DNA from: a virus
Virus record (IMG/VR): IMGVR_UViG_3300046467_002136
Span: 1-64,000 of that record
DNA: 64,000 nucleotides
Reading direction: 5' to 3' (one strand)
The position numbers and the translations under genes were made by a program. The notes below the pieces were generated by a model that was not told the DNA's origin, did not search any database, and saw only the letters and a program-made list of their open reading frames with translations. Numbering within the stretch: the stretch's first letter is position 1; each line of letters opens with the position of its first letter. Positions 1 to 64,000 of this stretch are shown piece after piece.

Positions 1-3000
1 ACACCATCAGAGCAAGCCCCTCCGGTGTCGCAGTAGGTAATAGTGGGTGTCTCATCCACATCCACCGCACTGCTAGGCGGGTTGGTGCAAGTGCTTCCAC
101 AGTCGCTCCCACCGTCATCGTCCGTTTCAATCGTGCCGCCGGGTGCGATGCTGTCCGTATCCCCTGAGTGGTCCCCCTGATCAGAGTCCGTATCTTCTCT
201 GAGGTAGAGATACGGGTCGGCAGCCTCGTTACTTGTATTGAACTGGGCGCGAGTCAGATTTGTTTCAGCGTCGATGCGGACACTGGTCACCTCGGTCAAA
301 GAGAACTGGATATGGTCGCGGTCTTGGCGGCTAGAGGATTGCACGATGCACCAGTCGCCCATGCCTCTCCAGCCACCCTCAGAGCAGCCTTCCTCAGTCC
401 CTACAGTCGCTGACACCACCGCTGTTGTTGTGGAAGCTTGCGTATAGGCATCACCGGTAGTAACCGTTGTAGTTTCAGGACTCCATCCGCGCACTGTGTC
501 GCATCCGCTAAGAGCACCATCCACATACGCGCAGGTCGTCATATCGGACCCGGTGCGAGCCACCACGGTCGTTGTATCTACAAGAGTATTGGTGACCGTC
601 GTTGCCGTCGAAGTTTCCGTTGTTGTATCTAGATGCCAGTGCCCGTCGTTGCTGTTATGCGTCAGGATTCCCGACTCGACAGCGGTGACATTCGTCGTTG
701 TTGCTGTCCCCGTCTGGACAGTTGACGAGGATGTAGAGATCGTCTCAGATATTGCCGTATTGCTGTGAGAATAGGTAATGGTCGGATAATAAATCGCAGG
801 TTCAGGCTGAGGTTGGAGTTCGGGTATGTAAACCTCTTGCACCTCATCAGGAATGTATTCAAGAGCAACGTCCATGGGAACTATTCCTGCTTCAACTTCA
901 AGAGTGAAACCAGCCCATGTGGTGTACCCGCCCGGTGGGGTACCCCAGTCGTCGTAGTACGCAGGGTCGTGTTGCTGGTCGTAATCTTCCCAGTCGTCAT
1001 ACCCTCCGGGCGCTGAGTCGCACGCTGACGTACCTCGGCACCCCTCATAGGGGTCCCATGGTTCTTCTTCCGGCTCTGGCTCTGGCTCTGGCTCCGGCTC
1101 CGGCTCCGGCTCTGGAGGTGGAGGTACTCCATGCTCCTCGTCGTAAGCTTGCCAGTCCTCTGGCTCCCAATCCCATGACTCGCTAGGTGACGGACCCCAA
1201 TCTTCGGGCCATTCGTCTAGCCCCTCCTGGTCCAGAATCCAGCCCTCTTCGTCTTGGCCAGACCATCCTTCTATTTCGTGAGGGTCTACTTCGTCAGAAC
1301 GCATCTCCGTTTCGCCCATTTGCTCTTCATCCACTTGCGTTTCTGAAGGTATATCTGAGCCGGATTCTGCGTCTTGGTCACTGGGTTCGGGCCATTCTTC
1401 CTCCTCTGATGGGTTGTCTCCAGTATCCCACTCTTCTTCTTCGTTCAGAGGCGGTCCATGCTCCTCGTCATAAGCCTGCCATTCCTCTTCCCCCCAGTCC
1501 CACGACTCGCTAGGCGGTGGTCCCCAGTCTTCAGGCCACTCCTCTAGACCTTCCTGTTCTAAGATCCACTGCTCTTCGTCTTCGCCGGTCCAGTTCTCAT
1601 CCCCCCACTCCTCTTCAAGCCAAGGCTCTTCCCACTCGTCTTCTTCAGGGAACTCTTCTTCCCATTCCTCTTCTTCGGGGAACTCTTCCCAAAGGGGTTC
1701 GTTCTCCTCGTCATAGGCGATCCAATCTTCCTCTTCCCAATCCCACGATTCACTAGGGGACGGCCCCCAATCTTCAGGCCATTCCTCAAGTCCCATTTCT
1801 TCAAGGATGAGTGCTTCTTCGTCTTCAGCAGTCCAATCCTCCGCCTCCCAGGGCTCTTCGGCGTCTTCCTCAAGGAACTCTTCCCAGTCGTCCATCTCTT
1901 CATCAGTGAGACCTTCAAGCATTTCAAAGAATTGTTGATCCTCGAACTCCTGCCATTCATCATCTGTCCAGTCCCACGACTCGGTCGGAGACGGTCCCCA
2001 GTCCTCTGGCCACTCTTCCAGACCCTCTTGCTCCAAGATCCACTGTTCTTCGTCGTCACCGGTCCAGTCCTCTTGTTCCCACGGCTCATCCCACTCCGGG
2101 TCATCCCACGGACCTTCTTCACACTCGTCGCACCACTCCGCGTCGTCCGGCCAGAATTCTTCCTGCCATTCGTCCCATTCCTCTTCGGTGTCTAGTTCCC
2201 ACGACTCCTCTTCTTCTTCCCACATCGCCTGCTGCTCTGCGTCGTAAGCCTGCCAATCGGACTCATCCCACAATGCGGATTCAGTAGGTGATGGACCCCA
2301 ATCTTCCGGCCACTCGTCAAAGCCTTCCTCTTCAAGAATCCGTGCTTCATCGGTCGCTGATCGTTCTTGGTCGTAGGTGTCCCAGTCGTCTTCGGTCCAC
2401 TCAACGGATTCCGTGGGCGACGGTCCCCAATCTTCGGGCCACTCCTCTATGCCCAATTCCTCTAGTAGTTCCTCTTCCCACAATGCGGGATCTTCCATCT
2501 CCTCTTCCCAGATGGACTCCATTTCCTCGTCGTAGGCAATCCAATCTTCCTCTTCCCAATCGACGGTCTCGGTGGGAGACGGACCCATGAGGGTTTCGTT
2601 CCACTCTTCCAACCCCATCTCTTCCAGAATGTGTTGCTCTTCAAGTTCGGGATTGTATTCATGGAATGCGAAATCGTCTTCGTAGTTTTCTTCTTCTACT
2701 ACGCCCCAGAACTCCTCTTCCTCTATCTCATGCTCTATGAAGAACAGCTCACGCTCCTCTTGGGCTGCCTCTACAAATTCTTCAACTTCTTCAAAGAGTT
2801 CTTCCACGTCGAATGATTCGCCAAACAGTTCATCCATTAACTCCTGTTCTTCTTCAAACCATTCGTCGTCGTATTCAACTTCATCCCACTGTTCGTCTTC
2901 CCAGTAGTCATCCTCGACATCAAGAAGAATCGCGGTGAAGTCGATTTCTTCTTCTTCTGGTACTTCCAGAATTTCCCAGTCTTCTTCAATTTCTAAGATT

Positions 3001-4907
3001 TCTGCAACGTAGGACTCGCCAAGCACCTCTTCAATTCGATCCTCTGCAACAGCTTGGAAATATTCAGCATCCGTGGCAACCCACGCTTCAATCGCTGCTT
3101 CTTCTTGAACGATCTCCCCGACTTCTTCGTCATAAGAGATTTCAATACTCAGAGTTGCGACAGGCACAACATCCGGTTCTTCTTCAGGAGATTCACCCGG
3201 AGCGACAGTTGCCGGAGGACCACGTTCCTCGACATCTGCGACTCTGTAGTCGGAAAGATCAACTTCGACCTCAGCCAACACTTCACCCGTGTCATCCTGA
3301 ATGGCAATATTCAAGAAATCCTGGACAGGTTCAACTACCGGCGCTTCAGGTTGTCCTGGTGTCGTCGGTTCCGGTTCAACCGCAGGTGGTTCCGGCGCAA
3401 AGGCAACCTCTATCTGCTGTCCTGCCTCTAATTCGATTTCGACTTCCAATGCGTCTACGGCAATTGCGACAGTAGCTTCTTCAATATCTGCGATCTCAAT
3501 AGCCTCATCAGAGAAAGCCAAGAGTGATTGGGCTTCCTCCGGTTCCGCATCTTCCTCTGGTTGCTCCCACCGTTCGAGCTCTTCTTCCTCAACGATAACT
3601 GCTTCAATCTGAACAGATTTTTCTTCACTCATAACAAGTAAGGAAAACTTCTGTTCAGTTTCTTCTTCCACTTTTTCTTCTAAGAGTTCTTCAATTCGAT
3701 CCCTAGAAGAAGTTGCTTCCTCCGCTGCGGGAGTAGGAACTGAAATTTGTTCAACATCCGCACTGAAATCATCAACTCCAGGTGGAAGAAAAACCAAAAC
3801 CGGATCAGAAGTGCTCGGCCCTGAAATCAAATAACGATAAGTCGCTCCGGGGATTTCATTCACAAACTTGCCGTCGTAGTAACCAAGTCGGTCACCAGAT
3901 GCTGTTTCAATCTTGATGGCCATTTGCTTGTCACCAGAAGCAGCGACAGTGAGCATCGTGCCCGATTCCTCCCCCTCTTCTTTGGGGCAGAAACTGCAAG
4001 TAAAGGGACCAGAACGCGCTCGCATCGGCGTCAGCTCCATTGTTCCCGTACCGCCAGACCACGCCTCTGCCTGCTCTGTGGGGTTGGTGGCCGCTAGTGC
4101 ATAAATCCACTGGCCCTCTTTGGAAACATCTATCCAGCGTTCCTCGCCCGGCCAGTTGGAATCGTAGATGTAGATGCGGTAACCGTTGGGCATTTCTTCA
4201 ACCCGGTAAGGCGTGACGGCGTGTCCGCCCATCTCGCTGTAAATACCGATTGTGAAGCCGGTATGTGCATTTCCCTTTTCTGCTTCAGCAAAGTCATACA
4301 TCAACACTTGTGCCAATTCCGCAGGTGACTTCTCCAAGAAAGCGGATGCTGTTTCTTGAACTTCCATCGCGAACTGGGTTACATACCAGTACGCAATTTC
4401 AGAAAGGAGTGCCGGATCTTCTTTAATGAGTTGCGAAACGGTATGAGTATTTTGATAAGCCAACAGTGTTTCGATATCACTAGAAAGTCTCAAGCTCAAA
4501 ACTGCTAGACCCTCACAGAGCCCACCACGCATTGACTTGTTGGCTTGTGACATCAACTGAAGAATCACCGGATAAGGCGTACATTTCCCATCGGTGACAT
4601 CTGAACAGACTTGGCTATCGCCGTATAGGCGACGAGCCATGTTCACCGTCAAGTCAGCTGGGGCTTCACCACCGCCAAAGTTTGCAAAAGAAAACGAATC
4701 TTCTGATGCTAGATAATCAGGAATAGCGTGATCCGCCAATGGAGCTGCGTCAATCAAAACCGGAGTGATCGACGTAGTGGTGATTTCCCCAGGAATCGTT
4801 GTGGCCGTCACGTCAGGGAACAGGTCAACTGGTTCGGTGGGGGTGCTGGAAGAGCAGGCCGAAGCGAACAATGCTCCGGCAAAGAAAACAGCAGCTAGCC
4901 GTCGCAT
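1..4907 (-). CDS. Giant acidic Trp-rich repeat lipoprotein with papain-like domain (C-terminus outside window)
   Basis: The reading frame is open from an ATG at 4907 to the window edge, giving at least 1,635 residues. The N-terminus has a lipoprotein-type signal: Arg2-Arg3, a hydrophobic core, and Cys18 in FASAC, followed by a Ser/Thr/Pro linker (TTIPGEITTT). Residues about 60-260 carry a papain/C39-like triad: Cys131 in GGLCEGLAV, His229 in GGHAVTPY, and Asp249/Asn251 in YDSNWPG. A CSFC pair follows. From about residue 400 the chain is strongly acidic, with seven copies of a unit centred on EWPEDWGPSP..SWDW (the first is diverged), then an (EP)n stretch, a Tyr/Gly-rich part, a Thr-rich beta-like region and a domain resembling the pre-peptidase C-terminal type. 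It lies 4 bases downstream of a membrane protein gene. I infer a surface-anchored or secreted protein; protease activity is not proven. The repeat function is unknown. Confidence 0.85.
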   Translation of the reverse strand, partial: MRRLAAVFFAGALFASACSSSTPTEPVDLFPDVTATTIPGEITTTSITPVLIDAAPLADHAIPDYLASEDSFSFANFGGGEAPADLTVNMARRLYGDSQVCSDVTDGKCTPYPVILQLMSQANKSMRGGLCEGLAVLSLRLSSDIETLLAYQNTHTVSQLIKEDPALLSEIAYWYVTQFAMEVQETASAFLEKSPAELAQVLMYDFAEAEKGNAHTGFTIGIYSEMGGHAVTPYRVEEMPNGYRIYIYDSNWPGEERWIDVSKEGQWIYALAATNPTEQAEAWSGGTGTMELTPMRARSGPFTCSFCPKEEGEESGTMLTVAASGDKQMAIKIETASGDRLGYYDGKFVNEIPGATYRYLISGPSTSDPVLVFLPPGVDDFSADVEQISVPTPAAEEATSSRDRIEELLEEKVEEETEQKFSLLVMSEEKSVQIEAVIVEEEELERWEQPEEDAEPEEAQSLLAFSDEAIEIADIEEATVAIAVDALEVEIELEAGQQIEVAFAPEPPAVEPEPTTPGQPEAPVVEPVQDFLNIAIQDDTGEVLAEVEVDLSDYRVADVEERGPPATVAPGESPEEEPDVVPVATLSIEISYDEEVGEIVQEEAAIEAWVATDAEYFQAVAEDRIEEVLGESYVAEILEIEEDWEILEVPEEEEIDFTAILLDVEDDYWEDEQWDEVEYDDEWFEEEQELMDELFGESFDVEELFEEVEEFVEAAQEERELFFIEHEIEEEEFWGVVEEENYEDDFAFHEYNPELEEQHILEEMGLEEWNETLMGPSPTETVDWEEEDWIAYDEEMESIWEEEMEDPALWEEELLEELGIEEWPEDWGPSPTESVEWTEDDWDTYDQERSATDEARILEEEGFDEWPEDWGPSPTESALWDESDWQAYDAEQQAMWEEEEESWELDTEEEWDEWQEEFWPDDAEWCDECEEGPWDDPEWDEPWEQEDWTGDDEEQWILEQEGLEEWPEDWGPSPTESWDWTDDEWQEFEDQQFFEMLEGLTDEEMDDWEEFLEEDAEEPWEAEDWTAEDEEALILEEMGLEEWPEDWGPSPSESWDWEEEDWIAYDEENEPLWEEFPEEEEWEEEFPEEDEWEEPWLEEEWGDENWTGEDEEQWILEQEGLEEWPEDWGPPPSESWDWGEEEWQAYDEEHGPPLNEEEEWDTGDNPSEEEEWPEPSDQDAESGSDIPSETQVDEEQMGETEMRSDEVDPHEIEGWSGQDEEGWILDQEGLDEWPEDWGPSPSESWDWEPEDWQAYDEEHGVPPPPEPEPEPEPEPEPEPEEEPWDPYEGCRGTSACDSAPGGYDDWEDYDQQHDPAYYDDWGTPPGGYTTWAGFTLEVEAGIVPMDVALEYIPDEVQEVYIPELQPQPEPAIYYPTITYSHSNTAISETISTSSSTVQTGTATTTNVTAVESGILTHNSNDGHWHLDTTTETSTATTVTNTLVDTTTVVARTGSDMTTCAYVDGALSGCDTVRGWSPETTTVTTGDAYTQASTTTAVVSATVGTEEGCSEGGWRGMGDWCIVQSSSRQDRDHIQFSLTEVTSVRIDAETNLTRAQFNTSNEAADPYLYLREDTDSDQGDHSGDTDSIAPGGTIETDDDGGSDCGSTCTNPPSSAVDVDETPTITYCDTGGACSDG
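1130..2640 (-). repeat. Seven tandem Trp/Glu-rich repeat units within the giant lipoprotein
   Basis: Seven units contain EWPEDWGPSP or a close variant, followed by a Ser-Trp-Asp-Trp-type segment and a DW(I/Q)AYDEE-type segment. They are separated by variable Glu/Asp/Trp-rich spacers. The copies nearest 2600 are the most diverged (EEWNETLMGPSP, then a Val-Glu-Trp version). The two nearest 1150-1540 are almost identical to each other, which suggests recent duplication. A separate short EP dipeptide repeat lies at about 1065-1112. Confidence 0.85.
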
Positions 4908-4911
4908 GGCG

Positions 4912-5352
4912 CTACTGCTTTTTACGTTTGTTCTGGTACCAGATCAGAAAGCCGATAAAGACGACGATGCAGGCAGCAGTAATAATGACAGTGGCTGACC
5001 CCCCGGGGGCTCCGCTCATGTCAATGGAAAAGTTTTTAGTTCCGCCACCAAGCAGGTCGTTTTCGGATTTAAGGTCCGCTACGGCCTCTTCTAACTGGGC
5101 GACTTGATAGGTGAGAGCAGCTTCGTCACTGGAGCTTTGCCAAAGGAAGCCAAAGGCGCCGGAAATGGCAGCTGGAAGCCCAAGAACCCAAGCAATATTG
5201 TCCTTGCACTTAGTGAGCAGCTTTGTGGCCTTTTTGGCCTGACTCAAAGAAGCCTTTTGAGTGGGCTTCTCGGGGGACGAGGCGGTTTCAGCCAGCGTTT
5301 CCTCGATAACAGCGGCACTGCGCTTCAAATATTTCTGGAGGTCCCCGTCCAT
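4912..5352 (-). CDS. Small membrane protein with coiled coil and C-terminal TM helix
   Basis: 146 residues. A hydrophobic stretch lies at about 53-72, a heptad-like Leu/Glu segment at 76-100, and a clear transmembrane helix at 119-140, followed by a basic tail (NKRKKQ). The middle is Lys-rich and Ser-rich. The ATG at 5352 follows a GGGGG..AAGG purine run. The gene ends 4 bases before the start of the giant lipoprotein gene, so the two are probably co-translated and could act together at the membrane. It might be a holin-like or spanin-like protein, but no family is recognised. Confidence 0.6.
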   Translation of the reverse strand: MDGDLQKYLKRSAAVIEETLAETASSPEKPTQKASLSQAKKATKLLTKCKDNIAWVLGLPAAISGAFGFLWQSSSDEAALTYQVAQLEEAVADLKSENDLLGGGTKNFSIDMSGAPGGSATVIITAACIVVFIGFLIWYQNKRKKQ

Positions 5353-5402
5353 CCTTGCCCCCTACAACTAACAAGCCTAGGAGGCCATTTTACACTACAG
5401 AA

Positions 5403-5687
5403 CTAGACAACCCTGTTGGGTCCTTCAAGTTTTCCGACGATTTTCTTAAAATGTAACGATATTTCTTGCAAATCTAAGTACGGTTGCTGCGCTCCGATAT
5501 CCCAACTGTAAATTTCTGCTTCACCCAAATCATCTTTCCATAAATGATCAGGATTCTCATAATCCATAGTGTCAGCATCAAAACCTAAAGCTGTCGCAAT
5601 TGCGTACATGTTTAACTCAACATCTCTTCTGGCCTGCAACAAAGCTTTACGTCGTTCTGCTGTATTCATTGAATGTGGAATAGCCAT
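5403..5687 (-). CDS. Hypothetical small helical protein
   Basis: 94 residues, predicted helical, family not recognised. The central pattern LGFDADTMDYENP between two helices resembles the short proteins encoded at 14510-14749 (MGLIPADIASDYTAP) and 14753-14962 (LGMDPADASSSFTNP). They may belong to one small family of virion-accessory proteins that occurs beside fibre and oxygenase genes. The ATG at 5687 is preceded by A/G-rich sequence. Confidence 0.5.
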   Translation of the reverse strand: MAIPHSMNTAERRKALLQARRDVELNMYAIATALGFDADTMDYENPDHLWKDDLGEAEIYSWDIGAQQPYLDLQEISLHFKKIVGKLEGPNRVV

Positions 5688-5713
5688 AGTTCATCACCAC
5701 CTAGATTTTATCA

Positions 5714-7135
5714 TTATACGGAACCATCAATATGGGCATATGTGGCACTCGTAAGAGTTATGTTGCTTGTTATCGTAGATGAAGATGTGTCGGTAACAAT
5801 CACTATGCCACCAAGCTTGCCTGCAACCCCAGCTGTTCCAGTTCCACCTGCTCCACCAGTTCCCCCGACACCACCCGGATCTTGGTTTCCTGCAGCGTAA
5901 TGAGCTCCGTGACTGTAAGGATTTCCCGGCGAATCGGCCACCGGGTCACCTCCAGTGGGCGGGTCGCCCGCTACGGGTGGGTTACCTGTATGGGGTGGGT
6001 TACCTGTATGGGGAGGATTGCCCGTATGGGGAGGATTACCCGTATGGGGAGCGTTGCCTTGGGAAACAACAGGATTTGGGGGATTTGGGTAATCCGCATG
6101 CACGGGTGGGCCAGGCCCGTAAGCCGTGTACGGATTTCCGGCAGAGTAATACCCATTTGTTGGATGATGGAAGGGCGGATTGTGCGCTCCGTGTGAAACC
6201 GGCGGGCCAGGTTGTTCTTTCGAAGTAGGCGGAACCGGGTTCCCACCAGTAGGTGGATCTCCAGCTGTGGGCGGATCTCCAGCTGTGGGCGGATCTCCTG
6301 TTATGGGCGGATCTCCTGTTATGGGCGGATCACCTGCTACGGGCGGATCACCCGCTACCACGGGATTTGGGGGGTTAGGAACGGGAGAATTAGTCCCACT
6401 CCCAGCAGGACTGTGGGAGTCAGGATTAGCAGCACCCGGATTACCGGTAGAACCAGAACCCCCCGGAACGCCTGTCCCTCCGGAAGAACCCGTAATACCG
6501 ATACTTACGATTGTTCCAGTACCAGTAATGGTTTTAGCCACAACAACTACTAAACCACCGCCCGTTCCTCCCGCACCCCCAGAACCTGTACCTCCAACGG
6601 CTCCCGGGTTTCCCGGATTACCCAGTGGTGCATTACCCGGAGGGGCGCCACCCGGATTTCCCGGACTTCCCCCCCCATCGGCACCATCATCACCATCAGA
6701 ACCACCTTCGAAACGTTTAAAACCGTTCGTAGGGTCCCAGTTCCAACCCTGAATGGCGTATTCTAAATCTTTTAATATGGATGTTGGAACTTGAGCCGCA
6801 CCACTTTCATCGGATTCGCCCAAAACGTATGTTTTAGTGCCTCCGGCGGCTCCATCGGCAACACGACCAACGACAGTTCCCAAACCTACAGTGTGGGTTG
6901 TGCCAGAAGGCATGCCCATAGTTCCAGAAATTGTTAATGTGCCAGTGCAAAAAACGCGGAATCCGTTGGTGAAAAGAGTTGCACCACTACTGATAGTGCA
7001 GTCCGTGTAATACATGTCCCGAGCTAAAATAGTTGTGCCAGAAGAGACGCTTCCCGCTCCGTCGTAACCCGTGCCATAGATAATGTCGTTGCCCAGTCGC
7101 TGAACAACAGGTCTATTGTGTCGAATAATGGGCAT
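5714..7135 (-). CDS. Gly/Pro-rich tail fibre or adhesin with collagen-like GDPP/GNPP repeats
   Basis: 473 residues. Residues about 1-100 form a beta-rich domain (DMYYTDCTISSG, LTISGTMGMPSG) closely resembling the N-terminal part of the protein encoded at 7135-7860. A Gly-rich section follows with a GGGLVVVVAKTITGTG strand motif. Two blocks of Pro-rich repeats come next, of the form GDPPxxG and GNPPHTG. The protein ends with another Gly-rich strand motif (GGIVIVTDTSSS). This layout is typical of phage receptor-binding fibres. The PP dipeptides are plausible targets for the prolyl-hydroxylase-like enzymes encoded nearby (inference). The start overlaps the upstream stop by one base (TGATG). Confidence 0.75.
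   Translation of the reverse strand: MPIIRHNRPVVQRLGNDIIYGTGYDGAGSVSSGTTILARDMYYTDCTISSGATLFTNGFRVFCTGTLTISGTMGMPSGTTHTVGLGTVVGRVADGAAGGTKTYVLGESDESGAAQVPTSILKDLEYAIQGWNWDPTNGFKRFEGGSDGDDGADGGGSPGNPGGAPPGNAPLGNPGNPGAVGGTGSGGAGGTGGGLVVVVAKTITGTGTIVSIGITGSSGGTGVPGGSGSTGNPGAANPDSHSPAGSGTNSPVPNPPNPVVAGDPPVAGDPPITGDPPITGDPPTAGDPPTAGDPPTGGNPVPPTSKEQPGPPVSHGAHNPPFHHPTNGYYSAGNPYTAYGPGPPVHADYPNPPNPVVSQGNAPHTGNPPHTGNPPHTGNPPHTGNPPVAGDPPTGGDPVADSPGNPYSHGAHYAAGNQDPGGVGGTGGAGGTGTAGVAGKLGGIVIVTDTSSSTITSNITLTSATYAHIDGSV
5940..6360 (-). repeat. Collagen-like GDPP/GNPP coding repeats
   Basis: Two runs of short in-frame repeats encode Gly-(Asp/Asn)-Pro-Pro units. One run (about 5945-6062) is dominated by GNPPHTG and the other (about 6236-6356) by GDPPITG, GDPPTAG and GDPPVAG. 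Units are 18 bases long and nearly identical at DNA level, so copy number probably varies among relatives. Confidence 0.8.
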
Positions 7136-7860
7136 CAGTCAACCTCGACGTAGATGGCTGTCCCATCGGTGTGGTTACCTGAGCCACTTCCTTTCGCCGC
7201 CGACAATGATAAGTGTGTTTGGGCGTTGAACGTAGCTTCATCATTTGACGAAAAGAATATAATGGCACCGCCACCCGCTTGGGCGCCGCCAGTTGCAGAG
7301 ATTGTGCAAGCTCCGGCTGTGGATATGTATCGTGCTGCGATAATTACCACTCCTCCACCAACCCCTTGGCCAGTTGGGCCACCTGCTCCACCTTCTAAAT
7401 AAGTAGGGGTGGTTGCTGAAGCGGTAACCGCATAACCACGAATGGCTTGGCTTGGATACCTCCAATAAGAAGTTCCACCCTGTACAGCAGTAGGTGCAGT
7501 AGCGGTACCTCCATCGGCTGAACTGTCTGTGTTCCCATTGCCGCCGAGACTGCATGTTGTATTGGCTGTGATTACCCCTCCAGCTTTTAGAGTGCCCACG
7601 GCAGTTGAACCACCGGGAAGGCCAATAACTGATGAAGCTCCCATGGTTAAAACGTTTTTTACGAATAGTCGATATCCGCCGGTATTGAGTGTAATGCTGC
7701 TATTAACGGTCAAGTTGTAGTAGTACATGTCGCTAGACATGGTGGAATTAGTAGATATCGTTGCATCTAGATCTGCACCCGAGCCGTAAACGTCATCTGG
7801 TGAATCCAGGAAGCTTGCCAATTTGCCAGGCGAGTTGACCTTAACCCTGCCCCACACCAT
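7135..7860 (-). CDS. Glycine-rich fibre protein, paralogue of the downstream fibre gene
   Basis: 241 residues. The N-terminal half (SSDMYYYNLTVNSSITL, GGYRLFVKNVLTM, IGLPGG) matches the N-terminal domain of the protein encoded at 5714-7135. The second half has the glycine-rich beta pattern GGGVVIIAARYISTAG..TISATGG seen in many tail adhesins. It lacks the Pro repeats of its neighbour. ATG at 7860; the stop shares a base with the next ATG, and the start overlaps the stop of the upstream 113-residue gene by one base, so the three genes are one translation unit. Confidence 0.7.
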   Translation of the reverse strand: MVWGRVKVNSPGKLASFLDSPDDVYGSGADLDATISTNSTMSSDMYYYNLTVNSSITLNTGGYRLFVKNVLTMGASSVIGLPGGSTAVGTLKAGGVITANTTCSLGGNGNTDSSADGGTATAPTAVQGGTSYWRYPSQAIRGYAVTASATTPTYLEGGAGGPTGQGVGGGVVIIAARYISTAGACTISATGGAQAGGGAIIFFSSNDEATFNAQTHLSLSAAKGSGSGNHTDGTAIYVEVD

Positions 7861-8201
7861 TAGGTAATCTCAATTCCGCTCACCGTCGCATTAACGCTAG
7901 AAGCGTTGCCACATAACATATGCAACTCGTCTCCGGTGTTCATAACCATTGACATGTTGAGAAGCGTTGTTTCTTTTTCTGTGAGGGATAAGTCTTTGAA
8001 TATCTGATGTGTGTCAGCAATGGTGACACTGTTTGGCTTCAGTGTGATGGTCACTGTCTGTGCTGAAGCTGTGATATTTGTCAGAACTATTTGTTTTACA
8101 ATTGTTGATGTACCGCCCCCTACCGTGTATTGGACGCCACCGTATGTACCCGTGTTGATTACAACTGCGGGTCCAGACAACCTTGTTTGTGTCAGTGCCA
8201 T
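7860..8201 (-). CDS. Small beta-rich virion protein
   Basis: 113 residues, almost all beta strand by composition: IVKQIVLTNITASAQTVTITL, LSLTEKETTLLNMSMVMNTGD, VNATVSGIEI. Short proteins of this type, with an opening MALTQxRLxGP, occur beside fibre genes in many tailed phages and are thought to be minor structural or fibre-associated proteins. The tight coupling to the two fibre genes downstream supports that role. Confidence 0.6.
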   Translation of the reverse strand: MALTQTRLSGPAVVINTGTYGGVQYTVGGGTSTIVKQIVLTNITASAQTVTITLKPNSVTIADTHQIFKDLSLTEKETTLLNMSMVMNTGDELHMLCGNASSVNATVSGIEIT

Positions 8202-8254
8202 AGATTAGGTCCTTCCCGAAAAGTTGCACTCCTGTACATATTACCAGTCATACA

Positions 8255-9130
8255 CTACTGCGTATTACTCTTTGGCGGGATTAACTCGCCGAAGAGCCAA
8301 TCGAATAGGCGTTTTTTGAAAGACTTTTGGTTTCCAGCGACAGGACACATCTCTGGAATTGGCGCTCGTTTCTGTTCTCGTCGATAAGCCCCCGTCCTAT
8401 CAATGGGAATGCTTATCGGTGATTCTAAACCTAAGCTCATCATTAAAGGAAAAAGCTTTGGTTGACCGTAATCGATCTTCTGCACCCCCCTGGGGAATGT
8501 CATGAATTGAGCAATTGGGGTTCCCATAGGGATCATGAATTCATCGTCGGTGTAAATATTGATAACCCAATTCATGTGGTGGTAATAGTCAGTATTTACT
8601 ATGCCCGGTATCAGAGACCAATCTCTTGAGGGCTCCATCAAGTAAGGAAGTAATAAAGTCGACCATCCTGGTGCTGTTTTGACGATCCATGGATTAACAA
8701 TTTTTATTTGGTTGCTTTCGGGCAGGCCGCGATCACGATTGAAGGGACACTCTTCTCCGGAAGCTTCATATTCAAAAATGTCTATCTCAAATCGGGGAAT
8801 AAGAAATCCGTTTCTAGGACCTGTATCCCCATCCCACATAGCTTCCCAATTTTTTCCATCTGGTGATGGTCTGAATCTCACGTTGGCAGGCAATCTCCAT
8901 GTTCCTCCAAGCGAAATGTAGTCAGATGTTCCTTGACAGGCTTTAAATCCGCCTCCAGCTTTCCTTCTCCAAGGAGGCCAAACCTTAGAATTATTCAAGG
9001 GAGTGATTCTAGGGTCGTAAAGACGTTCATGATTCGGGATTAAAAGGATCTCTCCGGGAGACACTTCCACATCGGAAGCTATGTGATAATCATCACCAAG
9101 AAGATCTTCACCTTTGATCCGGAAGTCCAT
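8255..9130 (-). CDS. DUF6065-like protein
   Basis: 291 residues. The central segment PWIVKTAPGWSTLLLPYLMEP...GIVNTDYYHHMNWVINIYTDDEFMIPMGTPIAQF fits the pattern I recall for DUF6065 (a Gly-Trp-Ser 'P-GWS' strand, a GIVxTD motif, then a conserved MNW and a P-x-G-x-P strand). A second member is encoded at 23919-24932. Biochemical role unknown; the fold is probably beta-rich and enzyme-like. The C-terminal 40 residues are basic. Family assignment comes from memory and was not searched. Confidence 0.5.
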   Translation of the reverse strand: MDFRIKGEDLLGDDYHIASDVEVSPGEILLIPNHERLYDPRITPLNNSKVWPPWRRKAGGGFKACQGTSDYISLGGTWRLPANVRFRPSPDGKNWEAMWDGDTGPRNGFLIPRFEIDIFEYEASGEECPFNRDRGLPESNQIKIVNPWIVKTAPGWSTLLLPYLMEPSRDWSLIPGIVNTDYYHHMNWVINIYTDDEFMIPMGTPIAQFMTFPRGVQKIDYGQPKLFPLMMSLGLESPISIPIDRTGAYRREQKRAPIPEMCPVAGNQKSFKKRLFDWLFGELIPPKSNTQ

Positions 9131-9148
9131 GTTTGTACTTTAGTCGAA

Positions 9149-9844
9149 TCACGCAACTTTCATTGCGAGAGAGACCCCTAACCCTGAAGCCATATGGTAA
9201 ATTCGAGCATCCGCCATATCTGCGATGGCCGTATAGAGATCAGCATAATCGTGGGCACTGTCGTACTCAAACCATTTCCCATGGTCCGTTGTGCTGGTCA
9301 AAACGATTGACCCACCTACAGGTAGTTGGGAAAAAACATTTGTTACGATGTCAAAATTATGGTTAACCTGAGGCATGTGGATAGAGGCCATATCGTAAAT
9401 TGTTGGAAACAACGAATCTTCGACAGCTGTCATATCAAGGGTTTCATATTCTAAACCCGATATATCCATATGTCTTTCCATGTAATCTAAATGCAGGTTG
9501 TTGACAAGGGTGACATTTCCGATTCCTAATTTGAGTGGACAATAGGGAATCCCTATCACCAGCAATTCGGAAGGGTTCGCTAAACGAATCAGCATTTCTT
9601 GCATGCTTCGCATGTGGCTGTTAACCGCGTGAAAACTCGGAGAGTCTGATGCAATCCGCTCGTAGACACACAGTTCGTCGTTGTAGCCAATAACCCCTAT
9701 GCTTCGATCCATTCCATGACCGAGCTCTTCGTTGACTATGGCTGTTGCGGCAGTAATTTCTGATGCAGAGTCCATATTCGATTTATGATCAGCGGAAGTG
9801 GCTGCTTCCGCAACTTTCATCATGTCAATTGCGTCTAATGCCAT
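9149..9844 (-). CDS. Methyltransferase-like protein, degenerate (paralogue of the 15452-16213 product)
   Basis: 231 residues. The last third reads like the end of a class I SAM methyltransferase Rossmann fold: FDIVTNVFSQLPVGGSIVLTSTTDHG. No clear glycine-rich motif I is visible, so catalysis is doubtful. The plus-strand gene at 15452-16213 encodes a related protein, and the preceding small genes are matched there in the same order. The start overlaps the stop of the 90-residue gene by one base (TAATG). Confidence 0.45.
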   Translation of the reverse strand: MALDAIDMMKVAEAATSADHKSNMDSASEITAATAIVNEELGHGMDRSIGVIGYNDELCVYERIASDSPSFHAVNSHMRSMQEMLIRLANPSELLVIGIPYCPLKLGIGNVTLVNNLHLDYMERHMDISGLEYETLDMTAVEDSLFPTIYDMASIHMPQVNHNFDIVTNVFSQLPVGGSIVLTSTTDHGKWFEYDSAHDYADLYTAIADMADARIYHMASGLGVSLAMKVA

Positions 9845-10116
9845 TATCCGTTCCTAGCTTGAATGAGATCGCGCTGATATATGAATTTACGAGCAATGTC
9901 ATAACGTCTTTGTCGTCCTCTGTAAACAGCTCGTTCTGACGCCGTCCAGTTTTCTGGATCGTAAACAGCGACGCTTTGGTACGTCGTAGTAATCAATGCT
10001 TTGAGCTCATCGAGAGTAATTGAGTTTGCAGATGTTTCGTCCCCGCCGACTCCGGCGATTTGAGTAGCTAGAGAATTACAGATATAAATGTAATGAGCAT
10101 CCATATCGTAAGCCAT
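9844..10116 (-). CDS. Hypothetical 90-residue protein
   Basis: Predicted helical, with a basic Arg/Tyr-rich C-terminal half (YRGRQRRYDIARKFIYQRD) after a Thr-rich helix (TLDELKALITTTYQSV). Its size, helix-Thr-helix layout and position just before a methyltransferase-like gene match the 100-residue gene at 15150-15452 (TTIDDIVDKIRETFTYG... PLRRTWRRR). I infer paralogy, not function. Start and stop each overlap a neighbour by one base. Confidence 0.5.
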   Translation of the reverse strand: MAYDMDAHYIYICNSLATQIAGVGGDETSANSITLDELKALITTTYQSVAVYDPENWTASERAVYRGRQRRYDIARKFIYQRDLIQARNG

Positions 10117-10265
10117 TATGCTGTCTCCTCCGGTGGGTTCAAAATAGGATCGTCCAAGGTCATAACGGGGACATCAAACATGTTACATGGGACGGTGACG
10201 CCACTTTCGGGATCGATATCTCTATCCGTCCCCGAATTCCATCGTTCAGGTTTGACATCAGGCAT
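10116..10265 (-). CDS. Very short (49-residue) hypothetical protein
   Basis: The ATG at 10265 is preceded at 8 bases by GGAG, and the TAA overlaps the next ATG as TAATG, so translation is well supported despite the length. The product begins MPDVKPERWNSG and ends NPPEETA; it is acidic and Pro-rich and probably extended. No homologue recognised. By position it corresponds to the 64-residue gene at 14959-15153 in the second copy of this gene set. Confidence 0.55.
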   Translation of the reverse strand: MPDVKPERWNSGTDRDIDPESGVTVPCNMFDVPVMTLDDPILNPPEETA

Positions 10266-10300
10266 GATGGGTTCTCCAAGGAAGTCCTTATCTTATTGTA

Positions 10301-11047
10301 TCAGTCGTCTTTCTCGACGATCTCGTCTTCGTCTTCAGGTGTGTTTTTAAGACGAACATATGGAGATGACTCTGGATTCACGGTCCTGTTGTTATGCGCG
10401 TCCCATTCGGATTGCTGACAGGTAATAAAAGTAGACATAATGAATTTGTCTGAAGAAATCGGCACTAAGCCAGAGTGTGGGTGAGTCCAATGAGTAGGAA
10501 ATATAGCTATTCGACCTGCTTTAGCGGATATCACTTGACCCTGTTCTTCGAAACGAGTACCTCCTCCGACTTCAATATCGTTGAGGTAAATGAGAACTCC
10601 AAGGACTCGTTGCGTTATGCCTCCTGAAGAATGGTACTCCCATGGCACACCGTCACAGTGCTCGCGATACCATCCTGCTCCTTGACCAGAATGCTGGACT
10701 CGAAACCCTGTGTCCGTTAAACCCGGAGCGTGCCATAATTGCCTGTAAATCTCTTGATATTTGGCCAGAATAAGACGTACTGCTAAATACGCTTTGCTAT
10801 GTAGCGTGGCAAAAATAGGTACTGTATCGAGATTGCGTGTCTTTAAATAATCTTGAGCAATGCCCGTGTCCATATTGCTCTTGACTAAAGGACGAAGTCC
10901 CCCCAAGGTTGGACCTGGCTCAAACATGCTTTCGTAATAACGTCTAAAAGCTTCTACAGCTTCGTCGCACACCGATTTTTCGATAGCGTTATCAAGAGTC
11001 ATTATGTAATTGTCTTTACCACCCGGAAGATCAAATGAAAAAGTCAT
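10301..11047 (-). CDS. Prolyl-4-hydroxylase-type 2OG-Fe(II) dioxygenase
   Basis: 248 residues. Iron ligands His130-x-Asp132 (WYREHCDG) and His191 (HPHSG), with Lys201 (SDKF) where prolyl-4-hydroxylases bind 2-oxoglutarate. The strand GVLIYLNDIEVGGGTRFEEQG and the AGRIAIFPTHW motif complete the double-stranded beta-helix signature. Such enzymes use O2 and 2-oxoglutarate to hydroxylate a prolyl or other substrate. It lies next to the halogenase (stop-to-start gap of one base) and close to Pro-rich fibre genes, so a virion-protein substrate is possible but unproven. Confidence 0.85.
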   Translation of the reverse strand: MTFSFDLPGGKDNYIMTLDNAIEKSVCDEAVEAFRRYYESMFEPGPTLGGLRPLVKSNMDTGIAQDYLKTRNLDTVPIFATLHSKAYLAVRLILAKYQEIYRQLWHAPGLTDTGFRVQHSGQGAGWYREHCDGVPWEYHSSGGITQRVLGVLIYLNDIEVGGGTRFEEQGQVISAKAGRIAIFPTHWTHPHSGLVPISSDKFIMSTFITCQQSEWDAHNNRTVNPESSPYVRLKNTPEDEDEIVEKDD

Positions 11048-11048
11048 T

Positions 11049-12584
11049 TCATTGTTCCAATCTTGGAATCAGTATTCCGCCGAAATCATCAAAATGCCAT
11101 TCAGCACGATTCTCTGCGTATTCCTTATGGGCACGTTTCAACACGGTTCGATGAGGAAGTTCCCGACCCGACTGTAAACGGTCATCTCTTATATCCATTA
11201 TTCTCTTTTGGCAGGAACCAGGAGAATCATTTGCTATAACTCCAGCCATGCATCCTTTGGCATTAATCAAACCTTGACCTTGTCCAACATGCCAAAAATG
11301 ACTAGATCTAAATAGTTCAAATCCAGTTAAGTCCAGATCGTGATCTTCTGGTCCCCTGTATTTAAACATTTCAATTAAAAAATTAAGCAATTCTGTCCTG
11401 TTCGCATTTTGCTGCTCTACCCACATTGGCGAATCGTTGCGATCAGTGACGTAATGCATGCCCACCATAGTCAAAAGGTTATCGAACATTGAATCAAAAA
11501 CCTTCAAGTACCCATGTTGTTGAACACCAGAATTGGGTTCATAGGTAGGCAGATAAGAACAAAGTAAGCGACATTGTTCAATGGTCGCTGCTATGGAGGT
11601 TGCCTCTAAGGGTTCAACGAAATTGGAAGCTAATCCAATAGCGACGCAATTGAATTGCCACGAATTCTGTACTTTGTATGGTCTGTATTTGATAGTTCGG
11701 ACATCTTTGACGGGTTCATCGATGTATTCTTCGACTTCTTTGATCGCATGTTCTTCATCAGTGTGACGCGAAGAGAATACATATCCGTGCCCACGACGTT
11801 CATAAGTAGGAATATCCCAATGCCAGCCTGCAGACAAAGCTTTAGCTTCGGTAAAAGGTTTTATTGAGTCGTTTCCGGGTGTTTGGAATACCAACGCCGT
11901 ATCGCAAGGAAGATAATCATCAAAAAAGGTTTGATGAGTGTTGTCAAGTTCCTTGAGAATTACTTGGTTGAACCCACTCGCATCAATAACAAAATCTGTT
12001 TTCACATCTCCCGTAGACGTGACTATGGTCGTAATATCACCAGAATCGGAATCCCTTTTTATCCCAATTACTGAAGCATCTATAAAATTAACGCCCTGTG
12101 TCAAAGCGTGTCCTCTTAAAAAGCCATTCAGTTTTGCACTGTCAAAATGAAATTGGTTTACTTGATTCCATGGCTGTTTCGTGTCCTGCACTTCATTATC
12201 AATTAATCCAGGATGAGCAAGTGTGGGTGTGAGTTGTCTGTCAGAGGCATGAATGTAACTATAAAGACCGTTGAAACTGCCTAGCCTCGTATACAGCCCC
12301 TCGCCAACGATGCTATGAAAATAGTCTGGCGTGTGGGTGGTCCAATCCAAAAATCGAATCCCATATTTGAAAGTAGCCATCGAAGCTTTGATTAGATCAG
12401 GGCGGTTTATTCCTACTCTTCCTTCGTAAGCAGCCCAATGTTCGGTACTACCTTCCCCTACTCCAATGGGAGGGATGTCACCTGAAGCGATAACGGTTAC
12501 GTCAAATTTGTGAAATGCGGCTTTGATTGTTGTTGCTGCGATTAAGCCTGCTTGCCCTGCCCCAACGATAGAAATACGTTTCAT
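11049..12584 (-). CDS. Flavin-dependent (tryptophan-type) halogenase
   Basis: 511 residues, the usual length for the family. GAGQAG at 8-13 is the FAD-binding glycine motif, followed by GVGEGST at 41-47. Lys73 (MATFKYGIRF) aligns with the catalytic lysine of PrnA, and Glu327 in FVEPLEATS with the active-site glutamate. WHWDIP at 254-259 is the WxWxIP motif that separates halogenases from monooxygenases. All key residues are intact, so activity is expected: halide oxidation by FADH2 and O2, then electrophilic halogenation. Relatives are known from marine cyanophages (VirX1). Substrate unknown. A flavin reductase is not visible here and would have to come from the host or from outside the window. 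Confidence 0.88.
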   Translation of the reverse strand: MKRISIVGAGQAGLIAATTIKAAFHKFDVTVIASGDIPPIGVGEGSTEHWAAYEGRVGINRPDLIKASMATFKYGIRFLDWTTHTPDYFHSIVGEGLYTRLGSFNGLYSYIHASDRQLTPTLAHPGLIDNEVQDTKQPWNQVNQFHFDSAKLNGFLRGHALTQGVNFIDASVIGIKRDSDSGDITTIVTSTGDVKTDFVIDASGFNQVILKELDNTHQTFFDDYLPCDTALVFQTPGNDSIKPFTEAKALSAGWHWDIPTYERRGHGYVFSSRHTDEEHAIKEVEEYIDEPVKDVRTIKYRPYKVQNSWQFNCVAIGLASNFVEPLEATSIAATIEQCRLLCSYLPTYEPNSGVQQHGYLKVFDSMFDNLLTMVGMHYVTDRNDSPMWVEQQNANRTELLNFLIEMFKYRGPEDHDLDLTGFELFRSSHFWHVGQGQGLINAKGCMAGVIANDSPGSCQKRIMDIRDDRLQSGRELPHRTVLKRAHKEYAENRAEWHFDDFGGILIPRLEQ

Positions 12585-12588
12585 AGAC

Positions 12589-13152
12589 TCAGCTCGGCCA
12601 CATGTATCTAAAAGTCAAAAACGCTTCTTTGTCAACTGGTTTTATTCGTAGATCCGTAGGAAATCCGCACGGCATAAGTACAACATCTCCCGCAGAAACA
12701 TCGAATTCGACATCATGTCGGTCCAATCTCATAACTACATCACTCAGAGCCATCGCTATAAGAGTTGTGACAAAATTGTTTTGTGGCCAAAGGGAGGCAG
12801 AAAAGTTATCTCCGTTACCTTTAAGCCACATCATATTAGTTCCGGTGTCTAGCTTGTAATTAATGCCGTACATTCGGGCATGACTATGTACACAGTCTTC
12901 GGTTATCTCGTTCATGTCCCAAAAAGCTTTTCGTATCTTGGCTAATTTAGGAATAGCAGATGAATGAACATTAGACATAGGAGAAAAACTGCTTGCACAG
13001 TGTTCTCCCTCGTATTTAACGCCGACATAAAAAGGCACATAAGACCAAGGTCGCTCGGCTTCCACCATGTAGCTTTCGATAAGATCACCAGCGTCATAAC
13101 CACAATGGAAAACTTCGACACCGGGAACTATTTCAGTAACTCCAGTAATCAT
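12589..13152 (-). CDS. Beta-helix protein, possibly degenerate 2OG oxygenase
   Basis: 187 residues. The C-terminal strand series FDVSAGDVVLMPCGFPTDLRIKPV..AFLTFRYM resembles the second half of a cupin or 2OG-oxygenase barrel, but I cannot find an HxD...H triad. It overlaps the upstream 2OG oxygenase gene by 4 bases (ATGA) and sits 4 bases before the halogenase start, so it is expressed with both. It might be a non-catalytic partner or bind a substrate. Confidence 0.4.
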   Translation of the reverse strand: MITGVTEIVPGVEVFHCGYDAGDLIESYMVEAERPWSYVPFYVGVKYEGEHCASSFSPMSNVHSSAIPKLAKIRKAFWDMNEITEDCVHSHARMYGINYKLDTGTNMMWLKGNGDNFSASLWPQNNFVTTLIAMALSDVVMRLDRHDVEFDVSAGDVVLMPCGFPTDLRIKPVDKEAFLTFRYMWPS

Positions 13153-13811
13153 ACGAAAAATCCCGCGAGGCTGTATTTAAGCTCTTGGCTGTTTAAACCG
13201 GTTGGTTCCGAGGCGTGAGAATAAACATACGAGGAAGGGAAAACAAGAATGTTCCCTTCTACCGATGGAACAGAAACATTTTGATAAGGAAAAACAGTAA
13301 CGCCACCGTCCTTGACCGTATTCAAATACACGATGCACGATATGATTCGGGGGTCATTGGTGCCGTGATCGGTATGAATTTTATATTGACCACCATGACC
13401 GTATTTGTTGATACTCCATGCCTGACAATCGTTAAGTTTTAAATCGTATATGCGTCGATAATCCCAAATAGCCCGTTCGGCTTCGTATAAAACTGGATAT
13501 GCAATTTTTTGGAGCTCCGTATAAGTGTCAGCAAAAGGGTCAGCTCCACCTAACATCGAGTCCAAGTCTTTGCCTCGACTGGTTCTGATGTTGCTTGCCT
13601 TTAGACCATCTCTTCGTGAACCAGTTTTTGATTGGTCCCAATCGGTTGACTCACCGTCTATTTCTATTCCTTCTATAAACTTTTGACCGTCGAACGAACC
13701 ACTGTAAACATGCATAAAAGGAGCAATCTCAACATGAGGAAAAGGATCGTTTTCTAAGGATTGGCGAGCGAGATGCGGGTTCGGTATCCCTTTAGGAAAC
13801 GTTGTTACCAT
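13149..13811 (-). CDS. 2OG-Fe(II) dioxygenase
   Basis: 220 residues. His146-x-Asp148 (YKIHTDHGT), distal His199 (VYSHASEP) and Lys212 (ELKYSLAGF) give a full set of iron and 2-oxoglutarate ligands. The strands IISCIVYLN and GNILVFPSSY fit the prolyl-hydroxylase-like branch. The N-terminal 100 residues are specific to this protein. The start overlaps the 140-residue gene upstream by 7 bases. Confidence 0.8.
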   Translation of the reverse strand: MVTTFPKGIPNPHLARQSLENDPFPHVEIAPFMHVYSGSFDGQKFIEGIEIDGESTDWDQSKTGSRRDGLKASNIRTSRGKDLDSMLGGADPFADTYTELQKIAYPVLYEAERAIWDYRRIYDLKLNDCQAWSINKYGHGGQYKIHTDHGTNDPRIISCIVYLNTVKDGGVTVFPYQNVSVPSVEGNILVFPSSYVYSHASEPTGLNSQELKYSLAGFFV

Positions 13812-14227
13812 GCCACTACTGAAATTTCTTCTACTGCGATCTCGCCATCGTCGTCAAAAACGCGGACGTGGTATCGTCCTGAACATGGAAAACGGATTCT
13901 CCAACCCTTGTAATGAGGGTCACCACCCAGTTGTGCTTCCATATGAGTTGTTCCCTGAGGACCGTCATAAGCTAAACGCACATTTTCTACTGTTGTGAAT
14001 TCATCTAAATAATTACAGGCAAGCGTTTCGTAAGGTTTGAGGTAAGCGCTAGATACCTTGAAATGCTGTTCAGTTGGAATAACCAACATTTGAGCTTTTT
14101 CTCTATCAAATTCAAATGGTTTAGTTAAATCACTTTCCCCCATCTGAACATGCACACCCCAAGGAGCAGCTAATTGTTCAGCTTCTTCTAGGTGATCTTC
14201 CGAAGGACAATAGCAAATCCGTTCCAT
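13805..14227 (-). CDS. Hypothetical protein with C-terminal beta domain
   Basis: 140 residues. The first 90 residues are mixed alpha/beta (AQMLVIPTEQHFKVSSAYLKPYETLA); the last 45 form a beta-sandwich-like stretch (GWRIRFPCSGRYHVRVFDDDGEIAVEEISVV) of the kind found in Ig-like virion proteins. No family recognised. It is the second gene of the minus-strand operon that begins at 14431. Confidence 0.45.
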   Translation of the reverse strand: MERICYCPSEDHLEEAEQLAAPWGVHVQMGESDLTKPFEFDREKAQMLVIPTEQHFKVSSAYLKPYETLACNYLDEFTTVENVRLAYDGPQGTTHMEAQLGGDPHYKGWRIRFPCSGRYHVRVFDDDGEIAVEEISVVAW

Positions 14228-14230
14228 TGT

Positions 14231-14431
14231 TTATTCCTCTACGGAATCATCCGCGATGGGCTCTGCGTCTTTGACAACTTCTGCCGGTGGACCGTCAGGA
14301 GCCGCTGCCACCTGTTGCTGTTGTATTTGCTTAAGGGCTGTACGGAGTACTGCATTGTCTATAGATAATCGCTTCACTTGGTCTGCTAGATCGTCAATGA
14401 CACCTTGTGGAGAAACCGCATCGTTTTGCAT
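14231..14431 (-). CDS. Short coiled-coil protein
   Basis: 66 residues. Residues 10-40 form a heptad coiled coil (VIDDLADQVKRLSIDNAVLRTALKQ) with a Gln run, then an acidic Ala/Pro tail ending DDSVEE. Such proteins often act as small fibre-assembly or scaffolding factors, but nothing specific supports that here. It is the first gene of the minus operon that contains the halogenase. Confidence 0.5.
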   Translation of the reverse strand: MQNDAVSPQGVIDDLADQVKRLSIDNAVLRTALKQIQQQQVAAAPDGPPAEVVKDAEPIADDSVEE

Positions 14432-14509
14432 ACCTAGACCTTACCACGAGCGTGTAACTTACTGGTATCATGGAAACGTTACCTAGGACGACTCCCTGTG
14501 AGGCTATAA
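14432..14509 (+). promoter_or_regulatory. Divergent intergenic region
   Basis: 78 bases separate divergently transcribed operons, so promoters for both directions are expected here. I see no convincing -35/-10 pair. There is a weak inverted pair, GTAAC (14454-14458) and GTTAC (14478-14482), and a GTGAGG ribosome-binding site 7 bases before the plus-strand ATG. Confidence 0.35.
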
Positions 14510-14749
14510 ATGGATTTCTCAGCTGAACTTACCACCGCCGAAAAAATGACTGCCTGCACCAAAGCCATTAACATCCTTGAGCCTTCGGTCTACGAGGCAA
14601 TTCTTAATATGGGATTAATCCCAGCTGATATAGCATCGGATTACACGGCACCCGGAACGCTGGAGACACATCCGCTCGAACATCGCATTGAAACTGAGTT
14701 GGCTAAGCTAAACGCTGTGAAGGCTCACCTAGCAAGCTTGTCAGGTTAA
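14510..14749 (+). CDS. Small helical protein, first gene of plus island
   Basis: 79 residues, predicted helix-loop-helix: CTKAINILEPSVYEAILNMGLIPADIASDYTAP then a long C-terminal helix. It is a paralogue of the next gene (similar LGMDPADA..FTNP core). Function unknown. The gene has a GTGAGG ribosome-binding site and is followed after 3 bases by its paralogue. Confidence 0.55.
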   Translation: MDFSAELTTAEKMTACTKAINILEPSVYEAILNMGLIPADIASDYTAPGTLETHPLEHRIETELAKLNAVKAHLASLSG

Positions 14750-14752
14750 ATC

Positions 14753-14962
14753 ATGGCCCTTTCAGCAGCGGACACCGCTGCCGCGAAGGCGGATGCCGTA
14801 GAATTCTTGGAGTATTCACTCCAAGTTCTCTGTCTTTCATTAGGGATGGACCCTGCTGATGCGTCTAGTTCTTTTACGAATCCGGTCGCTTCGGATCATC
14901 CTTCTTATAATGCGTACTTATCAGTTATAGCGCAGGCCACTGCTTTGGAGGCGTTGGCATGA
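14753..14962 (+). CDS. Small helical protein, paralogue of the preceding gene
   Basis: 69 residues: KADAVEFLEYSLQVLCLSLGMDPADASSSFTNP followed by an Ala-rich helix. Sequence layout and length match the 79-residue neighbour, indicating tandem duplication. Its stop overlaps the next ATG by 4 bases. No function can be assigned. Confidence 0.5.
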   Translation: MALSAADTAAAKADAVEFLEYSLQVLCLSLGMDPADASSSFTNPVASDHPSYNAYLSVIAQATALEALA

Positions 14963-15153
14963 GTCTCCCTCCTCAAACAATTATTGAAACAGATGGGGTG
15001 GCCTATCACGACGAAGCTCCCGGTACCAGAGACGACGATATTCGTGTTTGGAATTCAGCAAAAGCCCGAATGGAATGGGTATCTGATGGTGGTACCACCT
15101 ATTGCCCGGGATTTCGTAGAGAAAGATACGGAACCACCGAAGAGGCGTCATGA
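14959..15153 (+). CDS. Hypothetical 64-residue protein
   Basis: Short acidic then basic protein (DDDIRVWNSAKARMEWVSDGGTTYCPGFRRERYG). The VWNSAKARMEWV strand pair resembles the short 'WxxxxxxWxx' segments found in fibre-associated proteins, but this is weak. It overlaps both neighbours by 4 bases and sits in the same place relative to the next two genes as the 49-residue gene at 10116-10265. Confidence 0.45.
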   Translation: MSLPPQTIIETDGVAYHDEAPGTRDDDIRVWNSAKARMEWVSDGGTTYCPGFRRERYGTTEEAS

Positions 15154-15452
15154 GCGTTCGTAGCACTCCGGGGACACTTTATTCCAACGATGCGGAACTG
15201 TCGTTCGTAGAATCTGAGATTGCTCGGATTATGTACGCGGCTGGGCTCGATTGGGCTGACATCGATACGACAACCATTGATGACATCGTTGACAAGATCC
15301 GTGAGACTTTCACATACGGAACCGCCGTGGGTTCCGAAAGTGCAACGGTTTTAAACGCATCAGATGAGTGGCTTCTACTCCAACAAGAAGTGCTTATTAG
15401 CCCCCTGCGCCGTACTTGGCGTAGGCGTGCTCTCGCGACCGGGCGTGCGTAA
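15150..15452 (+). CDS. Hypothetical 100-residue protein
   Basis: Predicted helical, with TTTIDDIVDKIRETFTYG in the middle and a basic end (PLRRTWRRRALATGRA). It resembles the 90-residue gene at 9844-10116 in layout and position before a methyltransferase-like gene. The start overlaps the upstream stop by 4 bases and the stop overlaps the next ATG by one (TAATG). Confidence 0.5.
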   Translation: MSVRSTPGTLYSNDAELSFVESEIARIMYAAGLDWADIDTTTIDDIVDKIRETFTYGTAVGSESATVLNASDEWLLLQQEVLISPLRRTWRRRALATGRA

Positions 15453-16213
15453 TGGCTGAAAACCATTGGAGTAAAGCTCTTCGAGTCGCCCGCGACAGCT
15501 CTAATTTCGGATGGGAAGGAGCATTTTCCAACAGTGCGGCTATGAATGACTGGGCAACTGCTGTTGCTGCCGATTATGTCTCCCACAATCTAGACCAGCG
15601 AGATATCGCTGTCGGTGGCGAGTTTGAGATAGTCAAGATGGACATGTACAAGACCCCTGCGGAGAACTGGGAAAACGTCTTGTGGGGGGCCTACATGGTC
15701 ACGATCGTGCTTTCTCAGTTGATGGGCACAACCAATCCGAAAATGTTAATTGATAATCCTTTTCCAATTGTCCCATTGTTCGACATGTTGGAAGGCCCCA
15801 CACCACTCAGGGACTATACGGTCTTAAACACTTACAACCTGTATGACTGGGAGGAATTCGGACTTACTTTATCCGACGTAACAAATAATTATTCAGATAT
15901 ACAATATTCGGCACTGGATATGCAAGATCTTCTCGATGGGGAAGGAGCGGGCACATTCGACATGGTTCGTCTTGGACCGCAAACCCTGCACTCCATTAAC
16001 AACCGTGTGATTGACGCTGTCTTAGGTTTACTCAAGGTCGGGGGAGTACTCCACTTTACTAACACTAGTGGCTACCAAAGTTTGTATAACTTGGGAACAG
16101 CTCATCGCCATCCGTACACTCGTTTTAATCGACATATCGCGGCCCAGGCAAACTTTGACGTATATCATGTGCCTATGGAACAGGGAATGATTATTGCCAA
16201 ACGGCTGTCGTAG
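15452..16213 (+). CDS. Methyltransferase-like protein (paralogue of the 9149-9844 product)
   Basis: 253 residues. The C-terminal third, FDMVRLGPQTLHS..VIDAVLGLLKVGGVLHFTNTSGYQ, is the motif IV-VI region of a class I methyltransferase fold; motif I is not evident. The N-terminal half, with FEIVKMDMYKTPAENWENVLWGAYM, is mixed alpha/beta. The lack of a glycine-rich SAM loop suggests a divergent or non-catalytic member. It is followed after 11 bases by four consecutive 2OG-oxygenase genes. Confidence 0.45.
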   Translation: MAENHWSKALRVARDSSNFGWEGAFSNSAAMNDWATAVAADYVSHNLDQRDIAVGGEFEIVKMDMYKTPAENWENVLWGAYMVTIVLSQLMGTTNPKMLIDNPFPIVPLFDMLEGPTPLRDYTVLNTYNLYDWEEFGLTLSDVTNNYSDIQYSALDMQDLLDGEGAGTFDMVRLGPQTLHSINNRVIDAVLGLLKVGGVLHFTNTSGYQSLYNLGTAHRHPYTRFNRHIAAQANFDVYHVPMEQGMIIAKRLS

Positions 16214-16224
16214 ATAGAAACACA

Positions 16225-17256
16225 ATGATTGAATATCCGGAACCTAACCAGCCGCCGCACATTCAGCCAAAATTGAGTGACGCAGACATTCCAGACATTG
16301 CCTCACTCGACTTTGACGCATACCCAAGCGGTGTAGTTCATTTCAAAAAAATTATCGATGTAGACACCGACCTAATCCTTCCCTACGTCAAAAAAGAAGC
16401 TCAACCATCCAACTGTGGACTTAAATGGATGGAAGACGGTGACGAAAAATGGGCAGAAGATTTTCAAGGCAACAAACATGACATCAGCTTGTTACTTGAA
16501 CAGCCAGCCCGTTTAGGTGGACTGGGTGAAAACGAACCCGTTATGGAACACACCCCAGAAGAAATAATCAAGTTCTTCAACAAATGTGAACAAGCGTTTT
16601 ATAAATGCTTAATTCGCTACATAGATCTCTACCCCATGATGCTTAATACAATCTGGTGGAGAATGAGGGGCCACGTTTTGTATTACAAGCCTGGGGGCTT
16701 GATCGGACTACACAACGACAACGACACCAACTTCAGGGTTGTTGACGGACTTCGTTATCAAACCGCAAGAAATATTGCGATCTACCAAGTTCTAAACGGG
16801 ATGATTGACATTAGCGAAAGCTATGAGGGCGGTGAATTCGTTTTCCCACACTCAGATTGTGTAATCAAAACAGAAACCGGTGATGCTGTCTTTTTCCCAG
16901 CCAATTATCTAGGGGCACACGGAGTTAAAAAGGTCGAATCAGGAGAACGGTTTTCATATCTAACACAATTCGGACAAGGCAAAGAAGACGAATTTAGGAT
17001 ATTGGAAGCTACAGAAAGCCACAGCTGGTTGCCGCCCGCGTACATGCCGTGGATTTTCCAAGACTACGAACGCTACTTCAAATCTGAATATTCGGATTCC
17101 GGAACCCAATGGCGTGGTGCTCGACAAGGTGGCAGTCCAACCATGCTTCCATGTCCAGACGGGTCTCTAGAGGCTATTCGAACATCCAACCCCTGTTCCC
17201 AGAACCGACCGCTTGAAGGTGACCCTGAGGGCGTGTATCAGCCCTATGATGCATGA
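16225..17256 (+). CDS. 2OG-Fe(II) dioxygenase (WWxxxGH subfamily)
   Basis: 343 residues, the largest of a paralogous set. It carries WWRMRGHVLYY, then His163-x-Asp165 (GLHNDND), YEGGEFVFP, and GDAVFFPANYLGAH with distal His232 and Arg242. All ligands are present. The C-terminal 90 residues (SWLPPAYMPWIF...) are an extension with a Ser/Cys-rich end. The stop lies inside the first codons of the next paralogue, so the two are translationally coupled. Confidence 0.82.
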   Translation: MIEYPEPNQPPHIQPKLSDADIPDIASLDFDAYPSGVVHFKKIIDVDTDLILPYVKKEAQPSNCGLKWMEDGDEKWAEDFQGNKHDISLLLEQPARLGGLGENEPVMEHTPEEIIKFFNKCEQAFYKCLIRYIDLYPMMLNTIWWRMRGHVLYYKPGGLIGLHNDNDTNFRVVDGLRYQTARNIAIYQVLNGMIDISESYEGGEFVFPHSDCVIKTETGDAVFFPANYLGAHGVKKVESGERFSYLTQFGQGKEDEFRILEATESHSWLPPAYMPWIFQDYERYFKSEYSDSGTQWRGARQGGSPTMLPCPDGSLEAIRTSNPCSQNRPLEGDPEGVYQPYDA

Positions 17257-18112
17257 AATGGAACACTACGCCAACGGCATTTCGATACAACGGGCCGCTA
17301 TTAAAACTCCTACACATGTTGTAGAGCAGCTTCTGGATCTACGCGACCAACAACTTCACGACCAGTATGAATTTGATGGCGATATTGCGATACATAGAGA
17401 TAGTGGTATCCATTATCTTTTAGAGAAGGATATTCTCCAACAACCCGTTCGCGTTCACCCACACGGACACGATGGAATGGAAGCCGTCGATACACAGTTT
17501 TGGAAGGACTGTGATCGTCTCTGTTATGGCGCGGTGCTCGAATATATTAAGAAATATCCAACCATTATTGCTTCCCTGTGGTGGAGAAACCGTGGTCATG
17601 TTCTGATTTATGAACCCGGAGCTTTTTTGGGTTTACATCAAGACCAAGATGTTGGTTACACTTGGAGCAATCGCGATAATGTTGTTGGAAAATACGAAAT
17701 CTCAACTCGTAATACAATTAGCACTACCATGCATATCGTCGATTCCGACGGCGGTGAAATGCATTTCCCTTACGCCGACCTGACTGTTGAAGCGTGCGAA
17801 GGCGATATTCTGATCTTTCCTGCTAACTATGTAGCTGCTCATGAGGTCACCCCCATCAAAGAGGGTAGTAGGCGGATCTCTTATCTGGCTTGGTTCGGAC
17901 AGGGTTCGACTGAACCGCTAGTTCAACCAAATGGGCCACTAGATATCGTTGAGCCCGTAGGGGACAGGGTCGACCCGTTTATGTGGTGTCCAACCATCGC
18001 CGACGATTTCATTAATGCTTCGGGTTGGACCGACGATGAGATGAAGTTCAAATATCCTGCATGGCGCAGGGAATCTGTACCGAATTACCACATCAATAAA
18101 AAGGGCGAATGA
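17246..18112 (+). CDS. 2OG-Fe(II) dioxygenase (WWxxxGH subfamily)
   Basis: 288 residues from the ATG at 17246; in-frame ATGs at 17249 and 17258 are alternatives. The longer TTG start at 17213 lies deeper in the upstream gene and is not preferred. WWRNRGHVLIY is followed by His131-x-Asp133 (GLHQDQD), GDILIFPANYVAAH with His199, and GSRRISYLAWFGQG supplying the 2-oxoglutarate arginine. It is the second of three plus-strand genes of this subfamily. The next gene starts at the base after its stop. Confidence 0.8.
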   Translation: MMHEMEHYANGISIQRAAIKTPTHVVEQLLDLRDQQLHDQYEFDGDIAIHRDSGIHYLLEKDILQQPVRVHPHGHDGMEAVDTQFWKDCDRLCYGAVLEYIKKYPTIIASLWWRNRGHVLIYEPGAFLGLHQDQDVGYTWSNRDNVVGKYEISTRNTISTTMHIVDSDGGEMHFPYADLTVEACEGDILIFPANYVAAHEVTPIKEGSRRISYLAWFGQGSTEPLVQPNGPLDIVEPVGDRVDPFMWCPTIADDFINASGWTDDEMKFKYPAWRRESVPNYHINKKGE

Positions 18113-18889
18113 ATGTGGGCAGAGCATTTAGGTGGAGGAGTGGTCAAATTTCATGACTCCATCGAAATTGAAGATGGGGTTCTGAATACTCTTGAACAAA
18201 TGGCAGATCAAGCTCTGCTAGAAATGTATGATTTAGATCCTAAGGGTAGATTTGGGATCAATCAAAGTGGGCATGTTATCCCCGCAGATCAAATATCGAA
18301 AATGCCTATTCGCATCAACCAACCATTAGACCCAGATTTCTTTGGTCGTTGTGATGCGGCCATTTACGAAAACCTACTTACTTATTGCTCCCACTTTCCG
18401 GACGCTATGCCTTCATGTTGGTGGTCCGCAGGGGGACATGTCGCCGTCTATCGAAACGGTGGGTTACTAGGGCCACATAGTGACAACGATATTAATTATC
18501 ATTACGGAGACCACCCCAAAGACCAGACGGCCCTATTCAATGTTGTTTCATCCACTTTGGTATTGGGTGCAGGGTTTACCGGTGGAAATCTTAAATTCGA
18601 ATACTTGAATATTGAAACTAGGGTTGGCCCGGGTGATCATATTCTGTTTCCAGCGAACTACATGGCGACTCACTCCATCACAGAAATTCATGAAGGAACG
18701 CGATATAGCTATATTTCTACTTTCGGACAGGGAACATCAGCACCAGACCGGGGAATTGTTATTCAACCCAAGAGAGAGTCTGGAATGCAGGGCCGATCTT
18801 GGCTCCCAAGTTTAGAAAAAGACTTTATTGCAAAAGTGGGTCCTGATCATAAATTCGCACCTAGGCCACGAGATCACCAAAGAAAATGA
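18113..18889 (+). CDS. 2OG-Fe(II) dioxygenase (WWxxxGH subfamily)
   Basis: 258 residues. WWSAGGHVAVY, then His122-x-Asp124 (GPHSDND), GPGDHILFPANYMATH with His187 and Arg197 (GTRYSY), ending with the STFGQG motif shared by its neighbours. Its ATG directly follows the upstream TGA and its own stop overlaps the next ATG by 4 bases. All ligands are present, so it is probably active. Substrate unknown. Confidence 0.8.
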   Translation: MWAEHLGGGVVKFHDSIEIEDGVLNTLEQMADQALLEMYDLDPKGRFGINQSGHVIPADQISKMPIRINQPLDPDFFGRCDAAIYENLLTYCSHFPDAMPSCWWSAGGHVAVYRNGGLLGPHSDNDINYHYGDHPKDQTALFNVVSSTLVLGAGFTGGNLKFEYLNIETRVGPGDHILFPANYMATHSITEIHEGTRYSYISTFGQGTSAPDRGIVIQPKRESGMQGRSWLPSLEKDFIAKVGPDHKFAPRPRDHQRK

Positions 18890-19470
18890 ATGCAGTGTTA
18901 CCTTACGAAGAAATAATTACAATAGATAATTTTTTAAGTCGAGAACAATGCGACTGGTTTATTCGTTTATTTCACGCAGAAAATACTGACTTTGCTGAAC
19001 CTGGCGAACGATTTGGGTCGGAACTGTTATCACAACATCTCGAAATACTTCATCTCGATCAGATTTATTTCTATAAAGAAGTTAAATATATTGCTGCAGA
19101 ATGGGCTCGCTTAGTTCCGATCCCAAATGCTTTTCCTGATTACATGCAAGTAGTGAGAAGGGCACCGGGAGCCTCTCTCGGTTCTCATATCGATTTTGAA
19201 GACAGGGTTTATAGTTCAATAATTTATTTGAATGATGATTTTTCTGGTGGAGAAACAACAGTAGGTGACAGAACTATTAAACCTGAAATTGGGAAATGTA
19301 TCGGTTTTTATGGAAGTCATGTGCAACATGAGTTGCATGAAGTAAGAGATAACTCTAGATACATTCTTATTACATGGTTCAGAGATCTTGAGAATCTACC
19401 TTTAGAACGAAAAGAAATTGCCGCTCAGAGACAAAAAAATACAGAGTTGGCTAGTTCCTTGTTTAACTAA
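18886..19470 (+). CDS. 2OG-Fe(II) dioxygenase, prolyl-hydroxylase-like
   Basis: 194 residues. His101-x-Asp103 (GSHIDFED), strand SSIIYLNDDFSGGETTV, distal His151 (HELHEV) and Arg158 (SRYILITWF). It lacks the WWxxxGH motif and belongs to the shorter P4H-like type. Base composition appears more A/T-rich than its neighbours, which may mean separate acquisition. Its end overlaps by 8 bases the convergent gene on the other strand, leaving no room for a terminator. Confidence 0.8.
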   Translation: MNAVLPYEEIITIDNFLSREQCDWFIRLFHAENTDFAEPGERFGSELLSQHLEILHLDQIYFYKEVKYIAAEWARLVPIPNAFPDYMQVVRRAPGASLGSHIDFEDRVYSSIIYLNDDFSGGETTVGDRTIKPEIGKCIGFYGSHVQHELHEVRDNSRYILITWFRDLENLPLERKEIAAQRQKNTELASSLFN

Positions 19471-20155
19471 AAGGATTGATGAGCTCAGAGAACCACTCTT
19501 GACCGGTTCCCTGTCCGCCCGGCGGAGTGCCTTGGCCAAAGAACTCTAAATAAGTGATTCTCTCGCCTGCCGTCACCGGGTTCACAGCGTGAGCCCCAAT
19601 AAAGTTGCAGGGGTACATCACAATTGTTCCCGTCTCAGGATTCATTGACGTATTTGATGTAGCAAATTCAAGTCCGCCGCCTTCTTCAGCTTTCTTAAGA
19701 ATCAAAGCAGCGGTAATTTCGTTGTAAATTGGAGCTTCGGTTGCGGGAGTTTGACCTGGGGTGTACTCGATTTCTCGATCTGAGTGACTTCCCATACCTT
19801 GTCCGTTCTCGTAACAGGCAACCTGCCCATCAACCCTCCACCAAATTGATCTCCACACGGAGGGGTGAATATGAACGTATTCGACCAGACACTCGTGCAC
19901 TATATTTCTTATCTCGTTGTAAAACGAGAGGTCTTCCCCGTCGGGAGTTAGGTTTAAAAAGCGGGTTGGGGATGACTTTATTTGCTCTGGGGTGAAGGTG
20001 TATCCACCTCTATTCACATAGTTGCCATCATCGTCGATTGTGTAATCGCTTGGCTCACATTCCCTGCGCAACGACATCCAATTATCTAAAACATCTGGAT
20101 CTACGTTAAAAACGTCCGGAAACTCGACAATTCCTCCATGGTGAACTACCTTCAT
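19463..20155 (-). CDS. 2OG-Fe(II) dioxygenase (WWxxxGH subfamily)
   Basis: 230 residues from the ATG at 20155, chosen because it overlaps the upstream stop as ATGA and has GGGGAGAAAG just upstream. WWRVDGQVACY, His124-x-Asp126 (GSHSDRE), EEGGGLEFA, GTIVMYPCNFIGAH with His189 and Arg199 (GERITYLEFFGQG). Fully equipped active site. It is the last gene of the minus-strand operon that starts upstream of 27772. Confidence 0.8.
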   Translation of the reverse strand: MKVVHHGGIVEFPDVFNVDPDVLDNWMSLRRECEPSDYTIDDDGNYVNRGGYTFTPEQIKSSPTRFLNLTPDGEDLSFYNEIRNIVHECLVEYVHIHPSVWRSIWWRVDGQVACYENGQGMGSHSDREIEYTPGQTPATEAPIYNEITAALILKKAEEGGGLEFATSNTSMNPETGTIVMYPCNFIGAHAVNPVTAGERITYLEFFGQGTPPGGQGTGQEWFSELINPFS

Positions 20156-20796
20156 ATTCTTTCTCCCCATCCTTCGGGCACATCGTTATTTTTAGCTGAC
20201 TCTTCTTTAAATTCTCTAGCTTGCACTCCCGGAGGTAAGACAATCGGGACAAGAGAACTTAGCGGGTCATTGAAGAATAGGTCCGATACGGATCGCGCAT
20301 CGTCTCCACTGAGCCACATGAAGCGTCTCAGATCACCCATCTCGTGTGACATGGGGTACCCATAGATACCGCACTCAACGTAGCTGTTGAGCAAGGTGGC
20401 GTTTTCTCGAAAGTCCTCCCAGTTGGTCGGGTGAACCCAATTGCAGTCAACATAAATACCTGAAAAGTCAGCTGCTATGGCAGCATCCATCGTTGGATAT
20501 GACTCGGCTCTGGGATAAATGCCTTCTTCTGTGACCATCGTTTGCTTTTCTTCATCCCACACGGCGCTTTCTCCGATGATGACACCACCAAACTGAGAGA
20601 CAGAAAACACAACATCTGCTTCTTCGAATACTCGATTTAGAGTTTCGACTTCTTTCGTTCCTACCAAACGAGCTCGTTCTTGGGTTAATTCGGAACGACT
20701 CTTTGTGGCTGACAACACGTTGTGACCGGCTCGAAGTAACGCATCAGCGATGGTGGCTCCCATTGCCCCTGTGTGGAGTATTCCTATTGTTGCCAT
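20152..20796 (-). CDS. NAD(P)-binding beta-hydroxyacid-dehydrogenase-like protein, short
   Basis: 214 residues. The N-terminus IGILHTGAMGATIADALLRAGHNV is the GxxGxMG Rossmann motif of the 6-phosphogluconate / 3-hydroxyisobutyrate dehydrogenase superfamily, followed by ADVVFSVSQFGGV. The protein is about 80 residues shorter than the family norm and seems to lack the usual C-terminal helical domain, so it may be a single-domain reductase. It is encoded between two oxygenase-type genes and overlaps both. Confidence 0.65.
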   Translation of the reverse strand: MATIGILHTGAMGATIADALLRAGHNVLSATKSRSELTQERARLVGTKEVETLNRVFEEADVVFSVSQFGGVIIGESAVWDEEKQTMVTEEGIYPRAESYPTMDAAIAADFSGIYVDCNWVHPTNWEDFRENATLLNSYVECGIYGYPMSHEMGDLRRFMWLSGDDARSVSDLFFNDPLSSLVPIVLPPGVQAREFKEESAKNNDVPEGWGERI

Positions 20797-21389
20797 AGGT
20801 CGTCACTCATCACGCCTTGGCGTGTTTCTCGTTGTATCGCCGTGCCTGTGGGCTCATAGGGGTAGAGGTTACCAGCTATAGAGACACGGTCTCTGTCAGG
20901 GAATTGTCTTGTTGTCATGTGTTGGTAATAGGCCCCAAAGATGACCAGTAGACCCGGACGAAGCGAGATGCTTTCAAGCTTTTCGAGACGATTGCAGTAC
21001 ATGATGTGAATCACCATGTCAGCATCGTCCTCCTCGCCCAAGGGGTAGTAGCAGAAGGAAAAGTGTTCTTCTGGATTCAACCAAGTATTCGACCAGTGGG
21101 AATGGGCCATGACGGACTGCCCGGGTCCTGTATACACACCCCAAATGGCGTCTATGTAATACGGTCGGCCTAACAACTCGCAGGCAGCACTTGTGATCTG
21201 CTGCCGCAAATCCATCGTGATGCTCCCAGTTGGTAAGTCGAAGTCCTTATGCGGCTCATGTTTTTCAACAACAAAATCATGAATAGCTTTAGCATTACGG
21301 CTGTCCAACTCACATGTCCAATAGCCAATATCAACAATTGAATGCCGTTGGGCATTTCGTATCGGCGAGGGTCGCTCTCTATCTTGCAT
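20784..21389 (-). CDS. Putative 2OG-Fe(II) oxygenase, HxH type
   Basis: 201 residues from the ATG at 21389; a longer start at 21455 would overlap the upstream gene by 77 bases. The core GPGQSVMAHSHWSNTWLNPEEHFSFCYYPL, then LRPGLLVIFGAYYQHMTTRQF and Arg168, fits the 'putative 2OG-Fe(II) oxygenase' family (PF13759-like), in which HxH (His96, His98) replaces HxD. Distal His157. Metal binding is plausible, but activity is less certain than for its HxD neighbours. Confidence 0.6.
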   Translation of the reverse strand: MQDRERPSPIRNAQRHSIVDIGYWTCELDSRNAKAIHDFVVEKHEPHKDFDLPTGSITMDLRQQITSAACELLGRPYYIDAIWGVYTGPGQSVMAHSHWSNTWLNPEEHFSFCYYPLGEEDDADMVIHIMYCNRLEKLESISLRPGLLVIFGAYYQHMTTRQFPDRDRVSIAGNLYPYEPTGTAIQRETRQGVMSDDLWQQ

Positions 21390-22197
21390 CGGGGAGTTTG
21401 TAACCTTCTGGCATATAGATATTTGTTGTTGTGTCTGCCATTTCCGGGTGTTCAAGTGGATCTATAACAGACTCGTTAAATTTGCCGTTTGGCGTTCCGT
21501 GACAGTACCACCCTACATGCGAATACCTTGACCCTCCGGAAACCTCAGAAACAGAATGCGCCGCCATGTAATTTGCAGGGAATAAAATAATGTCGCCCTT
21601 GCTTGGCTTGTATTCAATATCTAAGTATTCCCACGACACCAGTCCCCCCGTGAAATTGGTTCCGTCTAGCTCTGTTTCGGTCTCGACATGATCGTTGAGG
21701 AATGCCAATGTAGACACTACGGTGCGTGTGGCTATCTGATCTGAGGGGTGTGGCGAACCGTACTCATAGTCTGTGCTTTGGTCGGAATGTAGACCCAAGT
21801 AACAGGTTTCGGGATAGACCAGGATGTGTCCTTTAATTTTCCACCAGATGCAGTTGCCTGCCAGCGGGAATTTGTGGAGGTAGTACCACAGGCATAAGTC
21901 TCTAGCGTCTTCAAGAGCCGTCAAAGCTTCTTTGGCTTTTGGGTTCATGTCTCTGTGGACATAGGCGCAGTGCCTAGGCATGCTCCATACGGATGCCGAG
22001 GGGAAGAAATATCCGTTCCGGTTTATGTACCCATCTTCACCACTAATGGGGTCTTTGCCCGGTGTATACATGTCGGCAATTTCTTTTTCCGCCGACTCTT
22101 GAGAAAATTCTCGAATAAAGTCCCAGTCGAGCTCCACCGCGTTCCGATAGAGAATAACGCCACTACCGAGTTCTTCACCGTCCAAGTTCATGTTCAT
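21379..22197 (-). CDS. 2OG-Fe(II) dioxygenase (WWxxxGH subfamily)
   Basis: 272 residues. WWKIKGHILVY, His137-x-Asp139 (GLHSDQS), a long insert before the GGLVSWEYLDIEY strand, GDIILFPANYMAAH with His214, and Arg224 (GSRYSHVGWYCHGTP). All ligands present. Closest in pattern to the plus-strand trio at 16225-18889. It overlaps the upstream TauD-type gene by 23 bases. Confidence 0.8.
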   Translation of the reverse strand: MNMNLDGEELGSGVILYRNAVELDWDFIREFSQESAEKEIADMYTPGKDPISGEDGYINRNGYFFPSASVWSMPRHCAYVHRDMNPKAKEALTALEDARDLCLWYYLHKFPLAGNCIWWKIKGHILVYPETCYLGLHSDQSTDYEYGSPHPSDQIATRTVVSTLAFLNDHVETETELDGTNFTGGLVSWEYLDIEYKPSKGDIILFPANYMAAHSVSEVSGGSRYSHVGWYCHGTPNGKFNESVIDPLEHPEMADTTTNIYMPEGYKLPDAR

Positions 22198-23935
22198 CCA
22201 TCTCTAACATGATGGTCAGAAAGTCTCGGATGTCCCCAACGATCTCTTTGCGTTCTTCGTTTGTTTTTAGATGATTGAAACATCCGAATACGGTATCGAC
22301 AGCAAATTGGACTAAAAAATCTTTAGGAGGTTGTCCTCCATTTTCTTCGAAGTGGCCCGTATACGAAATGAAGGGTAAATTCTCCCACCTGTATGGTCGT
22401 TCTTTATGGCTTGGGTAATGCATAAAGTCCGGATAGTGCCAAGCATGACCAGCGTGTCGGAGATCTCGACGAGCTTCAGTCATGGCGACGATTTGATTTA
22501 CGCAGTTGCTAAATAATGGATCGTCTACTGATTTGTATGCTCGGGAAATGTCTCCGTTTTTCGTAAACATAAAGATTTGACCCATTGGATCTACTCCGGG
22601 ATTCCAATATGGAGCATATTTAGAACAGAGAATATGGTTCTGGTCAAAAGGAATTTTCACAACATGAAAATCTGGGTATGGGAGCTGATCACACTCAGCC
22701 CAGTTAGATCCTTGAATTTGTTCCCATAAAGTTGTTATCTGATCTGGAATGTTCGAATATTCATCTTTAACAATAAAAAATATTGTTACGGAGTTGACTA
22801 AATGTTTGAATTCAGGAAGGGCGTAAATCCCTTTAGTGAGCACCAAGGGAATATGATCCGGATTCGCTACGGCGCTTGCCCAATCATCTTTTACGGGTCC
22901 GTCGTTTTCGCTACTGAACTTTTTACTAACTGTTAAGCGTTCATCTTTTGGTGGATTACCAACCTTTGGAGGAGGCTCAACTATCTCTGTGAACTTACTG
23001 GGGTCGTAATATGGTTTATCTATCCCCACTTCATAACGAGTAAAGACCCTTTCCTCAAATTGGAATTCAGGACTAAAGGCATGGATGAGGTTTCTGTTAT
23101 CCCAAATAAACAGATCTCCCACATCCCAAGACCATCTGAATCGAAGATCTTCACGTTGGAGCCCGTTCAGCATCCATGCTTTTATCTCTTCCCATGGTTC
23201 AGTTGTTCCACCCACGGGGTTGCACTCTGTTGGATTAAACCAAAACGAGGTTTTCCCAGTAGCGGGGTGGGTTCTCAAAGCTGGAAATGTTACTGATTTC
23301 CCATAATGAGGGGAAGTCAACTCGTGTTCTCCGTGGTTTGCTTCTGGATCAGCTCCCAACGAATGAACTACTTGAAGATCCTTCAAATACTCTCTCATAT
23401 GTTCAGGCATAATTTCATAGAGATATTCCAAACTGGCGACCAGCGTGTCGTCATTACCGACAGCCTCTGTTCGTACATCCATCCGCATACTCTGAAGAGC
23501 AGGTGGGGACTCATGAAAAGGATTATCTACATGCCAATTGCCCCTAATGAAAGCTTCGGAAGATTCGAAGTCATTCAATGGGTGTTGTTCTACCATCCAC
23601 GAATGATCAACATTTAGGATATTTCCTTGCGACGGTGGGTCGTCGTCATCTCCCCTGTAAACAGAATTAACTATTGCTATTTGCTCTTCAACCGTGGGAT
23701 GCAAATACTTAAAACCAATAGCTTGATGTTTGGTGAATAGGTCAGCATAAAAATCAGAGTCATCAAGTATCTCTTGGGGGGTCACCCCTTGGATTCTCAA
23801 ACCCAATCGACCGAGATGTAGTCCTGACGCCACTCCGGTACCACTTGGGGAATCATTCCCATCTCCCCGTTCACGCGGTTTGTCAGCTTCGGCCATCGTC
23901 GTATCGTACCGCTGACCTTCAGGCAGGTTCGACAT
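22175..23935 (-). CDS. TauD/TfdA-type dioxygenase with unusual C-terminal extension
   Basis: 586 residues from the ATG at 23935, chosen over the 24031 start, which would overlap the upstream gene by 113 bases. Residues 40-310 are TauD-like: His135-x-Asp137 (NWHVDNPFH), THPATGKTSFWFNP, WDNRNLIHAFSP with distal His285, and a paired arginine RVFTR. The last 270 residues form a second, unrecognised domain (VTIFFIVKDEYSNIPDQITTLW...HAGHAWHYPDFMHYP), rich in His and aromatic residues. Ordinary TauD proteins are about 280 residues, so this is a fusion roughly twice the usual length. Confidence 0.78.
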   Translation of the reverse strand: MSNLPEGQRYDTTMAEADKPRERGDGNDSPSGTGVASGLHLGRLGLRIQGVTPQEILDDSDFYADLFTKHQAIGFKYLHPTVEEQIAIVNSVYRGDDDDPPSQGNILNVDHSWMVEQHPLNDFESSEAFIRGNWHVDNPFHESPPALQSMRMDVRTEAVGNDDTLVASLEYLYEIMPEHMREYLKDLQVVHSLGADPEANHGEHELTSPHYGKSVTFPALRTHPATGKTSFWFNPTECNPVGGTTEPWEEIKAWMLNGLQREDLRFRWSWDVGDLFIWDNRNLIHAFSPEFQFEERVFTRYEVGIDKPYYDPSKFTEIVEPPPKVGNPPKDERLTVSKKFSSENDGPVKDDWASAVANPDHIPLVLTKGIYALPEFKHLVNSVTIFFIVKDEYSNIPDQITTLWEQIQGSNWAECDQLPYPDFHVVKIPFDQNHILCSKYAPYWNPGVDPMGQIFMFTKNGDISRAYKSVDDPLFSNCVNQIVAMTEARRDLRHAGHAWHYPDFMHYPSHKERPYRWENLPFISYTGHFEENGGQPPKDFLVQFAVDTVFGCFNHLKTNEERKEIVGDIRDFLTIMLEMDEHELGR

Positions 23936-24932
23936 CAGTTCTCGTTTCCCATGTTGATTCAACCGATTGGTCTGGGACATCGAGTACTTGATGTCCTTCA
24001 TACTTCGGGCCGATGCGATCATCGTGTTCATTCAAACCTGTACGCAAGCTACCCATCCATGTCCATGGATTGTCGAGCATGTTTTGGTCTTTGGCGGCTC
24101 CATACGCTATTCGTGAATCCAACTGTGCTTGGTCCTCCCAAGCGTTGCCAACATTAAACTGGACTTCAGATAGCGCATCATCCTTCACGAAGGTGAACCA
24201 CATGTAGGGCATCCCTTTAGGGAAGGTGATAATTGAATTTAGTTTGGTGACTTTCCAGTTCATCGCAAATGGATCTGGCCACCAGCCGGGGATCATGGCA
24301 GACAGCGGAACAACGCCATCCATAAAGAAGTTTGGTGGACCGGAAATGAAAGTGCTGTATCCCTCAGGAGGATTGAATATCCAATCCACGGCAATAGACA
24401 GAATGCCAACGATTGATGGCATAGCTAAATCCCGCTCATAGCCACTTTCTACAGGTTCTGGTTCCGGCATATCGGAGATCTCAGGTATCTCCGGATGCTG
24501 TAGTTCTGGCATTTCATATTCGGGATCAACCCAATCCTCTGGAGGCTGTCCAGCCCAACGACGAGGAGGGATCGGAGGAGGAACCTCCATCACAACCTCT
24601 ATCCATGAAAACGTTTCCTCATCCCAAGTATAAAAATTGCCGTCATCCGGATATGGGGGCATTACGGGCACGGCTGCGACTTCTGAAGGTTTTTGAGTTG
24701 CTACACACTGTCTCGTTAGTCCACTAAGTACCGTAGGGACACTTCTGTCGTCATACTGTATAAAAGACACCTCTTCAGGGAGAATCACTTCCCAACCAAG
24801 AGTGTTAGCAACCGTTAACGGCAAACACTTGTAAGCATGTTTTTTATAGCTCTCGTCCATCCAATCCCGCCGAGGACGTGATTGACGAATTTCGGGAGGC
24901 TGATGGTGTACGCGAGTAAGTCCTACCTCCAT
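23919..24932 (-). CDS. DUF6065-like protein
   Basis: 337 residues. YKCLPLTVANTLGWEVILPEE near the start and GILSIAVDWIFNPPEGYSTFISGPPNFFMDGVVPL..MNWKVTKLNSIITFPKGMPYMWF in the second half match my memory of DUF6065. A Pro/Glu-rich insert (about residues 125-160, PPIPPRRWAGQPPEDW, PEIPEISDMPEPEP) separates the halves. Function unknown. It shares the pattern with the gene at 8255-9130 but has both conserved blocks more fully. Start and stop overlap both neighbours. Confidence 0.55.
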   Translation of the reverse strand: MEVGLTRVHHQPPEIRQSRPRRDWMDESYKKHAYKCLPLTVANTLGWEVILPEEVSFIQYDDRSVPTVLSGLTRQCVATQKPSEVAAVPVMPPYPDDGNFYTWDEETFSWIEVVMEVPPPIPPRRWAGQPPEDWVDPEYEMPELQHPEIPEISDMPEPEPVESGYERDLAMPSIVGILSIAVDWIFNPPEGYSTFISGPPNFFMDGVVPLSAMIPGWWPDPFAMNWKVTKLNSIITFPKGMPYMWFTFVKDDALSEVQFNVGNAWEDQAQLDSRIAYGAAKDQNMLDNPWTWMGSLRTGLNEHDDRIGPKYEGHQVLDVPDQSVESTWETRTDVEPA

Positions 24933-25420
24933 GTCTCTCCCTTGAGCTTCTTGCCATCAATTTGCTTTAAATTGACAGTTCCAGAACCGAGGGCAACCAA
25001 CCGACCTTTGTTTTCGATACGGGTTGTAACAACGGCAGCACTCTTGCTCAGAGATTCAATCGTTGAATAGGCGTCACAGATACCACCCTCGACGCTCTTT
25101 AAGTAGTTGATACTGAGATTGGAGGTCGCTACCCAAGTACCGGCAGGAACAAAAGGATAAACAACTAATGGCATAGCCGTATCAACAAGAGAAGCCAAGC
25201 AGGCACCGTGTAGCTGTCCGGTAAACATCAAGTGCTGATCTTTGACGAGGAAAGCGCAATGGCACACGCCACGCACATCATCGATTTCTACAATCGCAAC
25301 TTCAAGCCAAGCAGCGACTCCAGCGGAGAACCCGTTTTCCCCAAACTTGGTTCCAACCATGTTTTCAATGAATTCGGGATGTTTAACTTCAAGCTGCAGA
25401 TGCTGACTCAATTTGCCCAC
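24923..25420 (-). CDS. PaaI-type hotdog thioesterase
   Basis: 165 residues from a GTG at 25420. GQLHGACLASLVDTAM (68-83) is the hotdog-fold thioesterase signature (HGG-x-hydrophobic...D variant), followed by TSNLSINYLKSV and the typical strand AAVVTTRIENKGRLVALGSGTV. It is predicted to hydrolyse an acyl-CoA or acyl-carrier thioester. The long (32-base) overlap with the upstream gene means an internal start, such as the TTG at 25411, is possible. Unusual in a phage. Confidence 0.75.
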   Translation of the reverse strand: MGKLSQHLQLEVKHPEFIENMVGTKFGENGFSAGVAAWLEVAIVEIDDVRGVCHCAFLVKDQHLMFTGQLHGACLASLVDTAMPLVVYPFVPAGTWVATSNLSINYLKSVEGGICDAYSTIESLSKSAAVVTTRIENKGRLVALGSGTVNLKQIDGKKLKGETWR

Positions 25421-26105
25421 CTAAAGTATGTGCCGAATCTGACTCGCTTGAAAGATTAGTACCACGAGCCATTCCGGGCTGTTGGTGATTTCTATCGTTG
25501 TAGTCGTACATCGTGACTGCTGAGTACTTTAGCTTGTCTCCGATTATTGGTAACGACTTGTGAACGTAAGGGTAGTTGGACGGAAACACCATGAGGTCTC
25601 CCGCTTCAGGAGTGAACTTGATATCCATGTTGGGCAAGACCAGCTCTCCTCCCTCGTAACCGTCGTTTAGCCAACCAATCGTTGATGTCACAGCGCAGTA
25701 CGAGAAGCCGTGGTCGGGGTGCAGTTCAAAATGCTGACCTTCCGCATACTTCACAAAGTTTGTGGCTTCTTCAAACTCAAGATTGATGCCGTAATGCGGG
25801 CTGTAGTGGCTATGGACCGCCTGCCTCACAGGCTCGATATATTCTGTGTACACCGCACCCAAGTCTTCAAAACCGGGAGCTGTGACAGGCAGGGCCATTT
25901 CTGCCATTTTGAAGTCACTACAATCCCGGTAGTCAAGCATTTGATCCATGTCTCCGACAGTGGCTCCCTTCCATGAAAAGAACTCGTGTTCGCTGCCGTC
26001 TAAGGCCGCTTCGAGTCGTTCAATGAGGTTTGCCGGATCAGGCCAGACATTCTTGTATAAGATGATGGCCATAGCGGGATGGCCGCAGAAGCCTGCGATT
26101 TCCAT
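25389..26105 (-). CDS. 2OG-Fe(II) dioxygenase, prolyl-hydroxylase-like
   Basis: 238 residues. His129-x-Asp131 (FELHPDHG), STIGWLNDGYEGGELVLP, AGDLMVFPSNYPYVH with His182, and Lys193 (KLKYSAVTMYDYN), which suits the Lys-type 2-oxoglutarate contact of prolyl-4-hydroxylases. N-terminal half helical. The start shares one base with the upstream stop (TAATG). Confidence 0.8.
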   Translation of the reverse strand: MEIAGFCGHPAMAIILYKNVWPDPANLIERLEAALDGSEHEFFSWKGATVGDMDQMLDYRDCSDFKMAEMALPVTAPGFEDLGAVYTEYIEPVRQAVHSHYSPHYGINLEFEEATNFVKYAEGQHFELHPDHGFSYCAVTSTIGWLNDGYEGGELVLPNMDIKFTPEAGDLMVFPSNYPYVHKSLPIIGDKLKYSAVTMYDYNDRNHQQPGMARGTNLSSESDSAHTLGGQIESASAA

Positions 26106-26755
26106 TAATTCGCTCCTAAGTCTGTAATTGTAGTGAAAGCTGGACTAGTCCACCTTACCCCGGAAGTTATTTCTTTGACTCCGTGTAGATAGTGGATATC
26201 GCCCGGATGGGCAACTGCCATACCGGCTTCAATTTCTAAACAAATGTCGTGATCTTGGTAGTAGAACTGTCCACCCTCGAAATTGTCATTCCAGTAGATA
26301 ATTGAATTGATGTCATAACTAGGAAATGGATTAGGGGTTCCGTCGTTGAGTTGTTTATCCGAATGTGGGCTTTGAAGGTTGCCGGGCAGCCATCTAACAA
26401 TTACAGGTGGTCTCATGTAAACCTTGTAATTGAACTTTTTTTCGATGAGATACTTGAGTTTCATGTTGTATTTGTCAACAAGGTCATGCAATTCGAGGTA
26501 ATTGTCTCTAAGAATCCCGGTATTGCAGACCCGATCCCACCAATAAGAGGCGTCGTAAATGCAAGTGCCCTCATCGTTGAAGATATCCGGACTTGGATTA
26601 TGCCACTCGGTGATGTTCTCTACCAGAAATTGAACTCGTGTGAGGTCAGATGTCTCGACAAGGTCTTTCACGACGATAATGTGATCAGTAGAGTTACCGA
26701 AATGTCCGGGCTCTATCAGAGACGAGTCTAAATCAACGTCCTGATCCGGGTCCAT
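26105..26755 (-). CDS. 2OG-Fe(II) dioxygenase
   Basis: 216 residues. VRWLPGNLQSPHSDKQ gives His131-x-Asp133; NSIIYWNDNFEGGQFYY, then AGMAVAHPGDIHYLHGV with distal His191 and Arg201 (GVRWTSPAF). This is a P4H-like catalytic domain with a 100-residue helical N-terminal part. Thirty bases separate it from the glutathione-peroxidase-like gene upstream. Confidence 0.78.
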   Translation of the reverse strand: MDPDQDVDLDSSLIEPGHFGNSTDHIIVVKDLVETSDLTRVQFLVENITEWHNPSPDIFNDEGTCIYDASYWWDRVCNTGILRDNYLELHDLVDKYNMKLKYLIEKKFNYKVYMRPPVIVRWLPGNLQSPHSDKQLNDGTPNPFPSYDINSIIYWNDNFEGGQFYYQDHDICLEIEAGMAVAHPGDIHYLHGVKEITSGVRWTSPAFTTITDLGAN

Positions 26756-26785
26756 GATTGCAGCCTACCAGAATCAGGTTGTTGT

Positions 26786-27772
26786 CTATACCCCTTTGCC
26801 AACCTGAAATTTGTCTCCGTACTCCAAATGGTCAGCTTGGACCGATTCAGTTGGTAGTGTCCACTGTTGTTCTGGAGAATCGCCATCTTCTGTGGGTTCT
26901 CCGAGCAAATCGTCGATATGAGCACAGAGGATTGCTAGAGATTCTGTAATACCTCGTCTTTGCAGGGCATTGGGGTACACGCTGTTCCCAAATCCATCTA
27001 GACCAAGGGCTTCACGGACCTCACGGCGTATTTGCCCATCTTCTTGCCAACTACCTGGGGGAACAACAACTTCTTCTGTGTGTCCTTCTATAAACCACGG
27101 AAATACTTCCCCTTTGGGATCTCGTTCCCCGAGTAGGAATCCGTTGGCATAGCGCGTGAAGCTCTGTCCGTCTCGACTAACGAGGAATTTCTCAAAATTC
27201 CCTTGCAGCCCGGAAAATCCCGGCTTGCTGTCATCCACTATTTGTGGAGGGTCTGCCCAAGGGCTTGCTTCTTTGTGGTGCGGTAAATTGTTTTCGTCTC
27301 GTTCCAAATGAGCGCAATCCACCATGTGTTGCCAAAATGGGTCCATTTCTTGCTGGTGTTGTGCTCCGGGTTGCCATTTGGGATCGTAAACGTGTTTGTC
27401 GAATCTCCCATTAGTTAGTTCGGAAAACTGGAAGTCAACTCCATAGTTGTTTTTAGCGTACTTCTCAGCTACTTGACTGGCATTCAGATCTTTGTATTCG
27501 CCAGTTTTTTCATTTTCAGCGAAGGCTTCTAAGCCGTCATTGAATTCACCGTAACCATGACAGGTGAAATCGTCTACGACGATAGCCCTGATCTGAAAGT
27601 CATCCTCGTCTTTATAGTGCTCATCTAATGCTTTGAGCGCGATCATCTGAGGGTAGTTGCCACAACCCGCAGCAATATTAAAAACAAGAGTGACTTTCCC
27701 TTTGCAGTCATCCAGAATGTCCGGATTTTCTCCATCTGCTGACGCAATTTTGAAGTCATATGCGCTACCCAT
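26786..27772 (-). CDS. Glutathione-peroxidase-like protein with C-terminal extension
   Basis: 328 residues. CKGKVTLVFNIAAGCGNYPQ places Cys37 at the peroxidatic Cys/Sec position of glutathione peroxidases, and VVDDFTCHGYGEF (Cys71) matches the FPCNQF region. GNFEKFLVSRDGQSFTRY near residue 195 matches WNFxKF, with Gly replacing Trp. The conserved Gln is also missing, so the catalytic tetrad is incomplete. The insert and C-terminal 100 residues are not part of the normal 160-residue family. Probable thiol peroxidase or redox protein; it might protect or recycle factors for the oxygenases (inference). Located 2 bases after the FPP-repeat fibre gene. Confidence 0.7.
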   Translation of the reverse strand: MGSAYDFKIASADGENPDILDDCKGKVTLVFNIAAGCGNYPQMIALKALDEHYKDEDDFQIRAIVVDDFTCHGYGEFNDGLEAFAENEKTGEYKDLNASQVAEKYAKNNYGVDFQFSELTNGRFDKHVYDPKWQPGAQHQQEMDPFWQHMVDCAHLERDENNLPHHKEASPWADPPQIVDDSKPGFSGLQGNFEKFLVSRDGQSFTRYANGFLLGERDPKGEVFPWFIEGHTEEVVVPPGSWQEDGQIRREVREALGLDGFGNSVYPNALQRRGITESLAILCAHIDDLLGEPTEDGDSPEQQWTLPTESVQADHLEYGDKFQVGKGV

Positions 27773-27774
27773 GA

Positions 27775-28335
27775 TTACCCCTTAAAGCCCGGCGGGAAAT
27801 GCGGCGGGAAATGCGGCGGGAAATGCGGGGGGAAGAATGGTGGGAAGAACGGCGGGAAGAACGGCGGGAAGAACGGCGGGAAGAAGGGCGGGAAGAATGG
27901 TGGGAAGAAGGGCGGGAAATGGGGTGGGAAGAACGGTGGGAAGAATGGTGGGAAGAATGGGGGGAAATGGGGTGGGAAGAACGGTGGGAAGAACGGTGGG
28001 AAGAATGGGGGAAAGAACGGGGGAAAGAACGGGGGAAAGAATGGGGGAAAGTGAGGTGGGAAAAACGGGGGAAAATACGGGGGGAAATGAGGGTTGTATT
28101 GGGTGTAGTCGATGTTTGTCGCGAGTATATAAACTTCTCCAGCCGTCTGTACCTGACTGGCGACTGTACCTACAACCCCCGGGTTGCCTGAGGGGGCGTC
28201 AGTATCGCTCATCGTTCCTATATCAAAATTAGCTGCAGTGATTTGAGAGTTGGCGTTAGCAACGGTTTCCCCAACAATGTTGGGGACTATGCCCTTTCTG
28301 GGCTGTTCTTGGCCCTGCCCGCCATGTGTCACCAT
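27775..28335 (-). CDS. PASTA-like domain with about 25 FPP repeats
   Basis: 186 residues. Residues about 15-72 (VPNIVGETVANANSQITAANFDIG...GTVASQVQTAGEV) resemble a PASTA domain, which in bacteria binds muropeptides. The rest is a four-residue repeat, (F/H/Y)FPP, about 25 times, ending GFKG. His replaces the first Phe in about seven units. The repeat should form an extended, polyproline-like, very hydrophobic rod. The gene sits between the large fibre gene and the oxygenase block. I infer a fibre or adhesin. A prolyl-hydroxylase substrate role is speculative. Confidence 0.72.
   Translation of the reverse strand: MVTHGGQGQEQPRKGIVPNIVGETVANANSQITAANFDIGTMSDTDAPSGNPGVVGTVASQVQTAGEVYILATNIDYTQYNPHFPPYFPPFFPPHFPPFFPPFFPPFFPPFFPPFFPPFFPPHFPPFFPPFFPPFFPPHFPPFFPPFFPPFFPPFFPPFFPPFFPPFFPPHFPPHFPPHFPPGFKG
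27788..28092 (-). repeat. Tandem 12-bp repeat encoding (F/H)FPP
   Basis: About 25 copies of a 12-base unit (plus-strand form GGCGGGAAGAAC, with variants at a few positions) run almost without interruption. Variation is mainly third-base plus Phe/His changes, so the reading frame is under selection. No flanking CRISPR-like spacers. Confidence 0.9.
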
Positions 28336-28338
28336 TGT

Positions 28339-31300
28339 TTAATCGTCCAAGTCCCCGTGTACCAACCATTCGTCAGTTGTGTACTTGACAATAGTACAAG
28401 TACTGTATTGATCCCGAAGCTTTAAGCCTGGAGTGGATCGAAGTGTTACACCACTGCCAGCGGTCATGGTGGTTTGTCCAGCCCCATAATTGATGATAGT
28501 CATCATGGTGCCGTTATCGAATGCGACACTTGAATTCGGTGGGACAGTGAAAGTGTTAGCGCTAGCGACGTTCATCCAAATATAAGAAGATTCGTCTACT
28601 AGTGCTGCCGTGTAGGAAGCTGTTTTAGTAGTTCCTGTAGCGTGGGTAGTGAACCGACCATAGGTTTTGGAACCTGAATAGCCGAGCGTGCCACCGCCGT
28701 AATCGAAGTACGCAGTAAGATTGTTCGCATAGGTGTTAATACCGACAGCGCCACTATTGCCAGAACCAATATAGGTATAAGAGCCATTAGTCGTGGACTT
28801 AATCATGTACTCATTTACGGCGTCTTTATGGGACTTGTTTTTGATACCCGAATAGTCATACCACGACGAAGTAATATAGTAATAGGAGGTCGCGTCAGGC
28901 TGGGTTGTCCATGCGGCTACAGTCGCCACCCCGGTCGAGCCGACGTAGTCGGTGATGGTTCGCTCTTGACCGTCTCCGGTGCCATAGTAAATGGAGATCC
29001 TGTGACCGTTGTAATAGTCGTCCGCAGTCTCAAACCCAGCAGCAAGAGTCACTGTTGTGGAAGTTGCGGCTTGCGCTAGTCCGCTATCGCTGTTCGCGGC
29101 GGAGGTGGAGATAGTGCCTATCTCTAGACCACCGCCCGTCCAGTCAGCGTGGTCAGCCTTTGTCGTGGAAGTGATCCTCAAATTCTGGTTGAACTCCCAG
29201 AAATTCCATGTAGCGTCAAGTTCGTCGTTGTCGTTCCACTTAATCGTGTAATCGGCAGCACCCTTCACGGTGAAACCAGTTCCGGTAGCAGTAAGATCTG
29301 TCGGAGAAGCGACGTTGGCCAACGTGATGTTCGTGCCTGTCGTGGCGATTATGCCGGTAGCACCAATGGTCATCCGTTCTGTGCCAGCCGTATCGAAACG
29401 GATAATGTCCTCGTCGGCTGACTCTTCGACCTGAATCTTGGTATCCGCATCGGCGTCCGTGAGCGAATCGCTGCTTAAAGCGCCCAATCCCGTATCAACG
29501 TAGGCCGTAGTGGCAACCTTCGTGGAGTTGTTACTCTGGGCCTGCGTCGTTCCCGCAACACCATCAGCTAGAACAACAGTGGCCGCAAGAGCGTTCTTGG
29601 ACAACTGGAGAACACCATCGACGTAGACACTCTTGCCGGTAGCGAGAGCGATGTGTTCAGACGAGGTCCAAGCGTCAGTCGAGTTAACCCAGTTCCATGT
29701 CTTATCGGTAGCGCCCTTCAGAGTTAAACCACCGCCGTCAGCAGTGGTGTCGGTAGGTGTGGCGACTGAACCGATTTCGATATTCTTATCATCAACGGTG
29801 ATCGTTGTAGAACTAATCGTTGTTTCTGTTCCATTGACTGTCAGATCACCAGTGATTGTCACTGTGCCATCTGCGGCAATGGTCATTCTCTCCGTGCCAG
29901 CGGTATCGAAGCGAATGATGTCTTCGTCGGCTGATTCTTCAACCTGAATAAGAGTGTCACCGTCGGCGTCCGTGAGTGAATCGCTACTGAGGGCACCAAG
30001 ACCAGTGTCAACGTAAGCAGTAGTAGCAAGTTTCGTAGAGGCATCACTCTGTGATTGGGTTGTACCGGTAACACCATCTGCTAGAGCTTGAACACTTGCC
30101 GTCGTAAAGACGGTACCGGTTTCATCCAAGAAGGTGATTGTGCGATCCGCCGTGGGATCAGTAACCGTAAGCGTGGTCTCAAAGTCATCCGCCGTTGCGC
30201 CCTCCATAACAATGGACGCACCAGAAACATTGACCAAAGGAGTCGTCAGAGAAGTTGTGACAGTAACGGCAGCAGGCAAACCAATTGTTACTGCTGCAGT
30301 TTCTGAACCTGAGCCGCTTACATCTACCTCATTTGCGGTTCCTGCCACCGTAGCAACGTAATTGCCTGTCGAATCCGTGCCCAAGGCGACAGAATCGGCA
30401 GCAACCGTTGCGGTAAGGGTTGCATTAGCCAAATCAGTAATCGTGACGTTACCTGTGAGGTCACCGCCCAAGGTGATTGTGAAATCATCAACGTTGAGGT
30501 CGATGGCTCCATCACCAGCGTCATCGTAAGTTGCAGCGATACCAGTATGAGTACCGTTAGTGACTAACTGTCCTCCAACAATATCCTGAACGTTTTCAGT
30601 TATTAAGGCAAGGTCAACCGCCCCATCGCCAGCATCGTCATAAGTTGCGGTGATGCCCGTATGGGAACCGTTGGTAGCCAACTGGGCACCAGTGATGTCT
30701 TGAACATTCTCTGTAATCAGGGCTAGATCGACCGCACCGTCACCGGCATCGTCGTAGGTGGCAGTAATGCCGGTATGCGATCCATTGGTGGCCAATTGGG
30801 CACCGGATACATCCTGTGTTGCTTCAGTGAAGTCCGTGACCGCAGTCGAGGGAATAGCGATCGTCGTATTCGCTGCAGCGGTCAAACGTCCGTAGGCGTC
30901 AACCGTGTAGCCGGGAACTTGGGTGGCGCTGCCATAGGCCGCTGCGGTAACAGCCGTGACGTTTAGCGCAATGTCGATTGCGCCGTCGCCAGCATCGTCA
31001 TAGGCGGCGGTTAGATGAGTGTGCGAACCGTTGGTAACAAGTTGGGCACCGGATACGTCTTGTACTGCTTCTGTGAAATCAGTGACAGCCGTAGAGGGGA
31101 TTGCAATTGTCGTATTCGACGCTGCCGTCAATCGACCGTATGTATCGACCGTGTAGCCGGGCACCTGAGTCGCACTCCCGTAGGAAGCCGCAGAGGCGCC
31201 AGAAGCTGTAAGGGTCAGATCTATGGCTCCGTCACCAGCATCGTCGTAGGTGGCCGCTATGCCGGTGTGAGAGCCATTGGTGGCTACCTGAGCTCCAGCT

Positions 31301-33666
31301 ACGTCTTGAGTTGCCTCAGTGAAGTCGGTTACTGCGGTTGAGGGGATGGCAATCGTTGTATTTGCAGCAGCGGTTAAATGACCCTGTGTATCAACGGTGT
31401 ATCCGGGAACCTGAGTGGCACTTCCGTAAGCAGCTGCGGCAACCCCAGAGCTGTCATGGTCGATGGTGTTGCCGGTGATCGTCAGATATGTACCAGCACT
31501 GAACGCCTGGGTGCCAGTGAACTGGGTCCAGGTGATCGTGTCTGATCCGACAGTGTGCGGATCGCTTATGGATGTGACCACAAAACCCTGGCCGCTGTTA
31601 GTGGACCCGGCAAGAACGTAGATAGCTTCGCCCGCTTTGATCTCACCAGTGGGTGCGCCATCAAAGTCGGTGGCCCTCGTGAGCACCCATGCAGCAGAGC
31701 CTGACGCACCTTGAGCGGTTACGTCATAAATGCCGTTGTGGGCTCCGGTTGCCTGATCCTGAACAAGAACTCGATTTCCGGTAGTTGTGTTCGCACCATC
31801 GACGACGAGACGAATCTGGGAACCGGAGGTCAGGGTTGCCCCTACCCCGGAAGTCCCATTGTCGTAGGTCGGGGTGTTCGGCAATGCCGTAGCAGAGGCG
31901 AGGTTAACGGCCTCGTGCCAATCGAGACCCGCGATGGCGTTGTCGACATAAGCCTTGGTTGCAGCGTGTGTAGCGTTGGCAACGGAACTAGAGATTGTGA
32001 CCGACCCGAAAGTGGGAGTATCTGACGCGCCTACGGCTTGTCCAATGGCAACGGTCGGGGTTGCAGTTTCCCCGCTGTTGTTGGTGAGGGTGACACCCGT
32101 GCCAGCTACGAGGCTGGCGGTGTAGTCACCAGTTGTGTCTGTACCCAGGGCAACCGAGTTCGCTTGAATCGTTGCGGTAAGAGTTGCATCGGCGAGATCA
32201 GTAATGGTTGCACTACCACCGAGGTCCCCGGCGAGAGTGATCGTGAAGTCATCGACGTTAAGGTCAATTGCACCGTCGCCAGCGTCATCATAGGTAGCAG
32301 CGATTCCGGAATGGGAGCCGTTGGTAACCAACTGCCCTGCAACAATGTCCTGAACATTTTCGGTAATCAGGGCTAGATCGACAGCCCCATCGCCAGCATC
32401 ATCATAAGTGGCTGTGATACCAGTATGTGACCCGTTAGTGGCGATCTGTGCGCCCGTAATGTCTTGGACATTCTCTGTAACAAGAGCCAAGTCGATAGCG
32501 CCATCACCGGCATCATCGTAAGCAGCAGTGATGCCGGTGTGGGTGCCATTGGTAGCGAGTTGTGCGCCAGAGACATCCTGTGTCGCTTCAGTAAAATCTG
32601 TAACTGCGGTCGAAGGAATAGCGATTGTCGTGTTCGCCGCAGCAGTCAGACGCCCATAAGTGTCAACCGTGTAACCGGGAACCTGTGTGGCGCTCCCATA
32701 AGAAGCGGTAGAAACTCCAGATGCCGTAAGGGTCAGGTCGATAGCGCCATCGCCAGCGTCGTCGTAAGTGGCACCAATCCCGGTATGCGAACCGTTAGTG
32801 GCTACTTGAGCGCCAACGGTATCCTCAATGTGTTCCGTGGCAGCACTCAGGTTTCCAGTCGTAACTACGGTTCCATCAACATTCGGGAATGTGATGGTGC
32901 GGTCTGCTGTCGGATCTGTAACGGTCAGAGTGGTTTCAAAATCGTCAGCAGTGGCGCCTTCAAGGACGATGGATGCACCGGAGACATTGATCAGAGGAGT
33001 TGTAAGAGAGGTTGTGACAGTTACGTCGCTAGGCAATCCGACAGTTACGGCAGCCGTTTCTGAACCGGACCCGGAAACCTCAACCTCGTTGGCAGTCCCA
33101 GCGACTGTGGCAACGTAGTTGCCCGTGGTGTCGGTCCCCAACTCTGTCGCATCCGCAACGATGGTTGCAGTCAGCGTTACGTCGGCAAGGTTGGTAACGG
33201 TCGTGCTACCGCTCAGATCACCAGCCAAGGTGATCGAAAAATCATCAACATTTAGGTCAATAGCCCCATCACCAGCGTCGTCATAGGTGGCACTAATACC
33301 ACTGTGCGATCCGTTGGTAACGAACTGAGCGCCAACAACGTCTTCAACACTCTCAGTATTGGTTTCCCACGAAACGCCACCAGCGGCGGTGCTGTCAGCA
33401 ACGAGGTGCTGCCCATTGCTTCCTACGGCAAGTCGACCTGCCGTGTTGTCCGCTGTACCGACAAGAAGATCACCCTTGGCGTCGATCAGGTATTGAGGGA
33501 TGTCTCCCAAACCGCCGTAGCCAAGAGAAGTCCATGCAGTCGATCCGTCACCAATCTTGTAACGCTCGTTATCGGTTTCGTATCCGATTTCCCCGATGGC
33601 CAGCGTGGGGTTATTGGAAGTCCAGTTCGCTGCGGTGTCTCTACGGAATTGAATAATTGCGGCCAT
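28339..33666 (-). CDS. Very long tail fibre, Mtd-N-like start
   Basis: 1,775 residues. Residues 1-52 (IQFRRDTAANWTSNNPTLAIGEIGYETDNERYKIGDG) match the N-terminal domain of major tropism determinant-type fibres. Most of the length is many diverged copies of a unit with AYGSATQVPGYTVDTYGRL, STAVTDFTEA and NGSHTGI..YDDAGDGAIDL. These are beta-rich and probably form a trimeric shaft. Two copies of LSSDSLTDAD..VEESADEDIIRFDTAGTERMTI follow, then a DDYYNG module at about 1525-1600 and a C-terminal tip (TMTAGSGVTLRST...DEWLVHGDLDD). It is probably the main receptor-binding fibre. Confidence 0.85.
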   Translation of the reverse strand: MAAIIQFRRDTAANWTSNNPTLAIGEIGYETDNERYKIGDGSTAWTSLGYGGLGDIPQYLIDAKGDLLVGTADNTAGRLAVGSNGQHLVADSTAAGGVSWETNTESVEDVVGAQFVTNGSHSGISATYDDAGDGAIDLNVDDFSITLAGDLSGSTTVTNLADVTLTATIVADATELGTDTTGNYVATVAGTANEVEVSGSGSETAAVTVGLPSDVTVTTSLTTPLINVSGASIVLEGATADDFETTLTVTDPTADRTITFPNVDGTVVTTGNLSAATEHIEDTVGAQVATNGSHTGIGATYDDAGDGAIDLTLTASGVSTASYGSATQVPGYTVDTYGRLTAAANTTIAIPSTAVTDFTEATQDVSGAQLATNGTHTGITAAYDDAGDGAIDLALVTENVQDITGAQIATNGSHTGITATYDDAGDGAVDLALITENVQDIVAGQLVTNGSHSGIAATYDDAGDGAIDLNVDDFTITLAGDLGGSATITDLADATLTATIQANSVALGTDTTGDYTASLVAGTGVTLTNNSGETATPTVAIGQAVGASDTPTFGSVTISSSVANATHAATKAYVDNAIAGLDWHEAVNLASATALPNTPTYDNGTSGVGATLTSGSQIRLVVDGANTTTGNRVLVQDQATGAHNGIYDVTAQGASGSAAWVLTRATDFDGAPTGEIKAGEAIYVLAGSTNSGQGFVVTSISDPHTVGSDTITWTQFTGTQAFSAGTYLTITGNTIDHDSSGVAAAAYGSATQVPGYTVDTQGHLTAAANTTIAIPSTAVTDFTEATQDVAGAQVATNGSHTGIAATYDDAGDGAIDLTLTASGASAASYGSATQVPGYTVDTYGRLTAASNTTIAIPSTAVTDFTEAVQDVSGAQLVTNGSHTHLTAAYDDAGDGAIDIALNVTAVTAAAYGSATQVPGYTVDAYGRLTAAANTTIAIPSTAVTDFTEATQDVSGAQLATNGSHTGITATYDDAGDGAVDLALITENVQDITGAQLATNGSHTGITATYDDAGDGAVDLALITENVQDIVGGQLVTNGTHTGIAATYDDAGDGAIDLNVDDFTITLGGDLTGNVTITDLANATLTATVAADSVALGTDSTGNYVATVAGTANEVDVSGSGSETAAVTIGLPAAVTVTTSLTTPLVNVSGASIVMEGATADDFETTLTVTDPTADRTITFLDETGTVFTTASVQALADGVTGTTQSQSDASTKLATTAYVDTGLGALSSDSLTDADGDTLIQVEESADEDIIRFDTAGTERMTIAADGTVTITGDLTVNGTETTISSTTITVDDKNIEIGSVATPTDTTADGGGLTLKGATDKTWNWVNSTDAWTSSEHIALATGKSVYVDGVLQLSKNALAATVVLADGVAGTTQAQSNNSTKVATTAYVDTGLGALSSDSLTDADADTKIQVEESADEDIIRFDTAGTERMTIGATGIIATTGTNITLANVASPTDLTATGTGFTVKGAADYTIKWNDNDELDATWNFWEFNQNLRITSTTKADHADWTGGGLEIGTISTSAANSDSGLAQAATSTTVTLAAGFETADDYYNGHRISIYYGTGDGQERTITDYVGSTGVATVAAWTTQPDATSYYYITSSWYDYSGIKNKSHKDAVNEYMIKSTTNGSYTYIGSGNSGAVGINTYANNLTAYFDYGGGTLGYSGSKTYGRFTTHATGTTKTASYTAALVDESSYIWMNVASANTFTVPPNSSVAFDNGTMMTIINYGAGQTTMTAGSGVTLRSTPGLKLRDQYSTCTIVKYTTDEWLVHGDLDD
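28870..29095 (-). repeat. DDYYNG module, copy 3 (inside long fibre)
   Basis: Encodes LAQAATSTTVTLAAGFETADDYYNGHRISIYYGTGDGQERTITDYVGSTGVATVAAW..PDATSYYYITS. It is the most diverged of the three copies. Lies about 175 residues before the C-terminus of the fibre, after the shaft repeats. Confidence 0.7.
29100..33560 (-). repeat. Internal repeats of the long tail fibre
   Basis: Repeated protein motifs (VPGYTVDxxGxLTAAxNTTIAIPSTAVTDFTE, and xxVTNGSHTGIxATYDDAGDGAIDL) recur through the region, separated by about 100-240 bases. DNA copies differ mostly at third positions, so they are old or kept apart by codon changes. They are a potential substrate for recombination and length variation. Confidence 0.8.
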
Positions 33667-33675
33667 GGTTGCCCC

Positions 33676-34122
33676 CTAGACGTTCACGGTGGAGTCTTGA
33701 CCATCCGCATTGATATGGAATCGAACCCACGAGGCTGAGGAGCCGCCATCTGCGGCTGTTGCGGAGAGAGTGTCTAGAGCAATTTCCTGCCACTCTGAGT
33801 TCGACCTGAAATAGAACTTGTTGTTTGTAGTATCAATCGCAATGGTTCCGTCAGCTGCGGATGCCGTGGGCTCTTCGGTAGTAACGAGATTGACAACACC
33901 AGCGGTACTGGCGTCAAGAGCATCGTCCGTCTTCAGGGTGTTGGCGGCAGAGCGATACAGGTTGACATCGCCAGCCGTGGAACCGGAACCCCAAGTGATC
34001 TTTCCGCCCGCATCAATCTTGACTCGCGGCTCAGAATCCCCGTCAACTTTTACACCAACGGCCTGTGAAGATGCTGCTGATAATTCATCAACAGATATAC
34101 CAGTTTTAAATTTCTGAGCCAC
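33676..34122 (-). CDS. Small fibre or fibre-associated protein
   Basis: 148 residues from a GTG preceded by TTGAGG. VKVDGDSEPRVKIDAGGKITWGSG and SAADGTIAIDTTNNKFYFRSNSEWQEIA are motifs common in fibre shaft and tip segments. The C-terminal SSASWVRFHINADGQ strand may bind a neighbouring fibre. It is followed after 9 bases by the 1,775-residue fibre gene. Confidence 0.6.
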   Translation of the reverse strand: MAQKFKTGISVDELSAASSQAVGVKVDGDSEPRVKIDAGGKITWGSGSTAGDVNLYRSAANTLKTDDALDASTAGVVNLVTTEEPTASAADGTIAIDTTNNKFYFRSNSEWQEIALDTLSATAADGGSSASWVRFHINADGQDSTVNV

Positions 34123-34141
34123 GGCCTCAACCGTACCTTCC

Positions 34142-34166
34142 TATAGGGCACCCCTCGGGGCGCTAT
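34142..34166. other. Hairpin between two fibre genes
   Basis: GCRCCCC / GGGGYGC-type arms around a CGAG loop (GCGCCCCGAGGGGTGC on the minus strand), with a further short ATA/TAT pair outside. It lies in the 58-base gap after the 453-residue fibre gene and before the ribosome-binding site of the 148-residue gene. No U-run follows, so it is not a standard terminator. It could be an mRNA stability element. Confidence 0.4.
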
Positions 34167-34180
34167 GGGCGAATACCGTC

Positions 34181-35542
34181 TTAGCCGGTAATCACAACTA
34201 CATAGGCACCACTTGCTGGAGCCGTAGAGAAGTCAACAGTTACTGTCGTTGTGGTTGTGCGTACAACGTCTGCGATAACTGTGTCATAAGTAGAAGCGTC
34301 ATATACCTGAACAATCACTGCCCGAGTACCGATGTTGTGGACTAGGGCAAAGCTTGTAGCGCTTCCATCACCGATTGTCTGATTCGCGACACGAGCAGTT
34401 GTCGGGGTTGAAACTGTGAGACCCGTAGCCGAGGTGGCAGCGAGATTGTCGCGGGCAGCGGCTTCGGTGGTTGCGTTGGTACCACCTTGGGCGATGGGAA
34501 GGGTTCCCGTAACTCCGCCGTCAACGGCACCACCAGCCAAGTCGGCGGCGTCTGAAGTGAGGACACCAGCGGTATAGGTAATACCAGTACCGGCAATGTC
34601 ACTCTTGATGGCAAGACCGCTAGCCGTTGTAGCCAAACCGGCTACGGCAGGATCGAGTTCAACTTCCAGCTCATCACTGGTAATAATGACGGCACCATCG
34701 GACTTGACGTTGACGTTGAGTACGTCGCCGGTCTTGCTGAGGCCGTCGCCAGCGAAGATTGTGCCAGCAACCGAGAAGAGGGCAAAGACGAGGGCGGTTG
34801 TGCCGACGGTGATTGCACCGTCATTGGTCATCACCCAGCCAGAATCAGCGTTCGTTGTACCTTCTTCAACGAAGGTGAACATTCCCGGAGTCATCTCCGA
34901 GTTGGAGTCGGCGTCAGTTGCCCTGCTTGGAGCGCCAGAAGCGGCAACGATGTAAACGCCGTTCTCAGCACCAGAACCCTGATTCTTGACCAGGACCCTG
35001 TCGCCGGTAGCGAGCGTTACACCGTCAATGGCGTCGCCGTTTTCAAGGTCGCTGGAGAGGGTAAGGGCGGCAGTCGTCGCGGCCCTTACAGATGCCTTGA
35101 CATCCAACCCGGTACGAGCGGCGTCAACGTAAGCCTTATTGGCGGCGTCTAGATCAGCAGAAGGGGTAGAAACCTGTATACGACCGCTGCCGTCACGAAG
35201 GGCGAGAGTGGAGTTGGTATTGGTGCTTGTGGCGTTGTCAAGCTTTGTCTTGTCTGCACCCGACAGGAGACCGGAATCTCCGCCATTGACAACGTCGGCA
35301 ATAGAAAAGGAAACAGTACCGTTGGATTCGCTGACAACTAAAGCATTAGTAGTAGAAGTAATAGCGTGTAACGCCTTACGCCACGCAGAACCGTCATAGA
35401 CCTTGAGCACCTTTTCGGTGCTGTTGTATATCAGACGCCCCTCAAAGTTGCCAGAAGCTGGGTCAGAAGCTAATGATTCAAACCGACCATTCAGAAGTTG
35501 ATTCTGATTTAAGTCAAGATTTGTAACGAATTTAGTCGCCAT
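34181..35542 (-). CDS. Tail fibre protein
   Basis: 453 residues. Opens MATKFVTNLDLNQNQLLNGRFESLA, a common start for phage fibre proteins. Contains GRIQVSTPSADLDAANKAYVDAA, GDRVLVKNQGSGAENGVYIV (shared in pattern with the large fibre), GTLPIAQGGTNATTEAAARDNL, and a C-terminal 55-residue beta domain (FALVHNIGTRAVIVQVYD...) also found in the next gene. It is probably a short or side fibre. Confidence 0.75.
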   Translation of the reverse strand: MATKFVTNLDLNQNQLLNGRFESLASDPASGNFEGRLIYNSTEKVLKVYDGSAWRKALHAITSTTNALVVSESNGTVSFSIADVVNGGDSGLLSGADKTKLDNATSTNTNSTLALRDGSGRIQVSTPSADLDAANKAYVDAARTGLDVKASVRAATTAALTLSSDLENGDAIDGVTLATGDRVLVKNQGSGAENGVYIVAASGAPSRATDADSNSEMTPGMFTFVEEGTTNADSGWVMTNDGAITVGTTALVFALFSVAGTIFAGDGLSKTGDVLNVNVKSDGAVIITSDELEVELDPAVAGLATTASGLAIKSDIAGTGITYTAGVLTSDAADLAGGAVDGGVTGTLPIAQGGTNATTEAAARDNLAATSATGLTVSTPTTARVANQTIGDGSATSFALVHNIGTRAVIVQVYDASTYDTVIADVVRTTTTTVTVDFSTAPASGAYVVVITG

Positions 35543-35556
35543 CCCCTACCTACCTA

Positions 35557-35919
35557 TCAAGTGAGATATGCATTCCCAGCGAAAGCTGCCGAGAATGACA
35601 CCGTTATTTGAGTGTCGCTGTTATATAATACATCACCTACAACAGTAGTGTCCGCAGTGTCTACTACGGTTACTTGCGGTTTTCCCCTTAATGCATGGGT
35701 AATAACCCACGATGTTGATGGTGATGCCTGTGTATGAACATGACGTTTTACGAAGATTGTTTCCGTACCCAAAAGCTGAACTGCGATTACGGTTGGAGCC
35801 TCTGGATCAATACAAATCGTGTTGCGTGAATCCTCATAGATGTTGACAGCATTTGGGTATTCTTGTATTTGGATCTGGTTGCCGTCAGCATCACAAATGA
35901 CTTGATTAGGAACCGTCAT
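35557..35919 (-). CDS. Beta-rich virion protein sharing the fibre C-terminal domain
   Basis: 120 residues. The second half (SWVITHALRGKPQVTVVDTADTTVVGDVLYNSDTQITVSFS) repeats the C-terminal domain of the 453-residue fibre. The first half (MTVPNQVICDADGNQIQIQEYPNAVNIYEDSR) is mixed. It is probably a minor structural or collar-fibre component. ATG overlaps the upstream stop by one base. Confidence 0.6.
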   Translation of the reverse strand: MTVPNQVICDADGNQIQIQEYPNAVNIYEDSRNTICIDPEAPTVIAVQLLGTETIFVKRHVHTQASPSTSWVITHALRGKPQVTVVDTADTTVVGDVLYNSDTQITVSFSAAFAGNAYLT

Positions 35920-36290
35920 TAGTGAGTCACCTCCAAATCAAGAGTGAAGGTGCCTTGGATGACACGAGAAACCGTGCCACCAGCTGAAACGATTTCTAAG
36001 TCGTAAACACCGTCAGAATCAAGCGCGGCTGTCTGCGTGCTTGTCATGACAATTTCGAATGTCCCAGCTGATCCACCAAGAACGATGCCACTGTTAGCGG
36101 TGGTCAACTCAATCTCAGGAGAAGCAGATTCCAGGGTTCGACGCACCTGCATTCTGGCGGTATAACCCGTCAAGTCATACAGTAGATACGTCGAACCCGT
36201 GGAATCACTTGGGTCTGGGTACTTCAGGATGCACGACCTTGAGAAGTCGGTTCCCTGTTCGCACGTTATGTTGTAAATGCCTGCGATCAT
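35919..36290 (-). CDS. Minor structural protein, Ig-like / BppU-like
   Basis: 123 residues. IYNITCEQGTDFSRSCILKYPDP..YDLTGYTARMQVRRTLES is a widespread pattern in small baseplate and fibre-connector proteins, followed by strands typical of an Ig-like or upper-baseplate N-terminal domain (GTFEIVMTSTQTAALDSDGVYDLEIVSAG). No enzyme motif. First gene of the fibre set after the holin. Confidence 0.6.
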   Translation of the reverse strand: MIAGIYNITCEQGTDFSRSCILKYPDPSDSTGSTYLLYDLTGYTARMQVRRTLESASPEIELTTANSGIVLGGSAGTFEIVMTSTQTAALDSDGVYDLEIVSAGGTVSRVIQGTFTLDLEVTH

Positions 36291-36358
36291 GGGGCACTCC
36301 TCCTACGCTTATTCATTGTAGATTATGAGTGCTGATGTACAGGGCAATTACACCACCT

Positions 36359-36574
36359 TTAGCTGACCGAAGCTGATTCTTTGTTAGAACCAACGTTCTT
36401 CAAGCCCATCGCCATAGCAACTGAAAGGGCAACCGCTACAGCGCCCGCCTTCAGATTTGCAGTGTCGGTGAACCCGTCAAAGTCAGCACCAGTCGCCATC
36501 CAAACACCCAGGTAAGCCTGGACGAATGTACGGACGGCACGCTCAATTGCATCTTTAATAAAGGACATACTCAT
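36359..36574 (-). CDS. Putative holin (r1t-like)
   Basis: 71 residues. FIKDAIERAVRTFVQAYLGVWMATGADFDGF is the usual opening of actinophage r1t-type holins, with a second hydrophobic segment (GAVAVALSVAMAMGL) near 45-60 and a polar C-tail. It would form holes in the inner membrane at lysis. No endolysin gene is adjacent or seen in the window. ATG at 36574 follows an AGGAGGG-type site. Confidence 0.65.
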   Translation of the reverse strand: MSMSFIKDAIERAVRTFVQAYLGVWMATGADFDGFTDTANLKAGAVAVALSVAMAMGLKNVGSNKESASVS

Positions 36575-36614
36575 AAGAAACCCTCCTAGGTTTGCAGTTA
36601 GTGGTCCTTGTCTA

Positions 36615-37235
36615 TTATACCAGCGGGGGTTTCTCTGTTTCGGGCCTGGGCATTTCTGGGTGTAAAGGAATATAATGAAAGAGGATCGTTTCCGCTGTAC
36701 CAGTAGGAATTTGCTCTCGATAATGCCATCTATGAGTACCGGAAAAAAAAGCTGCAGAATTTGGAGACTGGTCTATTTTTATAAACTCTGTGGATTTTCT
36801 AAGGTCATTCACGAAGCTTTTTTCTTGTCCGAACCCTACCCCGGTATCAAGAATGTGTTTTCGCTCATCATCCGAAAGCTCTTTTTTAGATACATATATG
36901 GGCCAAGATGGGATATCGCACCGAATCATGTAACTGACTGTATAGACACAAGCTTCCCGATCTATATGGACTGGGAGATCCCCCGTGTTTTTCCAATAAG
37001 AAGATAAACAGGTATAAGTGGGTTTAACGGGTTCTTCAAAAATTTTAGAAACCAATTCTTCTAAGTGAAGGTGGGCTTCGCGAAAAAAAGGCAAATCGAT
37101 CCAAACAAACCTGTTTGTAGAATCATTTGACGCGCTGGTTTGGTGATCGTAAACGTCATTATCTAAAAATTGGACGATGTCACGCCGAGTTTTTTTAGAA
37201 TATAAATTTGGAATAGCAGAAACGATCGAAGGCAT
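36615..37235 (-). CDS. 2OG-Fe(II) oxygenase-like protein
   Basis: 206 residues. His90-x-Asp92 (LPVHIDREACVYTVSYMIR), a long insert, then SAAFFSGTHRWHYREQIP with candidate distal ligands His168 or His171 and TAETILFHYIP. The pattern fits the 2OG dioxygenase fold but is more diverged than the members in the main block. It lies apart from the block, between the holin and a baseplate-side gene. A+T-richer than its neighbours, possibly a separate gain. Confidence 0.65.
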   Translation of the reverse strand: MPSIVSAIPNLYSKKTRRDIVQFLDNDVYDHQTSASNDSTNRFVWIDLPFFREAHLHLEELVSKIFEEPVKPTYTCLSSYWKNTGDLPVHIDREACVYTVSYMIRCDIPSWPIYVSKKELSDDERKHILDTGVGFGQEKSFVNDLRKSTEFIKIDQSPNSAAFFSGTHRWHYREQIPTGTAETILFHYIPLHPEMPRPETEKPPLV

Positions 37236-37252
37236 AGGCTCAACCTATACGA

Positions 37253-37552
37253 CTAAAGGACTTCCATATAAAGATTGAGCAACGCGACTTCTGCTGAGGC
37301 GGCATCCACTTCAGCTTTTGTCCCCATGCGCTGCCAAGTTCCATTGATCCGAACCTGAAACTCATCGACATCTTCTATGTAAGCACACAATCCGTCGTGT
37401 TGTGCACTGGCCATTTGACCAAAACCGGCAGAGTTGTTATCTCTTGCTGAGGCATTAGCAAATACACAAATCGATTGCTCCATCAACAGGTCATTTACGT
37501 CGACAGCGGTTAAAACTTCGTTTTGGGCGAATACCTTAAAACCATTAGCCAT
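37253..37552 (-). CDS. Small baseplate-region protein
   Basis: 99 residues. NGFKVFAQNEVLTAVDVNDLLMEQSICVFANASARD..GQMASAQHDGLCAYIEDVDEFQVRINGTWQRM resembles short proteins often found beside fibre genes, in which the VDVNDLLMxQ and INGxWxRM motifs recur. It probably links baseplate and fibre. Fourteen bases after the next upstream gene. Confidence 0.55.
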   Translation of the reverse strand: MANGFKVFAQNEVLTAVDVNDLLMEQSICVFANASARDNNSAGFGQMASAQHDGLCAYIEDVDEFQVRINGTWQRMGTKAEVDAASAEVALLNLYMEVL

Positions 37553-37566
37553 GTTCTGTACCTCCG

Positions 37567-39144
37567 CTATCCGAGTTTATTGACACTGAGTCGTCCAATA
37601 CCCATGTTATCTAATGTTAAATATAGGGCAGTTACAACTGCATGCGTGTAAAAATACCCCATGGGTCTTGCCAATTCTACTGCATCCATTACAGGCGCAG
37701 AAGAATCTCCAACTGTTGTTGAGTCCGGAGTCTCACTGAGCACCGTTTGCAGCAACATGTGCCAGTGGCTCGTGATCTTGTATGTTGACGTAGCGTCTGG
37801 AGTTCCTGCCGCCCAAGAGGCAACTGTTGCGACCTTCGTGCTACCCACATAGTCCGTAATATCTACAGTTGCAGCATTCTGTCCGGTTCCTCCGGTTAGT
37901 TCGATTTGCGAACCGTTGTAATAGTCATCCAAAGCGGACGCAGCAGCAGCTAACGTGATTGTTGTAGCACTTCCCGCTTGAGCCGTTCCAGAATCAAGCG
38001 TTGAGTTCGGATATAGCGCAACCTCTTTGTCGCCACTCAGTACTTGCTGTACAGACTTCAACACGGCGTCTCTCGTACCTCCGTGTACTCCGTAATATCC
38101 GTTTTCAAACTGCCAAGCGATGTAAGCGCCTTCGTCAGTTATCCATGATTCAAAATTACCGTTAGGCGATCCACCGGCAGCATTTTCATTCCCACCTGTC
38201 GCCCACACATTACGTTTTAACGTGGTGCCGATAAATTGCGCCAACCAGGCTTCAGACTCAGTTTTTTGGATTGCAGGAAGACCGTAACCCACATATTCAG
38301 GATCAACTAAAGTACTTCGAGTCCATCGTTCTGTACCGGTTTGGCGTGGATGAAGCTCGGTCAATTCGTAATCAAACCATTGCTTATATCTAGTCAAAGC
38401 CTCGTTGCCTTTAGAGGTCATGATATCAAGCAATTTATAGTAGGGGTATGTTGGATTAGTTTCGGTTGCATCCATATCCCAATAAAATGTTGGTATAAAA
38501 GATTTACCTGTTCGAACATAGTTATTTAGATGAAACGCCGTGTCATCAATAAGCGCACAGGTAGTAATTTGAAATGGCTGCCCTTCATGTCCGCTGACGG
38601 TAATCTGAATTTTCATATTAAAAGTACTGTTGCTGGCAGCTGACTGGTTTTCAACAATTGGGTAGTAGTTGCTACGAAACGAAGTCCACTGGCCTGGAAG
38701 GTTGACCGTCGATTTGAAAGAACTCAAATTTGGATAACCATCCACGAGGATTGTGTAAATGTTTCCAGTTGTGGTGTCTGGATTTGGGATGACAACATTT
38801 CCGAATGATTCGGTCTGCTGACAAATCTCGACTTTTGTGATTATGTCAGAATCCGAAAGAACGTTTCCAGAAAATGTTAGATTGCAATTAAATGCCTTAG
38901 CCGATGTAACTGATTGATTCTCTAACTCGACGACTATAGGGTCAGAATTTGTCGGACCAACATTCATTGCATAGTATGTGGGGGTTAAAGTGTATGTTTC
39001 AAGATCTGTAACTGTGTACGTCCCATTGCCGGACGTTACCGACCATGCAGAAATATACTCATTTGGATTCTGAAAATCCCCGAGTGCGTCCCTCGACGAG
39101 AAGGCTTCGTTGAGCCCTAGCAGATTTACTGTCGTTGCAGCCAT
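37567..39144 (-). CDS. Tail/baseplate protein with DDYYNG module
   Basis: 525 residues. N-terminal two-thirds is beta-rich, with FNCNLTFSGNV and TGKSFIPTFYWDMDATETN; NEALTRYKQWFDYELTELHPRQTGTERW is helical. Residues about 383-458 are the DDYYNG module shared with two other virion proteins. The gene follows baseplate J with a one-base overlap, so it is probably a baseplate wedge or tail-protein-I-type component. Exact family not recognised. Confidence 0.6.
   Translation of the reverse strand: MAATTVNLLGLNEAFSSRDALGDFQNPNEYISAWSVTSGNGTYTVTDLETYTLTPTYYAMNVGPTNSDPIVVELENQSVTSAKAFNCNLTFSGNVLSDSDIITKVEICQQTESFGNVVIPNPDTTTGNIYTILVDGYPNLSSFKSTVNLPGQWTSFRSNYYPIVENQSAASNSTFNMKIQITVSGHEGQPFQITTCALIDDTAFHLNNYVRTGKSFIPTFYWDMDATETNPTYPYYKLLDIMTSKGNEALTRYKQWFDYELTELHPRQTGTERWTRSTLVDPEYVGYGLPAIQKTESEAWLAQFIGTTLKRNVWATGGNENAAGGSPNGNFESWITDEGAYIAWQFENGYYGVHGGTRDAVLKSVQQVLSGDKEVALYPNSTLDSGTAQAGSATTITLAAAASALDDYYNGSQIELTGGTGQNAATVDITDYVGSTKVATVASWAAGTPDATSTYKITSHWHMLLQTVLSETPDSTTVGDSSAPVMDAVELARPMGYFYTHAVVTALYLTLDNMGIGRLSVNKLG
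37771..37996 (-). repeat. DDYYNG module, copy 1
   Basis: Encodes about 75 residues with the pattern AQAGS.TTITLAA.AS..DDYYNGS.I.LTGGTG......ITDYVGSTKVATVASW..GTPDATSTYKI. Related copies lie in the baseplate J gene and in the long fibre. The DNA copies share long identical stretches around the DYVGSTK segment. Confidence 0.75.
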
Positions 39145-40619
39145 TACGCTACCGTGACAGCCGTCATTGTGATCGTTAGGTTACCTTCCGAAAGCTGGGG
39201 CAGCATTCCTTTAGCCAGATATTCTATGTTGCCGCCAGTCACTTGATAGAGAGCGCTGTGTGCTGTTCCACTCGAACTATTGCCCGAAGCAACACTTAAC
39301 GTCACACTCTCGACATAGAGCACACCAGCGACTTCCTGGATGTTAGCAAGAATAGCTCCAGATGTGATTCCCTCGCCATCGACAACTCCAGACCGAACAC
39401 CGTCATATCCCAGTGGCGACAGATATGTCAATACTTTATTTTTAATAGATGTTTCAAGTGCAGCACTATTGTAAACCGAATTGTATTTCAGTACTGCCGC
39501 AACCTCAAGGTCAAAAATGTCCACATCCAAAGTGCCAATTGTCAATCCGGCCACTGAACGATCAGCGACATAGGTAGAAATTTCTTGTTTCTCGGCTGTG
39601 GTCAATTGGCGATTATTGCCATAAGTGAAAAGAGTGATATATCCCAAATCGTTAGCTGCTGCAGCTAAACGCGGATATGCCCCACCCGAATTTGTCAAAT
39701 CATATGCTTTTACGAAGTTAACAAAAGTTTTGTTGCTGATAATAGATTGTTGAGCATGTGCAGCTTTTGTCATAGCCGAAGCCAAGCTTTGGAGATGAGA
39801 TCGGACACGAGTCAAATACGCGAATGGGCGTTCTGGGGCAGATCCATTGACGAAAGATGCGTTCACTTTATAGACGGATGTAGCGTCCGGAGTGCCGGAA
39901 GGCCACGATGCAACTGTCGCAACTTTTGTAGAACCTACATAATCAGTGATTGTCACTTGAGTAGCGCTGTTTCCAGTACCGCTGATAATTGTTAATTTCT
40001 TATTGTTGTAGTAGTCGTCAGTAGCTGATGCTGTGGCCGCTAACGTGATTGACGTGCTCGTTCCAGCCTGTGCGGTTCCAGATTGTTGAGCATAAATTGT
40101 GTCGATTTGAAAGATTACGTTTTGAGAAAAGAATTCCGTACCGGTTGTCACAACTGGATGAAGCGAAACTTCGGTACTAGTTAAAATAACTGTTACTTCC
40201 GCTGGCGTGCCGGACCAGTCCGCTACCGCAATCCCTGTAGTAGTTTCATAGGAGTACTGAGAAGTTTCTCCACCAGCAATTCGCTGATAAAAGAATTGAC
40301 TTCCGGTCGGAATGTCAATACCAACATCTTGATTTAAGGTGAAAGTAACCTCTATCGTGGCTCGGGTGCCTTCACCTTTTTCTATGCCCAACAATCTTCC
40401 CACGCCCTCCATGATGCGTGGAGGGAGCCTGTTGATGTGAGAAATTGTTAAATGACTCATGTGGGCGGCAGCTTGCAAAAGTGCGTCTTCCGGGGTGCCC
40501 TGACGAACCTTGAATTCTGGCAACGTCAGTCGAGCCAACTCAACAGATCCGATATAGATGTCACCCGGAGTCACATCTTCGGGAATCATATCTACATATT
40601 CACTCCAATTTGCTGGCAT
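39144..40619 (-). CDS. Baseplate J-like protein
   Basis: 491 residues. FKVRQGTPEDALLQAAAHMSHLTISHINRLPPRIMEGVGRLLGIEKGEGTRATIEVTFTL is the N-terminal half of the phage Mu gp47 / P2 J family, and LTYLSPLGYDGVRSGVVDGEGITSGAILANIQEVAGVLYVESVTL is the C-terminal part. Residues about 178-250 are a DDYYNG module inserted in the middle. It forms the wedge of the baseplate. One-base gap to the W-like gene upstream. Confidence 0.85.
   Translation of the reverse strand: MPANWSEYVDMIPEDVTPGDIYIGSVELARLTLPEFKVRQGTPEDALLQAAAHMSHLTISHINRLPPRIMEGVGRLLGIEKGEGTRATIEVTFTLNQDVGIDIPTGSQFFYQRIAGGETSQYSYETTTGIAVADWSGTPAEVTVILTSTEVSLHPVVTTGTEFFSQNVIFQIDTIYAQQSGTAQAGTSTSITLAATASATDDYYNNKKLTIISGTGNSATQVTITDYVGSTKVATVASWPSGTPDATSVYKVNASFVNGSAPERPFAYLTRVRSHLQSLASAMTKAAHAQQSIISNKTFVNFVKAYDLTNSGGAYPRLAAAANDLGYITLFTYGNNRQLTTAEKQEISTYVADRSVAGLTIGTLDVDIFDLEVAAVLKYNSVYNSAALETSIKNKVLTYLSPLGYDGVRSGVVDGEGITSGAILANIQEVAGVLYVESVTLSVASGNSSSGTAHSALYQVTGGNIEYLAKGMLPQLSEGNLTITMTAVTVA
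39870..40085 (-). repeat. DDYYNG module, copy 2 (inside baseplate J)
   Basis: Encodes AQAGTSTSITLAA..SATDDYYNNKKLTI..GTGNSATQVTITDYVGSTKVATVASWPSGTPDATSVYKV. It interrupts the baseplate J core, which would be continuous without it, so it looks like an inserted domain. Confidence 0.75.
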
Positions 40620-40620
40620 A

Positions 40621-40923
40621 TCAGGTACCTCGACGTGAGAAATGGACGGTCACTGTGTTTTCTCCGTTACCTTCATCTATCGAAGTTTCTATAGATTGAA
40701 TCTCTATTTCAGGAACATAGCGTCCTGCGTGAAACAAGAACTGTCCACGATCAATTGTTTTGAACGTAGGGTCTTGAACCCCAAAATCGGGCGTTAAAGG
40801 ATGTGTTCCAGGTTCTGTCCGAGCGGTCACGGCCAATATTTGCTTAAAATACTCATCCTGACTGGGGTACAGCACCTGAAAGCCACCGTTGGTCTCCGTA
40901 AAAGAGATGGGGAATTTCATCAT
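40621..40923 (-). CDS. Baseplate W / gp25-like protein
   Basis: 100 residues. The pattern YPSQDEYFKQILAVTARTEPGTHPLTPDFGVQDPTFKTIDRGQFLF...IQSIETSIDEGNGENTVTVHFS fits the gp25-like wedge family (P2 W, T4 gp25): a GERxxxPxFG-like turn, here PLTPDFG, followed by a helix and a terminal strand pair. Order spike - W - J matches Mu/P2-type baseplates. Confidence 0.7.
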   Translation of the reverse strand: MMKFPISFTETNGGFQVLYPSQDEYFKQILAVTARTEPGTHPLTPDFGVQDPTFKTIDRGQFLFHAGRYVPEIEIQSIETSIDEGNGENTVTVHFSRRGT

Positions 40924-40951
40924 GTCAGTAAACCTCCACAGTATTCATAGT

Positions 40952-41806
40952 TTACCCCACCTCAGAACTGGGATTCTGGCCGTTCTCTAGTTCCTCTACC
41001 TTTTGGGCAAGTTCTTTAACTGCCTCTATCAGCACAGGAACTATTGTTCCATAGTCAACCCCGTAAGCATCGGACCACCCGTTAGCGTTCTCAACGTCTT
41101 TGTCCGGGTCATACAACACGGCGGAAGGGATAATAGCAGCAGAGTCCTGGGCGATGATCCCGTATTGGTAACCGTCCATCGTTTGGAATTCTTCAGTAGT
41201 CCCAGCAGGAGTTCGTTTCTTGTATTTCACACCCACTAGACGCTTAATGCGTTCTAACCCATTCGTGAGTGGCTTGATACGGGTTTTCATTCGCTTATCA
41301 GATGAATGACTATGTGAGTTGGCGTTGATGGAATTGAACTGTCCGGTACTCGCGGTAATGCCGTTAGTGACATTCAGGGCAGCTGTACCCGAGCCCGTAA
41401 GAGCAATCTTCTCACCAGTTAGGGTGCCTTCAAATACTGGTCGCGTGCCCCCTTTCCCATCCGTATCAGCAAGAGACACAAAGGCATCTGTCTGACCGTC
41501 TAAACGTCCAAAGCAGACACATCTCTTTAATTTCATATCTAAGAATGCGACCAAAACTCGATCCCCAACGATTAAAGGGTCGATTGGGGACTGGTTGGTG
41601 ACGCTGACTGCACTGAGCGTAGCTCCTATACCCAAAATCTTGATTGATATTTGGCCTATCTTCCTTTTGCCAAGTTTGACTGTTGATGGCACAACGTATA
41701 ATACTTTTGCCTCATAAATGGCGCCCGGTTTGACCGCTCCGGTTGAACCACCTGCCCCAGAACGAAATTTGCTTGGATCAGAAAAAGGTAGACTTGTATT
41801 AGTCAT
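40952..41806 (-). CDS. Baseplate spike (gpV-like) with S74 chaperone domain
   Basis: 284 residues. Residues 25-105 form an OB-fold like that of spike proteins (GAIYEAKVLYVVP..KIGQISIKILGI..VGDRVLVAFLDMKLKRCVCFGRLDG). A short repeat region follows, then NANSHSHSSDKRMKTRIKPLTNGLERIKRLVGVKY, the peptidase S74 signature (Ser-Asp-Lys about 169-171, Lys174), to the end (VPVLIEAVKELAQKVEELE). S74 domains trimerise beta-helical proteins and cleave themselves off. Finding one on a baseplate spike is unusual. Confidence 0.75.
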   Translation of the reverse strand: MTNTSLPFSDPSKFRSGAGGSTGAVKPGAIYEAKVLYVVPSTVKLGKRKIGQISIKILGIGATLSAVSVTNQSPIDPLIVGDRVLVAFLDMKLKRCVCFGRLDGQTDAFVSLADTDGKGGTRPVFEGTLTGEKIALTGSGTAALNVTNGITASTGQFNSINANSHSHSSDKRMKTRIKPLTNGLERIKRLVGVKYKKRTPAGTTEEFQTMDGYQYGIIAQDSAAIIPSAVLYDPDKDVENANGWSDAYGVDYGTIVPVLIEAVKELAQKVEELENGQNPSSEVG

Positions 41807-42942
41807 TGTGGTTCCAAAACCAATTGTCGCCTGCTTGTATTTCTTCGCGGATCACCCTGATCACCGATGCTGATTTGAGGTATGTCCTTAGCGATACGTT
41901 CAGGAGATCTAAACTGAACAGTAACAGGACCGGTGCCATAGTGTTCGAACGAAACGCTACTAATTAAGTAATATCCGTTAAAATAGGTGGTCCCAAATTC
42001 ATTTCTGTCCATATCCAAGGCTATCGTCATACCCGGTCTTAAAGCCCTTGCATTAAACCGATCGAACATGAGACTTCCGGTTACTTCGAGAGGGTTGTTA
42101 TCGGAACGAGTGGCTGTGGGCATGTCTAAAAGACGGAACGTGTCGAAACTCTCAGCGGAGTCGGAGATTGCTGAAGGCCAACCCACACGGATGTAATTCA
42201 TCCCGACGCGTGTATCTCTTGGCGTGATTGTGTTGAGAGCAATATTTTGATCGTATTTGATACCCCACCGACCTAAAAGCCATTTCTGTGTACCAAACCA
42301 TAAAACATTGTCGGCCTCGAAAAGCATGAACTTAGATGGGTCACCCTCAGGTGTAGAACCGCCCTGGACCTTAACCAGCACATCCCAAAGCGATTCTTTT
42401 GCACCATCGTCTCCTTCAGCCTGCCATTCCGCTTCGGCCTCGTTTGTGTATTGAACTACGGAATCCAAACCGGCCCAACGAGCTGCGTTCTTCACAAAAG
42501 CTGATCCAACACCACCAATAACGCCCTCCGTTTTACATCTCTTTAATTCCTGAACTCCTTTAGGGCGAAGCTGCAAAGTCCAAACTGCTCCAATCCCTGG
42601 TCCTGGACCCATAGTTGCACTAGCAATTTCCATTCTCTGCCAAAGCCGGGTACCGGCTATGGTCGCAGTTTGATGTAAAGCCAACTCGTGTAGTGTCCAA
42701 CTCCTGTACCAAACAGTTCTAGCTATAGCAAAATAGTTGTTTCTAGCCAATACGAATTGATGATCGTGGACCGTAACTGTGACCTGACTCACCATGTCCA
42801 TGCTGTATTCAGTTTGGATAGCCAAAATGGCTTCGTTGATGCCCGACAAGGCATCAGCCATATAAATATCATCCCAAGCTAAGTCGCAGCCCTGTCGGGG
42901 TCCTGCGTGAGCCGGTGCACCGGAATCAGACGTTATAGGCAT
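41803..42942 (-). CDS. Baseplate hub, gpD-like
   Basis: 379 residues. Opens with LSGINEAILAIQTEYSMDMVSQVTVTVHD and continues with WQRMEIASATMGPGPG, LWDVLVKVQGG, FEADNVLWFGTQKWLLG and LRPGMTIALDMDRNEFGTTYFNGYYLISSVSFEHYGTGPVTVQFRSP. This is the order seen in late-control-D / tail hub proteins that sit at the end of the tail tube. It overlaps the spike gene by 4 bases. No lysozyme domain visible. Confidence 0.7.
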   Translation of the reverse strand: MPITSDSGAPAHAGPRQGCDLAWDDIYMADALSGINEAILAIQTEYSMDMVSQVTVTVHDHQFVLARNNYFAIARTVWYRSWTLHELALHQTATIAGTRLWQRMEIASATMGPGPGIGAVWTLQLRPKGVQELKRCKTEGVIGGVGSAFVKNAARWAGLDSVVQYTNEAEAEWQAEGDDGAKESLWDVLVKVQGGSTPEGDPSKFMLFEADNVLWFGTQKWLLGRWGIKYDQNIALNTITPRDTRVGMNYIRVGWPSAISDSAESFDTFRLLDMPTATRSDNNPLEVTGSLMFDRFNARALRPGMTIALDMDRNEFGTTYFNGYYLISSVSFEHYGTGPVTVQFRSPERIAKDIPQISIGDQGDPRRNTSRRQLVLEPQ

Positions 42943-42944
42943 CG

Positions 42945-44693
42945 TTAGTAGCTGTCGACGCCGATATCAGTATCCGGATATGGTCCGGAGTGTAGATTGT
43001 CACCAGGCCCGTGGGGCATCTCCACGAGCGCGCTTGGCAGCCCAGGACTAGATGCTGTGTTTCCAGGTTCTCCCGGCACCGCTGGGCCTGTCATCGGCGG
43101 CATAGACATTTCTACGACTCTCATTTGTTCGATAGGAATTTCTTGCAAAGTCATAGAACATTGTGCGGCAGCGATTTGTTTGTCGCCTTCACCAACCACC
43201 CTACGAGCAGACTTCACAGTGAAATTGGCTATAACAAACTGCATGGCTCGACCTGTTGTTTGAGCCCGCTTCATTTGAATCGCAAACAATTGATCCATTC
43301 CGAAAATGGAAACAGGTAACGGTCGTTGCGCCATCTGACGAAGCTGATCTATATCCCACGACACGTCTTTGTAAAGACCATCGCCCTGACCCGGCTGACC
43401 ATCCAAGTTGTTATGGGCAATCAGAAAATCGAATGAAACTTTCATCAATGCCCAATCTGACCACTCAACTATTGGAAAATCTCCTTTACGGGGTATTTCA
43501 ACCCAGCGAGAACCCAAGCCTTGATAGCTAACAGTGTTTGGAACATTTTTAAAATAGTATTTATGTGGTTCCTCTAGGTATGTGCCAACTTGTTGAATGT
43601 AGGGTTTTTCGCCTGCTTTCTCGGCTGGTTTGGTGTAACCGATTGGGGCGCGAACAATCAGTTTTGATACAGCAGGTGTAGGCGCTGTTATTGTTGCAGG
43701 AGGAGATTTGCTTCCTGATCCTTCGCCTTTCGCAGTGTGTGAAACGTCTGGTCGGATAACTTGAGTTGCTGGTCCTGTCGGAAAATGAGGGTTAGTTACG
43801 CCTCCGTTGCGATACCATGTGATTTGAGACTCCGTGTAACCTGCTTCTATTAACGCATCACGAACGAGTACGTCAACGTTACTTCCAATGCCCGGCGAGC
43901 CATGCGTCCCAACGTTGGCGTGCGTATTTATAACCCCTCCTTCAATCCCTTTCATTAGATCACGGTGTCTCGAATATTTTCCTTGCCACCGGATTCCATC
44001 ACCAGAGGTCGCTAAAAATGGGCGTATTGCCTGAGCTGCCTCAGGAGTAGATATCACAGCTGTAGCCTGTCTGGCACCGGCAGCTGCCCTCGATGCTTCC
44101 CAATTCTCCGGCGATTCTTGAAATGTCGATGGTCCTAGGTGGTTCGCATTGCTGCCTAGGAAGCTGGGTGAAATAGCGTGGGGACCGATCGGACCATACG
44201 GAAGCTGAGCACTGATTCCGGTAGTGGGGAGGCCGCCGCCCCCGGTGTACACCCTGTACTCCTGCTGGGTCATAGCTTTATATTTAGTGTATTGATGAAA
44301 TCCGATAAAGTCCTTCCGGAGCGTGCGGTTACGCTTTTCAGCATAATAAAAAATAGCGCTTGAGGCCGTGGAGTCCATTCCCAAAGCAGGAGCGTTCTCG
44401 CTCGTTCTTTCGAGAATCCACAGCAGTCGACCCAGCCCCTGCTTCTCGTGTTTGTCCGAAAATGTTACGCCAATAGCATCAATACGCCTAAAGACCGCTC
44501 CATTGAATTCCGCTCCGGTGATGGCAGCCGTCATGCCTGGTCCGTAGGAGTATTGGAAACTCTCTAAATCACCCACATTATGATTGAAGTCGTCGAAGCC
44601 CGAATTAATAAGGTTTGAGTCGAATTCATCAAAGTAGATTATGGAGGACCTTGCTGGCCAGTTCGTACCATTAACAAAATTTGCGTATCCCAC
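42945..44693 (-). CDS. Baseplate hub/tail-tip protein
   Basis: 582 residues from a GTG at 44693 preceded by GAAAGGG; a TTG further out would overlap the tape measure. N-terminus SSIIYFDEFDSNLINSGFDDFNHNVGDLESFQYSYGPGMTAAITGAEF is beta-rich; the middle is Gly/Ser-rich with INTHANVGTHGSPGIGSNVDVLVRDALIEAGY, which may be a small enzymatic or peptidoglycan-related segment. WALMKVSFDFLIAHNNLDGQPG...MDQLFAIQMKRAQTTGRAMQFVIANFTVKSARRV near the C-terminus resembles the tail-initiator region. Position between tape measure and gpD-like gene supports a hub role. Family not recognised. Confidence 0.55.
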   Translation of the reverse strand: MGYANFVNGTNWPARSSIIYFDEFDSNLINSGFDDFNHNVGDLESFQYSYGPGMTAAITGAEFNGAVFRRIDAIGVTFSDKHEKQGLGRLLWILERTSENAPALGMDSTASSAIFYYAEKRNRTLRKDFIGFHQYTKYKAMTQQEYRVYTGGGGLPTTGISAQLPYGPIGPHAISPSFLGSNANHLGPSTFQESPENWEASRAAAGARQATAVISTPEAAQAIRPFLATSGDGIRWQGKYSRHRDLMKGIEGGVINTHANVGTHGSPGIGSNVDVLVRDALIEAGYTESQITWYRNGGVTNPHFPTGPATQVIRPDVSHTAKGEGSGSKSPPATITAPTPAVSKLIVRAPIGYTKPAEKAGEKPYIQQVGTYLEEPHKYYFKNVPNTVSYQGLGSRWVEIPRKGDFPIVEWSDWALMKVSFDFLIAHNNLDGQPGQGDGLYKDVSWDIDQLRQMAQRPLPVSIFGMDQLFAIQMKRAQTTGRAMQFVIANFTVKSARRVVGEGDKQIAAAQCSMTLQEIPIEQMRVVEMSMPPMTGPAVPGEPGNTASSPGLPSALVEMPHGPGDNLHSGPYPDTDIGVDSY

Positions 44694-44694
44694 G

Positions 44695-47600
44695 TCAGGC
44701 CCTTTCGTAAGTGTCGACTGAGCGGCGGGCAATACGATCCATTACTTCATCCGCGATTTCTGCTGGAGATGCGTTATCCCCACCTACAACATTGATTGTG
44801 TAGTTATTGCTTTCCCCGCCTCCGGATTGAGCAGTGGAAGGCACGCCGTGTAGGTGTCGTGTTCTTCCTGAGCCGTGCATGTCGGCGTAGCCGCCAGCAT
44901 TACGAATACCGGTCATTACTGACCCTAAGTTGCTGCCGGACTGGTCAAACGCTCCACCGTAAAGATGGTCGGAATTGCTTGAACCTAAGCCTCCTTGTAG
45001 GCGACCACGCATGGCGACCACTCCGCGACGCGGTGTAGAAGTATCGCTGGTTTGTCTCCAAACATCAATTGCAGTAACGAGATCAGTTACCCCACCAATG
45101 AAGCTTGCGACAGCACCTTCGAACTTGTCTTGAGGGGCCATCAGGTCCTCTTTAGTCATTTGGGCTAGATCGAAATTGATGCCATGCTCTGCCAGTCTTT
45201 CCTTCAGAACGCCAGCTGTAAGGAATGCCCCAGTGTCTGTGTCGCGATAAAAATCTCTCTCCAGCAGCCCGGAACCCTCAATACCCCTCATGTCTCCAAG
45301 CTGTGAATAAACGCCCGACAGGCTTGAACCACTGACTCCAGCTCCGAGGATTGAACTGAATATGATTTCAGCAGCATCAAATTTTTGTAATGCGGCACTT
45401 CGATCATTACCGGCAAGAGCACCCTGGACACCGTCGATACTGCGAAACTTCGACTCCAGCCCCCCGAGCATCTGGCCTTCTCCGAAGACTAGACCACCGG
45501 GACCAAACAAGCTTTGCATCTGCCGTGAACCAGCGGTTCCAGATCCGGTGAGCGTTGTCATAGCTTGAAAAACGTTTCCAAATTCAGTTAGTACAGTTTT
45601 CTGATCATCGTCAGAAATGGGACCGTCCTTTTTGAGAATGTTTCTAATGTTTTGAGATGCTTCATCAAGCGTGTGCGGAGCGTCGATTCTTTCGATGGCA
45701 TCTCGCATGCCTTGCTGTATCGCAACTCTGCGATCTGCTGAAGCTGCCTGTAGTTCTCTTGTGTCATTTATTAGTGCCCCAGATAGGGAAATCGCCAAAG
45801 CACCCCACCCGGCGGTAGCGCTATAAAGTTCAGTGTTGGTGGCACCAGCCATAGCCAGAATTGATTCTTCGCCCATATTGAATGCGTCACCTAAGACACC
45901 TAGATTTATTGCCGTCCGGTCAATCACTGTATCGATCTTGCCCAAGTCATTGCTCAGTTGAACGGCCAAGGCGGCGACGAGAGACCCATAGTCTTCCTCT
46001 TTAAGACCAGGCTCAATCATGTGGGCAAACGCGGGATCATTCTGCAGACGATTTATAATTGCAGCCTGTTGGCCCGTATCGCCTGACAAAGCTGCATCGA
46101 AAAGATCATCGCGATACCCTCCTGCCGCACTATCCGCCATAGTCTGTTTGACTGATCTAGTTGTTAGAGCAGATCCACCTCTACCCTCGACATTGACTTT
46201 GAGTTGAGACGCTATGGCGTCTATCATCGCGTCGGAAATAGCGCGACCGGCTTCTTGGGCCAGCCCTCTCGCAGCAGCCGATTTTCTAGCTCCGGCAGTT
46301 AACCATCCATAAGCACCGCCGATTATGGCACCACCCAAGGCACCCCACGGGCCTGCGTACAGGCCAATAGCGGCACCACCTGCGGCGCCACCCAATGCCG
46401 AGTGCGTTTGATTTTGGCTAGTGGCAGCCAAACCAAGTCCGGCGATACCTGCACCGATTTGCGGACTCATGAACGCAGCCGCTCCACCTAAGGCCATTAC
46501 GCCTTGAGACTCTTCACCTACTCGACTTGAAAGCATCCCCAGCCCCATGCCAAGGCCAACCCTTGCACCCATGCTGCCAGCGAGTTTTCCACGGAAAGCT
46601 TCGCTTGGCTGTCGAGCAGCACGCAGACGGGAACCGACCTGTCGTTGCCACATCGTGCCCGTCTTTCCAGCGGCCAACTGCTCCGAACCCACCCGTTGGC
46701 GGAAACTCATAGATTTCATACCTTGCGCGTTCAACGCCGCCCGGTTACCCGCATTGAGTTGTCCTTGTCCGGTAACTCCAGTGGCACCAGCCCCCCCTCC
46801 GGCTACATTCACTTGACCGGCAGTTACATTCATTGTTTGTGTTTGTTTCATGAACAAGAAACCGCCAGCCCAATTTTTAAGCTTGCTCAAAATCACCATT
46901 GCGGCTGCCAACAACCCGTAAGCGCCAGCACCGTCTCCGACGGCACCGAGCATTCCGCGACCCCCACGAATAACGTTGGTCAACATATCTACGATGCTTT
47001 TAACACCACCCAAAATTCTGTTTATGAACGGCAAGGCTTCAAAGAAGAGCGCTTTTAATTCGTTTTGGAAATTACCAAACGCAGCAAATAGTTCGCCTAG
47101 GCGTGTACCGAATGCTCGAACTCCGGATTCATTTTCCTGCAACATCTCATTGAAGGTGCCGAAGGACTCTCTTATGTAGTCGCCGATTGCTCCGAATATG
47201 TTTCCGAACATGCCTTCGAGAACTCTGGCTCCGTCAATGAGGGGACGCAACCGATCCAAGACGTTGTTCCAGCCGTCAACAAAACCTTTCCAACGATCAG
47301 CGATTCTTCCGAACATGCCTTCGACTTCTGGTCCGCGACGAACCAGAGAGACGAACATGTCCGTAGCTTTTTCTGCGAAACCAGTTATGGAAGCCAGGAA
47401 AGGACCATTACCGAATTCCATAAGGGGTAACCACACTCTAGACATGGAGTCACGGAATATTCTCGTAACTTCTTCTAAGCGCACCTTAAGCGGCCCCAAA
47501 AACGCTTGACCTAAGTCGGCAAAATCCGCCCTAATTCCTGTAAAAGCTGACTTAAATTGACCAATGAGAGTGCCGCTAACGGCTTTCCATTGGCCCGTTA

Positions 47601-48465
47601 CGCCGCCCGCAGCGGCCAACGATCCGTCCGACAAGGCTGCCTGTAGCTGTTCGCGGGAAGTAATACCCAAATCTTTCATAGCTTGCTTCATGGGTTCCCC
47701 CATGGATTTGGCCTGTTCCCGCCAATTGCCTTTGCCCGATTGTATGGATGCGATCAACTCACCTGCTGATGACATTCCTTTTTTCATATCCCCACCAGCG
47801 GAAGCAAAGTCCATCAACTGGCGAAGCATGCTTTGGGACCCTGTGCTGAAAGTCGATCTTTGGGACACTGCAGCATAAGCTGCTTCCAAATTTGCGGCTC
47901 CGGCAGAAGCCAAGGTCTGATCACGATGAAGGCCACGCATCACTACACGAACCTTGTTCAATCCAGTAACAAAACCGTCATATCCCGCCGTTGCGTTGCC
48001 CCTAAAGGCAAACATGGCGGCATTTTGTTCACGAAGAGCTGCTGCGGTACCAGCTAATGCCAGAGTTGCACCAGCGGCAGCGCCGCCCAGAACATTCAAT
48101 AAGCCTGTATACGTTTTAACAAGCCCTTGACCTATTTTAAATAGGCCATGAAGTGACACCATCGAAATAGCCATCAAAGCCATTTCTGCTCCAGCGGCTT
48201 TCATGGCGAGTTTCAGTCCACCAAGAGTGGCAGTACCAAACTTCTTGATTACAGTATCAAGATCGTCGAAATGCTTTTTCCATTTACCCGCCGACTTGCC
48301 CAAAGTATTTTCCATTTGGGAGCCATAGTTTTTGAAAACACGGGTAGATTTAGCACCCAATTTGTCAACAGTACGTTCCAGTGAACGTATTTTGCGCTCT
48401 AGTTTGTCGAGTTTACGGGTGCCGTCAACATCAACCTGAATTTTAAGTTCGGTTTCTGCGGCCAT
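44695..48465 (-). CDS. Tape measure protein with M15-like C-terminal motif
   Basis: 1,256 residues. N-terminal coiled coil (RKLDKLERKIRSLERTVDKLGAK), hydrophobic segments near 100-160 and in the Gly/Ala-rich part around 700, and long helical stretches are typical of tape measures; length sets the tail length. Near the C-terminus, His1167-x2-Gly-x-Ala-x-Asp1174 (SDHLYGGAFD), MHGSG and HLH (1204-1206) follow the M15/VanY-like HxxGxAxD...HxH pattern also seen in actinophage tape measures. Cell-wall cleavage during DNA entry is possible but not shown. Confidence 0.85.
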   Translation of the reverse strand: MAAETELKIQVDVDGTRKLDKLERKIRSLERTVDKLGAKSTRVFKNYGSQMENTLGKSAGKWKKHFDDLDTVIKKFGTATLGGLKLAMKAAGAEMALMAISMVSLHGLFKIGQGLVKTYTGLLNVLGGAAAGATLALAGTAAALREQNAAMFAFRGNATAGYDGFVTGLNKVRVVMRGLHRDQTLASAGAANLEAAYAAVSQRSTFSTGSQSMLRQLMDFASAGGDMKKGMSSAGELIASIQSGKGNWREQAKSMGEPMKQAMKDLGITSREQLQAALSDGSLAAAGGVTGQWKAVSGTLIGQFKSAFTGIRADFADLGQAFLGPLKVRLEEVTRIFRDSMSRVWLPLMEFGNGPFLASITGFAEKATDMFVSLVRRGPEVEGMFGRIADRWKGFVDGWNNVLDRLRPLIDGARVLEGMFGNIFGAIGDYIRESFGTFNEMLQENESGVRAFGTRLGELFAAFGNFQNELKALFFEALPFINRILGGVKSIVDMLTNVIRGGRGMLGAVGDGAGAYGLLAAAMVILSKLKNWAGGFLFMKQTQTMNVTAGQVNVAGGGAGATGVTGQGQLNAGNRAALNAQGMKSMSFRQRVGSEQLAAGKTGTMWQRQVGSRLRAARQPSEAFRGKLAGSMGARVGLGMGLGMLSSRVGEESQGVMALGGAAAFMSPQIGAGIAGLGLAATSQNQTHSALGGAAGGAAIGLYAGPWGALGGAIIGGAYGWLTAGARKSAAARGLAQEAGRAISDAMIDAIASQLKVNVEGRGGSALTTRSVKQTMADSAAGGYRDDLFDAALSGDTGQQAAIINRLQNDPAFAHMIEPGLKEEDYGSLVAALAVQLSNDLGKIDTVIDRTAINLGVLGDAFNMGEESILAMAGATNTELYSATAGWGALAISLSGALINDTRELQAASADRRVAIQQGMRDAIERIDAPHTLDEASQNIRNILKKDGPISDDDQKTVLTEFGNVFQAMTTLTGSGTAGSRQMQSLFGPGGLVFGEGQMLGGLESKFRSIDGVQGALAGNDRSAALQKFDAAEIIFSSILGAGVSGSSLSGVYSQLGDMRGIEGSGLLERDFYRDTDTGAFLTAGVLKERLAEHGINFDLAQMTKEDLMAPQDKFEGAVASFIGGVTDLVTAIDVWRQTSDTSTPRRGVVAMRGRLQGGLGSSNSDHLYGGAFDQSGSNLGSVMTGIRNAGGYADMHGSGRTRHLHGVPSTAQSGGGESNNYTINVVGGDNASPAEIADEVMDRIARRSVDTYERA

Positions 48466-48505
48466 ATGTTTGCCACCCTTAACTCAACTGGGCCAAAAGG
48501 TAGCG

Positions 48506-49239
48506 CTAAGAGCCCTTTTGTAGCTCTCGGTCACGCTCCATTTTCTCACGATCGTTCTCTACAACTTTAGCACAGGCCATCAAAATCAGCCATTCCTCAT
48601 CACTACAATCTAGTAGTTCTAAAGGACTAGTGTGAAAGACTTCGGAGAGACGCGCAGCATTCATTATCGCACTCTGCGCTACAAGCGCATCGAAGGCTAG
48701 TTCGTAGGGTCCACGGTTTCAATAGTGTCACCATAACCAGCGGCTTCAAGTACTGCCAACGCTGCTCCTTCCACATGTGGGTCCGTACCAAAGAAGTTTC
48801 TAACTGCATCTGGTACTGGCCTCGCAGCATTAGTCATTTCTAAAATCTCAGGAGCAGCAAAGTTGAGCGAGTTTCCAGCTTCATCGAACGCTTCAACTCC
48901 GTCTATGCCTATGCCGACGCATGTTTGGCCAATCACTTGGCAGGCAAACTTGATCGGATCAAGGCCATTCTTTGTTTCTTCGCCCGCATTCTTGCGCCAA
49001 GCCTTCATTTGGGCTTGCGTAATGTTTGGGCTGATTCTCAAATGAACGTCAGGACGGTCAGGAACCTCTAATAGAACAACATTACGTTCTACTTTGGCGG
49101 AGACAACAGCCTTCAAGCGGTCAAGAACTGTCTCTTCAACGGGCAAAACACCCGGAGAGTCATTCTTGGTTTTCTTGGCGGCGGGTTTCGAGTCTGAGGT
49201 CGTAGCCTCAGCTGCTTCGTCATACAATGAGTCACTCAT
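48506..49239 (-). CDS. Frameshifted tail-assembly chaperone (G-T fusion form)
   Basis: If ribosomes slip by -1 near the end of the 180-residue chaperone gene (window 48700-48718), they enter a frame open to a TAG at 48506. This adds 66 residues starting YELAFDALVAQSAIMNAARL and ending KMERDRELQKGS, giving about 244 in all. The extension is helical and acidic, as expected for the T part of lambda G/GT-like chaperones, and it lies directly before the tape measure gene. The slip could be at GAC-CCT, where the Pro tRNA can re-pair from CCT to CCC; no classic X-XXY-YYZ heptamer is present. The frame has a stop (TGA, 48719-48721) just upstream, which limits where the slip can be. Confidence 0.65.
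48697..49239 (-). CDS. Tail-assembly chaperone, short form
   Basis: 180 residues. Acidic N-terminus with a Lys-Ala linker (KPAAKKTKNDSP), beta/alpha core LEVPDRPDVHLRISPNITQAQMKAWRKNAG, and helix LEMTNAARPVPDAVRNFFGTDP. Ends VDPTN. Position between tube and tape measure and the overlapping frame described above identify it as the G-type chaperone that assists tape-measure folding and tail-tube assembly. Confidence 0.75.
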   Translation of the reverse strand: MSDSLYDEAAEATTSDSKPAAKKTKNDSPGVLPVEETVLDRLKAVVSAKVERNVVLLEVPDRPDVHLRISPNITQAQMKAWRKNAGEETKNGLDPIKFACQVIGQTCVGIGIDGVEAFDEAGNSLNFAAPEILEMTNAARPVPDAVRNFFGTDPHVEGAALAVLEAAGYGDTIETVDPTN

Positions 49240-49287
49240 AAGGCGTACACTATCACGCTATTCTCTCCACATAGGGGAGGAGCTCAT

Positions 49288-49764
49288 TTAGTTGGCTGCT
49301 GTACCGCCACCGGTTATGCCTTGTACTGCGAAGGTCAGTGCGAATGTTGCTGGGGCACCTGAAGATGCGTCACCTTCAGCTTCCGTAAGTCCTACAAGCA
49401 ATGTGTTGCTGTATAACCTGTCAAGATTCTTGACGTTAATATCGCAATCGTAGGTTTGAACCGTAATGTCATAGTAGGCACTGCCTACGAGTGTCCTGAG
49501 TTGATTCAGTTTGAGAGCAATACCTGTTCCAGAATCCGATTCTGTTATGTCGTCATCGTAGTGGGCAGTCAGGGTGATGTCGCCAATCTCGTAAGGCGCA
49601 CAAAGAACCGAAGGGAACTTGTCACCACCTTCATAGATCCTCTCGACAGCAGCCGTGATTTCACCACCAGAGATCTGAGCGAACTTAAACCCTACCCACT
49701 TGGGGTGAGTTATGTTCTTCGGTTCAATCAGTCCGAGTACTTGTCGCTGTGAAATTTTGGCCAT
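49288..49764 (-). CDS. Tail tube protein
   Basis: 158 residues. FKFAQISGGEITAAVERIYEGGDKFPSVLCAPYEIGDITLTAHYDDD is the tube-protein pattern of contractile tails, following the sheath gene after 13 bases. Predicted mostly beta, with a C-terminal Gly-Thr tail. Hexamers would form the inner tube. Family recognised from gene order and pattern, not by search. Confidence 0.75.
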   Translation of the reverse strand: MAKISQRQVLGLIEPKNITHPKWVGFKFAQISGGEITAAVERIYEGGDKFPSVLCAPYEIGDITLTAHYDDDITESDSGTGIALKLNQLRTLVGSAYYDITVQTYDCDINVKNLDRLYSNTLLVGLTEAEGDASSGAPATFALTFAVQGITGGGTAAN

Positions 49765-49777
49765 TAGTTAGCCCTCC

Positions 49778-51268
49778 CTATACCACTGAGTTTGTGAGGT
49801 TCGATTTGACAATATCAACTTCGATTTTGTCGCCCACGCTCGACACCCGAAGACCGACCTTGGCTTTAACAAGCCCATCGGCAAGCTGTGTAACCGGATT
49901 GACGGCTGCGTCACACTGAACCGTGTAACCCTTGTCAATTCGCTTACCTTTCGTGTCGAAAGCTTCATACAACGCTCCGCTTTGACGCAGAGGCTCCAAG
50001 ATTCCGATGAGCCTGCTCTCGACCGCTGTGAAGATGTCGTTCCGACCGTCGATTACCGCGAAGATCAAATCTTCTAGAGCCACATTTGCTTCTGTCACCA
50101 CACCGTTGACCGTGTCCTGGCCGGTGATGTAGCGGAAGTTCGTGGTGTCTCCCGACAGAGAGCGGGCTCCGTAAACTCGAAGCGAACCGTTGATCACTCT
50201 CAGTGCATTCACGAGAGCTACGTCTAGGGAGTCACCAGAGATCTGATCGACTTCCAGCTCTGGGGAAACGACCCAGCGGGCGTTCGAAATGATTCCTGCA
50301 CCTGCTTGCTGTGGGCCAACCTGATTGTGTGCCCGCGAGCGTGTCGCCGCCACATAGCCATCCGGTGGGATCAAGCGAGTCACACCTGCTGTTGAGGTGG
50401 GGACGTTGATCCAAGGGAAGTAGCCAGCGGCATGTTCCGTGTTGGTTTCACTCGCCGTAATCAGCTCAGACCATGTTTCAGCCTGAGCGACCGTCTGCGA
50501 AGCTGCCGGATGCAAGATGGCGATCCGGTTGTAGGTGTTGGCGTGAACGATGAGAGCCTGATAAGTCGCTGTTGCCGAAGACTCTGGGTTTGATACGCAA
50601 CCTGTGCCGTAAGCATGGTTGAACAGGGTCAACGCTGCAGCGTGGCTTGAAGTCGTGATGGCCGCACGGTCATCCGTAGAAGCTGTAGTGCCGCCAGAGG
50701 GCTGATCCGAATAGGTCAGTGCCGTAGATCCGTGATTGCCCGGAAGGTTGGTTCCCAAACTTGAAGCCGTCACATACTTCGATGCGACTGAGCTGCCGTT
50801 AATCTTGCCGATAACCTGATCCACTGTGGTGCAGTTGCCCGAATTAAACACCTGAACGTTGTAGTAGAGAAGCTTAACAATGACGCTATTAGCGACAGTT
50901 CCTGCTTCAACGGTGAAGGTCATGTTTGCGGACCAGTCGCCCGGCCCTACAGCGGTTAGCTGCATTGAGTCACCCGCAGAGCTATCGAGGAGCTTATATT
51001 TGCCCTCAGTGGCTGATGCACCGACAACGCGAACGACATAACACTGAGTGCCGCCCTCTTCAAAGAAGGTTTCTACAGTCGGATGCAAATACGCGTAAGA
51101 CTGGTATCCACCATACTGTGATTCGAAGTCAGCAATGCTGGTGACCAGTGTGGCCTTTTCTTCAGGCCCTCTCAGAGCCAGACCGACAAAAAATGCTTGC
51201 GACGAATCGCGAATCGTGTCAGCTGATGGACCCGTTCTAACTGCTGTGGTAATAACTACGCCAGGCAT
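49778..51268 (-). CDS. Tail sheath protein
   Basis: 496 residues. Opens MPGVVITTAVRTGPS and continues with FFVGLALRGPEE, VTSIADFESQYGG and FFEEGGTQCYVVRVVG, the hallmark N-terminus of phage contractile sheaths. The C-terminal half has PPDGYVAATRSRAHNQVGP...GARSLSGDTTNFRYITG. This establishes a myovirus-type particle. Ribosome-binding site GGGAAGG before the ATG at 51268. Confidence 0.92.
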   Translation of the reverse strand: MPGVVITTAVRTGPSADTIRDSSQAFFVGLALRGPEEKATLVTSIADFESQYGGYQSYAYLHPTVETFFEEGGTQCYVVRVVGASATEGKYKLLDSSAGDSMQLTAVGPGDWSANMTFTVEAGTVANSVIVKLLYYNVQVFNSGNCTTVDQVIGKINGSSVASKYVTASSLGTNLPGNHGSTALTYSDQPSGGTTASTDDRAAITTSSHAAALTLFNHAYGTGCVSNPESSATATYQALIVHANTYNRIAILHPAASQTVAQAETWSELITASETNTEHAAGYFPWINVPTSTAGVTRLIPPDGYVAATRSRAHNQVGPQQAGAGIISNARWVVSPELEVDQISGDSLDVALVNALRVINGSLRVYGARSLSGDTTNFRYITGQDTVNGVVTEANVALEDLIFAVIDGRNDIFTAVESRLIGILEPLRQSGALYEAFDTKGKRIDKGYTVQCDAAVNPVTQLADGLVKAKVGLRVSSVGDKIEVDIVKSNLTNSVV

Positions 51269-51411
51269 AAGACCTTCCCGTTCCTAATTGGAGCTTCCGG
51301 GTACCGGAGCCACCTTGTTAATTCTACAAAACGCTTCCGCGTATTTGTGTAACTGTTGACTATAGATTATCAGACCAGAAGCTTTCTCTAGTGAGACTTT
51401 ACAGTATGTAC
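51269..51411 (-). other. 143-bp gap upstream of sheath gene
   Basis: No gene. Contains a 6-bp inverted pair AGTGAG/CTCACT spanning 51390-51416, which includes the stop of the 120-residue gene, and a short TCCGG-GTA-CCGGA hairpin near 51297. Either may be a weak terminator or leader structure. A late promoter for the sheath operon would be expected here, but no clear -35/-10 is visible. Confidence 0.35.
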
Positions 51412-51774
51412 TCACTTTGCTTCTCGTTCCCATTCAGTGCCGTCCTGTACAAGACCGTCACCATCACCATCTCTGGCATCAGGGTTGTATCCAGTAGCTT
51501 TAGTTGACGCGGCAGGTGGTGCCTTTTTCTTGGGGGAAGATTTTTTCGGAGAGCCGCCACTAATGAGGTTTAAAAGCCCGGCCTCTACTAATTTCTCTAA
51601 AATAGGGTTGCTTTCTGACACGCACCCGAAATGACCGATGGGAACCGTGTGTCCTAGCTCGTCTATTTCGCGAATAGCGAGACCCATGTTGTAGACGACA
51701 ACGTCGCCAGCCTTAACGTGGGCATCCGCTTTGTCGCGGTGCATGCTGTCAAACACATTAAATGAAATAGCCAT
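51412..51774 (-). CDS. Small virion-associated protein with DGDGDG tail
   Basis: 120 residues. A short beta domain with VKAGDVVVYNMGLAIREIDELGHTVPIGHFGCV is followed by a Lys/Pro/Ala linker (SPKKSSPKKKAPPAAS) and YNPDARDGDGDGLVQDGTEWEREAK. The last part resembles a calcium-loop tail found on actinophage proteins. Sits just upstream of the sheath. Function unknown; perhaps a head-tail joining or neck decoration. Confidence 0.5.
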   Translation of the reverse strand: MAISFNVFDSMHRDKADAHVKAGDVVVYNMGLAIREIDELGHTVPIGHFGCVSESNPILEKLVEAGLLNLISGGSPKKSSPKKKAPPAASTKATGYNPDARDGDGDGLVQDGTEWEREAK

Positions 51775-51788
51775 ACCTTGATTGTACC

Positions 51789-52049
51789 TTATCCTTTGTG
51801 AAGCATATGTCCAATAGCGTCAAACTGGGCAATAACCTCTAAATGATCTGCAGCGAGTGCTCCAGAAATTAATTCTGTGTTGAGACACATCATATTACCT
51901 AATGGTTCTATTCTGTGACCACAACAACTACAAGTCTCAATTGTGTGTTGTGCTTTACTATGAACAACAATGCAGTTGGATCTTTCATAATCCATAGATA
52001 TGGCATCAGCTGCACCACGCGGAACGGTTTGGCATAAACAGCAACTCAT
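51789..52049 (-). CDS. Small Cys-rich (zinc-ribbon-like) protein
   Basis: 86 residues. Cys3, Cys4 and Cys6 (MSCCLC) near the start and CSCCGH around 40 could bind zinc. The remainder is helical (SGALAADHLEVIAQFDAIGHM). No family recognised. It overlaps the neck gene upstream by 4 bases. Confidence 0.5.
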   Translation of the reverse strand: MSCCLCQTVPRGAADAISMDYERSNCIVVHSKAQHTIETCSCCGHRIEPLGNMMCLNTELISGALAADHLEVIAQFDAIGHMLHKG

Positions 52050-52705
52050 TCAGACGAACCTCCGGTAGTTGTGTATCCAAGGTTTGTTGGCAAATCAAGA
52101 GAGGTATCGCCGACACCTACATTCTTGACACCGATCTGGATGCCCTCTTCTTTGACCGTGCCGAGCTTGGTTCTGGAAACAACTTCATTGATGCCCATGG
52201 TGTAGCCGATATACGAACCAGCCATGACTCGATCACCTTTTACTAGTGTCAGGTCAGAAAACTCTTCACGCATCGTCGATTCGTCGATTTCTACTTTCCA
52301 TGTGTCTCGCGCGTCTGTTGCTTTAAGACAGGGTCGATCAAGAAGGGCAGCTCTAGTCACGGTTGTTAACCGATCGCGCATATAGGTCACAGCCTCAGAA
52401 CCATTTGCTTTGGCCCAAATATAAGTACGCATTGTGTAATTAACTCGATACTCGGGTTCTGATGGTGTATCTGATGACCAGCCAAGTCTTTCCATATTTG
52501 CAGTCGATATGGCGACGGTAATAATCATTGGCCAAGCATCGATAGCAACTGGTTCAAAAGTCAGAAATTTCAAAGGGTCAGGCAAAGTGGCACTGTCGAC
52601 ACCCCAACCGTTTCTGTATTCGACAAGACGAACAGGAAGATCCGTTTTTAAGAAATCGTTTACATAGCTCTTGGCGAACTGTGCACCATGCATAAGGTCT
52701 GCCAT
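52046..52705 (-). CDS. Neck or tail-completion protein
   Basis: 219 residues. Beta-rich segments (FLTFEPVAIDAWPMIITVAISTANMERLGW; YRVNYTMRTYIWAKANGSEAVTYMRDRL; RDTWKVEIDESTMREEFSDLTLVKGDRVMAGSYIGYTM) fit neck or tail-terminator proteins found between connector and sheath genes. It starts one base before the stop of the gpS-like gene upstream. Assigned by position and composition. Confidence 0.55.
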   Translation of the reverse strand: MADLMHGAQFAKSYVNDFLKTDLPVRLVEYRNGWGVDSATLPDPLKFLTFEPVAIDAWPMIITVAISTANMERLGWSSDTPSEPEYRVNYTMRTYIWAKANGSEAVTYMRDRLTTVTRAALLDRPCLKATDARDTWKVEIDESTMREEFSDLTLVKGDRVMAGSYIGYTMGINEVVSRTKLGTVKEEGIQIGVKNVGVGDTSLDLPTNLGYTTTGGSSE

Positions 52706-53220
52706 TAGAGACTACCTTCTAATGCTTCGCGGCCTTCCGACATGTAGTCAACGGCCCATTTGCCCCAGCGGATATGAGCCTCATACGGTTCAAAAATAAT
52801 TTGCCGCTTCGGCATCTTGCTCGTTCCCATTTGATGAAATTTTGCCCATTCGATATCTGTTCCAAAAACTGCTCGTTTGGCATGAATCTCGTTTGGATTT
52901 CCCCTCAAGCTCGACAAACTATTAAATAACCGACCCGTCTGTATGAGTGTCGTAGCTCCAGGAAAGCGAGCTGCTTTCCACGAGCCATACTGGGCGTCCA
53001 AAGGTGCCCAACCCCCTACGGGTAGTCCATTTGACGTGAAGTTTTTTGCCCAGTGCTGTTCTAGATCATCACGAATGCGTTCGAAAACTGGACCAAAGTC
53101 TCTGGCACGTCGTTGTACACCATTGATTTCTCGTTTGAGAGGTTGGGTATTGAACTTGGTGTCAAACTCAATTTGAACACCTTTTGCCCGCCGCGCTCTT
53201 TGGAGTGTTCGAAATGCCAT
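52705..53220 (-). CDS. Tail completion protein, virion-morphogenesis (gpS) family
   Basis: 171 residues from the ATG at 53220, which begins just after the upstream stop; a longer start would overlap by over 110 bases. FERIRDDLEQHWAKNFTSNGLPVGGWAPL..SWKAARFPGATTLIQTGRLFNSLSSL...FGTDIEWAKFHQMGT and KMPKRQIIFEP match the P2 gpS / Phage_tail_S pattern: W-x-P-L, TGxLxxSL, YAxxHQxG and P-x-R-x-F. Completes the tail end before head attachment. Confidence 0.8.
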   Translation of the reverse strand: MAFRTLQRARRAKGVQIEFDTKFNTQPLKREINGVQRRARDFGPVFERIRDDLEQHWAKNFTSNGLPVGGWAPLDAQYGSWKAARFPGATTLIQTGRLFNSLSSLRGNPNEIHAKRAVFGTDIEWAKFHQMGTSKMPKRQIIFEPYEAHIRWGKWAVDYMSEGREALEGSL

Positions 53221-53221
53221 G

Positions 53222-53857
53222 TTAAGCCACCCGAATTCGGCGATGTCGTTTGACCGCCAATAACTCCCTATCTGTAAACCCTGTTTCCATAGGGCCGATA
53301 TTTCGAGGTTCGAGATCTTTGATGCCGACAACATCGTCGTGCATGTTCTGCATCTCTCTCGAAGCTGCCCTAAGAATCATCAACCTGAAAGTAGGAATAC
53401 TGGCACCGGCAAGACCGGCATTATAGGTAACTGTCAACTTGTCGTTTGCGCCGCCACGATAAACATCTACGCCGTACCGACGTGCAACATATTCAGTTCC
53501 GGCAGTCAAAGTCTCGGCGGCACTTCCGGGAGTTACAGGAGTAAGAACGATACTCGCAATCGAGTTAACAGGGCTCTCTCGTAAATATAGTGTTGCTGGA
53601 GGATCTGTATACGAAAGAATGCCGCTTGTGTTCGAGTCGAGTTTGTTATCGTAGAAGAATGAAGTTTCAGGCATGCCCAAATGATTCGAATCGAGAATGT
53701 AATCCTCGGTAAAATTGGCTGCTTCAATCTTGCGCCCTAAAAAAGTTTCTAGTTCTGATTGAAGACCGCTGAGAATAATGTCAGCAGCGTCTTGTTGACG
53801 TAAACTGAACTCAATATCCATGTAGGTTTTAAGATTGGCACGAGTTACTAGAGCCAT
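53222..53857 (-). CDS. Head-tail connector protein
   Basis: 211 residues. RANLKTYMDIEFSLRQQDAADIILSGLQSELETFLGRKIEAANFTEDY is the helical opening of gp6/Gp36-like connectors, and LYLRESPVNSIASIVLTPVTPGSAAETLTAGTEYVARRYGVDVY..DKLTVTYNAGL their beta domain. Located at the head-proximal end of the tail operon. Confidence 0.75.
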   Translation of the reverse strand: MALVTRANLKTYMDIEFSLRQQDAADIILSGLQSELETFLGRKIEAANFTEDYILDSNHLGMPETSFFYDNKLDSNTSGILSYTDPPATLYLRESPVNSIASIVLTPVTPGSAAETLTAGTEYVARRYGVDVYRGGANDKLTVTYNAGLAGASIPTFRLMILRAASREMQNMHDDVVGIKDLEPRNIGPMETGFTDRELLAVKRHRRIRVA

Positions 53858-53869
53858 GGTGGCAGGCTC

Positions 53870-54049
53870 CTATCTAATTACACGCGGACGGCGCCTACGG
53901 CCTCTGCGGATAATGTCACGCACGCGCTCATTGGCTATACGTCCACGACCACGGCGAGCTTCACGGCCACGCAAAAGAGAGCGAATGCTGCGGCGAATTC
54001 GCCCAGCTCGCCGAAAGTCAAATTCGCGTTCTTTACCGGGTGAGGGCAT
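53870..54049 (-). CDS. Arg-rich small basic protein
   Basis: 59 residues, 23 of them Arg, from the ATG at 54049 with AGGAAGG about 10 bases upstream; a longer start at 54094 is less likely. MPSPGKEREFDFRRAG, then alternating RR/RG clusters (GRGRIANER, RRGRRRRPR). Such composition suggests nucleic-acid binding, for instance packaged-DNA neutralisation or RNA binding. No family recognised. First gene of the head-tail set after a structured gap. Confidence 0.55.
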   Translation of the reverse strand: MPSPGKEREFDFRRAGRIRRSIRSLLRGREARRGRGRIANERVRDIIRRGRRRRPRVIR

Positions 54050-54063
54050 ATAACGGCACCTTC

Positions 54064-54109
54064 CTAGATGGAATCTAGTTCTAGTGTAGCGCACTAGGCC
54101 CTTACACTA
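54064..54109. promoter_or_regulatory. Tandem hairpins in the gap before the Arg-rich gene
   Basis: CTAGAT-GGA-ATCTAG (54064-54078) is a perfect inverted repeat. CTAGTG-TAGCG-CACTAG (54081-54097) is a second one, and TAGTGTA...TACACTA (54082-54109) is a third pairing that excludes the second. The minus-strand ribosome-binding site follows the first hairpin immediately. This gap is the boundary between DNA-metabolism genes and the neck/tail genes. A terminator/attenuator or translational control element is suggested. Confidence 0.4.
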
Positions 54110-54124
54110 TATACCCGTTAATTG

Positions 54125-54691
54125 TTACCTATCGGCGTTAGGAGGTTTTTCTGTTGCGACTTCTTTTTTGTCGACAGTTCCGGGCGGAGCTTCCACTGGA
54201 ACCCATGCCATCGAATAACGATGATTCGGAACTTTTCGGTGCTTAATGATCGAGCCATCCAGCATCAATTCTAATTCATCGCCCTTCATACAAAAACGAG
54301 CCACGAAATCTTCTACCGAAAACGCCTTAGATCTTTTCAGTTGTTTTACAATTCGAGATAGTTTATGAGCAACCATGTTCCCACGACCACGATTCAATTG
54401 AATGTGTAAGGCCATAGCCTCAGTTTCGCCACAATCAATCACATGAACAGGTACGCCATCAGCAAACCGTTCTGACAGGTGTTTATTACCCCTGATTGCT
54501 CGCAGCCGCTGAGAGCCGTCAATTACGTTCATGCCGTCCTTCTGAACAACAAGTGGGGAAAGCACCCCATAATCCATTAGGGCCGCTGTCAGGACCAACA
54601 AATCCGGTCTAAGGATATATGTGGCATTCCACTCTGGAATATTGAGCTCCTCGTAATCCCGAACCCACATCGTGTATTGCTCTGCACTCAT
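54125..54691 (-). CDS. ParB/Srx-like domain protein (IbrB-type)
   Basis: 188 residues. ALMDYGVLSPLVVQKDGMNVIDGSQRLRAIRG is the ParB N-terminal (ParB/sulfiredoxin-like) motif with the G-S-Q-R-L box, followed by VHVIDCGETEAMALHIQLNRGRGN. It overlaps the PP-loop gene by 4 bases. The pair resembles IbrB-IbrA, in which a ParB-like and a PAPS-reductase-like protein are always encoded together. Function of such pairs is not settled. Confidence 0.7.
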   Translation of the reverse strand: MSAEQYTMWVRDYEELNIPEWNATYILRPDLLVLTAALMDYGVLSPLVVQKDGMNVIDGSQRLRAIRGNKHLSERFADGVPVHVIDCGETEAMALHIQLNRGRGNMVAHKLSRIVKQLKRSKAFSVEDFVARFCMKGDELELMLDGSIIKHRKVPNHRYSMAWVPVEAPPGTVDKKEVATEKPPNADR

Positions 54692-55815
54692 GAGGCTTCC
54701 TCCGCTGCTTTCTGCCTCACTGTGTAGGCTCTGGTTTTTGGCCCCACGGGGGAGGCCGAAGTCGTGGTGAGTTCATTAAGTAGGAGATTCCTGATCAACC
54801 AATTTATTGGATACGAATGCGGATCTAAAGCATGCTTCTTCCTAAATTCAGCTGCATATGCCTTAGCCCTTCGAGCTTTTGAATCACCGATCATATAATC
54901 ATCAATTACGTCGGTTACCCCGTCCCAACCTTCCTCAGCATAATTGTTGATCAGTTGTTCGATGTCGAAGTCCTTCCACCAGCGGCGCTGGGCGTCGATC
55001 TGGGGGAAACATTCATACAACCGATCATAAAATTCTGGTTCGGTGGCGACCACGTCACCAATGCGTCGAATCGCAACAGAGTGAAGTGGTATCCCGACCC
55101 GAGTATTTGAACCGGTTAATGCTGCCCTGTCGTAATACTCGCAATAGGGGGCATTGTGTTCTTCAGTAATGAATTTGAATACATCGTTGACATTCCAGTC
55201 GTAGATGACTTTCGCAAACTTCAGAGGTGTTCCACGTTTTATACCGAAGGGTGTGACGATGTAGTTCTCGTGCAACTTTTGGACCAAGGATCGATAACGA
55301 ATCATCGACTCAGCAGCCCGGACACCAGTAATGAAAGCAACGCTTCCTTGCTTCCCTTGCATCGTGTAAAAATCAACAGCTTCAGGTAGGGGTTGACCCC
55401 CTTCTAGCCCAAACGATTTTGCGCTAATCGCATCTTCCGGCATTTCGCGCACCCATCGTCCTGCCTGTTCCCGATATTCCCCCCATAACACCACAGGTTG
55501 TCGTCTGCCTAGAACCCAGACTTCTCCGCCGTAGGGAAGGCAATACCATTCCATGTCGATCCAATCGAAATTTCTGACCATTTCGACATATTCAAGAACG
55601 AGGGGACTTACCATCTCTTCATCCCTGAATATAACTTTGACTGGACCTAGGCCACGTTCTTCGTGTACCTCTTTAGCCAGATAGAGAACAGCGGTGCTGT
55701 CCTTGCCTCCAGAAAATTGAATACAGACGGTATCGAAAGTATCGTAGACATGACGTATCCGCTGACGAGCGGCTTCAAGACATGTGATGTCTAAAAACAT
55801 CCGCTGACGAGTCAT
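54688..55815 (-). CDS. PP-loop / PAPS-reductase-like protein (IbrA-like)
   Basis: 375 residues. SGGKDS at 35-40 is the PP-loop ATP-pyrophosphatase motif, followed by KVIFRDEEMVSPLVLEYVEMV, FITGVRAAESMIR and YDWNVNDVFKFI, the PAPS-reductase-superfamily order. The usual ECGIH Cys motif for sulfate transfer is not seen. It is encoded between two ParB-like genes with 4-base overlaps. DNA- or nucleotide-modifying activity, as in DndC or IbrA, is a possibility, but no DndA/D/E partners are visible. Confidence 0.75.
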   Translation of the reverse strand: MTRQRMFLDITCLEAARQRIRHVYDTFDTVCIQFSGGKDSTAVLYLAKEVHEERGLGPVKVIFRDEEMVSPLVLEYVEMVRNFDWIDMEWYCLPYGGEVWVLGRRQPVVLWGEYREQAGRWVREMPEDAISAKSFGLEGGQPLPEAVDFYTMQGKQGSVAFITGVRAAESMIRYRSLVQKLHENYIVTPFGIKRGTPLKFAKVIYDWNVNDVFKFITEEHNAPYCEYYDRAALTGSNTRVGIPLHSVAIRRIGDVVATEPEFYDRLYECFPQIDAQRRWWKDFDIEQLINNYAEEGWDGVTDVIDDYMIGDSKARRAKAYAAEFRKKHALDPHSYPINWLIRNLLLNELTTTSASPVGPKTRAYTVRQKAAEEAS

Positions 55816-56600
55816 AGTTCTGAATGCGCCTCGACAAATGACATCAACTTCTCCGCAGTTGTGTCGCCCTCATAAGCCGGTTGCCCACGAAGCCATCGCA
55901 CGAAGGTGTACCAATCTTTCTGCTGGGCGGGATCATCGAAAACCAAGGTGTACTGAACAACTGCTTTGCTTAACCCGCCCTGAGGCGTAACCGTGCTGCC
56001 CTGAATGGCAATATCGTTATGGTCAACGCTGTCGTCGGCGACAATCCTTCGTTCCCCATCCTCGCCATCCTGCACTAAAGCATCTAACGCATTGTCCATC
56101 CTGTCGATCAGAGATGGACGAGTAAATGTTGTGGTGCCGCCCTCTCTGTCAGCGGCAATTTCTGCCTGCTCTTCATAGAGGGAAATCTCGAAGTCGTCCC
56201 ATGCCAAGTCACTCATGAGGTCGCCATACTCGTCAACAACGCTCAGAATCATGTCAACGGCCTTGGTATTGTCCGTATGACCCAACTCCATTGTCCGGTT
56301 GTCGGCGAGTGCAAAAGCAACAGCCCGTTTGTCATCTCCGTCAAAAGGCACAGCAGCAATATGAGTCCAACCAAGTTTCTTAGCTGCTTCGACCTGATGG
56401 TTGCCAGCGATCACCGTGGCCTTATCGTTTTCGTTCAAACGAATCACGATGGGCTTCACTTGACCAAACTCATCGTATGACGCAGCAATCGCTTCAACAT
56501 TTCCAACTCTTGGATTGTTGACAAGGGGCTGCAGGTCACTCAACGGAATAAGTAGCTCGGTGAGGGACTCGTGGACTTTATGGTTGTTCTCCATGGTCAT
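55812..56600 (-). CDS. ParB/Srx-like domain protein
   Basis: 262 residues. IPLSDLQPLVNNPRVGNVEAIAASYDEFGQVKPIVIRL, then TVIAGNHQVEAAKKLGWTHIAAVPF and AVAFALADNRTMELG, form a clear ParB N-terminal domain. Phage proteins of this type often precede methyltransferase or PP-loop genes. The C-terminal half is acidic. It overlaps both neighbours by 4 bases. Confidence 0.75.
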   Translation of the reverse strand: MTMENNHKVHESLTELLIPLSDLQPLVNNPRVGNVEAIAASYDEFGQVKPIVIRLNENDKATVIAGNHQVEAAKKLGWTHIAAVPFDGDDKRAVAFALADNRTMELGHTDNTKAVDMILSVVDEYGDLMSDLAWDDFEISLYEEQAEIAADREGGTTTFTRPSLIDRMDNALDALVQDGEDGERRIVADDSVDHNDIAIQGSTVTPQGGLSKAVVQYTLVFDDPAQQKDWYTFVRWLRGQPAYEGDTTAEKLMSFVEAHSEL

Positions 56601-56935
56601 ACCTGTACCCGCACGTTGGCATTGAGGGTTCGCATCGCATCGATGGATGATCTTAAGGAGAGTAGCTTTTCCCGCTTCGATTTTAGTAGGGCTTCCGATA
56701 TTTTGTACTCAAAGTGTTCGTCAGCCATTTTGTAGTCGGCCCAGGATTCCCGCTCCTTGATCGACCCCTTGGCAGACAGATACTCCTTAGCCCACGCCGA
56801 CTTGTATCTTGCTTCTTTCTTAGCGTTGTCTTCAGCGAGGCTTTCGAAAGCTTCTGTTTCGTTTTCTAACTCGTCAAGGAAATGAAGCAGTCGTTGTTCG
56901 ATCTCAACTTGGCTGATAGGGCCTCTAAAGTTCAT
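56597..56935 (-). CDS. Helical coiled-coil protein
   Basis: 112 residues, almost wholly helical with Glu/Lys heptads (QRLLHFLDELENETEAFESLAEDNAKKEARYK; ALLKSKREKLLSLRSSIDAMRTLNANVRVQV). Similar small proteins occur in phage recombination clusters. No function assigned. It overlaps the 2OG oxygenase gene by 4 bases. Confidence 0.5.
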   Translation of the reverse strand: MNFRGPISQVEIEQRLLHFLDELENETEAFESLAEDNAKKEARYKSAWAKEYLSAKGSIKERESWADYKMADEHFEYKISEALLKSKREKLLSLRSSIDAMRTLNANVRVQV

Positions 56936-57804
56936 AATATTCTTTCTTCAAAATAGGCTTCTACTTCAGCCAAGGTCGGAGTGTCCCAAAGCTCGCTCCT
57001 ACCGTGAGCTACATCATATTTATATGTTCCGTAATACTTGAAATCGTCGTGCAGCTTTGGCAGCCAGTGAGGCTGAGTCCATGTGGCCACGTCATCCGGT
57101 TCAGCGATGCGCACCGGAGTGTTGAGTCCGAAGAACCCTAAATAAGAAAGTCTTTCACCGGAAGTAACTGGCTTAACGGAGTGTGCAGCTATGTAATTGG
57201 CAGGAAAGTACATGCAATCACCAGTTGACAATCTGACTGTGGTGTCTAGATATGGGAAGAAGAATTCACCGCCCTCGTAATCATCGTTGAGACCCGTCGC
57301 ACAGGCAACAACCTGAGCGCCTTCTATCTGGTGAGAAGGCAACTCCCTTTTTCCATTATGTGAACTAAAGCTTGACGCCTGATCGTTGTGGGTGTCCATC
57401 CATTGCAAGTCGGTGTAGCTCAGGGCATATCCTCTGGTGCGCCACCAAAGTGTTTCCGCTAGCAACGGGTACTCCGTCATGTAATCAACCAAATACATGT
57501 ATCGGAAGTCTTCTAAAACCCCCCACTCTAAATCGATGTCCTCATCCGTATCCTGAGTCACCACTTCATGTATTCGTACCGGCTGCTGTGGGAGCATCGG
57601 CGTTTCAAGCTTGGCCCTGTCGCTGACGTAACGCTGCAGCATGGGCTCGATCGTCGTTACATCTCTATATATAACGACTCCCGGCGCAGGCGTTTCCTTC
57701 CGACCCAACCCCCATAGAGCTTCCTCCCAACAAGTTCTCGGGTGCATGATGGCGTCAATGAACTCTTCCACCTCGGGAGTGTAGGCATCCATTTTATTAG
57801 TCAT
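56932..57804 (-). CDS. 2OG-Fe(II) dioxygenase (WWxxxGH subfamily)
   Basis: 290 residues. WWRTRGYALSY, His139-x-Asp141 (MDTHNDQ), NDDYEGGEFFFPYLDT, GDCMYFPANYIAAH with His208 and Arg218 (GERLSYLGFFG). Clearly the same subfamily as the five members at 16225-22197 but located 35 kb away, inside the DNA-metabolism operon. It overlaps both neighbours (4 bases on one side, 8 on the other). Its presence here suggests relocation by duplication or a distinct substrate. Confidence 0.8.
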   Translation of the reverse strand: MTNKMDAYTPEVEEFIDAIMHPRTCWEEALWGLGRKETPAPGVVIYRDVTTIEPMLQRYVSDRAKLETPMLPQQPVRIHEVVTQDTDEDIDLEWGVLEDFRYMYLVDYMTEYPLLAETLWWRTRGYALSYTDLQWMDTHNDQASSFSSHNGKRELPSHQIEGAQVVACATGLNDDYEGGEFFFPYLDTTVRLSTGDCMYFPANYIAAHSVKPVTSGERLSYLGFFGLNTPVRIAEPDDVATWTQPHWLPKLHDDFKYYGTYKYDVAHGRSELWDTPTLAEVEAYFEERIL

Positions 57805-58321
57805 CGAATTTCCCTACCGCTCTTGACCAGTCGATGTTCTCCAAGGCTTCCAAGTGGTTCTTAGGCCATTCGTATTCCGAAGCATCAAAACGAGATCGAC
57901 CCATTTGTTCGAGAATCCACGCATCACACATATCGTCGGCACCCTTGCCCTCCCAAACTAATCCAGTTCGGGCAGAGATTGCAGAGATGACTTCAACCTT
58001 TGACGCGTTTCCTCTTCCGGTTGCGAACTTGGCACGGCAGGTCGGAGGGATGTCTACGACGGTGTAGTTGTCCTCGTGCAGAGCAAGACGAATGACGCCA
58101 CCCAGTTCTCCGATGGAATGAGCCTGACTCGCCCGCGAAGCAAACGAGTAGCCCTCAATCAAGACCACATCCGGGCGATGTTCCCGGCAGACGAGCATGA
58201 CCTCATCCCTGATGGCCGCAAGCCGTTCCACACCCTTCTCCTTAACGGCGATTGCGCCCATGTCTTTGTCACAGGAATATCCCGTAGATGTAAGCGACAG
58301 GTCAAGACCCATAAACTTCAT
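57797..58321 (-). CDS. RuvC-like Holliday-junction resolvase
   Basis: 174 residues from the ATG at 58321, chosen because it overlaps the upstream TGA as ATGA and gives a normal RuvC N-terminus (MKFMGLDLSLTSTG). Acidic residues Asp7, Glu56 (IEGYSF) and Asp130/Asp133 (GADDMCDA) form the catalytic set. Predicted to resolve branched replication or packaging intermediates. Confidence 0.8.
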   Translation of the reverse strand: MKFMGLDLSLTSTGYSCDKDMGAIAVKEKGVERLAAIRDEVMLVCREHRPDVVLIEGYSFASRASQAHSIGELGGVIRLALHEDNYTVVDIPPTCRAKFATGRGNASKVEVISAISARTGLVWEGKGADDMCDAWILEQMGRSRFDASEYEWPKNHLEALENIDWSRAVGKFDD

Positions 58322-58698
58322 GGTTTTTTTCGCCATCCGGGGATAGCCAAGCCAAGCTCGATTGCAGTTGCCGGTTCACGTCCGATACGGTCATGACAAT
58401 CACGACACACAGCCATAAGATTTTCTTCTTCAAGAATGGAGCCACCCTGTGAGCGGCGTTTCAATTCGTGAATATCGACGCTTGCATTCCGTTTGTAAAG
58501 TGTTACCTCATCGTGCTGTGCCCAAATTGGGCATGCCTCACAGTAGGGTCGCTCTTGCAGGAGACGAGACACCACCTTCCTGCGTTCGACGTACTTCTGC
58601 TGCATCTTCTTGCTGCGTGGGTTAAGAGAGCCTGTTCGCTTTAATGAGCCACTTCGTTTAAGCGGCCCACCACGGTTCATAGGCTTCTTGCGTTTCAT
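58318..58698 (-). CDS. HNH endonuclease
   Basis: 126 residues. Basic N-terminal 30 residues, then CEACP, DIHELKRRSQGG, NLMAVCRDCHDRIG: the C-x2-C...H...N...C-x2-C-H arrangement of HNH nucleases. Phage HNH proteins near terminase often assist packaging. Overlaps both neighbours by 4 bases. Confidence 0.75.
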   Translation of the reverse strand: MKRKKPMNRGGPLKRSGSLKRTGSLNPRSKKMQQKYVERRKVVSRLLQERPYCEACPIWAQHDEVTLYKRNASVDIHELKRRSQGGSILEEENLMAVCRDCHDRIGREPATAIELGLAIPGWRKKP

Positions 58699-59204
58699 AC
58701 GGCGTCACTGGTTACCTGATCAAAGTCCCACTTATTCTCCAACGCTGCCCACAAGGCACGATCAATAGCCGTATCTTCCAAGTCGTGCGCATCCATTAAT
58801 TCGCGGTGCTTCAAAATTGCGCGACGGTAAAAATTAGCTGATTCAAACGGATTCATGTCAATAGGTTTACCGGTCTGAATCATTCCCTTAACTTGGCTCA
58901 AACGGTTATCAACATGGAACTTAAAACGTTCGACCTTTGTTTTTTTAGACGCATATGCATTTTCTGCCTCTTTGGCCAACTTGCGTCCGTCTTTACCCAG
59001 AGCCATATAGCGATTCGCGTCTGATTCGGCATCTGCATCGATACTCTCAATCTGAGTCAAGAGGTTTTCAGACAATGCGTTCAGGGCGCGCTTCCAACGA
59101 TCCCAATTTACCGACTCCAACAAAACTTTCCGGTGACCCGGCGACAACTTGTTTTTGACTTCTTCCGCAACTAATTGCGCAAAAGAATCATCTGTTATTT
59201 GCAT
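58695..59204 (-). CDS. Helical hypothetical protein
   Basis: 169 residues from the ATG at 59204, taken because it lies just beyond the upstream stop. Entirely helical; Glu/Lys/Ala-rich (KDGRKLAKEAENAYASKKTKVERFKFHVDNRLSQVKGM). Resembles unannotated proteins near Rad52/RecB-like genes of other phages. No function assigned. Confidence 0.55.
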   Translation of the reverse strand: MQITDDSFAQLVAEEVKNKLSPGHRKVLLESVNWDRWKRALNALSENLLTQIESIDADAESDANRYMALGKDGRKLAKEAENAYASKKTKVERFKFHVDNRLSQVKGMIQTGKPIDMNPFESANFYRRAILKHRELMDAHDLEDTAIDRALWAALENKWDFDQVTSDAV

Positions 59205-59206
59205 TT

Positions 59207-60433
59207 TCAACTCCAAGCAGGACACTGGGGCTTATACGCACACCAATTGCACAACGCCGTTTTCCTGGTCTCAAATTCATGTGTCTCACATGAAACATCT
59301 ATGGCCTTTTTAGTACTTACAACGTATTCGACAGTCTCATCAAAATCACTTTGGGTGAAATTGTGTTCTAGCCTCACGCCATCTTTTAGATACAGTAATT
59401 CTAATTTTTCGGTTTCACCCACTCCCAATACTCTGGCTAATGCGCCATAAATTTTGAGTTGGAGAAACTTGTCGTCACTATAGTTCGGATTCGGAGTCTT
59501 GCCGGTTTTGTAATCGCTGATAACCAGTTTGTCACCAGTCAAGGAATAGCGATCGATAAACCCTTTGAGAGTTACCCCTCCGAGCTCTCCATTGAGTTCA
59601 TACTCCAAGCCCTCTGGTTCGATCGCCGTGGGCTCTTCGACCACCCACAAGTTTTCAACACACCAAACAGCACGCCATTTAAATTGACGGATGCGTTTGT
59701 CGCCCCTGACATATGGGTGAATCCGATTAATCCAGTCACCCGACTCCCACACTTCCGCGAAGAGAGGAGTAATCAGTTCCTTGGTCCTCTCGCTGGAGTC
59801 GTACATGTAGAACTGTTCACAAACATCGTGAACCAAGTTCCCCAGCAGGGTCGCCTCACTGGGCTCATCGGGAAGCTTGTCTATTTTGCTGAAACGAAAC
59901 TTCATTGGGCATTGGTTGTATGTGCCCATCGAAGACGGGGACAGATGTGGTGGTGCTTCTAACTTCTCAATCACCGAGGAACCTCCTGTGGTCGGCTCAG
60001 ATATTTCAGGAAAAGAGATCCATTCCAAAACAGGAGTCAGCGAGCCGATGTATCGGTTACATGCTCGGCCACCCTTCGTTTTGCCATCACGGTCCACCAC
60101 TGTCACATATCCAAGGCGCTGAAGCTCGTTGACTCTGGTTCTGGCGCTGGAATAGGCGGCTGGGCCGTAATGCTGGACGTAAAGTTCGTGAGCACGCTCT
60201 TGTGAGATCGGCCCGTTTTCACAGACGATGTTAAGCACCCGAACTTTTAGTTCAGTCAGCTTTTCTTTGGTTATTGACCGAGCAGCCTCGTGCGACGTGT
60301 CTGGATCGTTGCGCTTAGCAACTGCCCCTTTGGCAACTCCCAACAGTTGGTCAAATAGCGAACCATCTTCGAAATCGTCAAATAGCTGGCCATCACCCAC
60401 TGGAGTCGCTGTCGTTTTCATCCTTTTCGACAT
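59207..60433 (-). CDS. RecB/Cas4-like PD-(D/E)XK nuclease with Fe-S cysteines
   Basis: 408 residues. Residues 40-130 are a winged-helix-like domain (DTSHEAARSITKEKLTELKVRVLNIVCENGPISQ...ARTRVNELQRLGYV). Residues 165-408 are a PDDEXK_1 nuclease: LSPSSMGTYNQCPMKFR, GNLVHDVCEQF with His202, Asp294, Asp307-x-Lys309 (SDYKTGK), and QLKIYGALA. Cys175, Cys395, Cys398 and Cys404 would hold a 4Fe-4S cluster as in AddB/Cas4. Predicted exonuclease acting with the Rad52-like annealing protein. Confidence 0.8.
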   Translation of the reverse strand: MSKRMKTTATPVGDGQLFDDFEDGSLFDQLLGVAKGAVAKRNDPDTSHEAARSITKEKLTELKVRVLNIVCENGPISQERAHELYVQHYGPAAYSSARTRVNELQRLGYVTVVDRDGKTKGGRACNRYIGSLTPVLEWISFPEISEPTTGGSSVIEKLEAPPHLSPSSMGTYNQCPMKFRFSKIDKLPDEPSEATLLGNLVHDVCEQFYMYDSSERTKELITPLFAEVWESGDWINRIHPYVRGDKRIRQFKWRAVWCVENLWVVEEPTAIEPEGLEYELNGELGGVTLKGFIDRYSLTGDKLVISDYKTGKTPNPNYSDDKFLQLKIYGALARVLGVGETEKLELLYLKDGVRLEHNFTQSDFDETVEYVVSTKKAIDVSCETHEFETRKTALCNWCAYKPQCPAWS

Positions 60434-61064
60434 ACTCTGCGTTGAACGACAGGCGAATTGCTTCTTCTGAGAGAGCCGTCAGGTCGGCTACGGTCGCTGT
60501 ATCTAGCTGCGGCTTGGGCCTATCGTCAGAGAACTCAACCCAAAACTCGTTGAGCTTGGCCTTCTGATCGCCGTCTAGAGTTGCCGCTACAGACGTAAAG
60601 GCTTCCCATGCCGCTTTGATTGCCGGATCGAGCGCCTCTTCTTCGGCAACCTCTTGCTCTAGTTGGAGTGATTCGTCCGACCTTGCGAGGTACAAGCCAA
60701 CGCCAAGAGCCTGCGCAGCTTTCTTGAGAGCGTCAGAAACGGCACCTTTCATCTCATCGCCGAGATCGACGGGGTCACCGTTTTTCATTCGTTTGATCTT
60801 TTGGCCACCAAAGCCGTCTTTGTAAACAACATTGCTGTCGATCACAGCGGTGAGGCGAACATGTGCAATAGCCCAGTCGGAATCCACCGCATCACGGTGG
60901 CAATCCCTGACCTCATAAGACCAGTTCTCGATTCCCAGTACGGTATTGAGACGAGTGATGACTTCGCTGACAGGGATATAGGTGAGGGAGGTCCCTCCCT
61001 TTGTCAGACTGCGTTCGACTTCCCGTGGGAACGGTTCTGAAAGCTTTTGTAGTATGTCGCTCAT
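60393..61064 (-). CDS. Rad52/Rad22-like single-strand annealing protein
   Basis: 223 residues. LTYIPVSEVITRLNTVLGIENWSYEV, then EMKGAVSDALKKAAQALGVGLYLARSD, the core of the Rad52 family, followed by an acidic C-tail (DENDSDSSG). Pairs complementary ssDNA in phage recombination; co-encoded with the RecB-like nuclease, whose start it overlaps. Confidence 0.8.
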   Translation of the reverse strand: MSDILQKLSEPFPREVERSLTKGGTSLTYIPVSEVITRLNTVLGIENWSYEVRDCHRDAVDSDWAIAHVRLTAVIDSNVVYKDGFGGQKIKRMKNGDPVDLGDEMKGAVSDALKKAAQALGVGLYLARSDESLQLEQEVAEEEALDPAIKAAWEAFTSVAATLDGDQKAKLNEFWVEFSDDRPKPQLDTATVADLTALSEEAIRLSFNAEYVEKDENDSDSSG

Positions 61065-61549
61065 AGGGCTTCGCCCCTCCTAACAATGACGCTGGTTTTT
61101 GGCTCAGATGGTTCGCAATATAGATCGGCGTTAAGGCCAATCTCGTTCAACTTCCCCACCCTCCAATAAGAAGGAGCAAGGTAGTCAAGCATTTGAAGGG
61201 CCATCTCTTTTGCAGTGACGACCACTTCACCGGTATCCATATCAACTGAGGACTGCTGAATTCGGTCCATCACCACGTTGGCGAGGACTTTGTGGTTCCA
61301 GCCCTTTCGGGTAGAACCCATCTTGCGTTCCACCTGAGCGCCATCGCGCAGGTCGATAAGTGGATCGTCGACCATGAGGTTGCCTAGCAACATTGAGACT
61401 CGGTCGTAAACAATCCCAAGTTCGACCTTGGCCAGATTCAACTCTAAGACCAAATTGGCTACATCTTGGGTTTCGCCGTCTATCTCACCGACTCGATCAT
61501 CAAGCTGTGCGAGAAGCAAACGGAGGGTTCTAACATGCTCCAAATTCAT
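61061..61549 (-). CDS. Hypothetical protein of recombination cluster
   Basis: 162 residues. A helical N-terminus (LLAQLDDRVGEIDGETQDVANLVLELNLAKVELGIVYDRVSM) is followed by KMGSTRKGWNHKVLANVVMDRI and YLAPSYWRVGKLNEIGL. This gene type often precedes Rad52-like genes in actinophages and may regulate or load the annealing protein. Overlaps the Rad52-like gene by 4 bases. Confidence 0.5.
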   Translation of the reverse strand: MNLEHVRTLRLLLAQLDDRVGEIDGETQDVANLVLELNLAKVELGIVYDRVSMLLGNLMVDDPLIDLRDGAQVERKMGSTRKGWNHKVLANVVMDRIQQSSVDMDTGEVVVTAKEMALQMLDYLAPSYWRVGKLNEIGLNADLYCEPSEPKTSVIVRRGEAL

Positions 61550-61584
61550 AACAACTCCGGTTAGTAGGGGGTATCGCTATTACT

Positions 61585-62892
61585 TCAGACAACGATAGCG
61601 ATTCGTTTGCGCTGAGGCAACCCCAATCCGGTTAAGTGTGTGAAGGCCCCTGTGGCCGAGTCGACTTGATCGTCGTGATCGCAGGCTTCAGGGAAAGTGG
61701 ATAATTCGTCAAGCCAGTCGGTCAGCCATGGTCCACGCACTGCTCTGACGTTGCCGTTAGCGAGTGCGGCAGCAAATGGGCGGGCACGGGTAACCTTGTC
61801 TCCGGTGGCGCGCATACCAATGAAATCGTAGCCGGGCACGATATAGCGAGCGTACTGATCTACAAGGGCTTTTCCAGAGGAGCCCGGCTCTTGTTCCATC
61901 CTGATTGGAACTCCATGCCCATCTTCGTAAGCGGTTTGGGCGATCATTTGTTCCACTTTTTCCCCTTTGACCCTTGCACGCTTCACGTCAATAACGTAGG
62001 CAATTCCTTGATCAAACATCATCAGGGTTCCTACGGTCCAGTCAGGATTAGGGTTGGATGAGGACGGTTCGGTAGCAGCCAAGTCCCAGAAACGCACAGC
62101 CTTTGCCATCGAAGTCAACTCTGGGATTTCGTTCTGATCCAACAGGACAACCGATTCCCTATCGAACAGAGAGCCTAAAGTGGTAGACCACCAATCGCCT
62201 TCTTCGAGTCGTCTACGTTCCACGGGGTCCAAAGCCTGCAACGATTGTCGGTATGACTCAGCATCAATGCCCGGGTTGTCTTGTAAATAAGATGGAACGA
62301 AAACTCGTCCCTCATTCTGACCCTCGATAATGAAACGCTGTCTAACCCAGTTAGGCGCGGGGTTAGAGGCACATCTCATCCGCAGAGGAACTTTTGACAG
62401 TGGACCTGACGCCGGACGGCGCAAGCGAGAGAACAAGTAGCGATAATCGGCTTCCCGGATTTCCGTGACCTCGTCCATCCCGATGAATTGAAATTCCGCA
62501 CCTTTATACCGTAAGTAGTCCTGGCTGTTGTTTAGGTAGCCAAAGGTGATGCGTGCGCCAGAGGGGAAAGTCGCCGTGTAAGTGTTGGCGTTCCAGCGGA
62601 TTTCGTCGTTTGGCCCTGTCCAAGCTTGGAAACGATCCATGATCGCTCCCGGCAGGGCAAGGTCGGCGTAAGTGCGACGGAATAGAATGGCCGAGTAATT
62701 GGGCACATCAACATATTGGAGTGCTGCCATTAAAAGGGCTGAACTTTTCCCACCACCCGCAGCACCACCGAAAAGAGCTTCCAACGAATAAGTGCGTAAG
62801 AAAACTTTTTGAGTAAGAGACGCTTCCTCTGGGCAGTAAGGTGATGCGCGCGGCTCTAGGTAATCGAGTATCTTATTCCAATCCGTAGTCAC
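61585..62892 (-). CDS. terL: Large terminase subunit
   Basis: 435 residues from a GTG at 62892 with GAGGTG 6 bases upstream. Walker A GGAAGGGKSS (42-51), Walker B FIGMDEV (Asp140-Glu141), Cys-rich coupling region RCASNP, and nuclease motifs WDLAATE, MEQEPGSSGKA and DHDDQVDS near the C-terminus. Cuts and packages DNA with the portal. It is divergent from the portal gene, which is uncommon. No small-terminase gene is recognised in the window. Confidence 0.92.
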   Translation of the reverse strand: MTTDWNKILDYLEPRASPYCPEEASLTQKVFLRTYSLEALFGGAAGGGKSSALLMAALQYVDVPNYSAILFRRTYADLALPGAIMDRFQAWTGPNDEIRWNANTYTATFPSGARITFGYLNNSQDYLRYKGAEFQFIGMDEVTEIREADYRYLFSRLRRPASGPLSKVPLRMRCASNPAPNWVRQRFIIEGQNEGRVFVPSYLQDNPGIDAESYRQSLQALDPVERRRLEEGDWWSTTLGSLFDRESVVLLDQNEIPELTSMAKAVRFWDLAATEPSSSNPNPDWTVGTLMMFDQGIAYVIDVKRARVKGEKVEQMIAQTAYEDGHGVPIRMEQEPGSSGKALVDQYARYIVPGYDFIGMRATGDKVTRARPFAAALANGNVRAVRGPWLTDWLDELSTFPEACDHDDQVDSATGAFTHLTGLGLPQRKRIAIVV

Positions 62893-62970
62893 TCAATCAC
62901 CTCGCAGTCTTAGCCTATTCTAGAATAGGCGACAAAGCGCAGCCTATTCTTGACTATTGTAAGAGGGCAC
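62893..62970. promoter_or_regulatory. Divergent terminase-portal intergenic region with operator-like palindrome
   Basis: An 18-base perfect palindrome, GCCTATTCTAGAATAGGC, occupies 62913-62930, and one half-site, GCCTATTCT, recurs at 62942-62950, 29 bases downstream of the first left arm. This layout is typical of a dimeric regulator site with an extra half-site controlling two divergent promoters. TTGACT at 62950-62955 could be a plus-strand -35 box, but no good -10 follows. Confidence 0.55.
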
Positions 62971-63147
62971 ATGAACATTTGGATGAAACTCAGAAACCTG
63001 CAGGAGCAAGGAGTAATAGCAAACGCTCTAATGGTATCATTTATCATACTTACAAGCGTCGGTGCAGCGATGGTATATCCGCCGTTGGGCCTTATAGTAG
63101 GGGGTCTAGCTTGTGGCATATTCGGATTTCTACTGGGTCTTGAGTAA
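62971..63147 (+). CDS. Small two-TM membrane protein
   Basis: 58 residues from the ATG at 62971 with AAGAGGG upstream; a TTG at 62950 is possible. Two hydrophobic helices (about 17-36 and 38-57) joined by YPP; short polar N-terminus (MNIWMKLRNLQEQGV). It starts the plus-strand operon, 2 bases before the portal. Might be a holin-like or superinfection-exclusion protein; nothing more can be said. Confidence 0.6.
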   Translation: MNIWMKLRNLQEQGVIANALMVSFIILTSVGAAMVYPPLGLIVGGLACGIFGFLLGLE

Positions 63148-63149
63148 CA

Positions 63150-64000
63150 ATGGCGTGGAACTCTACTAACAATCAGTCTTTAGAAGATACAGCTCAGCGG
63201 AAGACCGCTATTGGACCCGGCGCGCCCATAGCCACAAATCCGACACTTGCTGGACAACCTTATTATGACGCATGGGACATTGAACGGGCGTACCGAGAAG
63301 GCATGCAGAAGGTCACATGGGTGGCCCGTTGCGTAGATGTGATCTCAGGCAACCAAGCACGCCTCCCAGTTGTTCTTCGTGAGGGTAATGCCCCAGATGG
63401 AAAACTAGTTACAAGTTCTTCCGTTATGAAGGAAAGCACAATACTAGATATCTTGAATACTAAATCTAATATTGGTGAAAATTCATTTATATTCAGATAC
63501 CGGCTTTCAGCCCAACTGCTGATGAGTAGCCGTGGTGCCTTTATAGAGAAAGTGCGTTCTAGAGACGGAAGAATTATCGGGCTAAATCTGCTTCCCCCTC
63601 AACACACCGCACCAGTACCTCATCCAAAAACATTTGTGTCTGGTTATGAAGTCGCCATGCCCGACGGAAAGAAAGTACGTCTTAAGCCAGAAGATGTTGT
63701 TTGGGTTCGGAGACCACACCCCATAGACCCTTACCTGTCGATGACCCCAATGGAGTCTGCGGGCGTTGCTATAGAAATCGAAAACCTCGCGAAGCTGTAT
63801 AACCGTAACTTTCTTCTTAATGATGGTCGGCCCGGTGGCCTTTTGGTTCTCCGTGGAGAAATCGACGAAGACGATAAGAACGAATTGAGATCACGATTCA
63901 GGGGCAACCTTGGTCGGGTTGGTTCAACCACAGTGGTAGCTGCTGACGATGGAGTTGACTTTGTCGATACGTCATCGAACCCGCGTGATGCCGCCTACAT
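63150..64000 (+). CDS. Portal protein, N-terminal part
   Basis: At least 283 residues; continues past the right edge. VTWVARCVDVISGNQARLPVVLREGN, ILDILNTKSNIGENSFIFRYRLSAQLLMSSRGAFIEKV, LNLLPPQHTAPVPHP, VVWVRRPHPIDPYLSMTPMESAG and NRNFLLNDGRPGGLLVL are the usual order of HK97-type portals. The dodecamer would be the head vertex and packaging channel. Capsid genes probably follow to the right. Confidence 0.9.
   Translation, partial: MAWNSTNNQSLEDTAQRKTAIGPGAPIATNPTLAGQPYYDAWDIERAYREGMQKVTWVARCVDVISGNQARLPVVLREGNAPDGKLVTSSSVMKESTILDILNTKSNIGENSFIFRYRLSAQLLMSSRGAFIEKVRSRDGRIIGLNLLPPQHTAPVPHPKTFVSGYEVAMPDGKKVRLKPEDVVWVRRPHPIDPYLSMTPMESAGVAIEIENLAKLYNRNFLLNDGRPGGLLVLRGEIDEDDKNELRSRFRGNLGRVGSTTVVAADDGVDFVDTSSNPRDAAY

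Follow-up and report, generated by a model that had tools for sequence, protein, structure and literature searches.

A phage 2-oxoglutarate oxygenase island linked to an aromatic-Phe-Pro-Pro tail-fibre array: a probable protein modification system

Fe(II)/2-oxoglutarate (2OG) oxygenases are common in aquatic phages, where they are functionally unexplained and usually filed under host metabolism. The locus described here raises the question of what a whole battery of such enzymes acts on. The window analysed comprises positions 1-64,000 of IMG/VR record IMGVR_UViG_3300046467_002136 (full record 114 kb), which belongs to a virus of bacteria, that is, a phage. An earlier note on this DNA described eleven intact HxD...H oxygenases within 10301-27772, two more at 36615 and 56932, an HxH relative at 20784, and a degenerate relative at 12589. 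It proposed a dedicated modification system, with fibres or surface proteins as the most economical substrates and host metabolites or glycans as possible ones. All genes it named are present at these positions, and genes are designated below by their first coordinate. Its inventory was sound for the oxygenases but passed over the halogenase, the DUF6065 protein, the hotdog thioesterase, and the glutathione-peroxidase-like (GPx-like), methyltransferase-like, and array genes. The genes from the central part of the block to the neighbouring fibre gene are the following.

15150..15452, plus strand: small conserved protein of the module, kept in relatives G033-G035
15452..16213, plus strand: methyltransferase-like protein (Pfam Methyltransf_3 0.013, below cut-off; hhalign to 9149-9844 91.9%)
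16225..17256, plus strand: 2OG oxygenase, 'WW' subfamily (PF13640 3.5e-7)
17246..18112, plus strand: 2OG oxygenase, 'WW' subfamily (PF13640 2.3e-7)
18113..18889, plus strand: 2OG oxygenase, 'WW' subfamily (PF13640 25.6 bits; HxD/H invariant in 6)
18886..19470, plus strand: 2OG oxygenase, variable member (PF13640 2.3e-11; diverged in G035, absent from G033 and G034)
19463..20170, minus strand: 2OG oxygenase, 'WW' subfamily (PF13640 1.3e-9)
20152..20796, minus strand: NADP/F420-type oxidoreductase domain protein (Pfam F420_oxidored 9e-7)
20784..21455, minus strand: 2OG-like protein, HxH replacing HxD (PF13759 weak; phrog_81 5.8e-14; start codon uncertain)
21379..22197, minus strand: 2OG oxygenase, 'WW' subfamily (PF13640 1.7e-9; HxD/H invariant in 6)
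22175..24031, minus strand: TauD-type 2OG dioxygenase, extended by an additional C-terminal region (Pfam TauD 6.2e-26; dioxygenase structures 1.5e-17)
23919..24932, minus strand: DUF6065 protein, core partner (Pfam 1.1e-34; weak dUTPase/beta-clip-like fold)
24923..25420, minus strand: hotdog (4HBT) thioesterase (Pfam 4.4e-9; kept in G033-G035)
25389..26105, minus strand: core 2OG oxygenase, prolyl-4-hydroxylase-like (PF13640; AF2 pLDDT 87; top PDB match 3gze)
26105..26755, minus strand: core 2OG oxygenase, nearest to prolyl 3-/4-hydroxylases (P3H1 2.5e-8; hhalign to 25389 98.8%)
26786..27772, minus strand: GPx-like protein with peroxidatic-type Cys37 (Pfam GSHPx 7.5e-7; Cys37 invariant in 12 homologues)
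27775..28335, minus strand: array protein with a PASTA-like N-terminal domain, 25 x [F/H/Y]FPP, and a C-terminal GFKG
28339..33666, minus strand: long tail-fibre-like protein of 1775 aa, repeat-rich (phrog_30390 match), directly upstream of the array gene

The HxD motif and the distal His are invariant across the ortholog alignments of all 13 intact enzymes, with a depth of 25-28 sequences for 25389 and 26105, falling to 2-3 for some of the rest. Eight genes lie above the PF13640 (2OG-FeII_Oxy_3) cut-off (10301, 13149, 16225, 17246, 18886, 19463, 21379, and 25389). Two others, 18113 (25.6) and 56932 (25.7), fall below the cut-off of 27 and lie above the cut-off in a genome-wide search, while 22175 carries a TauD domain (Pfam, 6e-26). 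A Pfam match is absent for 26105; its PHROG matches, its hhalign match to 25389, and its similarity to prolyl 3-hydroxylase 1 place it, on sequence grounds, in the 2OG superfamily. The sole profile match of 36615 is a PHROG (3.8e-17) labelled 'ferrochelatase', a label also borne by 2OG-like cyanophage proteins. It keeps HxD and the distal His in 3 orthologues and gives no hhalign match to the cluster enzymes, so its place in the superfamily depends on only the PHROG match and the motif. A phmmer search of 21379 against the PDB returned no match. Among the relatives, 20784 has HxH, H179, and a single Arg, R190, invariant in 7 sequences, while 12589 keeps the 2OG fold (hhalign 97.9% to 13149) and shows no invariant His across 5 orthologues. 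Profile and structure searches thus identify the majority of members as 2OG oxygenases. Their density in the block is not due to chance, since 8 of the 9 PF13640 matches in the 114-kb record sit there and none lies in 64-114 kb. The statement that phages often carry one or two such genes was too low: T4-like cyanophages have 1-5 2OG-Fe(II) oxygenase genes per genome, and S-SCSM1 has 24 (PMC9602691). A high count was consequently rejected as a sign of novelty.

The core of the island is formed by 25389 and 26105. In the former, H129, D131, H182, and K193 are invariant in 25 sequences; in the latter, H131, D133, H191, and R201 are invariant in 28, with K193 and R201 as the 2OG-binding Lys and Arg after the distal His. 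The AF2 model of 25389, the only member modelled, matches 2OG enzymes with a double-stranded beta-helix fold. The best match is a prolyl 4-hydroxylase (P4H) with (Ser-Pro)5, followed by EF-Tu P4H, PHD2, and a viral collagen P4H; the matches further include PasI and PolD, which act on small molecules. For these two proteins only, sequence and fold searches identify peptidyl-prolyl hydroxylases (P4H/P3H) as the closest relatives, a resemblance that leaves the substrate of the core enzymes unfixed. Within the phage collection, the matches to 25389 are all distant and partial (27%), and the block DNA has no similarity match.

The two other constant parts of the array loci, besides the 2OG pair, are DUF6065 and the GPx-like protein, homologues of which occur in 52/78 DUF6065 loci. 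The fold search with DUF6065 gave a dUTPase/beta-clip similarity too weak (TM 0.2 by query) to assign a function, and this lead was dropped. DUF6065 was absent from 50,697 phage records, no isolate carries it, and no mention of it was found in the literature searched.

The array gene (27775-28335) falls immediately outside the block as first delimited (10301-27772). All 343/343 units in FK-ending arrays read [F/Y/H/W]FPP. Between adjacent units, 29 synonymous and 9 nonsynonymous changes were counted, so that the codons vary and the protein motif is kept. Arrays occur on varied N-terminal domains (fn3, PASTA, S74, and Hint), in proteins of up to ~1,100 residues, and in several sheath lineages. 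Related phages hold the oxygenase genes in synteny beside fibre genes: the array gene lies beside the cluster in G033, G034, and G035 and is carried on an fn3 protein in G024/G022, in G033 an orthologue of 28339 adjoins the array gene, and fibres resembling it are found near the cluster in G022/G024. Judging from its domains and position, the array protein would sit in the virion.

Array and enzymes are linked whichever of the two is taken as the starting point. IMG/VR was scanned with the array-encoding DNA alone, leaving the oxygenases out of the query, and the scan brought back the same enzyme cluster. Among arrays with enough flank, 30/41 have 2OG genes in the 3 kb downstream and 1/34 has them upstream; after collapsing at 70% identity, the figures are 19/29 and 1/28 (p = 6e-7). 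About a quarter of arrays with sufficient flanking sequence lack a 2OG gene within this distance, although 14/17 tested contigs with weak local 2OG evidence hold PF13640 somewhere. The 80 array loci contain 211 2OG matches in 706 kb, against 1 in 951 kb for 80 control loci from related phages. Conversely, the array is present in 29/33 DUF6065 loci and in 27/28 loci of 26105 homologues. Of 36 related records, 8 contain the array, and 7 of these hold DUF6065 while the eighth stops at the array; DUF6065 occurs in 0/28 array-less records. The association holds down to ~20% DUF6065 identity. In G036, the array, DUF6065, and most enzymes have been lost together, leaving truncated 21379 and 19463. 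The array contigs are fragments of uncultured tailed phages. In 85,000 bacterial genomes, genuine arrays were found in three MAGs only, with the cluster adjacent in each. The profile searches and the synteny beside fibre genes support the earlier proposal of a dedicated system with fibre or surface substrates. Two-way co-occurrence and co-loss go beyond it and point to a single type of substrate, the array on a fibre-type protein.

Because the block adjoins the array gene and both co-occur across many uncultured viruses, the repeat is most likely what the enzymes modify. The island is therefore probably a fibre-linked system hydroxylating the aromatic-Phe-Pro-Pro array at the fibre tip, that is, phage-encoded post-translational modification of its own tail-fibre adhesin. 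The P4H-like 25389 and the P3H/P4H-like 26105 would hydroxylate array residues, most likely prolines, while the remaining 2OG enzymes may oxidise additional positions in a regio- or residue-specific manner, such as Phe, His, or Tyr. DUF6065 would act as an obligatory partner, perhaps in substrate handling, and the GPx-like protein may give protection from peroxide. Decoration of the product could fall to the methyltransferase-like protein and, in relatives, also to sulfotransferase-like proteins or glycosyltransferases. The modified array would alter binding of the fibre tip to the host surface. A broader version, to which slightly less than an even chance is given, is that diverse uncultured tailed phages possess a dedicated pathway for dense, multi-position oxidation of such arrays, yielding hydroxylated Pro and aromatic residues that may sometimes be sulfated, methylated, or glycosylated. 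The PF11397 GlcNAc transferase was considered as a clue to hydroxyproline glycosylation and dropped, as it occurs in only 1/80 array loci.

The block is probably composed of two modules, because in relatives its halogenase part (module B) is found apart from the array part. Module B and its flank comprise the following genes.

5714..7860, minus strand: two Gly-rich structural proteins (5714-7135 and 7135-7860) flanking module B
8255..9130, minus strand: module B protein, weak DUF6065 relative (hhalign 67%, E 5e-5)
9149..9844, minus strand: methyltransferase-like protein (hhalign to 15452)
10301..11047, minus strand: 2OG oxygenase (PF13640 1.4e-7)
11049..12584, minus strand: FAD-dependent (tryptophan-type) halogenase (Pfam 6.3e-91; PDB halogenases 2.6e-48)
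12589..13152, minus strand: degenerate 2OG-fold paralogue of 13149, catalytic residues lost
13149..13811, minus strand: 2OG oxygenase (PF13640 7.2e-12)
13805..14227, minus strand: small conserved protein, kept in G033-G036, weaker in G023

The halogenase keeps its FAD-binding domain, catalytic Lys, and WxWxIP, and its alignment with 6frl keeps FK(Y)GIRFLDW and WHWDIP. A halogenase scan of viral contigs yielded nothing beyond the relative already known. In G023, homologues of 8255, the halogenase, and 13149 occur together; no relationship was detected between 9844 and 15150. The halogenase, 13149, 12589, and 10301 would represent a module of their own, separable from the first, whose substrate is probably another fibre protein. 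The protein at 5714-7135 is not claimed as its substrate, since its Pro/His/Gly insert has a hypervariable composition between relatives.

Other explanations have to be weighed against hydroxylation of the array. It is unlikely that the product of the cluster is a small molecule, lipid, or glycan, made or altered by its enzymes and then joined to the fibre or exposed alongside it, with the array serving as a carrier or docking platform that is not itself oxidised. The thioesterase, TauD, halogenase, methyltransferase-like, and oxidoreductase genes of the block fit such chemistry, as do the fatty acid desaturase, AurF-like, radical SAM, and glycosyltransferase genes in loci of relatives. However, a scaffold-making enzyme was not found, these accessory genes are rare whereas the 2OG pair, DUF6065, and the GPx-like gene are constant, and the likeness to prolyl hydroxylases suits a Pro-Pro repeat. 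Still less probable is the reading of these oxygenases as auxiliary metabolic genes that reprogram nitrogen or energy metabolism of the host by acting on its metabolites or by drawing down 2-oxoglutarate. TauD enzymes generally have small-molecule substrates, and the block has a TauD-type member. Published work on cyanophage 2OG genes likewise proposes a role in host metabolism, naming no substrate (PMC3037559, PMC9602691). However, strict directional linkage to a fibre-type array gene, two-way co-occurrence, and co-loss are not expected from a metabolic role, and the core enzymes look like protein hydroxylases. Nor was a conserved homologous cluster, as in cyanophage-type auxiliary metabolic genes, found in cyanophage isolates.

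Least probable of all is neutral hitch-hiking, in which a 2OG-rich hypervariable region happens to lie by a distal fibre gene in one lineage, with no functional connection. Gene order is largely inherited, the array contigs are uncultured fragments, and 2OG genes adjoin fibre genes in S-SCSM1 too; the linkage could partly reflect the descent of one block. On the other side, arrays on different N-terminal domains and in several sheath lineages, the persistence of linkage at such low DUF6065 identity, and the coincidence of array loss with enzyme loss in G036 argue against this explanation.

With the array as a candidate substrate, found through linkage alone, the long-standing question of phage 2OG enzyme function becomes testable. 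If true, phages would build receptor-binding tips through oxygen-dependent protein maturation, a modification system so far undescribed in phages and a new route of host binding. DUF6065 would acquire a setting, and enzymes hydroxylating designed repeat proteins would become available from a new source. The array-linked system appears to be new to the literature searched, in which nothing relevant was found for FFPP and phage.

Known systems share parts of this arrangement. Cyanophages, like this phage, have many divergent PF13640/PF13759 enzymes, some by tail-fibre genes, and a prnA-type halogenase. Unlike this phage, the cyanophage and pelagiphage regions examined lack the FPP array, and no PP array was found in S-SCSM1 over 1-100 kb and 180-229 kb. 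The halogenase 11049 resembles VirX1 (2.8e-33), and its tblastn matches in the phage collection, mostly cyanophages and including PrnA, reach only ~30% identity; in contrast to both, it belongs to a separable module whose other genes include two 2OG enzymes and one that is degenerate. A RiPP cluster, built around a short precursor peptide whose core is cleaved from a leader, differs from the island, in which the array proteins bear fibre-type domains and reach the sizes given above; no leader protease was identified there by Pfam. The P4H vCPH of chlorella virus PBCV-1 (PDB 5c5t) is a virus-encoded fold among the closest structures to 25389. However, it is a lone enzyme of a eukaryotic virus with a collagen-type substrate, without an enzyme battery or an aromatic-Phe-Pro-Pro array, and the array has no Gly-X-Y repeat as in collagen systems. 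In plant extensins and arabinogalactan proteins, P4H acts on a polyproline-like repeat, and the algal enzyme 3gze was solved with (Ser-Pro)5 bound; those are eukaryotic cell-wall proteins with Ser-Pro repeats, whereas the repeat here is aromatic-Phe-Pro-Pro. In mussel foot proteins, hydroxylation at several positions of aromatic, Pro-rich repeats serves adhesion; this animal system offers an analogy only. The island could be a phage counterpart to collagen, extensin, or mussel-adhesive maturation. In phage virion glycosylation, enzymes encoded near tail genes modify the phage's own tail proteins; there the modification is glycosylation without a repeat array, whereas oxidation of an array is proposed here.

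The window covers the initial 64 kb of a record of 114,037 bases from an uncultured virus, which is myovirus-like as judged by its genes; the portal and major head proteins are encoded further along the record than the terminase. No close DNA-level relative of its enzyme block was found in the phage collection. The features considered are the following, other window genes being named by start coordinate:

27775-28335: array protein, a PASTA-like domain followed by 25 [F/H/Y]FPP tetrads, flanked by the enzymes on one side and the long fibre gene 28339-33666 on the other
49778-51268: tail sheath
61585-62892: terminase

A PAPS-reductase-family protein (54688-55815; phrog_2302, 1.5e-76) adjoins a ParB-like gene. 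In another record, G082 (that of locus L375), the tail sheath match at 92545-94008 contains two in-frame TAA codons.

The 25 units of the array comprise 15 distinct DNA units, and changes between adjacent units are 29 synonymous versus 9 nonsynonymous, with amino-acid changes confined to the first residue. Because the peptide is kept while the codons vary, the array is held by protein-level selection and not by recent DNA slippage alone. Across 21 distinct xFK-ending arrays, 343 of 343 units read [F/Y/H/W]-F-P-P (first position F 193, Y 109, H 34, W 7), the search pattern having set only three units per match and left the rest free to vary. Domains typical of fibres and spikes are found on other array proteins, namely fn3, Hint-like or endosialidase-chaperone (S74). 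Most regular arrays, across divergent phages, have a conserved xFK end at the stop codon (GFKG in the window; also L118, L140, L146, L165, L171 and L176). A Hint/intein-like domain, Cys first, directly follows the array in L123, L154, L173, L186, L192, L196 and L142 (e.g. FGCINEDTLILTSEGYKMAKDIKIGD), as does an S74 chaperone in L160; autocleavage may leave the array as the mature C-terminus.

To collect arrays, viral contigs were scanned at the DNA level for three consecutive [F/H/Y/L]FPP units, oxygenases being ignored, which yielded a sample of at least 80 loci. HMMs of every cluster gene were then run on 80 array loci and 80 control loci picked by sheath similarity. Among the matches listed, from fragmentary contigs, partly redundant samples and controls sharing ancestry with the window, Fe(II)/2-oxoglutarate (2OG) oxygenases gave 211 matches in 706 kb of array loci versus 1 in 951 kb of controls. 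Again among the matches listed, 41 arrays had 3 kb or more of downstream sequence, and a 2OG gene lay within 3 kb downstream of 30 of these, versus 1/34 upstream; with array proteins collapsed at 70% identity, the values were 19/29 and 1/28 (Fisher p = 6e-7). The cluster was present at 13/14 arrays with the conserved xFK terminus. In 27/27 loci a 25389 homologue came before DUF6065, invariably on the strand of the array, and the array was upstream of DUF6065 on the same strand in all 54 loci where seen. Reverse scans recovered the array in 29/33 DUF6065 loci having both flanks and in 27/28 loci of 26105 homologues. Array and DUF6065 coincided throughout the 36 related records, bar one contig ending at the array, and PF13640 occurred in 40/40 further contigs chosen via array, DUF6065 or 26105 loci. 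When 85,000 genomes of bacteria and archaea were scanned, the same DNA pattern matched 44 stretches, of which nearly all were short and due to chance; genuine arrays were in three MAGs, with core genes adjacent in each, and these are probably phage contigs binned with bacteria. Paired HIPKTSG-type motif proteins (sulfotransferase-like by eye, no Pfam match) stand by about a tenth of the array loci and no controls (L104:13085-14603; homologues in L140, L146, L159, L164, L177 and L181).

The oxygenases named in an earlier note are assigned by Pfam, PHROGs, hhalign and PDB profile searches to the 2OG-Fe(II) superfamily or to its immediate vicinity, and for all thirteen the orthologues share an invariant HxD and distal His. 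The weakest case is 36615, placed by PHROG and motif only, for which no link to the cluster enzymes was found. The HxH of 20784 is kept in seven orthologues, distant ones included, and is therefore a conserved variant, not decay; 12589 is a degenerate 13149 paralogue. That gene list held for the oxygenases but overlooked a tryptophan-type halogenase, DUF6065, a hotdog thioesterase, and GPx-like and methyltransferase-like proteins. The constant enzymes across loci are 25389 and 26105, with DUF6065 (weak dUTPase/beta-clip similarity) and often the GPx-like protein. By sequence, the solved structures closest to 25389 and 26105 are bacterial prolyl 4-hydroxylase (P4H), collagen lysyl hydroxylase LH3 and prolyl 3-hydroxylase 1. 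The predicted 25389 model best matches an algal P4H with bound (Ser-Pro)5 peptide, followed by EF-Tu P4H, PHD2 and chlorella-virus collagen P4H.

In the related phages G033, G034 and G035 the block is not scattered but shows gene-by-gene synteny throughout. Records G022 and G024 (sheath ~55% identical) have the array, ending an fn3-type protein and adjoining a cluster that has the same core in a reshuffled arrangement, and no halogenase; G023 has halogenase, 13149-like and 8255-like genes without an array. In G036, other genes replace the array gene, DUF6065 and most array-side enzymes are absent, 21379 and 19463 remain as fragments without HxD, and the halogenase side is intact. This distribution argues for two modules, and by gene content the block is divisible into module A (array side, 15150-27772) and module B (halogenase side, 5714-14227). 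Gene 5714-7135 and its orthologues encode a Gly-rich structural protein whose hypervariable insert has repeats unlike between relatives (GDPP/HTGNPP in the window, GGNVNP in G036, His-rich in G034 and G023). G034 has a shorter TauD ORF (474 aa) and, at the position of the C-terminal part of the 22175 TauD protein, a SET-domain-like ORF by eye (20424-20816, minus strand, in L099); G035 has an extra TauD-like gene (7048-7977, L100) between the 20784 and 20152 orthologues.

The simplest reading of so many protein hydroxylases tied to a fibre protein's Pro-Pro repeat is a hydroxylation pathway for that repeat. The protein-hydroxylase-like 25389 and 26105 would act on the array and modify certain of its residues; DUF6065 may play some part, and the modified product would in some manner alter adsorption.

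Cyanophages carry 1-5 2OG genes each (PMC3037559), and S-SCSM1 carries 24 (PMC9602691), for which a metabolic role has been proposed (PMC3037559; PMC9602691). DUF6065 was found in 0/50,697 phage records, and the openly accessible papers searched yielded no mention of it, nor any relevant one of FFPP with phage (subscription papers and preprints lay outside the search). Some S-SCSM1 2OG genes adjoin fibre genes, as here: in MK867354, 210680-219702, tail-fibre genes are flanked by seven. No PP array was found in that region. S-SCSM1 is a cyanophage isolate for which virion mass spectrometry exists, and its spectra are a possible source of evidence for fibre hydroxylation. The chemistry would be viral protein hydroxylation in a new form, in bacteriophages and on an undescribed repeat.
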